Made by a program: the position numbers and the translations under genes
Shown here: positions 1 to 43,560 of the stretch, in pieces
Layout of the letters: each line of letters begins with the position of its first letter
How positions within the stretch are numbered: position 1 is the stretch's first letter
The notes under the pieces: generated by a model
Databases searched by the model: none
The model's input: the letters and a program-made list of their open reading frames with translations, nothing else
What the model was told of the DNA's origin: nothing
From: a virus
Direction: 5' to 3' (one strand)
IMG/VR virus record: IMGVR_UViG_3300032205_000006
Coordinates: 1 to 43,560 of that record
Length of the DNA stretch: 43,560 nt

Positions 1-52
1 TCGCCCCCAAATATGCCCTAATAGCGGAACTAAACTCACCACTAACCCATTT

Positions 53-70
53 CAATTATGTGAATGATTG
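53..70. repeat. Palindrome copy 0 (degenerate)
   Basis: CAATTAT-GTGA-ATGATTG: the same 7-4-7 inverted repeat as the intact copies, with one mismatch in the right arm and a different loop. It lies 56 bases before the intact copy at 109-126, both upstream of the first gene, as tandem operators often do. It may be a weaker binding site or a decayed copy. Confidence 0.55.
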
Positions 71-108
71 ATATCGATATGGCAATGGTGAGTGACGTAA
101 GGTCAATC

Positions 109-126
109 CAATTATCCCAATAATTG
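109..126. promoter_or_regulatory. Palindrome copy 1, upstream of first gene
   Basis: CAATTAT-CCCA-ATAATTG, a perfect 7-bp inverted repeat around a 4-base centre, extended to 8 bp by C108/G127. It lies 58 bases before the first start codon. Other intact copies are at 1066, 1794, 3139, 6051 and 25678. The fixed arms, and not only the pairing, point to a protein binding site on DNA. A regulatory role is inferred. Confidence 0.7.
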
Positions 127-184
127 GGAGGGTTGATAAGAGAGCCGCTAACCGATAGCAACTACCAACACAAAGGATAGGGTA

Positions 185-997
185 ATGCCCGATATCACAT
201 ATGTGCCGCTTACTGCTGCACAAATCAAGGCAATGGATAAGTCGTGGGCAATTGGCGAGAAGAATGAGAGAGAATCATTCCTCCGGCAGATTGAGGATAC
301 TGCAAAGGATAAGCGTTTCTTTGCAAACATCCTTTGGACTTACTATAAGGTCCGTATTGGTGATGCAAATGCCAATATGTTTGCCACTGAATTCAGTGCA
401 ATTGCAAAGGCATTTGATTTCAAGAATGCCACCGGCGAGTCATATCGTGGTCGGTCTGCAATGGCATTGCAAGAGGATTATGTTTGCTTGCGAGGCGAAG
501 CCTTTATGAAAGAGGCTCTGGCGAATTTCAAGGCTGACCCGAAGAATAATGGCAAGGATTGCAAGAACTTGCAGAAGCTCGTTCCCTATCTCACCGCAAT
601 CATTAAGACCCATAAGCCGAATTACAATGCGGATAATGCCAACAATGGCAGCGGCGCATCGGTTTCACCGGCAGTGAAAGAGCGTAAGGAATTGCGCATT
701 GCAATTGGTAAGTTCGGAATGCATGGCGCATTTCAGGATAAGCCTGGTCGTAATGCCGGATGGAAAGCGACAACTCCCCAAACCACCGCAATTGAGAAGC
801 TCCTTTCTCAGTGTGGTTTGGATATCGCTAAGCTCCGCAATATGGATGCAAAGGATATCCGATTGATCGGAGTTATGGTGGATGAGGCAGCTAAGGCTGT
901 CGAATTGAATGGCGGCCCATTCCCAATGCCAAAGCCCACCAATGTCACCGATATCGGTGCAAAGGTGAATGCAAAGGGTAAGGCTAAGTCAGCCTAA
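185..997 (+). CDS. AT-rich first gene, unknown function
   Basis: 270 residues, not recognised. The ATG at 185 follows an AAAGGA ribosome site. The protein looks mainly alpha-helical, with many Lys, Asn and Ala, no membrane segment and no Cys-pair motif. Near residues 130-150 is a basic patch (KTHKPNYN), and the tail is Lys/Ala-rich. The gene is strikingly AT-rich: I count 22 G+C in 60 bases at 361-420 against 39 in 60 at 4741-4800. It prefers GAT, AAT, GCA and ATT, unlike all neighbours. This suggests recent gain from another source or selection on codon use. Palindrome copies sit upstream and just downstream. An abundant DNA-binding protein or regulator is possible, but that is a guess. Confidence 0.85.
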   Translation: MPDITYVPLTAAQIKAMDKSWAIGEKNERESFLRQIEDTAKDKRFFANILWTYYKVRIGDANANMFATEFSAIAKAFDFKNATGESYRGRSAMALQEDYVCLRGEAFMKEALANFKADPKNNGKDCKNLQKLVPYLTAIIKTHKPNYNADNANNGSGASVSPAVKERKELRIAIGKFGMHGAFQDKPGRNAGWKATTPQTTAIEKLLSQCGLDIAKLRNMDAKDIRLIGVMVDEAAKAVELNGGPFPMPKPTNVTDIGAKVNAKGKAKSA

Positions 998-1020
998 TTC
1001 CAAAGGGCAATAGCAATAGG

Positions 1021-1062
1021 GCCCGGCTCTCGGTGGATAACCGAAAGCCGGGCCTTTGCTTT
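1021..1062 (+). terminator. Rho-independent terminator of first gene
   Basis: A 13-bp stem (1021-1033 with 1041-1053, one mismatch), 7-base loop TGGATAA, then CTTTGCTTT. It starts 23 bases after the stop of the first gene and separates it from the next unit. Confidence 0.85.
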
Positions 1063-1065
1063 ACC

Positions 1066-1083
1066 CAATTATCCGAATAATTG
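1066..1083. promoter_or_regulatory. Palindrome copy 2
   Basis: CAATTAT-CCGA-ATAATTG, perfect 7-bp arms. It lies just after the terminator of the first gene and about 200 bases before the next start codon, so it sits where a promoter or operator for the next unit would be. Confidence 0.7.
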
Positions 1084-1281
1084 ACTGGTCCGATGCATCC
1101 GATGCCCACGAACCTCACCACCTCGCAGCGATGCGCCATCCCATCCACGACACACGCGCCATCACAGCCACACAACGCTGCCGCGTGCGCCACCAAACCC
1201 ATACATCGACCGAGCCAATGCACGGTCACCGTCCGCTCCGGCAAGTCCGCCGGGGTATCGACCAACACACAGGAGAATGAA
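1084..1281 (+). other. C/A-rich leader without a convincing gene
   Basis: About 200 bases between palindrome copy 2 and the next start codon. The plus strand is rich in C and A (CCAC, CACC, ACAC runs) and poor in G. The frame stays open and joins the next gene, but the encoded Thr/Pro/His-rich stretch looks non-native and the ribosome site is only at 1271-1276. I read it as a weakly structured untranslated leader. I see no tRNA or known riboswitch in it. Confidence 0.45.
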
Positions 1282-1785
1282 ATGCCCACAGGACGCCCAC
1301 TCGGCATCGCCACCATCAAGCAACACCTCAACGCTGTTGCATCCGACCTACCTGCCGGTACCGACCGGGAGATGATCACCACCATCGCCACCCATCTCGG
1401 CCAGAAGAACTTCATGCGCCCCGACACGCTCCACGACGTCGTCAAGGACCTCGACGCCTTCGTCGGCCGTCAGCGTGAGTTCCTTGGCGGGGACACCGTC
1501 GCCTACACCAACCGGTGCATCGACGCCCTTGCCCGAATGGAAGCCAAGTTCGCTGACGTCATGCGCAAGCCGACCAAGAAGGCACCGACCAAGAAGATGA
1601 TGGGCACCTACGCTCCGAAGGAGACCAAGCCTGTCGTCGCCGCCAGGGTCTCCATCACCTCGACCGAGGCGATCATCGGTGCCATCGGAGTGCTCCTCGA
1701 AGAGGTGGCCGACAACAGCTGGAACGACAACACGTTCGACACGCTGCGTCACCTGATCGACGTGCTCGACAACCTCGTCAGCTGA
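1282..1785 (+). CDS. Unknown early protein, Lys-rich centre
   Basis: 167 residues from ATG 1282. This start has AGGAGA at 1271-1276; the open frame runs further upstream through a leader of non-coding character. Residues 1-90 look helical. A basic linker with two KKxPTKK-like units lies near residues 95-110, followed by an acidic C-terminal helix. The shape of two helical ends around a basic tether suggests nucleic-acid or partner binding, but I do not recognise the family. It is alone between palindrome copies 2 and 3. Confidence 0.8.
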   Translation: MPTGRPLGIATIKQHLNAVASDLPAGTDREMITTIATHLGQKNFMRPDTLHDVVKDLDAFVGRQREFLGGDTVAYTNRCIDALARMEAKFADVMRKPTKKAPTKKMMGTYAPKETKPVVAARVSITSTEAIIGAIGVLLEEVADNSWNDNTFDTLRHLIDVLDNLVS

Positions 1786-1793
1786 GCGCACCT

Positions 1794-1811
1794 CAATTAT
1801 CCAGATAATTG
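1794..1811. promoter_or_regulatory. Palindrome copy 3
   Basis: CAATTAT-CCAG-ATAATTG, perfect arms. It begins 9 bases after a stop codon and ends 10 bases before a UUCG-loop hairpin. The same palindrome-then-hairpin order occurs at 3139-3196 and 6051-6108. Confidence 0.7.
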
Positions 1812-1821
1812 GATCGGCAAC

Positions 1822-1862
1822 AGCCCCCACGTATCGGCTTCGGTCGGTGCGTGGGGGCTTTG
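1822..1862 (+). terminator. UUCG-tetraloop terminator
   Basis: The arms 1822-1838 and 1843-1859 pair over 17 positions, three of them G-U, around a C(UUCG)G tetraloop. TTGTCGTT follows, a poor but present T-rich tail. It probably ends transcription of the 1282-1785 gene. Confidence 0.75.
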
Positions 1863-1875
1863 TCGTTCCCTCACC

Positions 1876-1910
1876 ACGCTCGCTCAGCGACTGCGTTGCT
1901 GAGCGAGCGT
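1876..1910 (+). other. Second perfect hairpin, 13 bp
   Basis: The arms 1876-1888 and 1898-1910 are perfectly complementary, with a 9-base loop. No T tract follows. It sits between the terminator at 1822 and the ribosome site of the lysozyme-like gene, so it may be a backup stop, an mRNA 5' stabiliser or an RNase site. Confidence 0.55.
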
Positions 1911-1945
1911 ACCACCCTTGTCAACCTGCCTGAAAGGCTTCCCTG

Positions 1946-2401
1946 ATGCACATCATCCTGTCCCTGCTCCTCCTCTTCGCCCCATCCACGCTCGACCTGC
2001 CACCAGAGATCGACTCCCCAGCCACGGCAGCCGTCCCCGCCGATCGTGTCGACCCACCGACTACGCCGGAGACGACAGCCCTCTCGTTCGCCTCCGACTG
2101 CGACGAGATGCACTGGTACCGCGCAGCAGCAGGTCTCCCCGCCCGCTTCGATGCCATCGGCTGGCGTGAGTCGAACTGCCGCAACGAGGAGAGCGTCCAC
2201 ACCTCGTGTTGTTGGGGTTGGTGGCAGCTGTCTGTGGCTCTCCACCTACGTGATCGCCGCCTGGTCGACCGCTACCACTCCTGTGGCGTCTACAGCCGCT
2301 CAGACGTGGACTCAGACACCTCTGCGGACAAGCGACGACAAGCCTGTGCCACCAAGGCACTGTTCGACGTCGTCGGCTACTCGGCCTGGTCGACCTCATG
2401 A
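1946..2401 (+). CDS. Secreted lysozyme/transglycosylase-like protein
   Basis: 151 residues. An N-terminal signal peptide (hydrophobic residues 3-12, little positive charge) and a Pro/Thr/Ala linker precede a Cys-rich domain from about residue 50. WRESNC places a likely catalytic Glu at residue 75, followed by CCWGWWQL (88-95), the pattern of lytic transglycosylase and goose-lysozyme folds. About seven Cys suggest disulfides outside the cytoplasm. Similar small secreted proteins occur, from memory, in high-GC actinobacteria. It is probably a cell-wall hydrolase, but it is well separated from the main lysis genes at 9.1 kb, so it may act in superinfection control or wall remodelling. It overlaps the next gene by ATGA. 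Confidence 0.7.
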   Translation: MHIILSLLLLFAPSTLDLPPEIDSPATAAVPADRVDPPTTPETTALSFASDCDEMHWYRAAAGLPARFDAIGWRESNCRNEESVHTSCCWGWWQLSVALHLRDRRLVDRYHSCGVYSRSDVDSDTSADKRRQACATKALFDVVGYSAWSTS

Positions 2402-2571
2402 GCGACCTGTCCCGCTTCACCATCGTCGCCCTCGATGGCGACGTGTGGCTGTGGTGCCTGGACTGCGAGAGCATCGTCCAGACCGTCGAAGGCCGTCTGC
2501 TGCCTGACATCGCCCAGTGGGCTGATGCTCACAACGCAACCAAGCACCCGGAGCGGCGTCATGACTCCTGA
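2398..2571 (+). CDS. Small Cys/His protein, 57 aa
   Basis: ATG 2398 overlaps the previous stop as ATGA. The product has CLDC near residues 20-23 and His residues near 47 and 51, so a CCHH zinc site is possible. No family recognised. The reading frame overlaps the next gene by 11 bases, in keeping with a tight operon. Confidence 0.65.
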   Translation: MSDLSRFTIVALDGDVWLWCLDCESIVQTVEGRLLPDIAQWADAHNATKHPERRHDS

Positions 2572-2767
2572 CGACAGGTTGGCGGCGATTCTGTGGCTCA
2601 TCGCCGCAGCCGTGGCCACCACCACGCTCATGCTGCTCGTCGACCTGGTCTTCGACGTGCTCGAACAAGTACCAGTGGTCACCAAGGACCCGCTCACCGG
2701 ACAGTTGTACATCCCACGCTCGAACCTGTACGTGGGCCAACGCACCAGGAGGCACCATGACATGTGA
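2561..2767 (+). CDS. Small single-pass membrane protein
   Basis: 68 residues from ATG 2561. A strong hydrophobic segment lies at about residues 8-30 (LAAILWLIAAAVATTT and on), followed by a soluble tail. No cleavage motif is clear. It is part of the 1946-3130 cluster whose members are secreted, membrane or metal-binding, so a cell-envelope role is plausible. Not a recognised holin. Confidence 0.65.
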   Translation: MTPDDRLAAILWLIAAAVATTTLMLLVDLVFDVLEQVPVVTKDPLTGQLYIPRSNLYVGQRTRRHHDM

Positions 2768-2999
2768 CGCTCGAACCCGTCCACTCATCCCGATCAACGA
2801 CATCGAGGTGCGTTGTGAGCTTGACGACGACCACGCTGGACTACACCAAGGCACGATCCGCGACTACGCCTACCCAGGCTCGGCAACGGCCGTCAACTGG
2901 GAGGAGCAGGATCGGCGCACCTACCACGGCGAGTGGCTCGGTCTGTGTCCCGACAACTGCACGTTGCCGATCGGTCACCGTGGAAGCCACGCACCATGA
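2757..2999 (+). CDS. Duplicated Cys-His motif protein
   Basis: 80 residues from ATG 2757, after CCAGGAGGC. It carries the same metal-site-like motif twice: CELDDDHAGLH near the N-terminus and CTLPIGHRGSH near the C-terminus, that is C-x-L-x3-H-x-G-x-H. Motifs of this kind are frequent in small actinobacterial and actinophage proteins and probably bind zinc. Function unknown. Confidence 0.75.
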   Translation: MTCDARTRPLIPINDIEVRCELDDDHAGLHQGTIRDYAYPGSATAVNWEEQDRRTYHGEWLGLCPDNCTLPIGHRGSHAP

Positions 3000-3130
3000 C
3001 CGAGCCGCCCTCACCCGGCCATGACCTGCAGCGCAACAACGACGACCGAGTCGGTGCTGGCGCTGCCACCTTCGGAGGATGGCTGATGATCATCCTCTTC
3101 ATCGCGATGCTGCTGAAAGCCTGCGGCTGA
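2996..3130 (+). CDS. 44-aa protein with C-terminal membrane helix
   Basis: ATG 2996 overlaps the previous stop as ATGA. A charged, soluble N-terminal half is followed by one C-terminal hydrophobic helix (WLMIILFIAMLL, about residues 30-41). Tail-anchored topology. Too small to assign. It is the last gene before palindrome copy 4. Confidence 0.6.
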   Translation: MTEPPSPGHDLQRNNDDRVGAGAATFGGWLMIILFIAMLLKACG

Positions 3131-3138
3131 CCGAAGCT

Positions 3139-3156
3139 CAATTATCCGCATAATTG
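3139..3156. promoter_or_regulatory. Palindrome copy 4
   Basis: CAATTAT-CCGC-ATAATTG, extended to 9-bp arms by TC/GA. It starts 9 bases after a stop codon, and a UUCG-loop terminator follows 12 bases later. Confidence 0.7.
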
Positions 3157-3168
3157 AGTTGTTCAGCG

Positions 3169-3200
3169 AGCCCCCTCACCTTCGGGTGGGGGGGCTTGAC
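3169..3200 (+). terminator. UUCG-tetraloop terminator
   Basis: The arms 3169-3180 and 3185-3196 pair over 12 positions, with one G-U pair, around TTCG at 3181-3184. The T tail is weak (TTGAC). It ends the 1946-3130 cluster. Confidence 0.75.
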
Positions 3201-3223
3201 CCATTTATTCAGGAGGTTATTCC

Positions 3224-3520
3224 TTGAACGACCCACCCGAAATTCCTCGGGTACCACCCATCTTCCGAGATGCAGGGCTTCGTGTTGTCGAGATCGGACA
3301 ACGTGACGGCAGCCCATACCTGCTCCTCGAAGCACGCTCGGGCCGTGTGCGACGGCTCGTCGTCTACCTCCAGTCCTCTGAGCCGGGGCACTGGATGTAC
3401 GGCTACGAGGTCTACGACCGAGCGACCAGGACCAAGGTCACCTACCTCGGTGACCACGGCGATCCCGAACTCGACGAGCGCACCGAACTCGACGGGCTGC
3501 CGGGCTTCGACGATGAATGA
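3224..3520 (+). CDS. Unknown small protein, TTG start
   Basis: 98 residues. AGGAGG at 3211-3216 sits 7 bases before TTG 3224, so TTG is the start. An alternation of short hydrophobic and charged stretches suggests a beta-rich fold with an acidic C-terminus. No recognised family. It overlaps, by ATGA at 3517, an ATG in the ATPase frame, but the ATPase has a better GTG start at 3553. Confidence 0.75.
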   Translation: MNDPPEIPRVPPIFRDAGLRVVEIGQRDGSPYLLLEARSGRVRRLVVYLQSSEPGHWMYGYEVYDRATRTKVTYLGDHGDPELDERTELDGLPGFDDE

Positions 3521-3552
3521 CTCCACGACCAACACCAACCAAGGAGAAGCAA

Positions 3553-5106
3553 GTGCCTGATGAACTGACTCAGCAGAAGCTGGCCGCTGCCGCATGGCAG
3601 CAGCTGGCGATCATCGGAGGTGCCGTCACTCGTGACGACACCATGACCTTCAGCGGCACAGCGTGGAACATCCCCGCCGTGTACAAGGGCAACGTCATCG
3701 AAGGCGTGCGCGACCTGATGCGCTACGCCGAGTCGATGGAGGAGATCATCATCTCCCAGCGCACGTTCAGGTATCGCCCGTACGACGGTGCCTACGCCGT
3801 CCATCGGGTGCTCAAGGATCGGTTCGGCTACGTCCAGTCGAAGGGCAGCCGGTCCAACCCACCCCAGGAGGTGAGCATCTCGATCGGTTGGACCGCTGGC
3901 CCGCCCGACGAGAAGGGCAGGCCGACCCGCATCGAGCAGAAGGTCAACGTGCCGTTCGGCTCGAACATGGTGCTCCCCGGCCTCGAAGGTGGGGTACTCA
4001 GCGTCGGTGCCACCAAGGACGGCAAGATGTGCCATCTCGTCGCCCAGCACAAGCGCAAGTACGAGGACGGGGTCGTCGGGTTCTTCGACGACATCCAGAA
4101 GTTCCTCGACGAGCACTCCATCTACCGGGGCAAGGCGTTCGACGGCAAGGGCGGGTTCATCGACACCGACCTGATCGAGCCGGAGAAGTTCGTCTTCACC
4201 GAGCAGGTGTGGGAGGAAGCGGAGGCGTTCATCTTCTCGGTGATGCGTGACCGTGACCTGCTCAGCGAGGAGGACATCGCCGGGAAGCGTGCCGTGCTCC
4301 TCGCCGGTGAGTTCGGTGGCGGCAAGACGGGGATGGGCAAGATCGCCGCCCTCGTCGCCGTGCGCAACGGGTGGTCGGCACTCATGTCCGCACCAGGGGA
4401 CAGCCCGTTCGAGATGATCCAGCTGGCCCAGATGTACGCCCCGTGCCTCATCTTCGGTGAGGACATCGAGACCGTCGTCGATCTGCGCAACGATCGAGCG
4501 GTGTCACAGCTACTCGACACCATCGACGGTGCCGATGCCAAGGACCACGAGGTGCTGGCCGTGTACACGACCAACTACCTCGACAAGATCCCCGCCGGGA
4601 TGTTCCGACCTGGCCGGTTCCACCGGGTCATCGAGATCGGGGCGATGGATCGCCCTGGTGTCGAGAAGCTCACTCGTCTCATCTGTGGCGAGGGACTGGC
4701 CGACGACGTCGACTTCGATGTCGTGTACGCAGCGACCGAGGGCTACATGCCTGCGTTCGTCCGTGAGGGGATCGAGGGTGCCGTCAGGTTCTCGATCGCC
4801 AAGCACCGTCGGCGTGTCGCCACTGGTGACATCACGACCGAGCGGCTGGTGTTCTCGCTCAACTCGCTGCGTACTCAGCACCGCATGTTGCTGGCTGCGA
4901 TGGAGCACAAGCCCGAACTCCCGCCGCTCGACCAGTCGATGCGTGAGATCGTCGGAGAGATGGTGCAAGACATCTCGGTCGAGGCCGACATCGACTACGA
5001 CATCATCAGCGGGGCGGTCAACGACGTCGTCGAGAACCGGATGAACGGAGCGAGGCTCATCCACATCGAGAGCGGCGACGAGCGCTTCGAGATCAACACC
5101 AACTAG
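3553..5106 (+). CDS. Classic AAA+ ATPase
   Basis: 517 residues from GTG 3553, chosen because AAGGAG at 3542-3547 is well spaced. Residues 1-240 form an N-domain I do not recognise. The ATPase core follows: Walker A GEFGGGKT (252-259, Lys258), a Walker B-like LIFGED (Glu303, Asp304), sensor Asn341 in YTTNY, and RPGRFHR (353-358 region), which is the second region of homology typical of the classic AAA family (Cdc48, FtsH, Mpa), whose members are unfoldases and remodelers. An acidic, helical C-terminus ends in a short tail. No protease domain. In this early position it may remodel a phage or host complex. Replicative helicase is unlikely from the motif set. Confidence 0.85.
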   Translation: MPDELTQQKLAAAAWQQLAIIGGAVTRDDTMTFSGTAWNIPAVYKGNVIEGVRDLMRYAESMEEIIISQRTFRYRPYDGAYAVHRVLKDRFGYVQSKGSRSNPPQEVSISIGWTAGPPDEKGRPTRIEQKVNVPFGSNMVLPGLEGGVLSVGATKDGKMCHLVAQHKRKYEDGVVGFFDDIQKFLDEHSIYRGKAFDGKGGFIDTDLIEPEKFVFTEQVWEEAEAFIFSVMRDRDLLSEEDIAGKRAVLLAGEFGGGKTGMGKIAALVAVRNGWSALMSAPGDSPFEMIQLAQMYAPCLIFGEDIETVVDLRNDRAVSQLLDTIDGADAKDHEVLAVYTTNYLDKIPAGMFRPGRFHRVIEIGAMDRPGVEKLTRLICGEGLADDVDFDVVYAATEGYMPAFVREGIEGAVRFSIAKHRRRVATGDITTERLVFSLNSLRTQHRMLLAAMEHKPELPPLDQSMREIVGEMVQDISVEADIDYDIISGAVNDVVENRMNGARLIHIESGDERFEINTN

Positions 5107-5115
5107 CAGTACGTC

Positions 5116-5148
5116 CACGGGGCAGGGGAGCGGATTCCCTGCCCCGTG
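5116..5148 (+). other. 12-bp GC hairpin after the ATPase gene
   Basis: The arms 5116-5127 and 5137-5148 are perfectly complementary, with loop GAGCGGATT. No T run follows, so it may be an mRNA-end stabiliser, a weak terminator or a processing site between the ATPase and the next gene. Confidence 0.6.
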
Positions 5149-5185
5149 CGGCGCATCAACCAACTAACCAACAAGGAGAGCATAG

Positions 5186-5665
5186 ATGGATGACGGATTC
5201 ATGGAAGGACGAGCCGACCGCGTGATCCGACGGCTGCTGGACGACGGGGACGTCGGCCAGGTGCTGGAGATCCTGAAGGCGCTGATCGGCAACGAAGGCA
5301 ACGACATCTCGATCGCCTTCCGCGCCTGCCTCATCGCTCAAGGCTTCGAGGCTGACGCCCTGCAGGCCAACCAGGTGATGCTGCTGTTCCACAAGAACGG
5401 CTTCCTGCTGCAGATCGACCCGCGCGACGACGACGAGTACTTCGAGAACAAGAGTCCCGAACTCTCGGCAGCGTTCGACAACGCACTGGTCTACGTCATG
5501 CGTGGTGCCAACATCGATGCCTACGTCAATGAGGACGGACGCATCAGCGCTCGGGGGCCGATCCTGCCCACCACCACCGAAGCAGTCGAGCAGCTTGTCG
5601 GTCAGTTCAAGGACGAGATCGATCGTGAGTTCCCCGACACGCCTCGGCAAGGGAAGTGGTGGTGA
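5186..5665 (+). CDS. Unknown protein downstream of the ATPase
   Basis: 159 residues from ATG 5186, with AAGGAG at 5174-5179. An N-terminal helical half (LDDGDVGQVLEILKALI) is followed by a mixed segment containing FHKNGFLLQIDP. It ends in RQGKWW. No catalytic motif recognised. It shares the CAACCAAC leader with other early genes and is coupled to the next gene by TGATG. It may work with the ATPase, by position only. Confidence 0.8.
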   Translation: MDDGFMEGRADRVIRRLLDDGDVGQVLEILKALIGNEGNDISIAFRACLIAQGFEADALQANQVMLLFHKNGFLLQIDPRDDDEYFENKSPELSAAFDNALVYVMRGANIDAYVNEDGRISARGPILPTTTEAVEQLVGQFKDEIDREFPDTPRQGKWW

Positions 5666-6048
5666 TGGGCCTCGATCAGTGGATCGAACGTGTCGTCACC
5701 GACGACGAGCACAAGGAAGTGGCCTACTTCCGCAAGGTCAACTTCCTGCACAAGTGGGTGGAGGACCACCTCAACGAAGGTCGCGAGACCAACTGCGAGG
5801 CGATCCCCTTCCACCTCGAAGCGATGGCCGGGCTGGCACAGACGTGCTTGCAGGTGCTCGACCATCCCGAACTGGGGCCGGAGTTGCTGCCCACGATGGG
5901 CAGGTTCTTCTTCGGCAACACCGACTACGACGAGTACTACTTCGGTGACGTCGGGGACGTGCACAACGCACTGGTGGGCATCCTCGCCTACGAGGCGGCT
6001 CGTCATCCGGCAACACCTGGGCAGTACATGTACGTGTCCTCGTGGTGA
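5665..6048 (+). CDS. MGLD-type conserved phage protein
   Basis: 127 residues from ATG 5665, which shares its A with the preceding stop (TGATG). It begins MGLDQWIER and carries FRKVNFLHKWVEDH near residues 25-38 and FFFGNTDYDEYYF near 88-100. I recognise the pattern MGLD ... Y/F-R-K-x-N ... H-x-W ... FFFGxTxYDE of a small conserved phage family without known function. The start could also be GTG at 5656, but conserved members begin at MGLD. Acidic and soluble. Confidence 0.8.
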   Translation: MGLDQWIERVVTDDEHKEVAYFRKVNFLHKWVEDHLNEGRETNCEAIPFHLEAMAGLAQTCLQVLDHPELGPELLPTMGRFFFGNTDYDEYYFGDVGDVHNALVGILAYEAARHPATPGQYMYVSSW

Positions 6049-6050
6049 GT

Positions 6051-6068
6051 CAATTATCCAAATAATTG
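6051..6068. promoter_or_regulatory. Palindrome copy 5
   Basis: CAATTAT-CCAA-ATAATTG, perfect arms. It starts 3 bases after a stop codon and abuts a long UUCG-loop hairpin. Confidence 0.7.
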
Positions 6069-6108
6069 GGGTGGTCGCCGTGGTGCTTCGGCATTGCGGC
6101 GGCCTCCC
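6069..6108 (+). other. 18-position UUCG-tetraloop hairpin
   Basis: The arms 6069-6086 and 6091-6108 pair over 17 of 18 positions, with four G-U pairs and one T-T mismatch, around TTCG at 6087-6090. No T tract follows; the ribosome site of the next gene comes about 20 bases later. It may be a terminator without a tail or a stable 5' end for the next mRNA. Confidence 0.65.
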
Positions 6109-6140
6109 CGAACCATCAACCAACAGAAAGAGAGCAAGAA

Positions 6141-6629
6141 ATGGCTGTACGCCGACAGAAATCAGAGAATCACCTGCTCGCCGTCCGACCAGACGGCCAC
6201 TACAAGGGTGTGCCCTGCACCTATGAAGGCATCAAAGAAGGGCTCGACGACGCCACGTTCGACTTCGTTCGCACCGATGTCGTCGGCATGTACGTCGACG
6301 ACGAGTCGCTGCTGAAGGAGATGCCGTTCAACGTCCCCGCCTCGATCTTCATGGCTCGGGCGCTGTTCGGTCCCGTTGTTCTGTGTGCAGCGGAGCCCGA
6401 CGGGGAGGGCAACACCCTTCCGGCCTCGAAGTCGGCCGTCTCAGGGCTGACAGCCCTGTGTCGTCTCTGGCAACGGGTGGTAGCCGACGCCGTGAGGCTC
6501 GGTCAGGACGTCATTCCCCACGCCAACGAGTTCACGATTCCGCCGCCGCAGGTGTTCATGATGGACGACGAGGAGTTCGAGGCATACCTCACCACCGGTC
6601 AGCTTCCCGACCGGGAGCCAGACGCATGA
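6141..6629 (+). CDS. Unknown early protein
   Basis: 162 residues from ATG 6141, after GAAAGAGAG in a CAACCAAC leader. A basic N-terminal strip (residues 2-8) is followed by a mixed alpha/beta-looking body and an acidic C-terminus with MMDDEEFEAYL. The body contains a small-residue hydrophobic helix, but no clear membrane segment. No recognised family. It is translationally coupled (ATGA at 6626) to the zinc-finger gene, so the two probably act together. Confidence 0.8.
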   Translation: MAVRRQKSENHLLAVRPDGHYKGVPCTYEGIKEGLDDATFDFVRTDVVGMYVDDESLLKEMPFNVPASIFMARALFGPVVLCAAEPDGEGNTLPASKSAVSGLTALCRLWQRVVADAVRLGQDVIPHANEFTIPPPQVFMMDDEEFEAYLTTGQLPDREPDA

Positions 6630-7645
6630 GCCGCATCAGCGACTTTCCCGACGAGTGGATCATGGTCGATCAGCTGAAGCCAGTGGATCTGTCGAACATC
6701 TCCGACAAGGGGATGCAGGGCGTCGTCCTGCTGGCGGTAGCTCTCGGCTGGAACCTGGTGCAGCGACGCGGTGCTCCCGCCCAGCTGCGCTCCCGGAACG
6801 GGATCACCCGCAACATCCCGACTGACACCGGCGTACGTCAGTCGGTGTTCTGGTCGATGCTGGCCAACATCCTCGGTCACTCCGAGGGACGCCTGCCGAC
6901 GCCAGAGCTACTCGAACTCATCGTCAAGTCGACGGGGATGTCGAAGGCTCACGCCCAGGTGCTCATCTCCAAGGTGGGCATCCTGGCCAGCGCCAACCCG
7001 AAGACGCTGGAGATCGAGGAGCCCGAGGAGGAGCCCGAGGTCGAGTGGAAGACAGCACCCGAGCCAATCATTTCGATCATTGAGGAGGCCCGAGCATCGG
7101 TTGCTCTCGATGGTGAGACACAGTCGGTCGGATTCGTCCCGACAGAGCGAGTCGAGCCGACACTCAATCAGGCCGGAGAAGGGGAGCAGTACATCTCCGA
7201 GATCATGGACACCATCATCCGCCAGCTGGTGGCTGACGGAGATGACCAGATCACGTACCGCTGCAAGGTGTGTGCCCTGGAGTTCGAGACCAAGCGTGGC
7301 GTGGGCGCGCACTGGCAGGTGCACGTCAAGAAGGGCGAAGCAGAAGCGACCGCAGGCAACAAGCGGACGATCGTCAACAAGATTGAGGACTACGTCCCGA
7401 CCGAGGTACACGCGCCACGCAAGGACATGGCCCAGGAGCTACGCCGTCTCCGCCGTGTCGTGCAGGACGTGCAGCGCGCAGTCGGCCAGGAGGCCATCAA
7501 GGATGCGGAGCGGCGGGTCATGGTGGCCGAACGCAAGGCCGAGGCGATGCAGAAGGAGCGGGACGACGCAATCGCCCGAGCCGAGCGCCTCGCCTCGGAC
7601 CTACGTTCCCTGCGAGATCTGATCGGAGGCATCTCCGATGAGTAA
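6626..7645 (+). CDS. C2H2 zinc-finger protein with coiled coil
   Basis: 339 residues from ATG 6626 (ATGA overlap). Residues 25-110 contain VVLLAVALGWNLVQRRG and a later IPTDTGVRQSVF stretch, which resembles a small RNA- or DNA-binding alpha/beta module seen in some actinophage proteins (HicA-like by look only). An acidic linker (about 130-145) precedes a canonical C2H2 finger: Cys213, Cys216, His229, His233 (C-x2-C-x12-H-x3-H). The last 90 residues are heptad-rich and charged, a coiled coil for dimer formation. A phage nucleic-acid binding regulator is likely. C2H2 fingers are unusual in phages. Confidence 0.8.
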   Translation: MSRISDFPDEWIMVDQLKPVDLSNISDKGMQGVVLLAVALGWNLVQRRGAPAQLRSRNGITRNIPTDTGVRQSVFWSMLANILGHSEGRLPTPELLELIVKSTGMSKAHAQVLISKVGILASANPKTLEIEEPEEEPEVEWKTAPEPIISIIEEARASVALDGETQSVGFVPTERVEPTLNQAGEGEQYISEIMDTIIRQLVADGDDQITYRCKVCALEFETKRGVGAHWQVHVKKGEAEATAGNKRTIVNKIEDYVPTEVHAPRKDMAQELRRLRRVVQDVQRAVGQEAIKDAERRVMVAERKAEAMQKERDDAIARAERLASDLRSLRDLIGGISDE

Positions 7646-7670
7646 CAACCAACAACCAACAAGGAGAGAG

Positions 7671-7808
7671 ATGAGCACGTTCACATGTCCCCGCTGCGGG
7701 GCCGTATCGCATCACCCGATGGACATCAAGGAGGGCTACTGCGGTCGGTGTCATGACTGGACCGGCAAGCCGTCGATTCCCGATGAAGTCGACGGGGTGC
7801 AGTCGTGA
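7671..7808 (+). CDS. 45-aa zinc ribbon, PDEVD tail
   Basis: ATG 7671 follows AAGGAGAG in a CAACCAAC leader. CPRC near residues 6-9 and CGRCHDWTG near 26-34 form a four-Cys zinc ribbon, a type of micro-protein I have seen in many actinophages. The product ends PDEVDGVQS, a tail shared with the next two genes. Function unknown. Confidence 0.75.
   Translation: MSTFTCPRCGAVSHHPMDIKEGYCGRCHDWTGKPSIPDEVDGVQS
7778..7802 (+). repeat. 3'-end repeat, copy 1
   Basis: The core TCCCGATGAAGTCGACG is identical in three places (7778, 7951, 8184), and similarity continues for 8 more bases. Each copy encodes PDEVD at a C-terminus in the same frame and includes the ribosome site of the following gene. Confidence 0.9.
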
Positions 7809-7978
7809 CCGCCGCCGAACGCACCGAGCTGGGGGCTGCGATCACCAACATGGGGCGTGCCCTTCACGCCCTCCGTCTCGAAGTGCCGAAGGCAGTAGCC
7901 GACGACGTGACGGCACGCTGGCGAGCGCTACTCGACGCGCTGCCGTGGACTCCCGATGAAGTCGACGGAGGCCAGTGA
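7805..7978 (+). CDS. 57-aa helical protein, PDEVD tail
   Basis: GTG 7805 overlaps the previous stop as GTGA. One long amphipathic helical body (residues 3-46), no Cys, ending PDEVDGGQ. Unrelated in sequence to its neighbours except for that tail. It couples to the next gene through TGATG. No recognised family. Confidence 0.65.
   Translation: MTAAERTELGAAITNMGRALHALRLEVPKAVADDVTARWRALLDALPWTPDEVDGGQ
7951..7975 (+). repeat. 3'-end repeat, copy 2
   Basis: Same 17-base core as at 7778 and 8184. The distal half provides GGAGG, the ribosome site for the gene at 7978. Confidence 0.9.
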
Positions 7979-8214
7979 TGGACACCGTCACGCCGAAGAA
8001 CCTCCGCACGCTCGCCGCGGTCCTGCGCTCATCGGTGGGCGAGCAGCTCGTCGACACGCCAGAGCACCGCGCCACCCTGGCCGACTGGATCAACGCAGCA
8101 GCCGAGTTCCGTCGCTGCGACTACCCCGCCTGCGGCCCGTGCCCGTTGAACACGCCAGCGTGTGCCAACCCACCCGACACGGCTCCCGATGAAGTCGACG
8201 AGGTGCAGGAATGA
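7978..8214 (+). CDS. 78-aa four-Cys protein, PDEVD tail
   Basis: ATG 7978 shares its A with the previous stop. A helical first half (residues 1-47) is followed by RRCDYPACGPCPLNTPAC, four Cys that could hold zinc, then a tail ending PDEVDEVQE. Third in a row with this tail. ATGA overlap with the next gene. Function unknown. Confidence 0.75.
   Translation: MDTVTPKNLRTLAAVLRSSVGEQLVDTPEHRATLADWINAAAEFRRCDYPACGPCPLNTPACANPPDTAPDEVDEVQE
8184..8208 (+). repeat. 3'-end repeat, copy 3
   Basis: Same 17-base core as at 7778 and 7951. AGGTGCAGGA downstream serves the ATG at 8211. Confidence 0.9.
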
Positions 8215-8387
8215 GCGCCCCGGACTGCTGCCTGTGCGGGCAGCCGTGTGAGCCGTGGCACGAAGGGTCGACCGGATACGGGCACAACCCTCATCCGTAC
8301 GGCGAGGAGGGCGATCGTTGCTGCAACACGTGCAACGAGACGAAGGTCATCCCCGCCCGACTCGACCTGCTCTTCGGGAACAAGTGA
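8211..8387 (+). CDS. 58-aa Cys-rich phage protein (zinc)
   Basis: ATG 8211. It has CCLCGQPC at residues 6-13, GHNPHPYGEEG near 24-34, and CCNTCN at 37-42, followed by VIPARL. This order (CxLCG, NPxPxxxEG, CCxxCN, VIxARL) is a widespread small phage protein family that probably binds zinc. Function unknown. It overlaps the next gene by GTGA. Confidence 0.8.
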   Translation: MSAPDCCLCGQPCEPWHEGSTGYGHNPHPYGEEGDRCCNTCNETKVIPARLDLLFGNK

Positions 8388-8512
8388 CTGGTCAGCAAGC
8401 CGTCTGTGGTGACTGCCACGGGGTGGTTCGTGCACCTCGTGGCATGTCGATCGAGGCGGTGCTGCGAATCCACAAGGCGTCATGCCCGGCACTCAACAAG
8501 GAGAGGAAGTGA
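8384..8512 (+). CDS. 42-aa CCHC-like micro-protein
   Basis: GTG 8384. CGDC near residues 8-11 and HKASC near 31-35 make a CCHC-type metal site. The end of the gene contains AAGGAGAGG, the ribosome site for the next gene, with which it overlaps by GTGA. Confidence 0.6.
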   Translation: MTGQQAVCGDCHGVVRAPRGMSIEAVLRIHKASCPALNKERK

Positions 8513-8703
8513 GCGCACTCGGATGGAGTGACCGCGTCGAAGCGATCAAGCAACGAGCGCGAGACAGGGACAAGCCGAAGTACACGGACCAGGACGGCAA
8601 CGACGTGCCGATCTGCATGGTCTGCCAGTACTGGCGAGCCACCGTCGGAGACATGTGCGAGATGTGTGCCTACGACGTGATGCAAGAGACGATGGAGGAA
8701 TGA
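8509..8703 (+). CDS. 64-aa zinc ribbon micro-protein
   Basis: GTG 8509 with AAGGAGAGG just upstream. A charged N-terminal helix is followed by CMVC and CEMC, a compact four-Cys ribbon, in the second half. Last of six micro-genes (7671-8703), five of them Cys-rich; a terminator follows. Function unknown. Confidence 0.75.
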   Translation: MSALGWSDRVEAIKQRARDRDKPKYTDQDGNDVPICMVCQYWRATVGDMCEMCAYDVMQETMEE

Positions 8704-8708
8704 AGGAC

Positions 8709-8742
8709 AGCCCCTCAGCGCCAACGCGCTGGGGGGCTTTCT
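8709..8742 (+). terminator. Rho-independent terminator
   Basis: The arms 8709-8720 and 8727-8738 pair over 12 positions, with one G-U pair, around the loop CCAACG, followed by TTTCTTC. It closes the micro-protein operon. Confidence 0.85.
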
Positions 8743-8760
8743 TCTGCCCAGAATCAGGTG

Positions 8761-8862
8761 ATGGCAGAGATTTGGTTCCCTTCATACATTCGCCAGTTCG
8801 CTGCGTGGTGTCTCATCATCGGCTTCGTCGTGCTGCTGACCTGGCCAGGCAGCAGGGATTAG
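8761..8862 (+). CDS. 33-aa membrane micro-protein
   Basis: ATG 8761 with a weak AGGTG site. One membrane helix (about residues 13-28) and little else. It is at the head of the lysis block, so a holin-associated or regulatory role is possible but unsupported. Confidence 0.5.
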   Translation: MAEIWFPSYIRQFAAWCLIIGFVVLLTWPGSRD

Positions 8863-8871
8863 CGTCGGCCC

Positions 8872-8946
8872 ATGTACATCGGTGGCGGGGTCCTCTTGCT
8901 GATCCTCATCATCATCGTCGTGATCCTGTTGGTGCGTCGTGTCTGA
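8872..8946 (+). CDS. 24-aa membrane micro-protein MYIGGG-type
   Basis: ATG 8872; MYIGGGV, then an unbroken run of Leu/Ile/Val, then RR. Positively charged C-terminal flank. I recall similar MYIGGG micro-proteins in other high-GC phages. The ribosome site is poor. A holin-like or anti-holin-like partner of the amidase is possible by position. Confidence 0.5.
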   Translation: MYIGGGVLLLILIIIVVILLVRRV

Positions 8947-9127
8947 CGACAACGATCTCAACGATCCCGAGGATGCCTACGATGCCAGCGACCCACCGAG
9001 GCAGCGGCTGTTGAACTTCGCCCGCCGATTGAACTGGCTGATCGACCGGCCCGATGGCTGGTACATCGAACGCCTCGAACGTCTGCGTGACGATGTCGAC
9101 AAGCTGCGCAGCGAGTTGAGCGACTGA
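8939..9127 (+). CDS. 62-aa acidic coiled-coil protein
   Basis: GTG 8939 overlaps the end of the previous micro-gene. The first 18 residues are Asp-rich. The rest is helical with heptad spacing (RLERLRDDVDKLRSEL). Ends TGATG with the amidase gene, so translation of the two is coupled. Function unknown, perhaps lysis-related by position. Confidence 0.65.
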   Translation: MSDDNDLNDPEDAYDASDPPRQRLLNFARRLNWLIDRPDGWYIERLERLRDDVDKLRSELSD

Positions 9128-9957
9128 TGGGTCATCTGTTCTATGACCTGCTGATCGACGTCCTCGAAGAAGCAGGAGTGTCATGCGCAGTCAACGACAT
9201 CAACGAAGGATGGGAGCGGCGATCGCGCTCGTCGGGTGGCTTCTCGGCTCCGCCGTTGGGAGTCTGCTGGCATCACACTGCCTCCGCCGCCTCGGTGAAC
9301 AGCGACCTGAGCTACATGATCAACGGTTCGCCGGACCGACCGATCGGCAACATGCTCCTTGCTCGGGACGGTGTTGTCTGGCCGATCGCAGCCGGAGCAG
9401 CGAACACGCAAGGTAAGGGTGGGCCGACGGCGTTCAGCCGGGGCACCGTCCCCCTCGATCAGGGCAACACCACGATGTGGGGGATCGAGGCACAGAACAA
9501 CGGCGTCGGACAGGCATGGCCGGTCGAACAGATCGACGCCTACTTCCGATGCAACGAGGCGCTGGCCGTGCTGTTCGGCAACCAAGTCACCGACCTGATC
9601 TCACACCAGGGTTATGCCCCGACCCGCAAGATCGACCCAGCGACCAACACCGCCGTGCAGGGACCGTGGGTGCCGCACTCGGTCACCTCGTCAGGCACGT
9701 GGGACTACCGAGACATCCGCTCCGAAGCCACTCGGCGTGCGGGCACCACTCCACCTCAACCCCAACCCGAACCAGAGGAAGACGAGTACGACATGGCGTT
9801 CATCATCCAGAACAGCAAGACGGGTCAGCCCGCCATCGTGTATGGCGACGGCAAGGTCACCGGCCTCGACGGGCTGTCGCTCGACACGTTCATCGCCAGG
9901 TTCGGGCAGCCGATCGTCGTGGAGGACGCGACCTTCAACGACTTCGCCAGCAAGTAG
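9127..9957 (+). CDS. Endolysin: N-acetylmuramoyl-L-alanine amidase
   Basis: 276 residues. An Amidase_2/PGRP-type zinc amidase, which cuts the bond between muramic acid and the stem peptide. Likely zinc ligands are His49 (or His50) in CWHHTAS, His160 in SHQGYAP and Asp170 in RKIDP. GIEAQNNG near 119-126 matches the conserved core strand. A Pro/Glu linker (about 205-220) separates a C-terminal domain of about 55 residues, probably wall-binding. The linker is followed by an in-frame ATG at 9793 with AGAGGAA about 12 bases before it, so the C-terminal domain could also be made alone. No signal peptide, so it needs a holin. Confidence 0.88.
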   Translation: MGHLFYDLLIDVLEEAGVSCAVNDINEGWERRSRSSGGFSAPPLGVCWHHTASAASVNSDLSYMINGSPDRPIGNMLLARDGVVWPIAAGAANTQGKGGPTAFSRGTVPLDQGNTTMWGIEAQNNGVGQAWPVEQIDAYFRCNEALAVLFGNQVTDLISHQGYAPTRKIDPATNTAVQGPWVPHSVTSSGTWDYRDIRSEATRRAGTTPPQPQPEPEEDEYDMAFIIQNSKTGQPAIVYGDGKVTGLDGLSLDTFIARFGQPIVVEDATFNDFASK

Positions 9958-9963
9958 TGATGG

Positions 9964-10230
9964 TTGTACGCCGCCACTCAGGACACCCTGCTGGCAGGGG
10001 TTCTCGCTGGCGGGGGCGTCCTCCTGCTGATCCTGTTGCTGTGGGTCATCTTCCACCACGCCAAGCCGGGGATGCGAATCGACATCGGCATCCGTGGATG
10101 GGTCAGCCTCAAGCCTGGTGAATCAGTGGACTCCCCACAGGAGGGCGAAGGCGACGACCATGCAGAAGGTGGCTATACCGACGGCGATCACCGTCCAGAC
10201 GCTGGTGCCGTCGGTCCGCCTGACCACTAG
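9964..10230 (+). CDS. Membrane protein after the endolysin, holin candidate
   Basis: 88 residues from TTG 9964, 6 bases after the endolysin stop. A strong single membrane helix lies at about residues 9-29 (LLAGVLAGGGVLLLILLLWV); then a short amphipathic piece and a long acidic, Gly-rich tail. Position directly after the amidase suggests a holin or Rz-type helper. The last third overlaps an antisense micro-ORF at 10123-10227. Confidence 0.6.
   Translation: MYAATQDTLLAGVLAGGGVLLLILLLWVIFHHAKPGMRIDIGIRGWVSLKPGESVDSPQEGEGDDHAEGGYTDGDHRPDAGAVGPPDH
10123..10227 (-). CDS. Possible 34-aa antisense membrane micro-protein
   Basis: GTG 10227 down to TGA at 10123-10125. Short charged N-terminus, then one membrane helix, ending GVH. 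No ribosome site is seen, and it lies fully inside the plus-strand gene 9964-10230. It would be the last gene of the leftward array, next to another membrane gene. Could be chance. Confidence 0.3.
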   Translation of the reverse strand: MVRRTDGTSVWTVIAVGIATFCMVVAFALLWGVH

Positions 10231-10234
10231 GTCA

Positions 10235-10414
10235 TCACAATAGGAACAGCCCCAAGGCGACACAGCCCAGGGCTGCAGCGACGAGCGTGGCCCACAAAGT
10301 TTTCGTCGGGTAGGCGATGATCGCCCCGATGAACGCCAGGATGCAGGCGATCAGGAAGAACAGGTCGGCAGCAGTGAAGTGCGCGCTGACGATCCCATCG
10401 TCAACGCCGGTCAC
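10235..10414 (-). CDS. Two-helix membrane protein, holin-like
   Basis: 59 residues from GTG 10414, which overlaps the previous stop as GTGA. Two hydrophobic segments (about residues 16-34 and 41-59) with a PTKT turn between them: the layout of class II holins. It ends 4 bases from the end of the opposite-strand gene. As the last clear gene of the virion array and close to the endolysin, holin is the best guess, but sequence alone does not prove it. Confidence 0.6.
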   Translation of the reverse strand: MTGVDDGIVSAHFTAADLFFLIACILAFIGAIIAYPTKTLWATLVAAALGCVALGLFLL

Positions 10415-10533
10415 TCGTCCTCGGCTTCCGCTTCCTCCGGGTCGATGTAGTTCTGTGCGGCGTTGGTGTTGAACGTCGGGTCATCGGCCGGAGCCGGTGC
10501 CACACCGGTGTCCTCGACAGGTGCGTCGCTCAT
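10411..10533 (-). CDS. 40-aa acidic protein
   Basis: ATG 10533 after AAGGAGGAA. Acidic, Pro/Ala-rich and probably unstructured, ending EEAEAEDE. It comes 33 bases after the stop of the giant virion gene. Function unknown. Confidence 0.65.
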   Translation of the reverse strand: MSDAPVEDTGVAPAPADDPTFNTNAAQNYIDPEEAEAEDE

Positions 10534-10566
10534 GGGTTCCTCCTTGTTTGGGTGACCTTGCGTACC

Positions 10567-13500
10567 CTATGACGCCTGCTCGCGAGTCATCGCTCCTTGG
10601 CGCTTGTACTCGTCCTGCAAAGCGAAGTACCGGCGCATCGCCTCGTTCTCCTGCTGCTTGGGCGACAGCGTGCGGTATGGGATGCCGGTGAAGCGGGCCC
10701 ACGATTCAGCGAGGCGCTTGGGATCGGAGATGCCGCCGACCGCACCGGGAGCGAGGCGGTTGACGCGGTCGTCGATCGGGTTGATCGAGCGCATGAGGTT
10801 CAACCAGTTGTCGGAGACCTGCCCGGCCTCGTTGGTCTGGCCGGGCACCACCGTGGCAATGGCCTTCTCGATCGCACCCCACGGACCACTCACCTTGCTG
10901 AAGTCGTCGGGTCCGAACTGCCGACCGGTGAAGCTGTCCTTGCCGTAGGCGAAGTCGAGCGGAGCGGAGAAGCCGGGGTTGACCGACGACATGATCGCCA
11001 ACGGGTTCTTCCCGGAGAGGGTGTCAGCCACGTTGGTGATGTCGGACTGCACCCGGTTGAAGCCGAAGTCCGGCTGGTAGTACGCAGGTTGGCCGAGGAA
11101 GTCGAAGGGCAGGCGCCAGGTGCCGAGCCCCTTCCAGTAGGCCGGGGTGTTCTCTGCGTCGGGCTGCGAGAAGTTGCGCTGGGCGTGGCCGTAGAGGGAG
11201 TACAGCCTCGGGTTGGTGAACATCTCCTGGTACTGCAGCGGCAGGTTGCGGGACATGAACGTCCAGAACGGGATCATCTGCTTGGCCGACTCGTCCAGCT
11301 GGGACACCTCGGCATAGTTGAAGTGCACCCGGCCGATGCGATCGACGGCACCGGCGACGGTCTCGCCCCGCTCGACCGAGTGCATCGCCATCGCCAGGCG
11401 CAGCGCACCCTCGATCTTCTCGCCACCGCGCTGAGCCCCACGCGTCAGCGGGTTGTTCATCAGCTTGTTGTAGACGCGGTACTGCGACTTGCCTGCGACG
11501 CCAGCCTCGGCCACCCGACCACCGGCACCGGAAGCGAACGTGGCGGAGAAGGCTTCCTGGATCGGACGTGGCTGCTTGGCCAGCCACTCCTCCCCACCAC
11601 GCTCCCACTTCCTCCACAGACCGACGGCCTTGGCCTGCATCTCGACCGGCACACCATCGGCGGTGTTCATGAAGATCCCGCCCATCGCGTTGCGGGTCAT
11701 GAAGCCAGGGCTCAGGGTGGCGTAGGTCTTGAACAGGTTCGTGAACATCTTGAATCCACGACCGACGATCCCCGGCGCCTTCTGCATGTTGTACATGTTC
11801 TGCATGGCGGCAGCCAGGCGGGAGTCGATGATGACATCGCCCTTCTCCAGCAGCCCCTTGTGGATGGCATCCCAGCTGTCGCTGAGCACGGCACGGCTGA
11901 CGTCGTCGAGGTTCTTGTTCGCCGCCTGACCGCTCAGGAACTGGACCTGATTCATCAGCTGCTTCGGACCTTCGAGTGCCTGCAGCGCAGCGAGGTGCGT
12001 GTGCAGCAGGGACTCGGCCGCGTTGAGCGCGTTGTTGTCCAGGTTCGGGTTGGCCTTGGCGATGGCCAGCAACTCTTCGGTGGCGTCGATCAGGTCGTCG
12101 TTGTTCGGCCGACGAGGCACGGCCATCAACCGCTCGCGCAGCTTGATTACCTCGCTGCGCTTGCGCAGCAGGGACTCGCGCTCGGTCAGATCGGTCTTCA
12201 AGTTCTCGAAGACGTGATGCTTCTCCGACAGGGCACCAACCTCGGCGTCACGCTTCGCACCCCACCACTTGTCGATCCGGGCCTTGACCTTCTCGCCCCG
12301 GAAGGGAGCCTCCGCTTCGAGCTTCTGCTCGGCAGCACGTGCCTCCTCGAACGGCCTGACCACCTTGTCGTGCAGGTCGCTGCCCGGCGTGATCGTCCCC
12401 GACACCGGAGAGATCTGCGACGACAGGTACTGCACCGCCTCGGCCTCGGTGCGCGGCGACGGCACCCCGGCCAGCTGTCCGGTCTCGGCGGAGACGGCTT
12501 TGGTCTCGAACGCGGCGGGCTGCGGTGGCGTGTTGATCCGTTCGACGAAGCGCTCCTCTTCGGGGCCGAACCCACCGAGCGGCTCCATCCACCGAGGGCT
12601 GACCGGCTTGGCCTCTTCGACGATGGCACGGGAACGATCGAATGCCTCACGCTCGGGACGCGTGGCTGCCCGGACGTTGGCCTTGAACCAGTCGTCGGCG
12701 GAGATGATCTCCTTCGCTCCGGGCTGGGCTGCTCTCTTCGCTGCGGCCTGCTCGGCTGCGCTCATCTCTTGCCGCTGCAGTCCGCTGGCCATCCCGATGT
12801 AGTTGCCCGGCTCGGCCGGGGGCAGCAGGCGGCGCTCGGCCGAGGTGGTGGCGAGCGACCGAGCCGCATCGTCGCGGGCGTACTCGCCTGCCTCACGCAG
12901 GGTTCGGAACTCGCGGACCGGGTCCGTGTCGCCGGGACGCTTGAGCTTCCACTGCTTCGTCGTCGGGTCCTTGGTGATGGTCCACCGCCGGACGTCCGCA
13001 GTGCCGGGCGCCGGGGGCATCTCGACCGCGTAGTCCCCGGCGGTGTACTTGATGAGCTTCCCGCCCTCGACGACGGGCTTGGTCACGCCCTCACCGATGT
13101 CGTCGGGACCGATGACACGGTTCGGGGCGACGTCACTCAGGGCCACACGCTCACGTGCCGCTTCGAGGGCAGCCTTGGTGGCCTCGGGGTCAGCGATCCT
13201 CGGGCCCAGCTGCAGCTTCTCCCTGCGGTCCTGGATCACCCGCATCCGCCGAGTGAACTCCTCGTCGTTCAACCGACCGGAGAAGCGCTCCTCCAGATCC
13301 TGGAAGTCGTTCGTTGAGATGACATCGATCTGCGCCCGCTTCGCCCGGTACTCGGCCTTGGTGTACATCCCGGCCTTGTTGTTCGCGGTCAGTTCTTCGA
13401 TGGCGTCGGAGCGCAGTTCAGTGAGGCGCCTCTTCTCCGCCTGGTACGCAGCCGTGGACATGTTGCCCTGCTCATGCCACTTGATCAGCCGGGCTTCCTC

Positions 13501-16500
13501 TTCCTCCAGGCGCCGAGCCTCTGCCGCCTTCCGCGGGGAGTGCGGCGGAGTGAAGCTCGCCTCCTTGGCCTCCAACGCCTGGCGTGCACGATCGACCGGA
13601 GCCTGCAGCTGCGACGGCCACACCTGACTGCCGACGTCGGGGCCGGAGCGAACGATTGACTCGCGCTGTCCGGCCCGAGTGTCACGAGCAGCCTTCGCCG
13701 CATCGAGCGCAGCCCGCTCCTCCTTCGTTGCATCCTCCAGGTCGACCCTGTAGCGCGCCTGTTCCTTCTCCCAGTTGGCTGCCTGCTCGTAGGGATGCAG
13801 GTTGCCTCGGGGGCCGAACCGTTCTTCGAGCACGCGCACACGGGCCCGAGCGGTCTGCCATTCGAGGTACTTCGTGTACTCCGGGTTGATCGTTGATGGC
13901 GTCAGGTTCGGACGCTGCACACCGTTGACGTTCATCCACTGCGGGACGTTCGGGTTGTCGACGAACTTGTCGGGCGGTTGGGTCGGACCGTCGTAGTTGT
14001 CGATGATCGCCTGCTGCTTGGCCAGTTCTTCCTTGGCCTCGCGCCACGTCCCCTTCTGATGGAGCACGTCCTTGATCTCGACCGAGTTGGGATCGAGCCA
14101 GATGGTGACCGGATGAAGCTTGTCGCCCATCCGCACCCCGCCGGTGTGGGTCATCGCCACGTAGCCGTCGTCACGCAGCTTCTGGTTGAGTTCCATGAGC
14201 ATCTCGTTGGCGTGGTCCCGATCGATGGCCTGATCACTGACCAGGCTGCGCAGCATCCCCATGAACGACGTGATGGCTTCCTCGCCCGTCGTCTCCCCGC
14301 CCAGGCCATGCTCCACGCTGCGGACGAAGGGACTGAGGTGGTCGTTCAGTTCGTCGTTGACGTTGAGCGGTTCGATCTGTCGCCGGTAGATGTCGAGCAG
14401 GTGCTCACGCAGGCCGTAGTCGATCTTCTTGTCGAGGTCGAGCTTCGGACCTTGCGGCCCCTCCATCCGATACACCTCGTTCGTCGGAGTGAAGGTGTCG
14501 GCCCGCCCCTTCTCCCGGCTGTACCTGACCCCCACCTCCTCATCGCCGGTGGTGTACACCCCAGCACCGAGGAGTTGTTCGATGGGATCGTTGCCCCCGG
14601 CATCCTGGAACTTGCCGACTCGGTTCGTCGTGCCGTGGAAATACTGCGGTGGGTCGACCGCCTTGACGTGCTCGGTCATGGCATGGTCGGAGGCGGCGAC
14701 GAACGAGTCGTACGTCTCGACGACGTTGCCCTCGGGATCGATCACCTTCCACCGTGGGGTCACGCGCTTCTCGAACCGGCCGAGCCTCCGACCGGTGGGC
14801 TTGTTGAGGCGTGCCGACAGTTCGTCGGCCATCAACCCCTTGGCGTGCTCCTCCGCCTCCGAGTGCGTGCGGAAGGGACGGGACGGCTTCTTCCTGCCCT
14901 TCTTCGGCGTGACCGTCCACTCGCCCTCGGCGTTCTGAGCGATGGTGTACAGGTCCTCGGGGTCCTTCACCTGGTAGTTGAGCGGCTTGCTCGGCGTGGT
15001 TTTGCCGGGAATGGGCTTCGCTTCCTGCGTGTACCTCGGTCCGGTGGTCCGCCCCGTTGGCACGGCCTTCGTCTCCGGCGTGGTGTGCTCGACCTTCCAC
15101 CCCGTCGACGTCGTGTACTTGTTGCGTCCCTGCGCATCGGTGCCGCTACGAACCAGCCCGCCCTCGTAGTCCTTGGCCGGGTCCCAGCCGACGCGACGCA
15201 GGGCATCGCGAGCCATCTCCACCTCGTCGATCAGCTTCTGATCTGACTTACGGATCGCACCCGACTTGGTGAACAGTCGACCGTCTTCACGTGACGACTG
15301 CAGCGCACGGATCGCCTCGGTGTAGCGCTGCTGCATCCGCTCGTACTCGGGATGCGACTTCAACCCGGTGGTCTCGTAGGCCCGATCGATCACATCAGGC
15401 TGCGACGGAGACGGCTTCGGGATCGTCGCCTCCTTGGCGGCGAGGGCTGCCTCCTTCTCCGGCACGTCGCCGTTGATCCACGCCCGGCGCTCTTCGATCT
15501 CCGCCTTCAGCCGGACACCCACGTCTTCGACGTGCGCCTCCAACCTCTCCCGCTCGCCCTTCAAGATGCGCAGCTTCTCGGCCAGGTTGGCGTCGACCCG
15601 CTTGTTCGCCCGTGTGATCTTCCCGTTCCACACCCGCTTCCTGGAGGACATCTCCTTCTCCAGATCAGCGATGACGTTGTCGATCTTGGCCAGCGACCGA
15701 GACACCTCGTTGGCGTTGTCGCTGGTGATCTTGCCGACACCGAAGCCACGAACCTTGTCCTTGACGGCCTCGACGATCTTGCCGAGTTCCTTGATCCGCG
15801 GGTTGTCCTCCTTGGCCGACAGGCGCAGACCTTCGGCCCAGTTCTTGCGCAGGTCTTCGAGGACGTCGCGCGACTCGGCCTGCACCGTCTGGATGTCCTG
15901 GCGGGCAGCGGTCTGCCACTGGTGACCGGCACCCTGCACGTCCTGGCGCAGCTGCTCGGTCAGCTTCTTGTCCTTCTCGGCCCTGAAGTACCCGCTCGAC
16001 GGCACCGGCTCGGCAGCAGCGACATCCTCCAGGCCGACGCCGCGGTTGTATCCCTGGCTCGTCACGTCGGTGACGCGCCGGGCGTAGGGCTGTTGCTTCA
16101 GCGCCCGGTTCATCGTCTCGTACTCGTCCCACAGCATCCCGTCGAGGACCTTGGCGTAGGGCGACGCCGTTCCCGCCAGCTGCGCTCGGGCATGGCGTGC
16201 CCCGGCGTCTCGGGCCAGCGAGTCGAGGTACGTCTCTGCGATGACGTTCAGGTCCTTCGAGTAGAAGTCACCCTTCCAGTCGGGGAACGCCTGGCGCAGG
16301 GCGGCGTTCTTGTCATCGATGGTGTTGCCCTTCAGCACCACCTTCTTCCCGGCGAAGTCGAACTCCTGCTCGGTCTTGCCCGGCGGCACGGAGAACACAC
16401 GCTTCTTGTCGAGGAAGTGGCTGGCCTCCAGCAGGTCGTCCTTGACGATCCCCGACTGGTGCATGAACGCCTGGGCGGCAGGGTCCTTCGTCTTGGCCAG

Positions 16501-18111
16501 GTTGCGCCGCCAGTTCGAGTCGAGCACGCCGGGGACGTAGGACTCTCGGTCGATGCTCGACATCAACTCCTTGCCGGTGAGCCGCTCGTGCACCTGCTGG
16601 ATGTTCGAGAAGATCTTGTTGACCCAGTTCATGCCGGGCTGGGTCTCGGCCTCGGTGATTGCCTGGCGTGTGGCCTCGGGCCCGGCCTGCTTCGCCTCAC
16701 GCAGCGCCTGCTTGACGAAGGTGGCGCCTCGCGCCTTCATCGGTCCCTCACCGATGGGCAGTTGGTTGCGCAGGAAGATCTCGTTGAGTGCGAGTTCCTT
16801 CTGCTCGGTCGTCGAGTCCGCGTTGCGCAGTACCTGGAACGCACCCTCGGCACCCTTCAACGCACGGGCGTTGCGCAGCTTGTACGCCGACGACGTCTCG
16901 TCGAGCGCCCCAGGGATCTTGTCGAGCAGGTCACTGAAGGCAGCCCGGCGGACACCCTTGACGTCCTTCATCACCTGACGGATCGGCTCGGTGAAGGGGA
17001 TCTCCCCGATGCCTTTCAGCGCCCAGTTGCCGGTCTTCACGCCGAGATCGGCGCGGGCCTCGGGGCTCATCGCCTCGAAGCCCTGCTTCACACCCTTGGT
17101 GATCTCAGCTGCGTGCTTCTGCCACAGCGTCGGGTTCTCCGTGGCCCACTCGGTGGCCAGGGTGGCCCGCGCCTTGCGGTTATGCGGGATGGGGATCTCC
17201 CGCTGCTCGCGGATCACCGTCGAGGGTGCCAGGCGCTCTGCTTCGGCGGCTTCGGCTGCCGCCTTGCGGGCACCGACCAGCCCCTCGTCGACGCCTGTCA
17301 TTGAGGCCAGCGCCTCGCGCTCGGCCAGATGCCTGGCCGCTGCCTCGGACGCCTCGCGGGCGGCGGTGATGACCTCGGGTGTCACGCCTGCCACGTGCGC
17401 TGCGTCGCCAGCGAGGATCGCCGGACGAGAGACGACGCCGCCACCTTCGAGCAGCATCAGTGGGTCGTTGAGCATGTCCCCGCCGAAGCCCATCAACCGG
17501 TCGCCCCACTGCGAGCCGGTCGACGCCTGGATCGAACCGTGGCCGAAGTCGGAGCGCGGGGCGATGCGTTCCAACACGCCGCGCTTGTTCGCCCGCGCCT
17601 TGTCCGTGTCGACACCGAACGGGGAGAGGGGGACCAGTGAGGCGATCTCGTTGAGGGCGTCGACGTACTCACCCTTGCCGAACGGATGCTCCGCCCACTC
17701 GGCCACGCCACGCGGCAGGTGCGCGGACAGTTCCTGCTTGCCCAGGGCGATCGCCTTGCCCGGCACTGACAGCACCGACAGCGGAGTGGTGACCAGTTGG
17801 GTGACCGGGTTGTCGAGGGTGTTGACGAGCGCCTTCTTGTACCAGGGCATCTTGTTGTAGGCGTCGTTGCGGGCCTTCTCCTCGGCCTTCTTCATCGCCT
17901 GTTCGGCGGTCTCCTGCGTCTTCTTCGCTGTCGCCTGCTGGACGTACGGTTCGAGCGCACTCCATCGACCGGCAAGGGATGGCGTCGCCCGGCGACTGGC
18001 CTGTACCTGCTGCGGTGAGGGGCGAACGGGCGGCGGAGCGGGGCGCCCCGTGAACCCTGGGGGCAGCGCCCGTGCGGGCGAGTAGATCTGGACCTGCCCC
18101 GGCGTTGCCAT
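10567..18111 (-). CDS. Giant internal virion/ejection protein with ART-like segment
   Basis: 2514 residues, by far the largest gene. Pro-rich N-terminus, long helical and coiled-coil stretches, and an end typical of large polyvalent phage proteins. In a podovirus without a tape measure such a protein is normally carried in the capsid and ejected with the DNA. Residues about 1155-1345 resemble an ADP-ribosyltransferase fold: YFHGT (His1159), GAGVYTT (Tyr1186), NEVYRME (1211-1217), then a late GYVAMTH ... WLDPNSVEI strand pair. The catalytic Glu that usually precedes the last strand is not obvious, so the segment may be inactive. No lysozyme motif stood out. It overlaps the upstream stop by one base. 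Internal virion role: strong from context. ART: tentative. Confidence 0.85.
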   Translation of the reverse strand: MATPGQVQIYSPARALPPGFTGRPAPPPVRPSPQQVQASRRATPSLAGRWSALEPYVQQATAKKTQETAEQAMKKAEEKARNDAYNKMPWYKKALVNTLDNPVTQLVTTPLSVLSVPGKAIALGKQELSAHLPRGVAEWAEHPFGKGEYVDALNEIASLVPLSPFGVDTDKARANKRGVLERIAPRSDFGHGSIQASTGSQWGDRLMGFGGDMLNDPLMLLEGGGVVSRPAILAGDAAHVAGVTPEVITAAREASEAAARHLAEREALASMTGVDEGLVGARKAAAEAAEAERLAPSTVIREQREIPIPHNRKARATLATEWATENPTLWQKHAAEITKGVKQGFEAMSPEARADLGVKTGNWALKGIGEIPFTEPIRQVMKDVKGVRRAAFSDLLDKIPGALDETSSAYKLRNARALKGAEGAFQVLRNADSTTEQKELALNEIFLRNQLPIGEGPMKARGATFVKQALREAKQAGPEATRQAITEAETQPGMNWVNKIFSNIQQVHERLTGKELMSSIDRESYVPGVLDSNWRRNLAKTKDPAAQAFMHQSGIVKDDLLEASHFLDKKRVFSVPPGKTEQEFDFAGKKVVLKGNTIDDKNAALRQAFPDWKGDFYSKDLNVIAETYLDSLARDAGARHARAQLAGTASPYAKVLDGMLWDEYETMNRALKQQPYARRVTDVTSQGYNRGVGLEDVAAAEPVPSSGYFRAEKDKKLTEQLRQDVQGAGHQWQTAARQDIQTVQAESRDVLEDLRKNWAEGLRLSAKEDNPRIKELGKIVEAVKDKVRGFGVGKITSDNANEVSRSLAKIDNVIADLEKEMSSRKRVWNGKITRANKRVDANLAEKLRILKGERERLEAHVEDVGVRLKAEIEERRAWINGDVPEKEAALAAKEATIPKPSPSQPDVIDRAYETTGLKSHPEYERMQQRYTEAIRALQSSREDGRLFTKSGAIRKSDQKLIDEVEMARDALRRVGWDPAKDYEGGLVRSGTDAQGRNKYTTSTGWKVEHTTPETKAVPTGRTTGPRYTQEAKPIPGKTTPSKPLNYQVKDPEDLYTIAQNAEGEWTVTPKKGRKKPSRPFRTHSEAEEHAKGLMADELSARLNKPTGRRLGRFEKRVTPRWKVIDPEGNVVETYDSFVAASDHAMTEHVKAVDPPQYFHGTTNRVGKFQDAGGNDPIEQLLGAGVYTTGDEEVGVRYSREKGRADTFTPTNEVYRMEGPQGPKLDLDKKIDYGLREHLLDIYRRQIEPLNVNDELNDHLSPFVRSVEHGLGGETTGEEAITSFMGMLRSLVSDQAIDRDHANEMLMELNQKLRDDGYVAMTHTGGVRMGDKLHPVTIWLDPNSVEIKDVLHQKGTWREAKEELAKQQAIIDNYDGPTQPPDKFVDNPNVPQWMNVNGVQRPNLTPSTINPEYTKYLEWQTARARVRVLEERFGPRGNLHPYEQAANWEKEQARYRVDLEDATKEERAALDAAKAARDTRAGQRESIVRSGPDVGSQVWPSQLQAPVDRARQALEAKEASFTPPHSPRKAAEARRLEEEEARLIKWHEQGNMSTAAYQAEKRRLTELRSDAIEELTANNKAGMYTKAEYRAKRAQIDVISTNDFQDLEERFSGRLNDEEFTRRMRVIQDRREKLQLGPRIADPEATKAALEAARERVALSDVAPNRVIGPDDIGEGVTKPVVEGGKLIKYTAGDYAVEMPPAPGTADVRRWTITKDPTTKQWKLKRPGDTDPVREFRTLREAGEYARDDAARSLATTSAERRLLPPAEPGNYIGMASGLQRQEMSAAEQAAAKRAAQPGAKEIISADDWFKANVRAATRPEREAFDRSRAIVEEAKPVSPRWMEPLGGFGPEEERFVERINTPPQPAAFETKAVSAETGQLAGVPSPRTEAEAVQYLSSQISPVSGTITPGSDLHDKVVRPFEEARAAEQKLEAEAPFRGEKVKARIDKWWGAKRDAEVGALSEKHHVFENLKTDLTERESLLRKRSEVIKLRERLMAVPRRPNNDDLIDATEELLAIAKANPNLDNNALNAAESLLHTHLAALQALEGPKQLMNQVQFLSGQAANKNLDDVSRAVLSDSWDAIHKGLLEKGDVIIDSRLAAAMQNMYNMQKAPGIVGRGFKMFTNLFKTYATLSPGFMTRNAMGGIFMNTADGVPVEMQAKAVGLWRKWERGGEEWLAKQPRPIQEAFSATFASGAGGRVAEAGVAGKSQYRVYNKLMNNPLTRGAQRGGEKIEGALRLAMAMHSVERGETVAGAVDRIGRVHFNYAEVSQLDESAKQMIPFWTFMSRNLPLQYQEMFTNPRLYSLYGHAQRNFSQPDAENTPAYWKGLGTWRLPFDFLGQPAYYQPDFGFNRVQSDITNVADTLSGKNPLAIMSSVNPGFSAPLDFAYGKDSFTGRQFGPDDFSKVSGPWGAIEKAIATVVPGQTNEAGQVSDNWLNLMRSINPIDDRVNRLAPGAVGGISDPKRLAESWARFTGIPYRTLSPKQQENEAMRRYFALQDEYKRQGAMTREQAS

Positions 18112-19850
18112 TACCCGTAGACCCCCGCTGCACGAGCAGCCATCATCCGACCGGAGAGCGTGTCAGCCAACGGCGTGCGTCCAGCCAGGCTCAACCCGAT
18201 CAGCCTGGCCTGAGCCATCTGCCGAGCGAAGGCGTCGGGCGAGGACTTGCTCGCTGCCTGGATGCCGGGGACGGTGGCTGCCGCAGCCTTGCGGGCCATC
18301 GCCACTCGCTGCGCTGCGGGCGCCAGGTCCTCGGCCGTCATCACCCTGCGGTTGGAGCCAGGGACCAGCGGCTTCAACCCGAGCGCCTCCAATGGGGACC
18401 GGGCTGCCGGGAGCGTGGCGCCCCGTTGGCCGAAGTCGAAGTTCACCTGACCCGACATCCCTGCGCCCATCTTGGTCTTGTCCGACAAGCCTCCGCCGGG
18501 GATGGCCTGGTTGTTCGACAGCCCGAGCAGCCGACCGGTGGGATCGATGTCCATCAGGAATCGGCTCGGCGTCATCGGCGCCTGCGCGGTCGGTGCTTGC
18601 ATAGCCGGTGCCTGCATGGCCGGTGCCCGCGTTGGAGCGAGCGGCATCTCCGGGGGAGTGATGCCCGCCCCCATCCCAGGGTTGCCCGATGGTGGGCCGA
18701 GCAGCCCACCGGGCTGCAGGCCGAGCGGACGCAGGGCTCCGGGGTTGCCCGGCATGCTCGGGGCAACGGGAGCAGCAGGAGCAACGGGAGCAACGGGAGC
18801 CCCGATCCCCGCCGACGGCTTCATCACCTGGGCGTACGCCCTGCGCAGCAACTCGTCCTGGCTCGTCGCTTCACCGAGCGCGCCGCGTGCCTTGGCATTG
18901 GCTGCCAGTGCCTGCTGGTTGCGCAGGTCCTCGGCCTCCAGCTGACCGGGTGCCACCGGAGCGACGGCGTCCTGCATCCGCCTGATCTCGTCGGGATCGT
19001 CGTAGCGCTTGTTGGCGTAGGGCAGCCCGTACTTGTCGAACCACTCCATCGTCGGCGTCTTCTCGGCCAGCGCTCCGGCGTAGGACAGCCCGGTCTGCGG
19101 GTCGGTGTAACCGATCACCGGGTCCTTGGCCAGGTCGCTCTGCCACTGACGAGACACGTTGTCGACGTCGGAGAAGTCGAACGAGTTGACGATGCCCTGG
19201 TCGGTCATCAGGTCCTTGGTCGGCGGCGTCTCGCCTGGCTTCAGCGGGGTCGTCTCGTAGCGCGGGGTCAGCGAGGCACGCAGTTCCTCGCGCTGGTTGA
19301 GCGCCTCCTGGTCGGCGTCGTCTGGCACCTTCAGCGCAGCCATCAGCGCGCCCTTGGCCTGGCCCGGCGACATCCCGCCACCGCCGTACTCCAACGGCAG
19401 CATCTGCGCCGCCATGAACCCTTCCCACCCACCGGTGTTGGCCAGGCTCTGCAGCTGACGGAGACCGGTGGCCTGGACCGGGTTGCCCTGCGGCTTGTAC
19501 GTCGGCTCGAACGCGGTTGGAGCGAACTGCCCGGCGATGGCCGCGAGCATGTTGTCGGTGCCCAGGCTCAGCTGATCCTGGAACAGGTTGGTCTGCTTCT
19601 GTACCTGCTCGGTGCCCGACGGTTGGACGACACCCTTCGAGTTGATCACCGGGGGCGGCGACAACTGGTTGAGCATCCCGAAGTTCTGCGCACCGATCTC
19701 CGGCTGGTCCGTCCCGACGCTGCCCCCCATCGGTGTGTTCGCATCGGACAGGCCGAAGTTGAAGATGATCTGGTCCTGCGTCTCAGGGTCCTGTTGATCG
19801 AACCACCGGCCGAACTCGCGGGTCCCCGGCATCGGCATGTCAGGCCACAT
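18111..19850 (-). CDS. Internal virion protein, Pro/Ala/Met-rich centre
   Basis: 579 residues from ATG 19850 (MWPDMPMPG). Residues 1-330 are mixed helical. A low-complexity region (about 330-430) has APVAP and APAMQAP repeats; a basic C-terminal part follows. Its place just before the giant gene, with a one-base overlap, fits a second ejection protein or a partner of the giant one. No enzyme motif seen. Confidence 0.75.
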   Translation of the reverse strand: MWPDMPMPGTREFGRWFDQQDPETQDQIIFNFGLSDANTPMGGSVGTDQPEIGAQNFGMLNQLSPPPVINSKGVVQPSGTEQVQKQTNLFQDQLSLGTDNMLAAIAGQFAPTAFEPTYKPQGNPVQATGLRQLQSLANTGGWEGFMAAQMLPLEYGGGGMSPGQAKGALMAALKVPDDADQEALNQREELRASLTPRYETTPLKPGETPPTKDLMTDQGIVNSFDFSDVDNVSRQWQSDLAKDPVIGYTDPQTGLSYAGALAEKTPTMEWFDKYGLPYANKRYDDPDEIRRMQDAVAPVAPGQLEAEDLRNQQALAANAKARGALGEATSQDELLRRAYAQVMKPSAGIGAPVAPVAPAAPVAPSMPGNPGALRPLGLQPGGLLGPPSGNPGMGAGITPPEMPLAPTRAPAMQAPAMQAPTAQAPMTPSRFLMDIDPTGRLLGLSNNQAIPGGGLSDKTKMGAGMSGQVNFDFGQRGATLPAARSPLEALGLKPLVPGSNRRVMTAEDLAPAAQRVAMARKAAAATVPGIQAASKSSPDAFARQMAQARLIGLSLAGRTPLADTLSGRMMAARAAGVYG

Positions 19851-19860
19851 CGTCGCCTCC

Positions 19861-21060
19861 TCAGACGTTCACTGTGTTGGTGCCGCCGCCCTGGGACAAC
19901 AGCGCCTGGATGTCGGGCACCGACAAGCCACCCTGGATGATCAACGGCAGCAGGTTGCCCAGCACCGACGACAGCATCGAGTTCGTGTACTGGTTGTTCG
20001 TCGAGTAGTTGCTGTCGCTCAGCTGGTTGGCCCGCTGCCAGTTGGCCTGCTGCTCGGCCAGGTTGCCCTGGTACTGCTGGTTGTAGATGTCGGCGGCGCG
20101 GGCGTCGTAGCGCTGCTGCCAGGCGTCCTTGGCGGCGCCCTGCTGCAGCCCGATGCCGGTGTCACCCTGCAGCTTGGCCATGTCGTACATCCGACCGGTG
20201 TTGGCCTGGTCCTGCTGCGCGGCGTACTGACGGTTGGTGTAATCGCGTGCCTGGTTCTGCCCGAGGATGCCGAGCAGGTTGCCGAACGCCTGGTCCGCTC
20301 CGGCCGCATCCGACCGAGCACCCTGCGTCAGACCAGGCGACGCACCCTGCATCGCCAGCATCCGCTGGATGGTGTCCTGGCTCTGGCCCGGTGCCGTCCC
20401 GAAGTTGGCGGTCTGCGCCTCGTACGGGTTCGTCGCGTAGTTGCGCTGCATGAACGAGTTCAGCGCGCCGTACGCCTGGTCGCTCTGCGCCCGGTCGTTG
20501 GTCACTGCCTGGCCCAGCTGGTTGCGCAGGTTGTCGTACATCGACGTATCGAAGGCGGAGATCTGCGGTCCGGCGTAGTCGGGTGCGTCGAACGCCGGGC
20601 CCGCCTGCTGTGCACCCGGACGTGCCTGACCGAGCAGCGCCCACATCTGTGCCAGTTGATCCTGGGTCAGCTGCGGAGCGACGGCACCGCCGCCTCCACC
20701 TCCCCCTCCGCCACCACGACCACCACCACCACTGCCACCGCTGGTTGCCGGACGCTTGATCGTGCCGGTGAGGGGGGTCTGCCCGCCGCCATTGCCCATC
20801 GCCGTCATCGCGTTGTACAGCTGCGAGTTGAACTCGCTGGTGTTCTTCGCTCCGGCGGTGATCCCAGGATTAGCCGCAGCGAGGTTGCCCGAGTAGGTCC
20901 CCGGCTCGGCCCACGACCCCGACTCGCCGGTCCAGTTGCCGGTGCCGTACATCCCCGACGCCTTGTTCTCTGCGCGCTTCTGCGCAGCCGTCTTCTGCGG
21001 TGCCTTCGGTGCACCGAGGTACGCCGCTGCGCCCAGGTTCTGCCATCCAGTTGCCATCAC
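19861..21060 (-). CDS. Virion protein with polyglycine linker
   Basis: 399 residues from ATG 21060 (an ATG pair; 21057 is also possible). N-terminal Ala/Gly-rich part, a linker with a run of ten Gly (about residues 115-124), then a Gln/Ala-rich helical body with many YxxQ-like turns. Gln-rich helical proteins of this type are frequent among podovirus internal proteins. The gene follows its neighbour by an ATGA-type overlap. Function inferred from context only. Confidence 0.7.
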   Translation of the reverse strand: MMATGWQNLGAAAYLGAPKAPQKTAAQKRAENKASGMYGTGNWTGESGSWAEPGTYSGNLAAANPGITAGAKNTSEFNSQLYNAMTAMGNGGGQTPLTGTIKRPATSGGSGGGGRGGGGGGGGGGAVAPQLTQDQLAQMWALLGQARPGAQQAGPAFDAPDYAGPQISAFDTSMYDNLRNQLGQAVTNDRAQSDQAYGALNSFMQRNYATNPYEAQTANFGTAPGQSQDTIQRMLAMQGASPGLTQGARSDAAGADQAFGNLLGILGQNQARDYTNRQYAAQQDQANTGRMYDMAKLQGDTGIGLQQGAAKDAWQQRYDARAADIYNQQYQGNLAEQQANWQRANQLSDSNYSTNNQYTNSMLSSVLGNLLPLIIQGGLSVPDIQALLSQGGGTNTVNV

Positions 21061-21518
21061 TGACTCCCAAAGTACGGACGCAGTGCTTCCAGCCCTTGCG
21101 CCGCACGGGCGATGGCGTTCTGCTTCTGCGTCTCCAGATCAGCCAGGTTGTACTGCAGCCCGGCACCCAGGTTGGCCTGGTTCAGATCGAAGCCCTGCAA
21201 CTCCTGCGTCAGGTCCTGCTGACCGCGCATGTAGTTCTGCGTGTAGTCACCGAGGTAGTTGTTCATCGACCGGCGCATCGTCCCCGAGTTGATCCCCCCG
21301 CCACCGAGACCACGCTGGTTGAAGTTGGCGTACGCATTCGGCAGCGACCGGTTGAAGTTCTGCGTCAGGTCACCGAGGTTGCGACTACCTCGTGACTGAG
21401 ACAGGAATCGTCCGTAGGCGTTGGTCGCTGAGTCGGTGTTGAACTTGTAGTTGAGGGCATCGGCTTGTCGCTGATACGCCCCCGTGTCCACCACTCCATA
21501 GCCTTCGAGACTTGCCAT
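21057..21518 (-). CDS. 153-aa virion-associated protein
   Basis: ATG 21518. Helical, rich in Asn, Gln and Gly (NYLGDYTQNYMRGQQDL and on), with a heptad-like C-terminal helix. Similar in composition to the next gene, 19861-21060, so the two may form one internal complex. A longer open frame upstream overlaps the collar gene in another frame and is not used. Confidence 0.7.
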   Translation of the reverse strand: MASLEGYGVVDTGAYQRQADALNYKFNTDSATNAYGRFLSQSRGSRNLGDLTQNFNRSLPNAYANFNQRGLGGGGINSGTMRRSMNNYLGDYTQNYMRGQQDLTQELQGFDLNQANLGAGLQYNLADLETQKQNAIARAAQGLEALRPYFGSQ

Positions 21519-21519
21519 A

Positions 21520-22437
21520 TCAGCGGCACCTGATGATGTACGGGATCGCCAGGAACGGCGGCATGTTGGCGCCGGTCGTCGCCCCGGACCCCGCCGACTG
21601 CGTGCTGCCACTGAAGGCAGGGACGGCGGCGGTGTGGCTGTGAGTAGGGCTGCGATCCTGGTAGCTGGTGCCCAGAGGGCGATCGGCGGCACCGGTGATG
21701 CCGTTGATCGCGTGTCGGTGCTGAGCCGATCGACCGGCTGTCAGACCGAGCGAATAAGCGTTGCCACCCTGCATGATCGCCGCTGGCCCACCTGAACCAT
21801 CGGGCGTCCCCGACATCACGAACCTGCCACCCGTCTCGGGGTAGTGGACGTGGTTCGTGTCATCCAGGTCGGACATGAAGCTGATGCCGTGAAGGTGATC
21901 GGTCACGGTGTGCAGGTGATCGGTGTTCACGATGTTCGTCGATCCGGCACCGTGGTCGTGGGTCATCGTGTGCGCGTGGGCGATGAGGGTGGTGTTCTCG
22001 GTGCCTCCCGTCTGAGCGAGCGGATGAGACGCGTTGGTGCCGATCGGCATCCGCCCGGAGAAGTTGGGCGCGTTGAAGGTTCCACCTGAACCACCCCAGG
22101 AGTACCCGATCACGGCGAACAGTTCCGGGTACTGGGCGGTCTGCAGCGGCGCTCCGTCGCACAACAGCCACCGACCGTTGGACGGTGGAGCAGCCGCTGC
22201 CCACATCATCACCAGCCCGACCGGGATCACCTGATCGACGTACTGCTTGGGCGCCGCATCGAGGTCTGCGATCGGATCGCCAGGCAGCTTCAACGGAGAG
22301 CGCATCGCCACCGAGCCGTCACGCTCGACGAGTTCCTGGTTGACGTGCTGCTCGATCCTGGTGAAGTTCGCCTCGACCGGCTGCGCGTTGGCGGGCGTCA
22401 GGTTCAAGATGTCGTACTGGTAGGCCAATTTCGACAC
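21520..22437 (-). CDS. Tail collar domain protein
   Basis: 305 residues. The N-terminal 80 residues contain DLDAAPKQYVDQ, a tail-fibre stem motif. Residues about 78-145 are a Phage Tail Collar domain: PVGLVMMW, GRWLLCDGA, YPELFAVIGYSWGG and GTFNAPNFSGRMPIG. A His-rich tip (HAHTMTHDH, HLHTVTDHLH, HSHTAAV) probably binds metal ions in a trimer, and the end MPPFLAIPYIIRC is typical. A short receptor-contacting fibre is the likely role. Confidence 0.85.
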   Translation of the reverse strand: MSKLAYQYDILNLTPANAQPVEANFTRIEQHVNQELVERDGSVAMRSPLKLPGDPIADLDAAPKQYVDQVIPVGLVMMWAAAAPPSNGRWLLCDGAPLQTAQYPELFAVIGYSWGGSGGTFNAPNFSGRMPIGTNASHPLAQTGGTENTTLIAHAHTMTHDHGAGSTNIVNTDHLHTVTDHLHGISFMSDLDDTNHVHYPETGGRFVMSGTPDGSGGPAAIMQGGNAYSLGLTAGRSAQHRHAINGITGAADRPLGTSYQDRSPTHSHTAAVPAFSGSTQSAGSGATTGANMPPFLAIPYIIRCR

Positions 22438-22439
22438 AG

Positions 22440-22928
22440 CTAGGTCTCCCCTCGATGTGATTCGACGTACTCCGCCATCCGGCGGAGCAGGTCGGGATCA
22501 TCCCGAGCGAACCCGAGCGCCATGTTGCAGTTGGAGCACAGCATTCGACGGACCGCTCCCGTCTGATGATCGTGATCGAGGATCAGTCCCTGGTCCCAAG
22601 TCCCTCGGCCTCGCGAGATGGAGCCCTGCTCGCGACGACACAGGTAGCACCGACCGTTCTGGTCCGAGTACATGGCTTCGACCTGATCAGTCGTCACGCC
22701 TCGCGCTCTCGCCCGGCGACGGGCGTACCGACCTTCCTTCAGATCAGGTGGCAGCGAGGCGTAGTCCTGACGTGACCGGGCGTTGTGGCAGGTCTTACAG
22801 ATCGTCATCTGCGACGGTCGCTTGGATTCCTTGTAGTAGCAATCGAGGGACTTGGACTCGCCACAACGACGACAGACACGCATCTCCATACGCCGACAGC
22901 AGCGCGTATAAGTAAGCAGCTTGCTCAC
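22440..22928 (-). CDS. Endonuclease VII-type HNH nuclease
   Basis: 162 residues from GTG 22928, which overlaps the previous stop as GTGA. The N-terminal zinc site has CRRC and CKTC (about residues 19-48). Then the Endonuclease_7 core: CYLCRREQ, ILDHDHQTGAVR, and LCSNCNMALGF, with zinc Cys pairs around the catalytic DHDH. Family members resolve branched DNA or act as homing nucleases. It sits in the middle of tail genes, which favours a mobile, free-standing nuclease, but a packaging or repair role is possible. Confidence 0.85.
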   Translation of the reverse strand: MSKLLTYTRCCRRMEMRVCRRCGESKSLDCYYKESKRPSQMTICKTCHNARSRQDYASLPPDLKEGRYARRRARARGVTTDQVEAMYSDQNGRCYLCRREQGSISRGRGTWDQGLILDHDHQTGAVRRMLCSNCNMALGFARDDPDLLRRMAEYVESHRGET

Positions 22929-24661
22929 GTGCGCTCCCGTCGACCGATCGGCTTGATCACCACAGCATCGACCCCCCACTTCTGCCGCGGCGTCGCCGGG
23001 GACTTGCTGAACCGCATCTGCACCGAGGCGGCGACACCCATCGACCCGCCGCGGATCATCACCGACCCCTCGTGCTCGGTGCCCCAGTCGGCACCACGTC
23101 CACCCGGATCGGCCTCGCCACCCTCGGTCCAATCGAAGCCGTTGTTGGCCGTGTCATCGAACCCCGTCGCCGTCCAGTACGACTGGCCGAGCGAGGGGAT
23201 GGTGATCGTCCGTGACCGGCGGGCGAAGGTCTCGTCGTAGTCGTGGAACGTCTCGACGATGACGTTGGTGCTGCGCGGCACACGCGGGCAGATCAACCGT
23301 GGCCGCTTCCACGACTTCTTCGTGTCCGGCTGATTGAGGTTCATCCACGGCGTGCGGTAGAAGCTGTCGAAGTCCTCGTGGTCGACCGTCTTGAGCAGGT
23401 CGTCGTAGCCCTCCTCGATCGCATCGAGGGTGATGGCAATAGCCATCGAACCCGACCACATCATCCCCAGCGGGAAGCTGGCATCGACATCCGAACCGTC
23501 GATCACCGGGGCCACTGCGCCGTACGTCGACAGGTACATCGTCCACGCGCCCTTGCCGACATCAGGGTCGGCCACGAACAACGTCTGCGGCCACAGCGTC
23601 GACTGTCCGGAGGTGCGCGTCAGCAGTTCGCGTGACGTCGTCGTGCCGACCGGCAGGCGTTCGAGCACGGTCTGCTTGACCCACGGCACGCTGACCCACA
23701 GCCGTCGACCGGCCCACGAGACGAACACGTTGTCGAACGCGGTGATCTCCTCGAACGCTGGCTGCAGCGCCTCGGACAGATATGTCGGAGCCTCGCCGGT
23801 GTACCCGTAGACACCGCCGATGTCGTTGGCCGAGTAGAAGTACACCGCCGTCTCCGACGCGGTGATCGCCGTCGGCGTCGGCGCGCCGATCCAGGCGGAG
23901 ACCTTGATCAACTGCCACGACGTGTCGTCGTAGCCGTACAGCGCCCACAGGCTGTTGTTCTTGAAGATCAACAGGTGATCGCGGAACGACAGCATCCCGG
24001 TGATCTTCCCGCCGCCGATCTCGATGTCCAAGAAGTCGTCGGTGCGCCAGGCGTCGGGCCGGTTGGGGTGCGACCAGCGGATGCGGTTGGGGTGGTTGGC
24101 CCCGCTCTCGAAGGTGTTGCCGACGAACATGTATCCGGCGTGCCCACGGATGTGCTGGGCCGCAGGCATGACGTTGGCCACCGGGGCATCGACTTCGGAG
24201 AACGGCGTCGTCGTCAACTGTGTCATCGACAGGTTGGCCTCGAAGCGCACCGGGGCGTTGGTGTAGCCCTGGACCACGTAGAACTGGTCGCCCCACACGG
24301 CGAAGTCGGCAAGGTGCGGGTCGGCGTTGCACGATCCGGTGAGCACCGCGGTGAACACCCTGCTCTGGTCGGAGCGGTACAGGTTGTGGTTGTACGTGAC
24401 GTAGATGACCTGCCCGCCGGTACGCACGTGGGAGAAGGCGTTGCGCGGCGTGAAGTCGACTGTCGGGCTGGAGACGTCGACGATGTCGGAGACATTCCAC
24501 CGCTTCCATCCCCGCCGGGTGACGAACCCGCCGCGTGGATCGACGTCGACGTTGAGCAGGTCCGGGGACTCGCTCGGTTCCAGCTGGAACTGCGAGCGTC
24601 GCAGGTTGATGCCACCGGTGAAGGTGGTCAGCGACGCGGGCTGGAGACGGTTGGCGCTCAT
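22925..24661 (-). CDS. Large tail protein, nozzle/stabilisation-like
   Basis: 578 residues; ATG 24661 overlaps the connector stop as ATGA. Beta-rich with repeated short strands (FRDHLLIFKNNSLWALYGYD, FYSANDIGGVYGYTG), which look like propeller blades. N-terminus FTGGINLRRSQFQLEPSESPDLLN resembles the opening of podovirus tail proteins (P22 gp10 or tubular protein B type). Position after the connector supports a role in closing the head and building the short tail. Family assignment is by pattern and context. Confidence 0.7.
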   Translation of the reverse strand: MSANRLQPASLTTFTGGINLRRSQFQLEPSESPDLLNVDVDPRGGFVTRRGWKRWNVSDIVDVSSPTVDFTPRNAFSHVRTGGQVIYVTYNHNLYRSDQSRVFTAVLTGSCNADPHLADFAVWGDQFYVVQGYTNAPVRFEANLSMTQLTTTPFSEVDAPVANVMPAAQHIRGHAGYMFVGNTFESGANHPNRIRWSHPNRPDAWRTDDFLDIEIGGGKITGMLSFRDHLLIFKNNSLWALYGYDDTSWQLIKVSAWIGAPTPTAITASETAVYFYSANDIGGVYGYTGEAPTYLSEALQPAFEEITAFDNVFVSWAGRRLWVSVPWVKQTVLERLPVGTTTSRELLTRTSGQSTLWPQTLFVADPDVGKGAWTMYLSTYGAVAPVIDGSDVDASFPLGMMWSGSMAIAITLDAIEEGYDDLLKTVDHEDFDSFYRTPWMNLNQPDTKKSWKRPRLICPRVPRSTNVIVETFHDYDETFARRSRTITIPSLGQSYWTATGFDDTANNGFDWTEGGEADPGGRGADWGTEHEGSVMIRGGSMGVAASVQMRFSKSPATPRQKWGVDAVVIKPIGRRERT

Positions 24662-25335
24662 GGGCCCGGCGGGATCACCACGAAGGTGTTCATGCCGCCA
24701 GGCACGGCGCCACCGTGCATGACGAGCGGCTTGTTGCCGACCGGCTGCATGATCGTGCGCAGCTGCTGAGTCAGGTCACGTTGCCAGCGGACCGTGTACA
24801 CGCCCTCCATCACCTCGTCCTCTTGCTGAGCGTGGACGAGGGCCATCGCGAAGTAGCACAGGGTCACGTGCAGCCGTGGGTCGAGGTCGGGGATGGCCGA
24901 GGCGCCGTTGTCCCACACCGGCTGGCGGTAGCCACGCAGCAACAGTTGGACGTCGGCGTCGTCGGACACGCGTGGCCACAAGAACATCTGCCCGCCCCAC
25001 AGCGAGTAGTACAACGGCGTCGTGCCTCCCGAGGTGGTCGTGCCGAACGTGTTCTCGGCGTTCTCGTGGACGACCGACACCAGCTTGTAGCCGCGATCAA
25101 CGTCGACCACCGACAAGATGCCGGGGACGTTGACATCCGCGGGCAGGGCGATGGCAAGCGTCCCCGGCACCTTGGCGATGGTCCACGTGGTCTCGTTGCG
25201 CGGCCACTCGTTGGAGAAGGCCATCGTCCGGTCGAACGCCTCCTGCAGGTAGACGTTCAACAACCGGTCGGGCAGGTCCGTCTCGTCGAGTTCGAGATGG
25301 TCGCGGACGTAGGTTCTCAGTCCTGCAACGTCGAT
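24658..25335 (-). CDS. Head-tail connector (adaptor), probable ATC start
   Basis: About 225 residues. After the first usual start codon in this frame (TTG 25263) the protein would lack its N-terminal helix, but the frame stays open upstream and encodes VAGLRTYVRDHL and DETDLPDRLLN, the typical first helices of the phage adaptor family. No ATG, GTG or TTG exists there. GGAGGAGG at 25343-25350 stands 7 bases before ATC 25335, so ATC is the likely start; CTG 25320 is the other option. The body contains a strand pair and DPRLHVTLCYFAMAL. It overlaps the upstream gene's end. Confidence 0.75.
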   Translation of the reverse strand: MDVAGLRTYVRDHLELDETDLPDRLLNVYLQEAFDRTMAFSNEWPRNETTWTIAKVPGTLAIALPADVNVPGILSVVDVDRGYKLVSVVHENAENTFGTTTSGGTTPLYYSLWGGQMFLWPRVSDDADVQLLLRGYRQPVWDNGASAIPDLDPRLHVTLCYFAMALVHAQQEDEVMEGVYTVRWQRDLTQQLRTIMQPVGNKPLVMHGGAVPGGMNTFVVIPPGP

Positions 25336-25655
25336 GACGCCACCTCCTCCTTCGCCCAGGCGTCATACAGGCCCAGCTGTCGAGCGTGGAACACGCAGTA
25401 GCCGAGATCCTGGATGGCGAACGCCCGGCACTGACCGCCCTTGCCTTTGCACGGCTTCTTGCCGGGCTTCAGCGCGAGCTTCGGGTCCTTGTACGGCGCC
25501 GTCGACCACAGCCCTGCCTGCTTGACGTTCTCGCCGGGGCTCTCCGGTCGGCCGGTCGCCTGCACCGGCTCGCCGCGCAGGGCGTACTGCAGACCCACGT
25601 TGGTGCCATTGGCCAGCGCAGGCTTGATGTGCGAGAAGTCATTGGTGTGGGACAC
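25317..25655 (-). CDS. Small Cys-rich virion-region protein
   Basis: 112 residues from ATG 25655. The C-terminal half has CKGKGGQC and GYCVFHARQL, a CCCH set that could bind zinc. The N-terminal half is polar. First gene after the capsid gene, 23 bases before palindrome copy 6. Possible capsid decoration or head completion protein by position, not by sequence. Confidence 0.7.
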   Translation of the reverse strand: MSHTNDFSHIKPALANGTNVGLQYALRGEPVQATGRPESPGENVKQAGLWSTAPYKDPKLALKPGKKPCKGKGGQCRAFAIQDLGYCVFHARQLGLYDAWAKEEVASSTLQD

Positions 25656-25677
25656 GGCGCCTCCAGAAGCGGGGTCC

Positions 25678-25695
25678 CAATTATCCGAATAATTG
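25678..25695. promoter_or_regulatory. Palindrome copy 6, inside the minus-strand array
   Basis: CAATTAT-CCGA-ATAATTG read on the plus strand, the same orientation as the plus-arm copies although this region is transcribed leftwards. GC bases flank it, so 25671-25702 can pair as a 14-position stem with one G-U (plus strand) or C-A (minus strand) position. It lies between the capsid gene stop (25716) and the next start (25655). Could limit read-through after the capsid gene. Confidence 0.7.
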
Positions 25696-25715
25696 GGGCC
25701 CCACCATCATGGCTC

Positions 25716-26840
25716 TCAGGGGGTCGGGACGACGCCCGACACCTTGAAGTTGCGGCGACGCTCGCGGGTCGTGGTGTTGCCGTAGGTCGTGATGAACGAC
25801 ACGCGGGCATCCATCGTCGACGCAGCGGGCGCGCCGGGGACGGTGCCGTTGGTCCCGGCAGCGGAACCGATGGTGCCGACGCCCGAGCCTGCCGAGACGG
25901 TGCCCGACAGGTTGGCGGTGAACGGCGACTGCTTGAAGTTGCGGTCGCTGTGGATCGCCAGGCCGACGTACTTGGAGTTCAACCCCAACGCCCCTCCCGC
26001 CGGGGCGTCTGGGTCGTAGTAGATCGGCACGTTCTTGAACATCAGGTTCTGGAACCCGAGGTTCGCCTTGGTCGTATCGGTGTAGCGCACCTGTGGGGTG
26101 AGGCTGCCCTCGTACATCTCGTAGACGTCGGCCGCGGCGAAGATCGCGTCGACGTGGTCCGAGCCGCCATCGGAGGCGAGGTAGTACATGCGCCGCAGGA
26201 TGGCCTCCAGGTCGTCTCCGGCGATGGTCGCACCGAACGGCAGGCCGGTGATCGTCCCGCCGGTGGCGTTGGTGCCCGAACCCGTCGTCGCGTTGTACGT
26301 CGGGGAGCGCCACAGGTTCTCCGGGGCTGGGGACGCGGCCGGGGTGATCCCACCAGCAGCTGCCGTGGCGTCGATCAGCGTGGTCAGCGGGTCGAAGTCG
26401 GTGGCCTTGGCGGCGCCACCGCGGGTGCCGTAGATCATCTTCACGAGGATGTTCTTCAGCGTCTCCTCGGACTGCATCACCTTGGCATCGAGGAGATTGA
26501 TCATCATCTCCTTGCCGTTGTTCTGCGCCTCTTCGAGGCCGGAGATGATGATGGTCGAGTACAGCTGGCGCCACGGGTACACGGCGGCGGTGATGCCGCC
26601 GACCGGGTTGACCTTGATCTGGTCCCACGGTCCGTACGAATCGGCCTCACCGGGACCGATGAGCAGCGGCTCGACGATCTGGATGCCGCCGTCGACCGTA
26701 CGCACACGGCCATTGCTCATCAGGTACTCAAGGATCGGGCGGCTGTTGAAGATGTTGTTCGTCAGCTGCTTGCGGTAGTTGTTCATCGTGGTCGACAGCA
26801 AGCTGTCCCACGTCGGCGGAAGGTTGGAGGCGAGGGCCAT
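25716..26840 (-). CDS. Major capsid protein
   Basis: 374 residues. ATG 26840 follows GAAAGGTG and comes 17 bases after the scaffold stop. N-terminal helix (LPPTWDSLLSTTMNNYRKQL), a flat beta-rich body, and a late VGLAIHSDRNFKQSP stretch that matches the order of HK97-fold coats of podovirus-like phages. Position after portal and scaffold is standard. No protease gene is present, so assembly uses the scaffold and no cleavage is expected. Confidence 0.85.
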   Translation of the reverse strand: MALASNLPPTWDSLLSTTMNNYRKQLTNNIFNSRPILEYLMSNGRVRTVDGGIQIVEPLLIGPGEADSYGPWDQIKVNPVGGITAAVYPWRQLYSTIIISGLEEAQNNGKEMMINLLDAKVMQSEETLKNILVKMIYGTRGGAAKATDFDPLTTLIDATAAAGGITPAASPAPENLWRSPTYNATTGSGTNATGGTITGLPFGATIAGDDLEAILRRMYYLASDGGSDHVDAIFAAADVYEMYEGSLTPQVRYTDTTKANLGFQNLMFKNVPIYYDPDAPAGGALGLNSKYVGLAIHSDRNFKQSPFTANLSGTVSAGSGVGTIGSAAGTNGTVPGAPAASTMDARVSFITTYGNTTTRERRRNFKVSGVVPTP

Positions 26841-26857
26841 TGGGCACCTTTCTCAGG

Positions 26858-27688
26858 TCAGGTGCCGCCGAGATCTTTCCAAGCTTGCTCAGCGGCTTCA
26901 CGGATCGTGATCGGTCCAGTCCGCTGCTGCTCGATGATGTTTCGACTCGGGGCTCCACGCCCCGATGAGACCGTCTGCGTCGCCACGGTCTTCGCCGTGG
27001 TGCGTTGCTGCGTCTCGGCTGCCTGCCGCCGTTGGTGTTCCACCACGGAGGCTTGAATGCGGTCGAAGGCGATCGTCTTCCAGACCATCGGCAGGGCATC
27101 GAGCCCCAGGTTGGACTGGGCGGCGATCCCGACGACCTGTCGGACGTCGTCATCGTTCAGCTGGTACTGGCTTCGGAGGTTCCCGACTGCCATCTCCAGC
27201 GCCCGGTCCGACTCGCGTTGCTCGAAGCGTTGTTCCAGGGCGATGCGCGCCTGGCGTTCCTCGTACAGCTGCCGCTCCAGTGGATCATCGAACTCCGGCT
27301 CAGGCTCGGGAGCCTGCTGGCGTTGCTGATCCAACTGGTATTGCTGCGCCAGGATCTGCAGCGTCAGGACGGGGTCCGTCTCCAGCGCCTGCTGGAGTTG
27401 CAGCCCGTACTGCGCCTGCTGACGCAACTCGGCAACCGTCTGCGCCTTGCGCGTGTAGTCAGCCTCCCGGCTGTATCCACGCAGCGCTTCGCTGAACGGG
27501 ACTTCGACGTCTTCCCCGTCGACCTTGATTCGCACGTAGCGGTTGTCAGGATCGTCGACTTCGACGTACTCACGAGGCGGCGGTTCGTCTTGCAGACCGT
27601 CGTCGATTTCCTCCCCGGCTGAGGCGATGTCCCCGAGTTCGGGATCGACTTCAGCAGGCTGCCCGTCAAGGGCGTCTACTTCCGACAC
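26858..27688 (-). CDS. Scaffolding protein
   Basis: 276 residues from GTG 27688, with AGGAGG at 27698-27703. Strongly acidic N-terminal third (EVDPELGDIASAGEEIDD), then long Gln/Arg/Glu-rich helices (coiled coil, about residues 75-190), and a basic C-terminal end that could touch the coat. Composition and place between portal and capsid identify it. No protease motif. Confidence 0.8.
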   Translation of the reverse strand: MSEVDALDGQPAEVDPELGDIASAGEEIDDGLQDEPPPREYVEVDDPDNRYVRIKVDGEDVEVPFSEALRGYSREADYTRKAQTVAELRQQAQYGLQLQQALETDPVLTLQILAQQYQLDQQRQQAPEPEPEFDDPLERQLYEERQARIALEQRFEQRESDRALEMAVGNLRSQYQLNDDDVRQVVGIAAQSNLGLDALPMVWKTIAFDRIQASVVEHQRRQAAETQQRTTAKTVATQTVSSGRGAPSRNIIEQQRTGPITIREAAEQAWKDLGGT

Positions 27689-27768
27689 GGAGTTCCTCCT
27701 GGCGTGCTCCTGTGGCTGATCCGGAAGTTAATCACACGCTGGGGGCTTGCGAGAGAACTCGCTCTGTA

Positions 27769-29817
27769 CTACTGCGGTCTCTGTCCCATCAGTTGGGCGA
27801 GCAGTTCGGGCGGCAGCGACTCAGGGCCACCAGGGGGAGGACCCTGGGGCTGCTGCCCGAGCATCTGCATCAACGCGGCCATCGGATCTTGCTCGGGTGG
27901 CGGACCACCCTGCGGCGGCATCATCCCCGGTGGCATCCCCTGCGGCGGGCCACTGGGGCCCATCGCCTGTTGCATCTGATCCATCGGCGTCGGACCTGGC
28001 GGGGGCACCTCGCCCGGCGGGAACTGGCCTGGCGCGTCGTTCGGGTTCTGCGTCGGAGAGTTCATCGGCGGCGGAGCGCTCTGATCCTCGCCTGGCGGCG
28101 GCTGCATCCCTTGCGCGTTCGGCTCACCTTCCGGCGGTGGTGCCTGCTCGGGGCGCATGACGAGGGGTCCGACGTCCTTGACGCCGAAGCCCTTCTGCAG
28201 GACGTACATGTACAGCCCGAGCGGGTTGGCCACGCCCATCTGCAGGAACGGCATCGAGGCATCGACCAGCTGCAGGGCCGACTGTCGACGGAAGGTCTCG
28301 TTCTGCGGCTCGGTCGACCCTGCGGCGACCTCGAAGTCGAACTCGCCGGAGAGGTAGTCCTTGTCGTACGGCACCCAGATCTTGCCCGGCATGGTCACGA
28401 CACGGGCGACCTGCTCGCCGGTCATGAACTGCTGCATCAGGCCGATGATCCGCTCACCGATCTCCGCCAGGACCGTCTCGATCTTGGCCAGGCGATCCTG
28501 CGCACGGCTGTTCGCCGCGTCCTGGATCATCGCCGCCTCGGTAGCGGTGCGCTTGATGCTGGTCTGCGCCGCACCGCGCTGATAGTCGGAGACGCCGGAC
28601 ACCCGGTCGATGTCGTTGGTGATCATCGACGACTGGTCGTAGAAGTCCGTCGGCGTGATCACCGCCGGGAGCGGGGCGATGACGCTGGCCGGGTTCCCGT
28701 CGGAGGTGACGGGGATCATGGTGTTGTCGATGTCCGACTCCAGGGCCAGCACGCCCTGGCGGTCGAACGCATCCTTCTCGTACAACCACTTGCGCTGGAA
28801 GCGCTTGCGGTGGTTCATCATCTGGTTGCGGGTCTCGTTCAACTCCAGCTGCAGCGACTCGATCTGCGCCACGTCACCGATCGTGTAGAAGCTGTCGATC
28901 AACTCGTAGCTGCGGAGCATGACGAACGGGTGGCCGAAGGCGTAGGGCATCGGCTTCGGCTTGATCAGGAACCCGCCGGACCCGTCGGTGTCCTCGCTGT
29001 CGAGGGCGAACGTGGAGACCTTGCCGCGGATGATGTCGTAGAACTCGATGACTTCGGCGTACTGGCGCGAGCCGTGGTCGGGCTGCTCGGTGCGCGCATC
29101 ACTGTCACCGTCGCCAGCCATCCACCGTGACTGGCTGGAGCCGTTGACCTTCTGTCGGGCAGAAGTCGAGTAGCGACTGTCGACCCGGATGTTCTGCACC
29201 GGGCGCCACACCCGCTGGGCGATCCAGCACATCTCTTTCGGGTGGCGGGCGTCGGGATCCACGAACATGTCGAAGGGACTCATCCGTTCGATGAACGGAC
29301 GGTCGTCGTAGACGTACATCTCCGACTCGACGTTGCCGTCGACGTCTTCGCGATCGTCGATCCCGACGTCTGCCGCCGAGTCCGTCGGCCCCGACGTCGA
29401 CGGCGGATCGGTCTTCTTCTCCTCGGGCGGCTTGACGAACTTGTAGCCCGTCTTGACCCACCCGTGCCCGACGACCAGCCAGTCGTTCACCGCCAAGCGG
29501 AACTCCGGCTGGTACTGGTACGTCCTCCACAGGTAGTTGAGGACTTCCTCGGTGATGATCGCGTGCGGCGCCTTCTCCGCCTTGCGGGCGTTGACGACGA
29601 ACTTCGGGTTGTTCACCGCCACCGACGGAGCGATGGTGTTGATCGTCGAGAAGACGAGGTTGACGATCAGCTGATCGCCCGGCACCTTGCGGCTGTAATG
29701 CCGTCCGCGGTACATGTCGCAGTACCGCTGCCAATCGTCGTCGTAGTTGTCGCTGCGCCACCGCTTCGACCGGCGGATCTCGTCGCGGTAGTACGACAGC
29801 AGTTCCCTCTGCAACAT
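27769..29817 (-). CDS. Portal protein
   Basis: 682 residues. The portal forms the dodecameric DNA gate and binds terminase. N-terminal helices with YDDDWQRYCDMYRG, then NLVFSTINTIAPSV, SPFDMFVDPDARHPKEMCW, and a long stem/helix region around NETRNQMMNHRKRFQ, the order found in P22-type and related podovirus portals. The last 110 residues are Pro/Gln/Gly/Met-rich and probably disordered, possibly in the barrel. Start shares one base with the previous stop (TGATG). Confidence 0.88.
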   Translation of the reverse strand: MLQRELLSYYRDEIRRSKRWRSDNYDDDWQRYCDMYRGRHYSRKVPGDQLIVNLVFSTINTIAPSVAVNNPKFVVNARKAEKAPHAIITEEVLNYLWRTYQYQPEFRLAVNDWLVVGHGWVKTGYKFVKPPEEKKTDPPSTSGPTDSAADVGIDDREDVDGNVESEMYVYDDRPFIERMSPFDMFVDPDARHPKEMCWIAQRVWRPVQNIRVDSRYSTSARQKVNGSSQSRWMAGDGDSDARTEQPDHGSRQYAEVIEFYDIIRGKVSTFALDSEDTDGSGGFLIKPKPMPYAFGHPFVMLRSYELIDSFYTIGDVAQIESLQLELNETRNQMMNHRKRFQRKWLYEKDAFDRQGVLALESDIDNTMIPVTSDGNPASVIAPLPAVITPTDFYDQSSMITNDIDRVSGVSDYQRGAAQTSIKRTATEAAMIQDAANSRAQDRLAKIETVLAEIGERIIGLMQQFMTGEQVARVVTMPGKIWVPYDKDYLSGEFDFEVAAGSTEPQNETFRRQSALQLVDASMPFLQMGVANPLGLYMYVLQKGFGVKDVGPLVMRPEQAPPPEGEPNAQGMQPPPGEDQSAPPPMNSPTQNPNDAPGQFPPGEVPPPGPTPMDQMQQAMGPSGPPQGMPPGMMPPQGGPPPEQDPMAALMQMLGQQPQGPPPGGPESLPPELLAQLMGQRPQ

Positions 29818-30020
29818 CAGATCGGCTCAATGTTCGGGTTGCCCTTCACGTCACCGACGTGCTCGGCAACGAACTCGGCATTGGTCCGGGCCTTGAAGTT
29901 GGAGCGCCCGGCCTGGAATCCCCCGCCCCGGAAGGTGAAGCCGATCGAGCGAACGTGGCAGGGATAGCAAGTTGCCAGGTGGCCCGACACGCTGCGCTTC
30001 TCACATTCCGGGCAGACCAT
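29817..30020 (-). CDS. 67-aa zinc-ribbon protein before portal
   Basis: ATG 30020. CPEC near residues 3-6 and CYPC near 18-21 form a four-Cys site, followed by VRSIGFTFRGG. Ends in a polar tail. I recall similar small proteins next to portal genes of environmental phages. Function unknown; coupled to the portal by position. Confidence 0.75.
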   Translation of the reverse strand: MVCPECEKRSVSGHLATCYPCHVRSIGFTFRGGGFQAGRSNFKARTNAEFVAEHVGDVKGNPNIEPI

Positions 30021-30586
30021 CAGGGGAGCGTGCCCTCGTCGCGGTGGGAGATGAAGCCCTCCAACCAGTCCACCAGAGTGACCCGCGGGGTGGGCCGCGA
30101 CAACTCGTTGGTCAGCACCTCGTCGGCCGCATCAGGGTTGGCGTCGACCCACGTCTGCAGGTCGGTGATGGTGAAGTTCTGTGGGCTGGCGACGTGCTCG
30201 TCTTCCGCCAGCAGGGCGACACCACCGACCCAGGCAGACCCTGTCCACGTCGCCCGACCAGGGGCGCCAGCAGTCAAGGTCTGCACGTACTGACCGGTCG
30301 TCCAGGCGGTCGCGGGGCTGGCCGTGACGACAACGGGGACACCGCCCAGCAGGTTGGCGACGGTCAGCGGTGGCGAACTGCCGGACGGCGTCCACGCGCC
30401 GGGGATGCCTGCCGTCGCACCGGACGAAGGCGGGCTGATGCCTCCGACCCGCGGGGGCTTCGCCGTGTCACCCCACACCTCGTGGGGCAGGACCTTGTAG
30501 CCCCGCTGATACCACCGCGAGTTCAGCCGGGCGTGAGCACGGCGCGTCTTGCGCTGCCGTTCGAGCCGCATCGTTCCCGAAGCCAT
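30020..30586 (-). CDS. Unknown protein between TerL and portal
   Basis: 188 residues from ATG 30586. Very basic N-terminus (residues 6-32, RLERQRKTRRAHARLN), a Pro/Gly/Ser-rich linker, a strand-rich module with VVVTASPATAWTTGQYV and ATWTGSAWVGG of the kind found in small structural proteins of actinophages, and an acidic tail. Possibly a DNA-contacting head protein. Function unproven. Confidence 0.7.
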   Translation of the reverse strand: MASGTMRLERQRKTRRAHARLNSRWYQRGYKVLPHEVWGDTAKPPRVGGISPPSSGATAGIPGAWTPSGSSPPLTVANLLGGVPVVVTASPATAWTTGQYVQTLTAGAPGRATWTGSAWVGGVALLAEDEHVASPQNFTITDLQTWVDANPDAADEVLTNELSRPTPRVTLVDWLEGFISHRDEGTLP

Positions 30587-30590
30587 CAGG

Positions 30591-32228
30591 TCACCCCGTC
30601 TTCCGAACCCAGGGCGAGCCGAAGGGCTCGCGCTTGCCAACAGTACTTGTCCCGTGCAACTCCGACAGAGGGTCGTCGTTGAACAGCAACCGCTCGAAAT
30701 GGCCCATCGTTCCTGGCCCTGGTTCCTTCTTCGGGTCGTACTCCGCGAGCCAGACGTGCTTGAGCATCTGCCCGGCGATCGCCAGGCTGATCACTCGGTC
30801 ATCGAATGGTGAGCCTTTCAGCTTCCCGGCGTCGTCGCGTACGAAGCCGCGCAGTTCCGCAACCGTCGCCTTGTCATGGAGCTTCACCGACCCGTCGCGT
30901 AGGGCCATGTTCAACTCGTCGATCGCCAGCGGCTTGGTGATCTGCGTTGTGCGCCAGCCCAGGATGTCGGTCGGCACCGACTTCTTGTAGCGCGGCGAGC
31001 GCTGCATGTACAGCGGGTGGTAGCGCTCGCGGTGCAGCGCCTTCAGCGTGGCCAGGCCGTGGTTGTTCGACTCGACGGCGATCAACGCCTGGTTGTACAG
31101 CCGCCCGAGCGGAGCGAGAACGTGGGTGCCGAGCAGGTCCGGGTCGATCCGCCCGTGCCAGTGGGCAACCACTTCGCCATCGCGGGCGTTGATCACGTGG
31201 ATCGAGGAGAAGTCGCCGTGCTCCATGCCCTGCGCCGGGTCCCCGCCGATGACGTAGCGACCGATCTCGGTCGGGAACTCCCACACCTTCAGCGGTCCGT
31301 TGTGATCCGGCTGGAAGGTCAGCCCGCGGTGCTCGTTGAAGAACCCTTCAGCGAGCGGGTCGGTGATGACCTGCTTGCGCAGCACCTCGATGGAGAACAC
31401 CGGGCGCCCCGACTTGAGGAACGCTTCCTCCTCGTCGGTCGGGTACTCCTGGGCGATCTGCCACTCCGGCAGGTCACGGACCTTGTCCTCGTACCACTGC
31501 TGGTCGCGACCGTTTGCCGACCACGGATGGAACATCGCGTAGAACCGGTTGGTCCCCGAGCGTGCTCCGACCCACAGCTGGTGGAACAGGTTGCCCTCGC
31601 CGTTGGCCGTGGACAGGGTGATGACCCGACCACCGACGTCGGCCACCGGCTCGATCGAGGCCCACGCTTCCTCGCTGTTGGGCAGGTAAGCCAACTCGTC
31701 GATCACCGCGAGATACACCGACTCGCCGCGAGCAGGATCGCTCGCAGAAGGTAGCGACTCCATGTACGACTCATTGGAGAACTCGATCTTGGTCTGCGTC
31801 GCGTTCATCACCGGGCCGCGCAGCTTCATCCACTCCGGCAGGAACCGGTAGCTGTACTTGGCCTTGGCCAACAGCTTGATGGCATCGCGCTCGGTGCGAC
31901 TGAGCATGATGATCACGCGGTCGTCGTAGCCGAACGACAGCCAGAAGCAGAAGATGCTGACGAGGGTGGAGAACCCGATCTGGCGGGCCTTGAGCATGAT
32001 CGAGTAGCGCCGCTTCAACCACAACGCTGCGCTCATCCGCTGGGCTTCGAACAACTCGAACTTGATCCGGCCGCGCTCGGGATGCTTGATGTACACGTGG
32101 TTGGCGCAGAAGTAGGTGAACGCCTGGAGCAAGGTGAACACGTCGTCGGTCTGCGGGAAGCACTTGCGCCACTCCCGTTCTTCGAGCAGCTGGTCCCAGG
32201 TGATCTGGGACTCGTCGACGACGGTCAT
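30591..32228 (-). CDS. terL: Terminase large subunit
   Basis: 545 residues. ATG 32228 overlaps the previous stop; an open frame upstream of it lies over another gene. N-terminal ATPase: Walker A-like KARQIGFST with Lys80, Walker B VIDELAYLP with Asp177 and Glu178, and a coupling motif near LSTANGEGN. C-terminal RNase H-like nuclease: Asp330 in GGDPAQGMEHGD, AVESNNHG further on, and DDRVISLAIA near the end. It cuts and packages the genome. TerS lies 4.6 kb away, separated by tail-fibre genes. No intein. Confidence 0.92.
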   Translation of the reverse strand: MTVVDESQITWDQLLEEREWRKCFPQTDDVFTLLQAFTYFCANHVYIKHPERGRIKFELFEAQRMSAALWLKRRYSIMLKARQIGFSTLVSIFCFWLSFGYDDRVIIMLSRTERDAIKLLAKAKYSYRFLPEWMKLRGPVMNATQTKIEFSNESYMESLPSASDPARGESVYLAVIDELAYLPNSEEAWASIEPVADVGGRVITLSTANGEGNLFHQLWVGARSGTNRFYAMFHPWSANGRDQQWYEDKVRDLPEWQIAQEYPTDEEEAFLKSGRPVFSIEVLRKQVITDPLAEGFFNEHRGLTFQPDHNGPLKVWEFPTEIGRYVIGGDPAQGMEHGDFSSIHVINARDGEVVAHWHGRIDPDLLGTHVLAPLGRLYNQALIAVESNNHGLATLKALHRERYHPLYMQRSPRYKKSVPTDILGWRTTQITKPLAIDELNMALRDGSVKLHDKATVAELRGFVRDDAGKLKGSPFDDRVISLAIAGQMLKHVWLAEYDPKKEPGPGTMGHFERLLFNDDPLSELHGTSTVGKREPFGSPWVRKTG

Positions 32229-32569
32229 CAGGTCACCGGCTGCACGACCGGGGACTGCGGCATGTACACCTGATCCTGCGGCCACCATTCCTGCACGACA
32301 GCCTGGATGTTGGCGTCGGTGATCACTCCTTCGTCAGCACCCGGATTGGGATTGTCGTTGCCGAGCGCGAAGGCGTACTCGTCCTCGTACTCGGTGCAGG
32401 TCGGCCACAGGAAGTAGTTCAGGGCGAGCATCGGGGTGCGCCTGATCTGCTCCCCGAACGCAGTGTTCTTGTACACCTCGCTGTTGACCGCCTCCTTCAT
32501 CCCGGCAGCGGTCACCCGGTCCTGCAAGGCGACGTCACGCGACGCCTGGGTGATGGTGGTGTAGCTCAT
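32228..32569 (-). CDS. Conserved protein upstream of TerL
   Basis: 113 residues, with AAGGAG before ATG 32569. Helical first half (QASRDVALQDRVTAAGMKEA) and a TEYEDEYAFALGN motif in the centre. No metal or enzyme motif. The tight join with TerL (ATGA) suggests a packaging or virion role. Family name unknown to me. Confidence 0.75.
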   Translation of the reverse strand: MSYTTITQASRDVALQDRVTAAGMKEAVNSEVYKNTAFGEQIRRTPMLALNYFLWPTCTEYEDEYAFALGNDNPNPGADEGVITDANIQAVVQEWWPQDQVYMPQSPVVQPVT

Positions 32570-32577
32570 GATGCTCC

Positions 32578-33408
32578 TTAGGTGGTCACCGAGAACTGAA
32601 TGTTGTTGAGCAGAAGACCCGCGCTGACCGAAGGCGCGTACGTCAAGACAACGCCACTTGGAGCAATCTCGACAGGTCCGTACGCCCAGTTACCGGAGAT
32701 GAGGCTGCTGGCCGCGAACGTCACCGCGGCGGGCGGACAGAACCCGGCGGGCAAGGTGAAGATCGTTTGGCCAACCGTCCCTCCGGCGATCCGACCACGA
32801 AGCTGCACCAGATCACCGAACAGACGGTATTGCGCCACCTGATACGTGCCCCCGGTGTTCGTCCAACCGTTGAGCAACGTCGGTGCCGTCCACGCCGTCA
32901 CGGCGACCTGCGGGATCAGCGCCGCGCCGGTGACCGGGCCGACGTCCTCGATGTACAGGTTGCTGCCGGGACCGTCGAGATACAGCGTCATCGGCACCGA
33001 GACGAGGGCGGCGTTGACGATTTCGAACGTCGGTGTCCACGTTTGGCCGTCACCGACGATGATGGCGTCCATGTGCAGTCCGGTGTAACCAGACGTGGTG
33101 AAGCAGTAGGAGTCGATGGTGCCGCCAGGCACGTTCGTCACCCGGAAGTACACCGACGACGGTTGACCTGCTGTGGTCGGGGTGATCGCTCGAACAGAAC
33201 CGGCGATGCGATAGCGCCGCCCGTTGACGAACGTCATCGGCCCCGGCCCGGTCAACGACAGCGTTGCCCCGGTAGCGAGCGGGACGCCCGCGCCACCGAG
33301 TGGCGTGGAACGCCAGATGACACCCCACGCCGAGAACCACCGCTGGTCGGCGCTGCCCTGGGCGACGGGCACCCACTGCCCACCCGAGCGGGCGTAGAGG
33401 ACGCCCAT
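32578..33408 (-). CDS. Tail fibre/tip protein with duplicated modules
   Basis: 276 residues from ATG 33408 (ATGA overlap). N-terminal module RWFSAWGVI ... GRRYRIAGSV ... IEDVGPVTG, then a C-terminal tip module that starts IPQVAVTAWTAP and contains VQLRGRIAGG and FTLPAGF. The same two modules occur in the next upstream gene, 33408-34763, so the genes arose by duplication. Beta-sandwich receptor-binding or glycan-binding modules are likely. Confidence 0.75.
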   Translation of the reverse strand: MGVLYARSGGQWVPVAQGSADQRWFSAWGVIWRSTPLGGAGVPLATGATLSLTGPGPMTFVNGRRYRIAGSVRAITPTTAGQPSSVYFRVTNVPGGTIDSYCFTTSGYTGLHMDAIIVGDGQTWTPTFEIVNAALVSVPMTLYLDGPGSNLYIEDVGPVTGAALIPQVAVTAWTAPTLLNGWTNTGGTYQVAQYRLFGDLVQLRGRIAGGTVGQTIFTLPAGFCPPAAVTFAASSLISGNWAYGPVEIAPSGVVLTYAPSVSAGLLLNNIQFSVTT

Positions 33409-34763
33409 CAGGGAGTCACCGAAAACTGGATGCCAGAAAGACTGGTCCACACCGCAGGAGCCGCGGTAGCCGGATAAGCCGAAGGACAGGCAACGGTTCC
33501 TGGCGTATCAACCCGAACCTCTGCGGTTCCGGCGGAACATGCCTGAGTGAAGATGAGTTGATGCTGCGGTCGGTAGCCAACCGGCAGCGTGAACATCGTC
33601 GAACTGGGTGGCGACCCCGACTGGATCAATCCACGAAGCTGCACCTCGTCCCCGACCTTGCGGTACTGGGCCGGGCCGTACGGTGCGGCGTAGCTCACCC
33701 AACCGTTAGCCATCAGCGGCCCGAGCGCCGTCCACTGCGTCACCGCGACCTGCGGGATGATCGCCGCACCGGTGACCGGGCCGACGTCATTGATGACGAA
33801 CGAGAACCTGGCACGCATCGTCCCGGTTCCCGACACCCGAGAAACGACGATGGACACGGTGTGTGCCCCCGCGGCCGGTGTCGTATCGACCGTCGTCGTG
33901 CCGGGATCGATGTAACCGCCGACGACATCGATCGTGTAGGGCAGGTTGGACACCACGGAACCATCAACCTGGATCGATGCTTGATAGGTGTTCCCGGCGG
34001 CACCTGCACCCCAGTAGGCAGCAGCGGTGCTCAGCGCGATGGTGTAGCGCCGACCAGCCACCGCGGTGAACGGCAGGGACACGACCGTCGTCGGTCCCGC
34101 CGTGACGTCGATGTCCGACGCGCCGGACACCGCGATCTCCCCCCACGCCGAGAACCAGCGCAGGTCGGCCTCCGCCGGAGCGACGTTGGTGCCACTACTC
34201 GGACCGACGTCCTCAATGATCATCGGCGCGACACCGAGGCTGACAGTCGTGCCCGACACGCTGACGGTTTCGGTGATGCCCTGTGCCGTCTTCGACGTGC
34301 CGTCGCCAGTGAAATACACCTGACACGTGCTGCCCGCGTAACTACCAGAGACGTAGAACCACTGATCGGTGTCACCGAGCATCGTCCCGCCGCTCGTACC
34401 TGAGCGGATCGTCACCGCGACACCGGTCGGTGCTCCAGCGGTGAACGTTGCCGACGCAACCCGCATCGTCGCCCGGTAACGACGACCGGCCACAGTCTGA
34501 AACGTCAGTGCCGGAGTGATTGGGATGTTCGTTCCAGGGTTCGCGACCGAAGTGGTCTGTGGCGTTCCGACAGCGATCACGCCCCACGCCGTGTACCAGC
34601 GCATGTCGCTGTTCAGCGGGGCGACGGCGTCGGTGTCGTACCAGAGTTCGGCCGACGAGTTCGTCCCGATCGGATCGTCTGGCCCGATCTCCACCTCGGA
34701 CGCCCCGCCGCTGCCGCCGACATCCACCCATGCCCCGCCGATGCGGGCCTTCAATGTCGGCAT
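33408..34763 (-). CDS. Tail fibre protein with repeated sandwich modules
   Basis: 451 residues from ATG 34763. Near the N-terminus is EVEIGPDDP ... ELWYDTDA, a motif shared with two other fibre genes. Then two SAWG/TAWG ... GRRYxxxx ... EDVGP modules (about residues 50-180 and 195-330), each about 130 residues, and a tip module (IPQVAVTQWTAL, VQLRGLIQSG, FTLPVGY) paralogous to the one in 32578-33408. No cleavage or chaperone domain seen. Confidence 0.8.
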   Translation of the reverse strand: MPTLKARIGGAWVDVGGSGGASEVEIGPDDPIGTNSSAELWYDTDAVAPLNSDMRWYTAWGVIAVGTPQTTSVANPGTNIPITPALTFQTVAGRRYRATMRVASATFTAGAPTGVAVTIRSGTSGGTMLGDTDQWFYVSGSYAGSTCQVYFTGDGTSKTAQGITETVSVSGTTVSLGVAPMIIEDVGPSSGTNVAPAEADLRWFSAWGEIAVSGASDIDVTAGPTTVVSLPFTAVAGRRYTIALSTAAAYWGAGAAGNTYQASIQVDGSVVSNLPYTIDVVGGYIDPGTTTVDTTPAAGAHTVSIVVSRVSGTGTMRARFSFVINDVGPVTGAAIIPQVAVTQWTALGPLMANGWVSYAAPYGPAQYRKVGDEVQLRGLIQSGSPPSSTMFTLPVGYRPQHQLIFTQACSAGTAEVRVDTPGTVACPSAYPATAAPAVWTSLSGIQFSVTP

Positions 34764-34931
34764 CTAAGGAGTCACCACCCACAGTTCGTAGCCCGCACCG
34801 GGATCACTCGGGCCGATGTACACCTCGTCGAGCCCGACGACCTTGCCGTCAACGTACTGCTTGGTCGCGGCCTCCAGCGGCGCTGCCGGATCGGCAGGCA
34901 GGACAATCGAGGTGAGGGACTTGCGACTCAT
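34764..34931 (-). CDS. 55-aa fibre-stem micro-protein
   Basis: ATG 34931 (ATGA overlap), TAG at 34764. It holds two tail-fibre motifs in a tiny protein: AATKQYVDG, a stem repeat, and EVYIGPSDP ... YELW, the module shared with neighbouring fibre genes. It may be a stand-alone fibre piece or the remnant of a longer gene. Confidence 0.7.
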   Translation of the reverse strand: MSRKSLTSIVLPADPAAPLEAATKQYVDGKVVGLDEVYIGPSDPGAGYELWVVTP

Positions 34932-36214
34932 CCGACGATCACCACGTTGTACTCACTCGCCGCTGGAGCAACGGCGAACCGCAGGGTGACGTTGTTGCCG
35001 TCGACTCGCTCGACGTCGCAATCCACGGTGTCGTACGGCGCGCTGTTGCGGTACACCTCGGTGGTCACCTGCCTGACGCCAAGGTTGTGGGTGATCGTCT
35101 GCGCCGTCGAACCACCAACCGTCGTCGAATACACCCGGCTGGCACGCGGGTAGGCGATGGTCACCAACATCGTCGTCAACTGCGAGAGGGTCAGGTCGTT
35201 CGGATCACCTGCTGAACCACTGCTGTTGCCCTTGACCGTCAGACCCGCCATGTCCGCCAACTTGGCGTTGGTCACTGCATTGTTGGCGATCGTCGTGGCA
35301 ACCGATCCGGCCGACGTCGTGACGTCACCGGTCAACGGCGCCTGGCTGATCTGATCGGCGGTGACGACCATCGTCGCGTCACCGATGACGTTGAGCGTGT
35401 TGCCGCTCTGCGTCATACCGGCCCCGGCGGTGACCGTGCCACCACCGGAGAACTGAACGAAGGCCAGGGCAGTGGAGCCGGGGGTGATGGGAGCGTTGGT
35501 AGTGCAGACCCAGGAGGTGTCGGCGTTGGTCGTGCCCTCCATCACGAACACCGCCATGCCCTCGATCTCCGGCCCGGCGTCAGCGTCGGTGGCTCGGGTC
35601 CAGGCACCAGCCGTCGCCACGTAGATGCCGTTCTCGATGGCGCTGGTCTGGTTCTTCAACAGGATTCGGTCGCCACCGAGCGGAGTGACGCCGTCCATCG
35701 CCGTCAGTCCGCTCAGAGCAACGTTTGCCGTCGAAGCCAGGCGAACCGGGTCCTTCCAAGCCAGACCGGCGATGGCGTTGTCGACGTAGGTCTTGTTGGT
35801 GGCGTCGGTGCCACTGGACGGTGGACCGAGGTTGGTGATGGCGAAGTTCGCCATGTTGATGTTGCCGGTCGGTGCCGCCAACGCATTGAGGTTGACGGCG
35901 GAGTGCGCGGCGTTGTCGTGCAACGGCGAACCGTGGGTGTGGTCGGAACGGGCCACCGTCGTCGCCACGCCGTCGTTCTTGGTGATCCCGAACGTCGTCT
36001 CCGCTGGGACCGGGCCGTAACCGGGGAAGCTCGACGCACCACCGACCGCCGACACCCAGGCCGTACCGTTCCACCAGTAGAGGATGTTGCCCGTCGAGTC
36101 GTAGTAGATCTGCCCCTTGACCGGAGACGACGGTGCCGTGCCGAGGTTCTGCACCGCGGCGTTCTGCAACTCGTTCTTGTTGAGGTTGATCGCGGTGAGG
36201 AAGCTGCGTGCCAA
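34928..36214 (-). CDS. Tail fibre protein
   Basis: 428 residues from TTG 36214, with GGAG 6 bases upstream. N-terminal part with SPVKGQIYYDS and YWWNGTAWV, stem repeat NITNLG-like (FAITNLGPPSSGTDATNKTYVD), then the common fibre module with WKDPVRLAST, GDRILLKNQTS, ENGIYV and TRATDAD. C-terminal end ITHNLGVRQV ... VVIVG is a small beta domain, also present in 36224-36796. A host-binding fibre is likely. Confidence 0.8.
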   Translation of the reverse strand: MARSFLTAINLNKNELQNAAVQNLGTAPSSPVKGQIYYDSTGNILYWWNGTAWVSAVGGASSFPGYGPVPAETTFGITKNDGVATTVARSDHTHGSPLHDNAAHSAVNLNALAAPTGNINMANFAITNLGPPSSGTDATNKTYVDNAIAGLAWKDPVRLASTANVALSGLTAMDGVTPLGGDRILLKNQTSAIENGIYVATAGAWTRATDADAGPEIEGMAVFVMEGTTNADTSWVCTTNAPITPGSTALAFVQFSGGGTVTAGAGMTQSGNTLNVIGDATMVVTADQISQAPLTGDVTTSAGSVATTIANNAVTNAKLADMAGLTVKGNSSGSAGDPNDLTLSQLTTMLVTIAYPRASRVYSTTVGGSTAQTITHNLGVRQVTTEVYRNSAPYDTVDCDVERVDGNNVTLRFAVAPAASEYNVVIVG

Positions 36215-36223
36215 GGGAGGCTC

Positions 36224-36796
36224 CTAGCTGAGGTAGGCCGTACCAGTGAAGGCACCGCTGAACGAGATGGTCAGGGAGTCGTTGCCGAGGTGGGCGATGT
36301 CACCCTCGACCGTCGATCCGGCGCTGTCGATCACTGTCACGTTGGGGAACCAGCCAAGGTTGTGCTCGACCATCCATGTTGCCGACACGGTGCCTTGGGT
36401 GTGTACGTAGCTCAACGGTCCTCCCGTCCCACCACCCCCACCGCTGGCGTCGCTGTCGACCCACAGTTCGATCGTCGGATGGGCGGCGATCGGGTCGTCC
36501 GGTCCGACCCACACCTCGTCGGTTCCCGTGCCACCGCCCGATCCCGGTGGACCCTGCGGACCGGGCGGACCAGGCGGACCCTCAGGACCTGGCGTGCCGA
36601 CCGACAGCGCCACCCACTCGTCGGACCACCAGACGCTCAGGACGCCCGTCTCCGTGTTGAACCACAGTTCGTGGTTCCCGTTGCTCGGGGCGCTCGGGCC
36701 GACGAACACCTCGTCGAGACGACGACGCAGATCGAAGTCGGCGCGCCGTGACGACGGGCTGACCGTCCCCGGCTGGTATCCGCCCTGAACGGTCAC
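36224..36796 (-). CDS. Collagen-like tail fibre protein
   Basis: 190 residues from GTG 36796. Two EV-x-VGPxxP ... ELW units (about residues 29-50 and 93-115) flank a short collagen-like run of Gly-Pro-Pro type triplets (about 69-88). The C-terminal domain VEHNLGWFPNVTVIDSAG ... GTAYLS is a known small beta-sandwich of phage fibres. Overlaps the small terminase gene by four bases. Confidence 0.78.
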   Translation of the reverse strand: MTVQGGYQPGTVSPSSRRADFDLRRRLDEVFVGPSAPSNGNHELWFNTETGVLSVWWSDEWVALSVGTPGPEGPPGPPGPQGPPGSGGGTGTDEVWVGPDDPIAAHPTIELWVDSDASGGGGGTGGPLSYVHTQGTVSATWMVEHNLGWFPNVTVIDSAGSTVEGDIAHLGNDSLTISFSGAFTGTAYLS

Positions 36797-37233
36797 GATG
36801 ATTCCTGGCGCTCCAACAGTTCCTGCGCTGCCCGCGCAGCGATCATCTCCGTCAGCTGCTCATCCGTCAACGCCTTGGCCGCGGTCGAGGTGATCGAGAC
36901 GTCGACCCTGCGCGGCTTCATCAGGTCGAGCGCTTCGAGGTAGGCGCGCGCTGCCGGGACCTGTCGGGGATCGGTGCGATCGGCGGCGGTCTCCTGCAGG
37001 GCGTGCAGCACCTCTTGGATCTTGGCCGGGTTGCCGACTTCCTTGCGGTAGCGGTCCTCCCACAGGCGCAGGAACGAGCCGTCGTTCTTCAACTGGGAGA
37101 CCCACCCTGGGGCCATGCCGAGTTCTTCAGCTAGTTCGTTCTGCGTTCGTGGCTCCCGGAGACCGGGCTGGGTGCACAACCAGTCGAGCACCCGCTGCAC
37201 ACGGAAGTCGTTGGGGTTCACCACTGTCGCCAT
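36793..37233 (-). CDS. Terminase small subunit (probable)
   Basis: 146 residues from ATG 37233. N-terminal helix-turn-helix TQNELAEELGMAPGWVSQL (about residues 30-48) to bind packaging DNA, a central helical part suited to ring formation, and an acidic/Gln C-terminal tail (LLERQESS). Length and layout match small terminases. Its separation from TerL by fibre genes is unusual. A general regulator with the same fold is the alternative. Confidence 0.7.
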   Translation of the reverse strand: MATVVNPNDFRVQRVLDWLCTQPGLREPRTQNELAEELGMAPGWVSQLKNDGSFLRLWEDRYRKEVGNPAKIQEVLHALQETAADRTDPRQVPAARAYLEALDLMKPRRVDVSITSTAAKALTDEQLTEMIAARAAQELLERQESS

Positions 37234-37242
37234 GGGCGAACT

Positions 37243-37386
37243 CTATGTTGCGCCACGCTTCAGGCAGGAGAGGCACTGACAGGCCGTGTCCGCTGGATCA
37301 TGCGCGATCCGGCGGAGCTTCGGTTCCTTGCCCAGGATCACTTCCTCTTCCGGGGCCAGGTCCGGGAACATCGTCATCTGGTACAT
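37243..37386 (-). CDS. 47-aa zinc-binding micro-protein overlapping the HNH gene
   Basis: ATG 37386 with GGAG a few bases upstream; TAG at 37243-37245. The protein has an acidic centre (PDLAPEEEVILG), a basic piece, and ends with CQCLSC (residues 38-43) near His30. It overlaps the last 89 bases of the HNH gene, far more than the usual four-base overlaps here. Confidence 0.65.
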   Translation of the reverse strand: MYQMTMFPDLAPEEEVILGKEPKLRRIAHDPADTACQCLSCLKRGAT

Positions 37387-37957
37387 CGCTCTCCGTCCAA
37401 CTCAAACCGCGCAGCACTCGCCGCACGGTGGTCCTGCTGACATCGAAGGCCCGAGCGATCTCGACCTGCGAGGCACCGAGATCATCCATCTCCTTCATCA
37501 GCTTCACTGCCGCCTTGGTCAGCTTCGACATCCCATGCTTCTCGCCCAACAGGATGTTGACCGGCGGCTTGCTGGCCCGCCCCTTGGCGAGCATGTCGGC
37601 GTTGTTCTCCTGGATCGTGCCGACGCGCAGGTGGTCGAGCCGGTAGCACAGCGGCTGATCGCACATGTGCAGCACCACCTGGTCCGGACGGAGACGAACC
37701 TCACGGCTCATGTTGACAACCCAGCGGTGGACCTTCTCCGACTCCCACGGCCCGACGGTGGAGTACCTGACCTTCTTCTTGCCGTACCCGTACTTGTCGA
37801 CCGCTCCCTGCCACAGCCGACACGGAGTCGGCTGTGGCGTGGGGGGCGGGTAATCCTTCAACCTGCGCCATCTGTCTGGCTTACGCGGCTTGTCCTTGAT
37901 GGGGATGGCCAGCCGGAGCGACGGTTGCAGCCGCCGGATGACCAACCCCTCAGGCAT
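37298..37957 (-). CDS. HNH homing-type endonuclease
   Basis: 219 residues from ATG 37957. Residues 45-130 form an HNH_3-type core: CRLWQGAVDKYGYG, VHRWVV, VVLHMCDQPLCYRLDHLRVGT, ENNADML. A C-terminal helix-turn-helix (SQVEIARAFDVSRTTVRRVL) supplies DNA binding, a pattern of free-standing homing nucleases. The last 30 residues (DDDVPGPGPGRGSDP and on) read through the next gene and look non-native. Sits between replication and packaging genes. Confidence 0.85.
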   Translation of the reverse strand: MPEGLVIRRLQPSLRLAIPIKDKPRKPDRWRRLKDYPPPTPQPTPCRLWQGAVDKYGYGKKKVRYSTVGPWESEKVHRWVVNMSREVRLRPDQVVLHMCDQPLCYRLDHLRVGTIQENNADMLAKGRASKPPVNILLGEKHGMSKLTKAAVKLMKEMDDLGASQVEIARAFDVSRTTVRRVLRGLSWTESDVPDDDVPGPGPGRGSDPGQGTEAPPDRA

Positions 37958-38178
37958 CAGTCATCGAGCCAGACGATGCAGGTGTGACCGCCGTGTCCGT
38001 GGACGTGTTCGACGGACTCCATGCCCTTCTCGTAGTGCACCACCGACGACGGCCACTGGCTGACCCAGTGGAGGACGGCGACGTCGTCCGAGAACAGGAT
38101 GCCCTCGGCCACGACACCGGTCCCACTGACGCCGGTGATGTCGACGTCGCGGTGCAACTCGAAGCGCTTGGCTGTCAT
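37957..38178 (-). CDS. Conserved small phage protein (73 aa)
   Basis: ATG 38178 (ATGA overlap). RFELHRDVDITGVSGTGVVAEG ... VLHWVSQWPSSVVHYE: a small beta-barrel-like family I have met often in actinophages, function unknown. C-terminus has a His-rich EHVHGHGGH piece, not typical of the family, which could bind metal. Located between the ssDNA-binding-like gene and the HNH gene. Confidence 0.8.
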   Translation of the reverse strand: MTAKRFELHRDVDITGVSGTGVVAEGILFSDDVAVLHWVSQWPSSVVHYEKGMESVEHVHGHGGHTCIVWLDD

Positions 38179-38654
38179 TCGTTCTCGTCCCACAGGTCCT
38201 TCGCGGCGATGCTCGTCGTCGGGGCCTTGTACTGCGCCTTCCACAGCTTCGGTGCGGAGAACCCGCGGTTCGTCTTCTTGCCGATGCCGGAGAAGCCGAC
38301 CTTCAGCCAGCCACCCTCGTCGAGGGTGCTCGACCCGGCCTTCTTGATGGCGTCACCGATGGCGTCCTTCATGCTCACACCGACGCCCTCGGCCACCTCG
38401 TAGTGACCGCCCTTGGCGAAGATGCGCCGCACCCCGTCGTCGTCCTCGCCATCGTGCTGCTCGGTCTGCAGGGTGATCACCAGCTGCCACCGGGGCGAGC
38501 CGTCGGGCCACGTCAGCGGCTCCTGGGTCTCCATGTGGGTCTGCTGGGTCTTCTCGGCGTGGACGATGGTCCCTTCGACGGTGTCCCCGATCTCCTCGAA
38601 CTTCGCCGCCTTGCCGTTTCCTCCGAAGAGGAAATCGTTGATGTCGTTGCTCAT
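38175..38654 (-). CDS. ssDNA-binding-like protein
   Basis: 159 residues from ATG 38654. N-terminus with FLFGG, a beta-rich OB-fold-like centre (VEGTIVHAEKTQQ, RWQLVITLQTE), and a short acidic tail DLWDENE of the type used by single-strand DNA-binding proteins to recruit partners. Phages with this gene layout often place an SSB next to a RecB-like nuclease. It overlaps that nuclease gene by four bases. Confidence 0.65.
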   Translation of the reverse strand: MSNDINDFLFGGNGKAAKFEEIGDTVEGTIVHAEKTQQTHMETQEPLTWPDGSPRWQLVITLQTEQHDGEDDDGVRRIFAKGGHYEVAEGVGVSMKDAIGDAIKKAGSSTLDEGGWLKVGFSGIGKKTNRGFSAPKLWKAQYKAPTTSIAAKDLWDENE

Positions 38655-39898
38655 GCTTCCTGTGCTCCCTTGGTGTGGTGGTGCGTGTTGCTGATTGGCA
38701 ACTCGCTCTTGCGCTTCCCGTTCGCTGTCCCGGAGGGGACGAACGGGAGCGAGTTCTGCTTCTCGACCAGATCGAGCAGGTCGAGCAGCGTGGTCAGTTG
38801 ATCATCGTCCTGGATCTTCTTCGGACTCGGCAGGTCGTCGGGCCAGCGCTGCATCAGCATCTCACGGGCCTTGGGGTACTTGCCGATCTGTGCGATGCGT
38901 TGCTTGGCCCAGTCGTGCATCTGCTCGAAGACGGTGGGCATCGGCATCATCTGGTCCTCGACGAACGTGCCACCGGGTCGGAGTTCAGTGGAGACTTCGG
39001 TGCTGTAGACAACGACTGCTTCCGGCGCCTCGATGAGGTGTTCGTCGTAGCCGATGTCCTGGCCCCGCTTCCACTGGCGGTCCCACTCCTTCACCTCGTG
39101 GCACAGCAGCGCCCCTTTCAGGCCGACGCCCACCGAGCACCAGATCATCCGGCACTTGGCCTTGCCCACCGGCAGGTGCACGAGGATCGTCCACTGCTGG
39201 TTGATCGGTGGGGTGTCCTGGCGCAGGTTCGTCTCGACGTCGTAGAACGTCCCGTCGGCGTAGATCGCCATCTGCACGCAGTAGCCGGGCAGGCTGAAGT
39301 CGAGCTTCTGCCCGGTCTTCAGGTCCCCGAGGATGAGTTCTCCTGCCGGGATGATCGTGCCGTCGGGCGCCTTCAGCGGCCTGCACGTCCGGTAGATGCG
39401 ATCGGCCGTGCCCGCAGCCCGGAAGCTGTCGTTGCACATCTTCACTTCGATGTACTCGGAGATCAGGCCGTAGGTGCACAGGCTGTCGACGTAGGCGTCG
39501 AGATCGTCGGCGTACTGGTCCGGGATGTCGAACATGTCCTTCTGATCCTCGACCCTGGCGGTCATGGCGTGCAGCGCCGTGCCGGTGTCGGCTGCCTCGT
39601 TGGCTGCCCCCTTGTCGAGCGCCTTCTCCCGCAGGTTCTTGAAGCCCTCCCGATCCCCGTCCTTCAGCGACAGCAGCTGCGCCTGCATGGCCGGGGAACC
39701 GGCGACACCGAGCATGGCCTTGTTGATCTTCCAGTCATTGAGGGCGAAGGAGTTGTCGAGCACCTTGGCGTAGCTGGACGGTCGCGAGTAGCGCAGCCAC
39801 TTGGTGGGGTCTGCCGGGTCGCTGACCATCGGCGCGCCATTGGCTCGACGGTAGTCACCCTTGTTCTCGTGCTCGTCTGCGAAATCTTCCAGGTCCAT
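38651..39898 (-). CDS. RecB/Cas4-like PD-(D/E)XK exonuclease
   Basis: 415 residues from ATG 39898. Conserved elements in order: TGTALHAMTA with His110, a helix with SEYIEVKM (Glu151), GTADRI with Asp166, LILGDLKTGQ with Asp192 and Lys194, and QMAIYA (Gln209, Tyr213). This is the RecB-family nuclease signature. With the SSB-like and RuvC-like neighbours it probably handles recombination ends or host DNA breakdown. No Cys cluster, so an iron-sulphur Cas4 is unlikely. Confidence 0.85.
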   Translation of the reverse strand: MDLEDFADEHENKGDYRRANGAPMVSDPADPTKWLRYSRPSSYAKVLDNSFALNDWKINKAMLGVAGSPAMQAQLLSLKDGDREGFKNLREKALDKGAANEAADTGTALHAMTARVEDQKDMFDIPDQYADDLDAYVDSLCTYGLISEYIEVKMCNDSFRAAGTADRIYRTCRPLKAPDGTIIPAGELILGDLKTGQKLDFSLPGYCVQMAIYADGTFYDVETNLRQDTPPINQQWTILVHLPVGKAKCRMIWCSVGVGLKGALLCHEVKEWDRQWKRGQDIGYDEHLIEAPEAVVVYSTEVSTELRPGGTFVEDQMMPMPTVFEQMHDWAKQRIAQIGKYPKAREMLMQRWPDDLPSPKKIQDDDQLTTLLDLLDLVEKQNSLPFVPSGTANGKRKSELPISNTHHHTKGAQEA

Positions 39899-40140
39899 CA
39901 GCCGATCACCTCGAAGCGCACGATGATGTTGGTGTCGTCGCAGACGAAGTTCTGCCAGCCGAGTTCGGCCAACGGTCCGTAGACCACCATCAACTCATTG
40001 GCGTAGGTGCGATCGCCGTGCTCCTCGGCGTACCACTCCTCCCATTTCTCGGGAGCGACGAGGGCCACGACACAGCCTTCCTGCGTCGCCTTCCCCGCAC
40101 AGACCATCAGGTCGTGGGTGACCTCGACCAGCGACTTCAC
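39898..40140 (-). CDS. Unknown 80-aa protein
   Basis: ATG 40140 (ATGA overlap) to a TGA that overlaps the nuclease start. Contains EKWEEWYAEEHGDRTY, then an alternating stretch (NIIVRFEVIG). Probably small alpha/beta; no motif recognised. In the recombination block by position. Confidence 0.7.
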   Translation of the reverse strand: MKSLVEVTHDLMVCAGKATQEGCVVALVAPEKWEEWYAEEHGDRTYANELMVVYGPLAELGWQNFVCDDTNIIVRFEVIG

Positions 40141-40304
40141 GGTGCGGCCTCCAAGATCTCGCTGGCGTAGGCGTCGAAGATGCGTACGACCATCGGATCG
40201 TCGATCTGGCAGAGGGTCAACAGCATCCGGGCCATCAGCTGCTCGCTGGGATTGCCGTGCTCCTCATAGCGCTGCAGACAGGCTTGCCACAGTTCGATCG
40301 TCAC
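40137..40304 (-). CDS. 55-aa helical protein, GTG start
   Basis: GTG 40304 overlaps the resolvase stop as GTGA. Product is all-helical (residues 3-50), mildly acidic, without Cys pairs. No recognised family. The longer open frame further upstream runs inside the resolvase gene and is a shadow. Confidence 0.65.
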   Translation of the reverse strand: MTIELWQACLQRYEEHGNPSEQLMARMLLTLCQIDDPMVVRIFDAYASEILEAAP

Positions 40305-40783
40305 TTCGCCTCCAGCCCCTCGCTGTACAGAGCGAACTCGTTGAACGTCCCGTAGCGGGCGATCAGGCACGCCTCGGCCAGGCCGTCGTCCTTGACCCGC
40401 TTGAAGCGGTCCCCGAACTCGGGGAACAACTCCCTGGCCAAGCCACGGCTGGCCGACTTGTCCTTGCCAATCAGGCCCATCTTGCGCTTCCACGCCTGCG
40501 GGCGGACCCGCACCAGGCGGAACTGGTTGGCGGTCACTGCACCAATGACGATCCCAGTGTTCAGCCCGAGGCTGAAGCTGGAGATGCTCCCGTTCTTCGG
40601 CATCGGCTGGGTGTCTTCGAGGTAGACGGCGTCGGGTTCCCACAGGGTGAGCAACTCGTCGATGCCCATCCCGTCGGCTCGGCCGTCGTGGACCGGCATC
40701 GGCTCGACTGCGACCAGCTTGCCTTTGTGGATGCAGGCCAACCCACCGGTGATTCCTGGATCGATGCCCACGATGACTGTCAT
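40301..40783 (-). CDS. RuvC-like Holliday junction resolvase
   Basis: 160 residues from ATG 40783. RNase H-fold nuclease with Asp8 in GIDPGITGG, Glu56 in YLEDTQP, and Asp132/Asp133 with Glu138 in KDDGLAEACL, the acidic set of RuvC. RPQAWKRKMGL is a typical basic segment. It cuts four-way DNA junctions before packaging or in recombination. Start overlaps the ribbon-helix-helix gene by ATGA. Confidence 0.88.
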   Translation of the reverse strand: MTVIVGIDPGITGGLACIHKGKLVAVEPMPVHDGRADGMGIDELLTLWEPDAVYLEDTQPMPKNGSISSFSLGLNTGIVIGAVTANQFRLVRVRPQAWKRKMGLIGKDKSASRGLARELFPEFGDRFKRVKDDGLAEACLIARYGTFNEFALYSEGLEAK

Positions 40784-41064
40784 TCCGCTGCCTCGTCGAT
40801 CTCATTCAACGGGGTGGCGTAGCCCCACTTGTAGTCCTCCGGGGGCCAGTCACCGAGCTTCGGTGGCTTGCGTGGCGGGACCACCGTCAGGATCGCCCCG
40901 ATGACGACGGAATGCAGCGACTTGCCGTGCTCGTCGCAGTAGTCGTACAGCTGTTCGCGATACCAGTGGGGGATCAACACGTTCAGCTGGACCCGACGTT
41001 CGCGGGGGTCCTTGGGCGGGGCGGCTGGGCGAGGGTATCCCCGGACTCCGGATCGGCGTGGCAT
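40780..41064 (-). CDS. Ribbon-helix-helix-like regulator, leaderless mRNA
   Basis: 94 residues from ATG 41064, which lies 6 bases after the -10 box, so the mRNA probably starts at or next to the ATG. An earlier ATG at 41094 lies between -35 and -10 and cannot be used from this promoter. Basic Pro-rich N-terminus; residues 25-60 have RRVQLNVLIPHWYREQLYDYCDEHGKS ... in pieces fitting a ribbon-helix-helix fold (strand RVQLNVLI, then two helices). First gene of the leftward array. It could repress its own promoter. Confidence 0.7.
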   Translation of the reverse strand: MPRRSGVRGYPRPAAPPKDPRERRVQLNVLIPHWYREQLYDYCDEHGKSLHSVVIGAILTVVPPRKPPKLGDWPPEDYKWGYATPLNEIDEAAE

Positions 41065-41070
41065 GTAGTC

Positions 41071-41099
41071 ACTATACTTAATGCTATGATCCATGTCAA
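41071..41099 (-). promoter_or_regulatory. Leftward promoter, near-perfect sigma-70 type
   Basis: On the minus strand: TTGACA (41099-41094), a 17-base spacer, TATAGT (41076-41071), then GACTAC and the ATG at 41064. The -35 box is perfect, and the -10 differs from TATAAT by one base. It is the clearest promoter in the window and could drive the whole 30-kb leftward array. Confidence 0.85.
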
Positions 41100-41152
41100 G
41101 GGTCGACCTGGACCATCACGAGAAGTAGTGTCGCGCACACCCCATCAAAGCG

Positions 41153-41182
41153 AAGGGCCGGTGGTTCACGCCACCGACCCTT
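41153..41182. other. Hairpin in the divergent intergenic region
   Basis: The arms 41153-41164 and 41171-41182 pair over 12 positions: perfect on the minus strand (one G-U), one C-A mismatch on the plus strand; loop of 6 bases. It lies between the leftward promoter and the primase gene. It could insulate the promoter from other transcription or structure the primase leader. No long T tract on either side. The rest of 41100-41253 shows no clear gene or rightward promoter. Confidence 0.6.
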
Positions 41183-41253
41183 CATTCAGCCCCTCGGAAA
41201 GGCTCGAACGTGGATAACCGTAACACGACCAGTGCAAACCTGAGCGGACCACC

Positions 41254-43527
41254 GTGACCGCCGTGGCAGCAGTACCCAATGAACGCCTGCGCCTGGCGAT
41301 GATCGCCGGGCAACTGGGCTACAAGATCTTCCCACTGAAGCCGAACACCAAGGAACCGGCGACCCGCCACGGCTTCAAGGACGCCACCAGCGATGTCGAG
41401 CAGATCGACGCCTGGTGGTTCGAGAACCCGGACTACAACATCGGCCTGGCCACCGGGATGCAGGACAACGGCCTGTTCATCGCCGTCATCGACGTCGACG
41501 CCAAGCACGGCGGAGTCCTGGCCTGGAAGCAGCTGATGCGCGACAACGGCGGCGCCTGGCAGCGCTACATGCCGATCCACAAGACGCCCCGCTCCGGCTT
41601 CCACATCTTCGGCCAGGTCGATCCCGACCTGCACCTGAACGCCGCCAACGGCTTCCCCAGGGGCATCGACACCCGTGGTGAGGGCGGCTACGTGGTCCTG
41701 CCGGACTCGGTGTTCATCGACACGGAGACGGGGGAGATCGGCTCGTACACGATGACGCCGAACAACCTGTGGCAGACGGAGACGGGGGCGTTCCCGGAGT
41801 ACGTGATCACGATCTGGCAGTCCGGGCCGCAGCGCATCTCCCTGGAGCGCCATCCGTCGTCACAGGTCGACGAGGACGGCCCCCTGGCGTGGATGAAGGC
41901 CAACATCGACTGGTTCGCTGAACTCGAACGGGACGGCTTCACGATCGAGGCTGACTTCGGCGGAGAGGTGCGCTGGACCAGGCCGGGCAAGACCAGGGGC
42001 ACCAGCCTGAGCCTGCACCTGGACGGCAACGGCTGCGTCGTGGTGTGGTCGGAGAACTGCCCGGAGTGGATGACGGACCGGCGCTGTGGCCAGCCGACGT
42101 CGGACGGTCACTGGTCGCTGAACGGCTTCCAGTACATCTGCGCTCGGGACTACGGCGGAGACATCGCTGAGGCCATGTCGGCCATCCGGCGGGAGTTCAT
42201 GCCCCGCCCGACGCCCGAGCCAGAGCGGGCGGAACCGACGCCGAACGAGAGCGAGGCCGACGGTAGCCCGATCGACGCCATGTGCCTGCCGGAGGCGTTC
42301 TGGACAGCCCGGCCGTGGCTGACCCACCTGCGCCAGTCGGCGTGGTCGGTCGGATCAGTGCCGGAATCAGTGCTGTCAACAGTGATCGCCCGGATCGCCA
42401 CGATGACGTCGCCCAAGTGGATGATCCCGGCGATCCTGCACCGCCAGGCGACGTTCGACCTGATCACGGTGCTGGTCGGGCACACCGGCAGCGGCAAGTC
42501 GGGCCCGATGGGCAGGGCCGAGGACATCCTCCCGTGCAAGTGGCCTGATCGCCGGTTCGGGCTGGGCATCCCCTCGGGGGAGGGGATCATCGAGTCGTAC
42601 TACGGGATGAAGAACGTGGCGCCGCCGAACGAGAAGCCGAAGATGGAGCGAGCCAAGGTCTACGAAGGCATCCACTTCACGGTCGACGAGGGTGGCATCC
42701 TGGCGACCCTCGCTGGGCGTGGCGGCTGGACCGGCGTCGATCGCATCCTGACGGCCTGGTCGGGCGGCAACCTGTCGACGCCGAACGCCAAGGCGGAGAC
42801 GTTCAGGCACGTCGAGCGGGGGACCTACCGCTTCGCCATGACGATGGCGATCCAGATCGAACTGGCCGACGGGCTGTGGGCGAACAACAACCTGGCGCAG
42901 GGATTCACCGGTCGCCTGACCATGTTCAGCGGGCTGAGCCGGACCGTGCCGGACGAGGCGGACTGGCCAGAAGACCCCGGCCCGCTGCAGCTGCATCTCC
43001 CACGGGAGGTGTATCCGAAGACGCTGTCCTATCCGGCGTGGTTCGTCAGCGAGGTGCGTCGGGATGACGCCGAACGGAAGCGATCCCTCGTCGATCCCGA
43101 CCCGTTGGGGGCGCACCGGAACCTCATGCGCTGCAAATTGGCGGGGATCATGGCATTGATCGAGGGGCGGTTCGACGTCGACGATCTGGATATCGAATTG
43201 GCCACCAACATCGTCGACGCATCGGACCGGATCAGGGCTTGGCTCATGACCCGAGCACGGTCCGTAGGAGAGCGCACCTTCCTGGACGCAGCAGAGCGTC
43301 GAGGGGTGGCCATCGCCCTCGAATCGGACGCTCGTGACCGCCGCATCCTGGGCAACACGGTCGACGTCATCAGCAGCAAGTTGAAGCAGCGGGACATGTC
43401 GACGAAGGAGCTTCGGGGGTCCCTGACCCCGTCGAAGAAGCCGTACACCAAGGACGCCTTGGAGGTGCTCGTTGGGCTCGGCAAGATCGAGGGTGGAGAC
43501 GGTCGGAAGTGGCACTGGATCGGCTAG
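41254..43527 (+). CDS. Primase-polymerase fused to helicase-like ATPase
   Basis: 757 residues from GTG 41254; the ribosome site is weak. Residues 1-160 form a bifunctional primase/polymerase (Prim-Pol) domain: FPLKPNTKEPA (26-36), the catalytic acids Asp80 and Asp82 in VIDVDAKHGG, His117 in SGFHIFG, and GIDTRGEGGYVVLP (137-150). A middle domain (about 215-330) links to an ATPase: GHTGSGKS (409-416, Lys415) and Walker B TVDEGG (Asp478, Glu479), then helicase-like motifs with RFAMTMAIQ. The C-terminus has a small winged-helix-like end. It primes, and may extend, phage DNA and unwind it. No separate polymerase is visible. Confidence 0.87.
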   Translation: MTAVAAVPNERLRLAMIAGQLGYKIFPLKPNTKEPATRHGFKDATSDVEQIDAWWFENPDYNIGLATGMQDNGLFIAVIDVDAKHGGVLAWKQLMRDNGGAWQRYMPIHKTPRSGFHIFGQVDPDLHLNAANGFPRGIDTRGEGGYVVLPDSVFIDTETGEIGSYTMTPNNLWQTETGAFPEYVITIWQSGPQRISLERHPSSQVDEDGPLAWMKANIDWFAELERDGFTIEADFGGEVRWTRPGKTRGTSLSLHLDGNGCVVVWSENCPEWMTDRRCGQPTSDGHWSLNGFQYICARDYGGDIAEAMSAIRREFMPRPTPEPERAEPTPNESEADGSPIDAMCLPEAFWTARPWLTHLRQSAWSVGSVPESVLSTVIARIATMTSPKWMIPAILHRQATFDLITVLVGHTGSGKSGPMGRAEDILPCKWPDRRFGLGIPSGEGIIESYYGMKNVAPPNEKPKMERAKVYEGIHFTVDEGGILATLAGRGGWTGVDRILTAWSGGNLSTPNAKAETFRHVERGTYRFAMTMAIQIELADGLWANNNLAQGFTGRLTMFSGLSRTVPDEADWPEDPGPLQLHLPREVYPKTLSYPAWFVSEVRRDDAERKRSLVDPDPLGAHRNLMRCKLAGIMALIEGRFDVDDLDIELATNIVDASDRIRAWLMTRARSVGERTFLDAAERRGVAIALESDARDRRILGNTVDVISSKLKQRDMSTKELRGSLTPSKKPYTKDALEVLVGLGKIEGGDGRKWHWIG

Positions 43528-43560
43528 GGGGGGACGGGGGGGACGTGTGCCCCCCCCCCC
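43528..43560. other. G7/G7/C11 tract at the window end
   Basis: Right after the primase stop come two runs of seven G and eleven C at the edge. The second G run (43536-43542) can pair with the C run around ACGTGTG, a GC-only hairpin. It may be a terminator, a sequencing-hard boundary, or where a circular assembly was opened. I cannot see what follows. Confidence 0.5.

Follow-up and report, generated by a model that had tools for sequence, protein, structure and literature searches.

Phage-specific recurrent palindromes as putative dispersed operators of a linked regulator in uncultured phages

The window, an IMG/VR virus record of 43,560 bp, contains a short palindrome repeated in its early arm and again after the capsid gene, raising the question of what kind of element this is and which protein might recognise it. 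The six exact copies of CAATTATCCNNATAATTG put forward in the original prediction (109, 1066, 1794, 3139, 6051 and 25678) and its degenerate copy at 53 were all recovered, where dinucleotide shuffles give an expectation of about 0.01 matches at up to three mismatches. An eighth copy, missed earlier, is degenerate with two mismatches; the exact copies lie outside genes as had been claimed, but this one is located within a coding sequence. The features of the window to which the analysis refers are as follows.

53–70, no strand assigned: degenerate palindrome CAATTATGTGAATGATTG with one arm mismatch, upstream of the promoter-like motif of gene 1
81–86, plus strand: −10-like motif GGCAAT followed by GGTG, putative promoter element
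109–126, no strand assigned: putative operator copy 1, CAATTATCCCAATAATTG, in the gene 1 leader
185–997, plus strand: gene 1, 270 amino acids, proposed cognate DNA-binding regulator (based on composition and covariation)
1066–1083, no strand assigned: putative operator copy 2, CAATTATCCGAATAATTG, 3′ of gene 1 and its terminator-like hairpin
1794–1811, no strand assigned: putative operator copy 3, CAATTATCCAGATAATTG, 9 nt past the stop of gene 1282–1785, followed by a terminator hairpin
3139–3156, no strand assigned: putative operator copy 4, CAATTATCCGCATAATTG, 9 nt past a stop and ahead of both gene 3224 and the AAA gene
6051–6068, no strand assigned: putative operator copy 5, CAATTATCCAAATAATTG, 3 nt past the stop of 5665–6048
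7065–7082, no strand assigned: degenerate copy inside gene 6626–7645 (zinc-finger-like protein)
25678–25695, no strand assigned: putative operator copy 6, CAATTATCCGAATAATTG, 20 nt past the stop of the major capsid protein (MCP) gene, within a longer GC-rich inverted repeat

The half-site centres in the window are 11 bp apart, approximately one helical turn. Within a phage the arms are invariant and the centres variable; a mismatch-tolerant scan agrees, and in the wider palindrome list described below this invariance is partly built in because the list was obtained by searching for exact recurrent arms. Fixed arms with a free centre would fit a dimer contacting two half-sites. IMG/VR also holds contigs, besides the near relative G001, that have a single CAATTATCCNNATAATTG copy.

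The near relative, G001 (IMGVR_UViG_3300044699_000097, 45,166 bp), has five exact copies syntenic with those at 1066, 1794, 3139, 6051 and 25678, all with unchanged arms, and its equivalent of the in-gene copy at 7065 has one arm mismatch. Read in the direction of the window, G001 starts inside the equivalent of copy 109. The first 25 kb of the window had no nucleotide match among the GenBank phages (50,697 records), and the wider group, which is uncultured, was gathered via the capsid and terminase genes, with the more distant relatives found via terminase. At least 16 relatives besides G000 and G001 have a recurrent palindrome of their own, approximately 14–20 bp long and present in 3–14 copies at matching places. 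Those listed below are joined by terminase-found relatives with further palindromes of their own (G034, G035, G037, G039, G043, G045, G046, G047, G048 and G054).

G006: CTGGCGACACGTGTCGCCAG-type, 12 copies
G012: CGCTGCACGTGCAGCG, 13 copies
G016: AGCTACACGTGTAGCT-type, 8 copies
G011: TCAGTCCC-centre-GGGACTGA, 5 copies
G019: TCCGGAAWTTCCGGA, 7 copies
G025: CTAGTGCnnnnGCACTAG-type, 4 copies
G020: ACTGGAWWTCCAGT, 3 copies

In nearly all shuffled controls recurrent palindromes reached a maximum of two copies, and among unrelated segments 4 of 108 reached three or more, two of these being low-complexity A-rich runs. Contigs with no such family include G023 and G027 among others, many of them fragments. 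G046 (locus L433/L434, AT-rich) has about 19 copies of GTTTCTnnnAGAAAC spread over the contig, 10 exact and nine with one mismatch, many of which are apparently in genes, unlike in the other relatives. In G054 (locus L451, 8198–9993) the half-sites GTTTCAC/GTGAAAC are similar to those of bacterial parS, with a centre 2 bp longer.

The positions of the copies recur across the group. Sites near gene 1 lie 17–104 nt upstream of it and also shortly downstream, and capsid-linked sites lie 20–60 nt past the MCP gene, where each relative uses its own palindrome (e.g. CTACTACACGTGTAGTAG in a related group, at the same spot directly after the capsid gene). The divergent gap between the genes for the terminase small subunit (TerS) and a ribbon-helix-helix (RHH) protein holds a copy in G006, G011, G012 and G016, and other recurring sites are in early operons, around the AAA gene and within the zinc-finger-like gene. 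A −10-like NNNNATGGTG/T-type motif (ATGGTG/ATGGTT) precedes the first palindrome by approximately 17–39 nt in G000, G006, G011, G012, G019 and G020; a palindrome 3′ of such a motif is placed as an operator or a roadblock in the leader would be.

Copies located in leaders or directly past stop codons could alternatively be inverted repeats that act in the mRNA as terminators or as processing or stability signals, and the copy after the MCP gene does continue as a stable GC stem of −23.5 kcal/mol, and several copies precede terminator hairpins. An RNA-level function is nevertheless improbable, because the arms and not the loops are constrained in sequence and because folding is weak in four of the six copies (−3.5 to −6.8 kcal/mol), which also have no T-run. 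Identical arms with a varying loop are the opposite of what is seen in RNA hairpins recognised by proteins, and neither the copies inside genes nor the covariation with one linked gene, described below, fits such a role. Intrinsic terminators were rejected as an explanation since a GC stem is confined to the MCP copy.

Copies inside the gene homologous to 6626–7645 were found in G001, G006, G012, G016 and G019. As the phage-specific palindrome of these relatives lies in the coding sequence, the protein accommodates the site. The 6626–7645 product is itself conserved; it contains a C2H2-like motif (YRCKVCALEFETKRGVGAHWQVHV) and, at its C terminus, a stretch resembling a coiled coil. The replication module at 37298–41094 (HNH, SSB-like, exonuclease, RuvC-like and RHH proteins) is co-directional with TerS in the window and divergent in G006 and G012; owing to this inversion, the window has no divergent TerS/RHH gap, which is where G006 and G012 carry a palindrome.

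The gene flanked by the first palindromes is compositionally alien. Gene 1 has a GC content of 47% and a GC3 of 50%, compared with a GC3 of about 86% in its neighbours, and the AT-rich palindrome sites are likewise alien in composition. No match to gene 1 was found in Pfam, PHROG or the GenBank phages, a PDB profile search gave chance matches only, and these Pfam, PHROG and PDB profile searches revealed no recognisable DNA-binding domain; an HTH-like stretch (TIRxxV) was read by eye only. G001 provided the sole match in IMG/VR. The palindrome-flanked genes of the other phages encode proteins of 135 to about 330 amino acids, with no family match where tested; gene 1 of G048 had no match in the GenBank phages, and hhalign comparisons between gene 1 groups from different sub-groups gave no significant similarity. 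AlphaFold models of gene 1 from the window and from the G048 family (pLDDT of 43 and 53, respectively) are unreliable. The system points to a family of phage DNA-binding proteins that evolves fast and has escaped recognition. G001, G012, G035 and G045, like the window at its start, have a contig boundary within gene 1 or its first palindrome or just before it. These boundaries are either physical genome termini or places where the assembly broke because strains vary at this hypervariable gene.

The palindrome sequence tracks the identity of gene 1. Where the gene 1 proteins are 88–100% identical the palindromes are the same, at 60% one base is changed per half-site, and at 38% the palindromes are unrelated. 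The window and G001 exemplify the first case (88%, identical arms). A graded series is seen in the G048 family, where proteins that are 95–100% identical go with TTGGAACGnnCGTTCCAA (four cases), 60% identity with TTGGAAAGnnCTTTCCAA and 38% with TGATAGGnnCCTATCA. A further case is provided by G019 and G020, which are 99.6% identical over 28.4 kb and differ in a segment of about 1.2 kb containing gene 1. Their gene 1 proteins are homologous and divergent (E ~1e-5), and the palindromes flanking the gene are TCCGGAAWTTCCGGA in G019 and ACTGGAWWTCCAGT in G020. One site near the cassette differs inside flanks that are about 98% identical, while the distant G020 sites at 239 and 20703 are still of the G019 type. 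G020 looks like a regulator swap caught before full conversion of its sites, although it may instead be a chimeric metagenome assembly; a search for donor phages with the G020 gene 1 type found G020 alone. Gene 1 and its neighbouring sites thus appear to be exchanged as one cassette between close relatives. Covariation of the sites with a single linked gene, both graded and by cassette swap, is the pattern of a dispersed-operator regulon.

That copies flank gene 1, which moves as a cassette, would also be expected if the palindromes were selfish or recombination sites, i.e. cassette borders for a recombinase or endonuclease with gene 1 as cargo. The conserved HNH protein with a resolvase-like HTH encoded at 37298–37957 would be a candidate enzyme. 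This reading is highly unlikely: most copies flank no cassette, the graded covariation follows gene 1 itself, and the HNH protein is conserved (92% in G001 and about 41–50% in relatives whose palindromes are entirely different). The gene for this endonuclease lies in the replication module of most relatives, unlike a sporadic homing gene.

The original prediction named three candidate binders, the first gene product, the RHH protein and TerS. The first is the best supported; the other two lie next to copies in some relatives, but the sole natural swap did not involve either of them. It had also been proposed that the direction of the central CC follows the chromosome. CC is on the plus strand in all six window copies, but the G001 orthologue of the copy at 25678 reads TCGC on that strand, and the centres of G001 and the window differ at 1066 as well (GA against AG). 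In other relatives, too, the central bases vary with no fixed orientation. The proposal depends on one copy and fails in G001, and is therefore not upheld beyond the rightward early-arm copies. For the broader suggestion of a DNA-level element, an operator is strongly supported, because the arms are invariant and the centre variable within a phage, the palindrome follows a single linked gene in sequence, and the sites recur at corresponding places in the informative relatives. A replication or packaging polarity mark and a recombination site are not supported, because the orientation of the centre is inconsistent and the palindrome is phage-specific while the head genes are well conserved. Packaging polarity was among the explanations rejected.

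Dispersed palindromes could also be centromere-like partition sites, with gene 1 encoding a ParB-like adaptor (as in N15) that segregates a plasmid-prophage. Several centres are CACGTG, as in parS, and the diversity of the sites would then reflect incompatibility, which would likewise drive specificity switching. The CCNN, G011 and G019 centres are, however, unlike parS, and the sites cluster at leaders and transcript ends, including after the MCP gene. ParABS was rejected as neither a ParB-type binder (PF02195) nor a ParA ATPase (PF13614) was found in a set of 25 records in which the controls matched, although many may be fragments. A partition function is accordingly very unlikely.

Returning to the operator reading, it is fairly likely that gene 1 encodes a sequence-specific, probably dimeric DNA-binding protein, that the palindromes are its dispersed operators, and that its specificity switches through homotypic exclusion. 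The protein probably acts as a repressor, as suggested by the site positions and the autoregulatory layout. Gene 1 would be autoregulated through the site in its own leader. The other sites lie in or between early-arm transcription units, past the capsid gene and, in four relatives, in the leader region of the late operon, and through them the regulator would repress initiation and/or block elongation genome-wide. In a cell containing the regulator of one phage, a second phage that enters with identical sites would be silenced too. Such cross-silencing would select for new specificities, so that gene 1 would be swapped as a cassette, with conversion of the dispersed sites to the new sequence to follow. 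Homotypic exclusion would most simply account for the switching, by analogy with Cluster A immunity (PMC6550527). The apparent cassette exchange suggests competition between related viruses through a change of their molecular 'password'. No tyrosine or serine integrase (PF00589, PF00239) was found in the same 25 records, many possibly fragments, and a set of 85k GTDB genomes contained no close prophage. A more tentative and rather doubtful extension is that in these apparently non-lysogenic phages a hypervariable regulator of unknown fold and about 5–14 palindromes form a homotypic superinfection exclusion system of lytic growth, which would evolve through wholesale exchange of the regulator and subsequent conversion of all sites.

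The proposed arrangement resembles several known systems. In phage P1 one repressor, C1, acts at dispersed operators, and in the Streptomyces actinophage phiC31 the conserved inverted repeats (CIRs) are intergenic and near promoters. The window likewise has dispersed, putative operators for one phage repressor, but homology to the repressors of P1 and phiC31 was not detected, the comparison being through PHROGs only. The stoperators of Cluster A mycobacteriophages (L5, Bxb1) are many repressor sites dispersed in promoters and short intergenic spaces; the repressor of each (sub)cluster recognises its own site sequence, and immune specificity evolves and switches (PMC6550527, PMC9283540). The window shares with these its dispersed and mostly intergenic sites (six exact and two degenerate; 3–14 in relatives). 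Stoperators, however, are asymmetric 13-mers that a monomer binds and that point in the direction of transcription (PMC6550527, PMC9283540), whereas the present sites are palindromes of 14–20 bp with inconsistent orientation (in G001 and other relatives). In addition, the site sets here change to wholly unrelated sequences, integrase and ParAB were not found in the 25 records, and PHROG, Pfam and GenBank-phage searches with gene 1 revealed no homology to L5 gp71. The system would work like stoperators or P1- or phiC31-type operators, yet it is not a member of the Cluster A system. The SAS/ESAS repeats of Cluster K mycobacteriophages are, like the present elements, short, repeated, mostly intergenic and at syntenic genes, and SAS are asymmetric, 13 bp long and typically 3–7 bp from start codons (PMC3203893). 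This class was rejected since the present sites are palindromic, often past stops and not tied to start codons.

Joint changes of specificity in a putative regulator and its dispersed operators are recorded in nature with unusual clarity in this group: within one set of phages there are states of full conversion, of partial conversion (G020) and of gradual drift (TTGGAACG to TTGGAAAG). A gene flanked by the recurrent palindrome of its own genome is a simple sequence test for regulators beyond the reach of homology and, if the switching is driven by immunity, contigs could be used to sort uncultured phages into exclusion groups. Elsewhere in the window, a giant gene on the minus strand (10567–18111) encodes 2,514 amino acids, and the relatives align to it in parts only.
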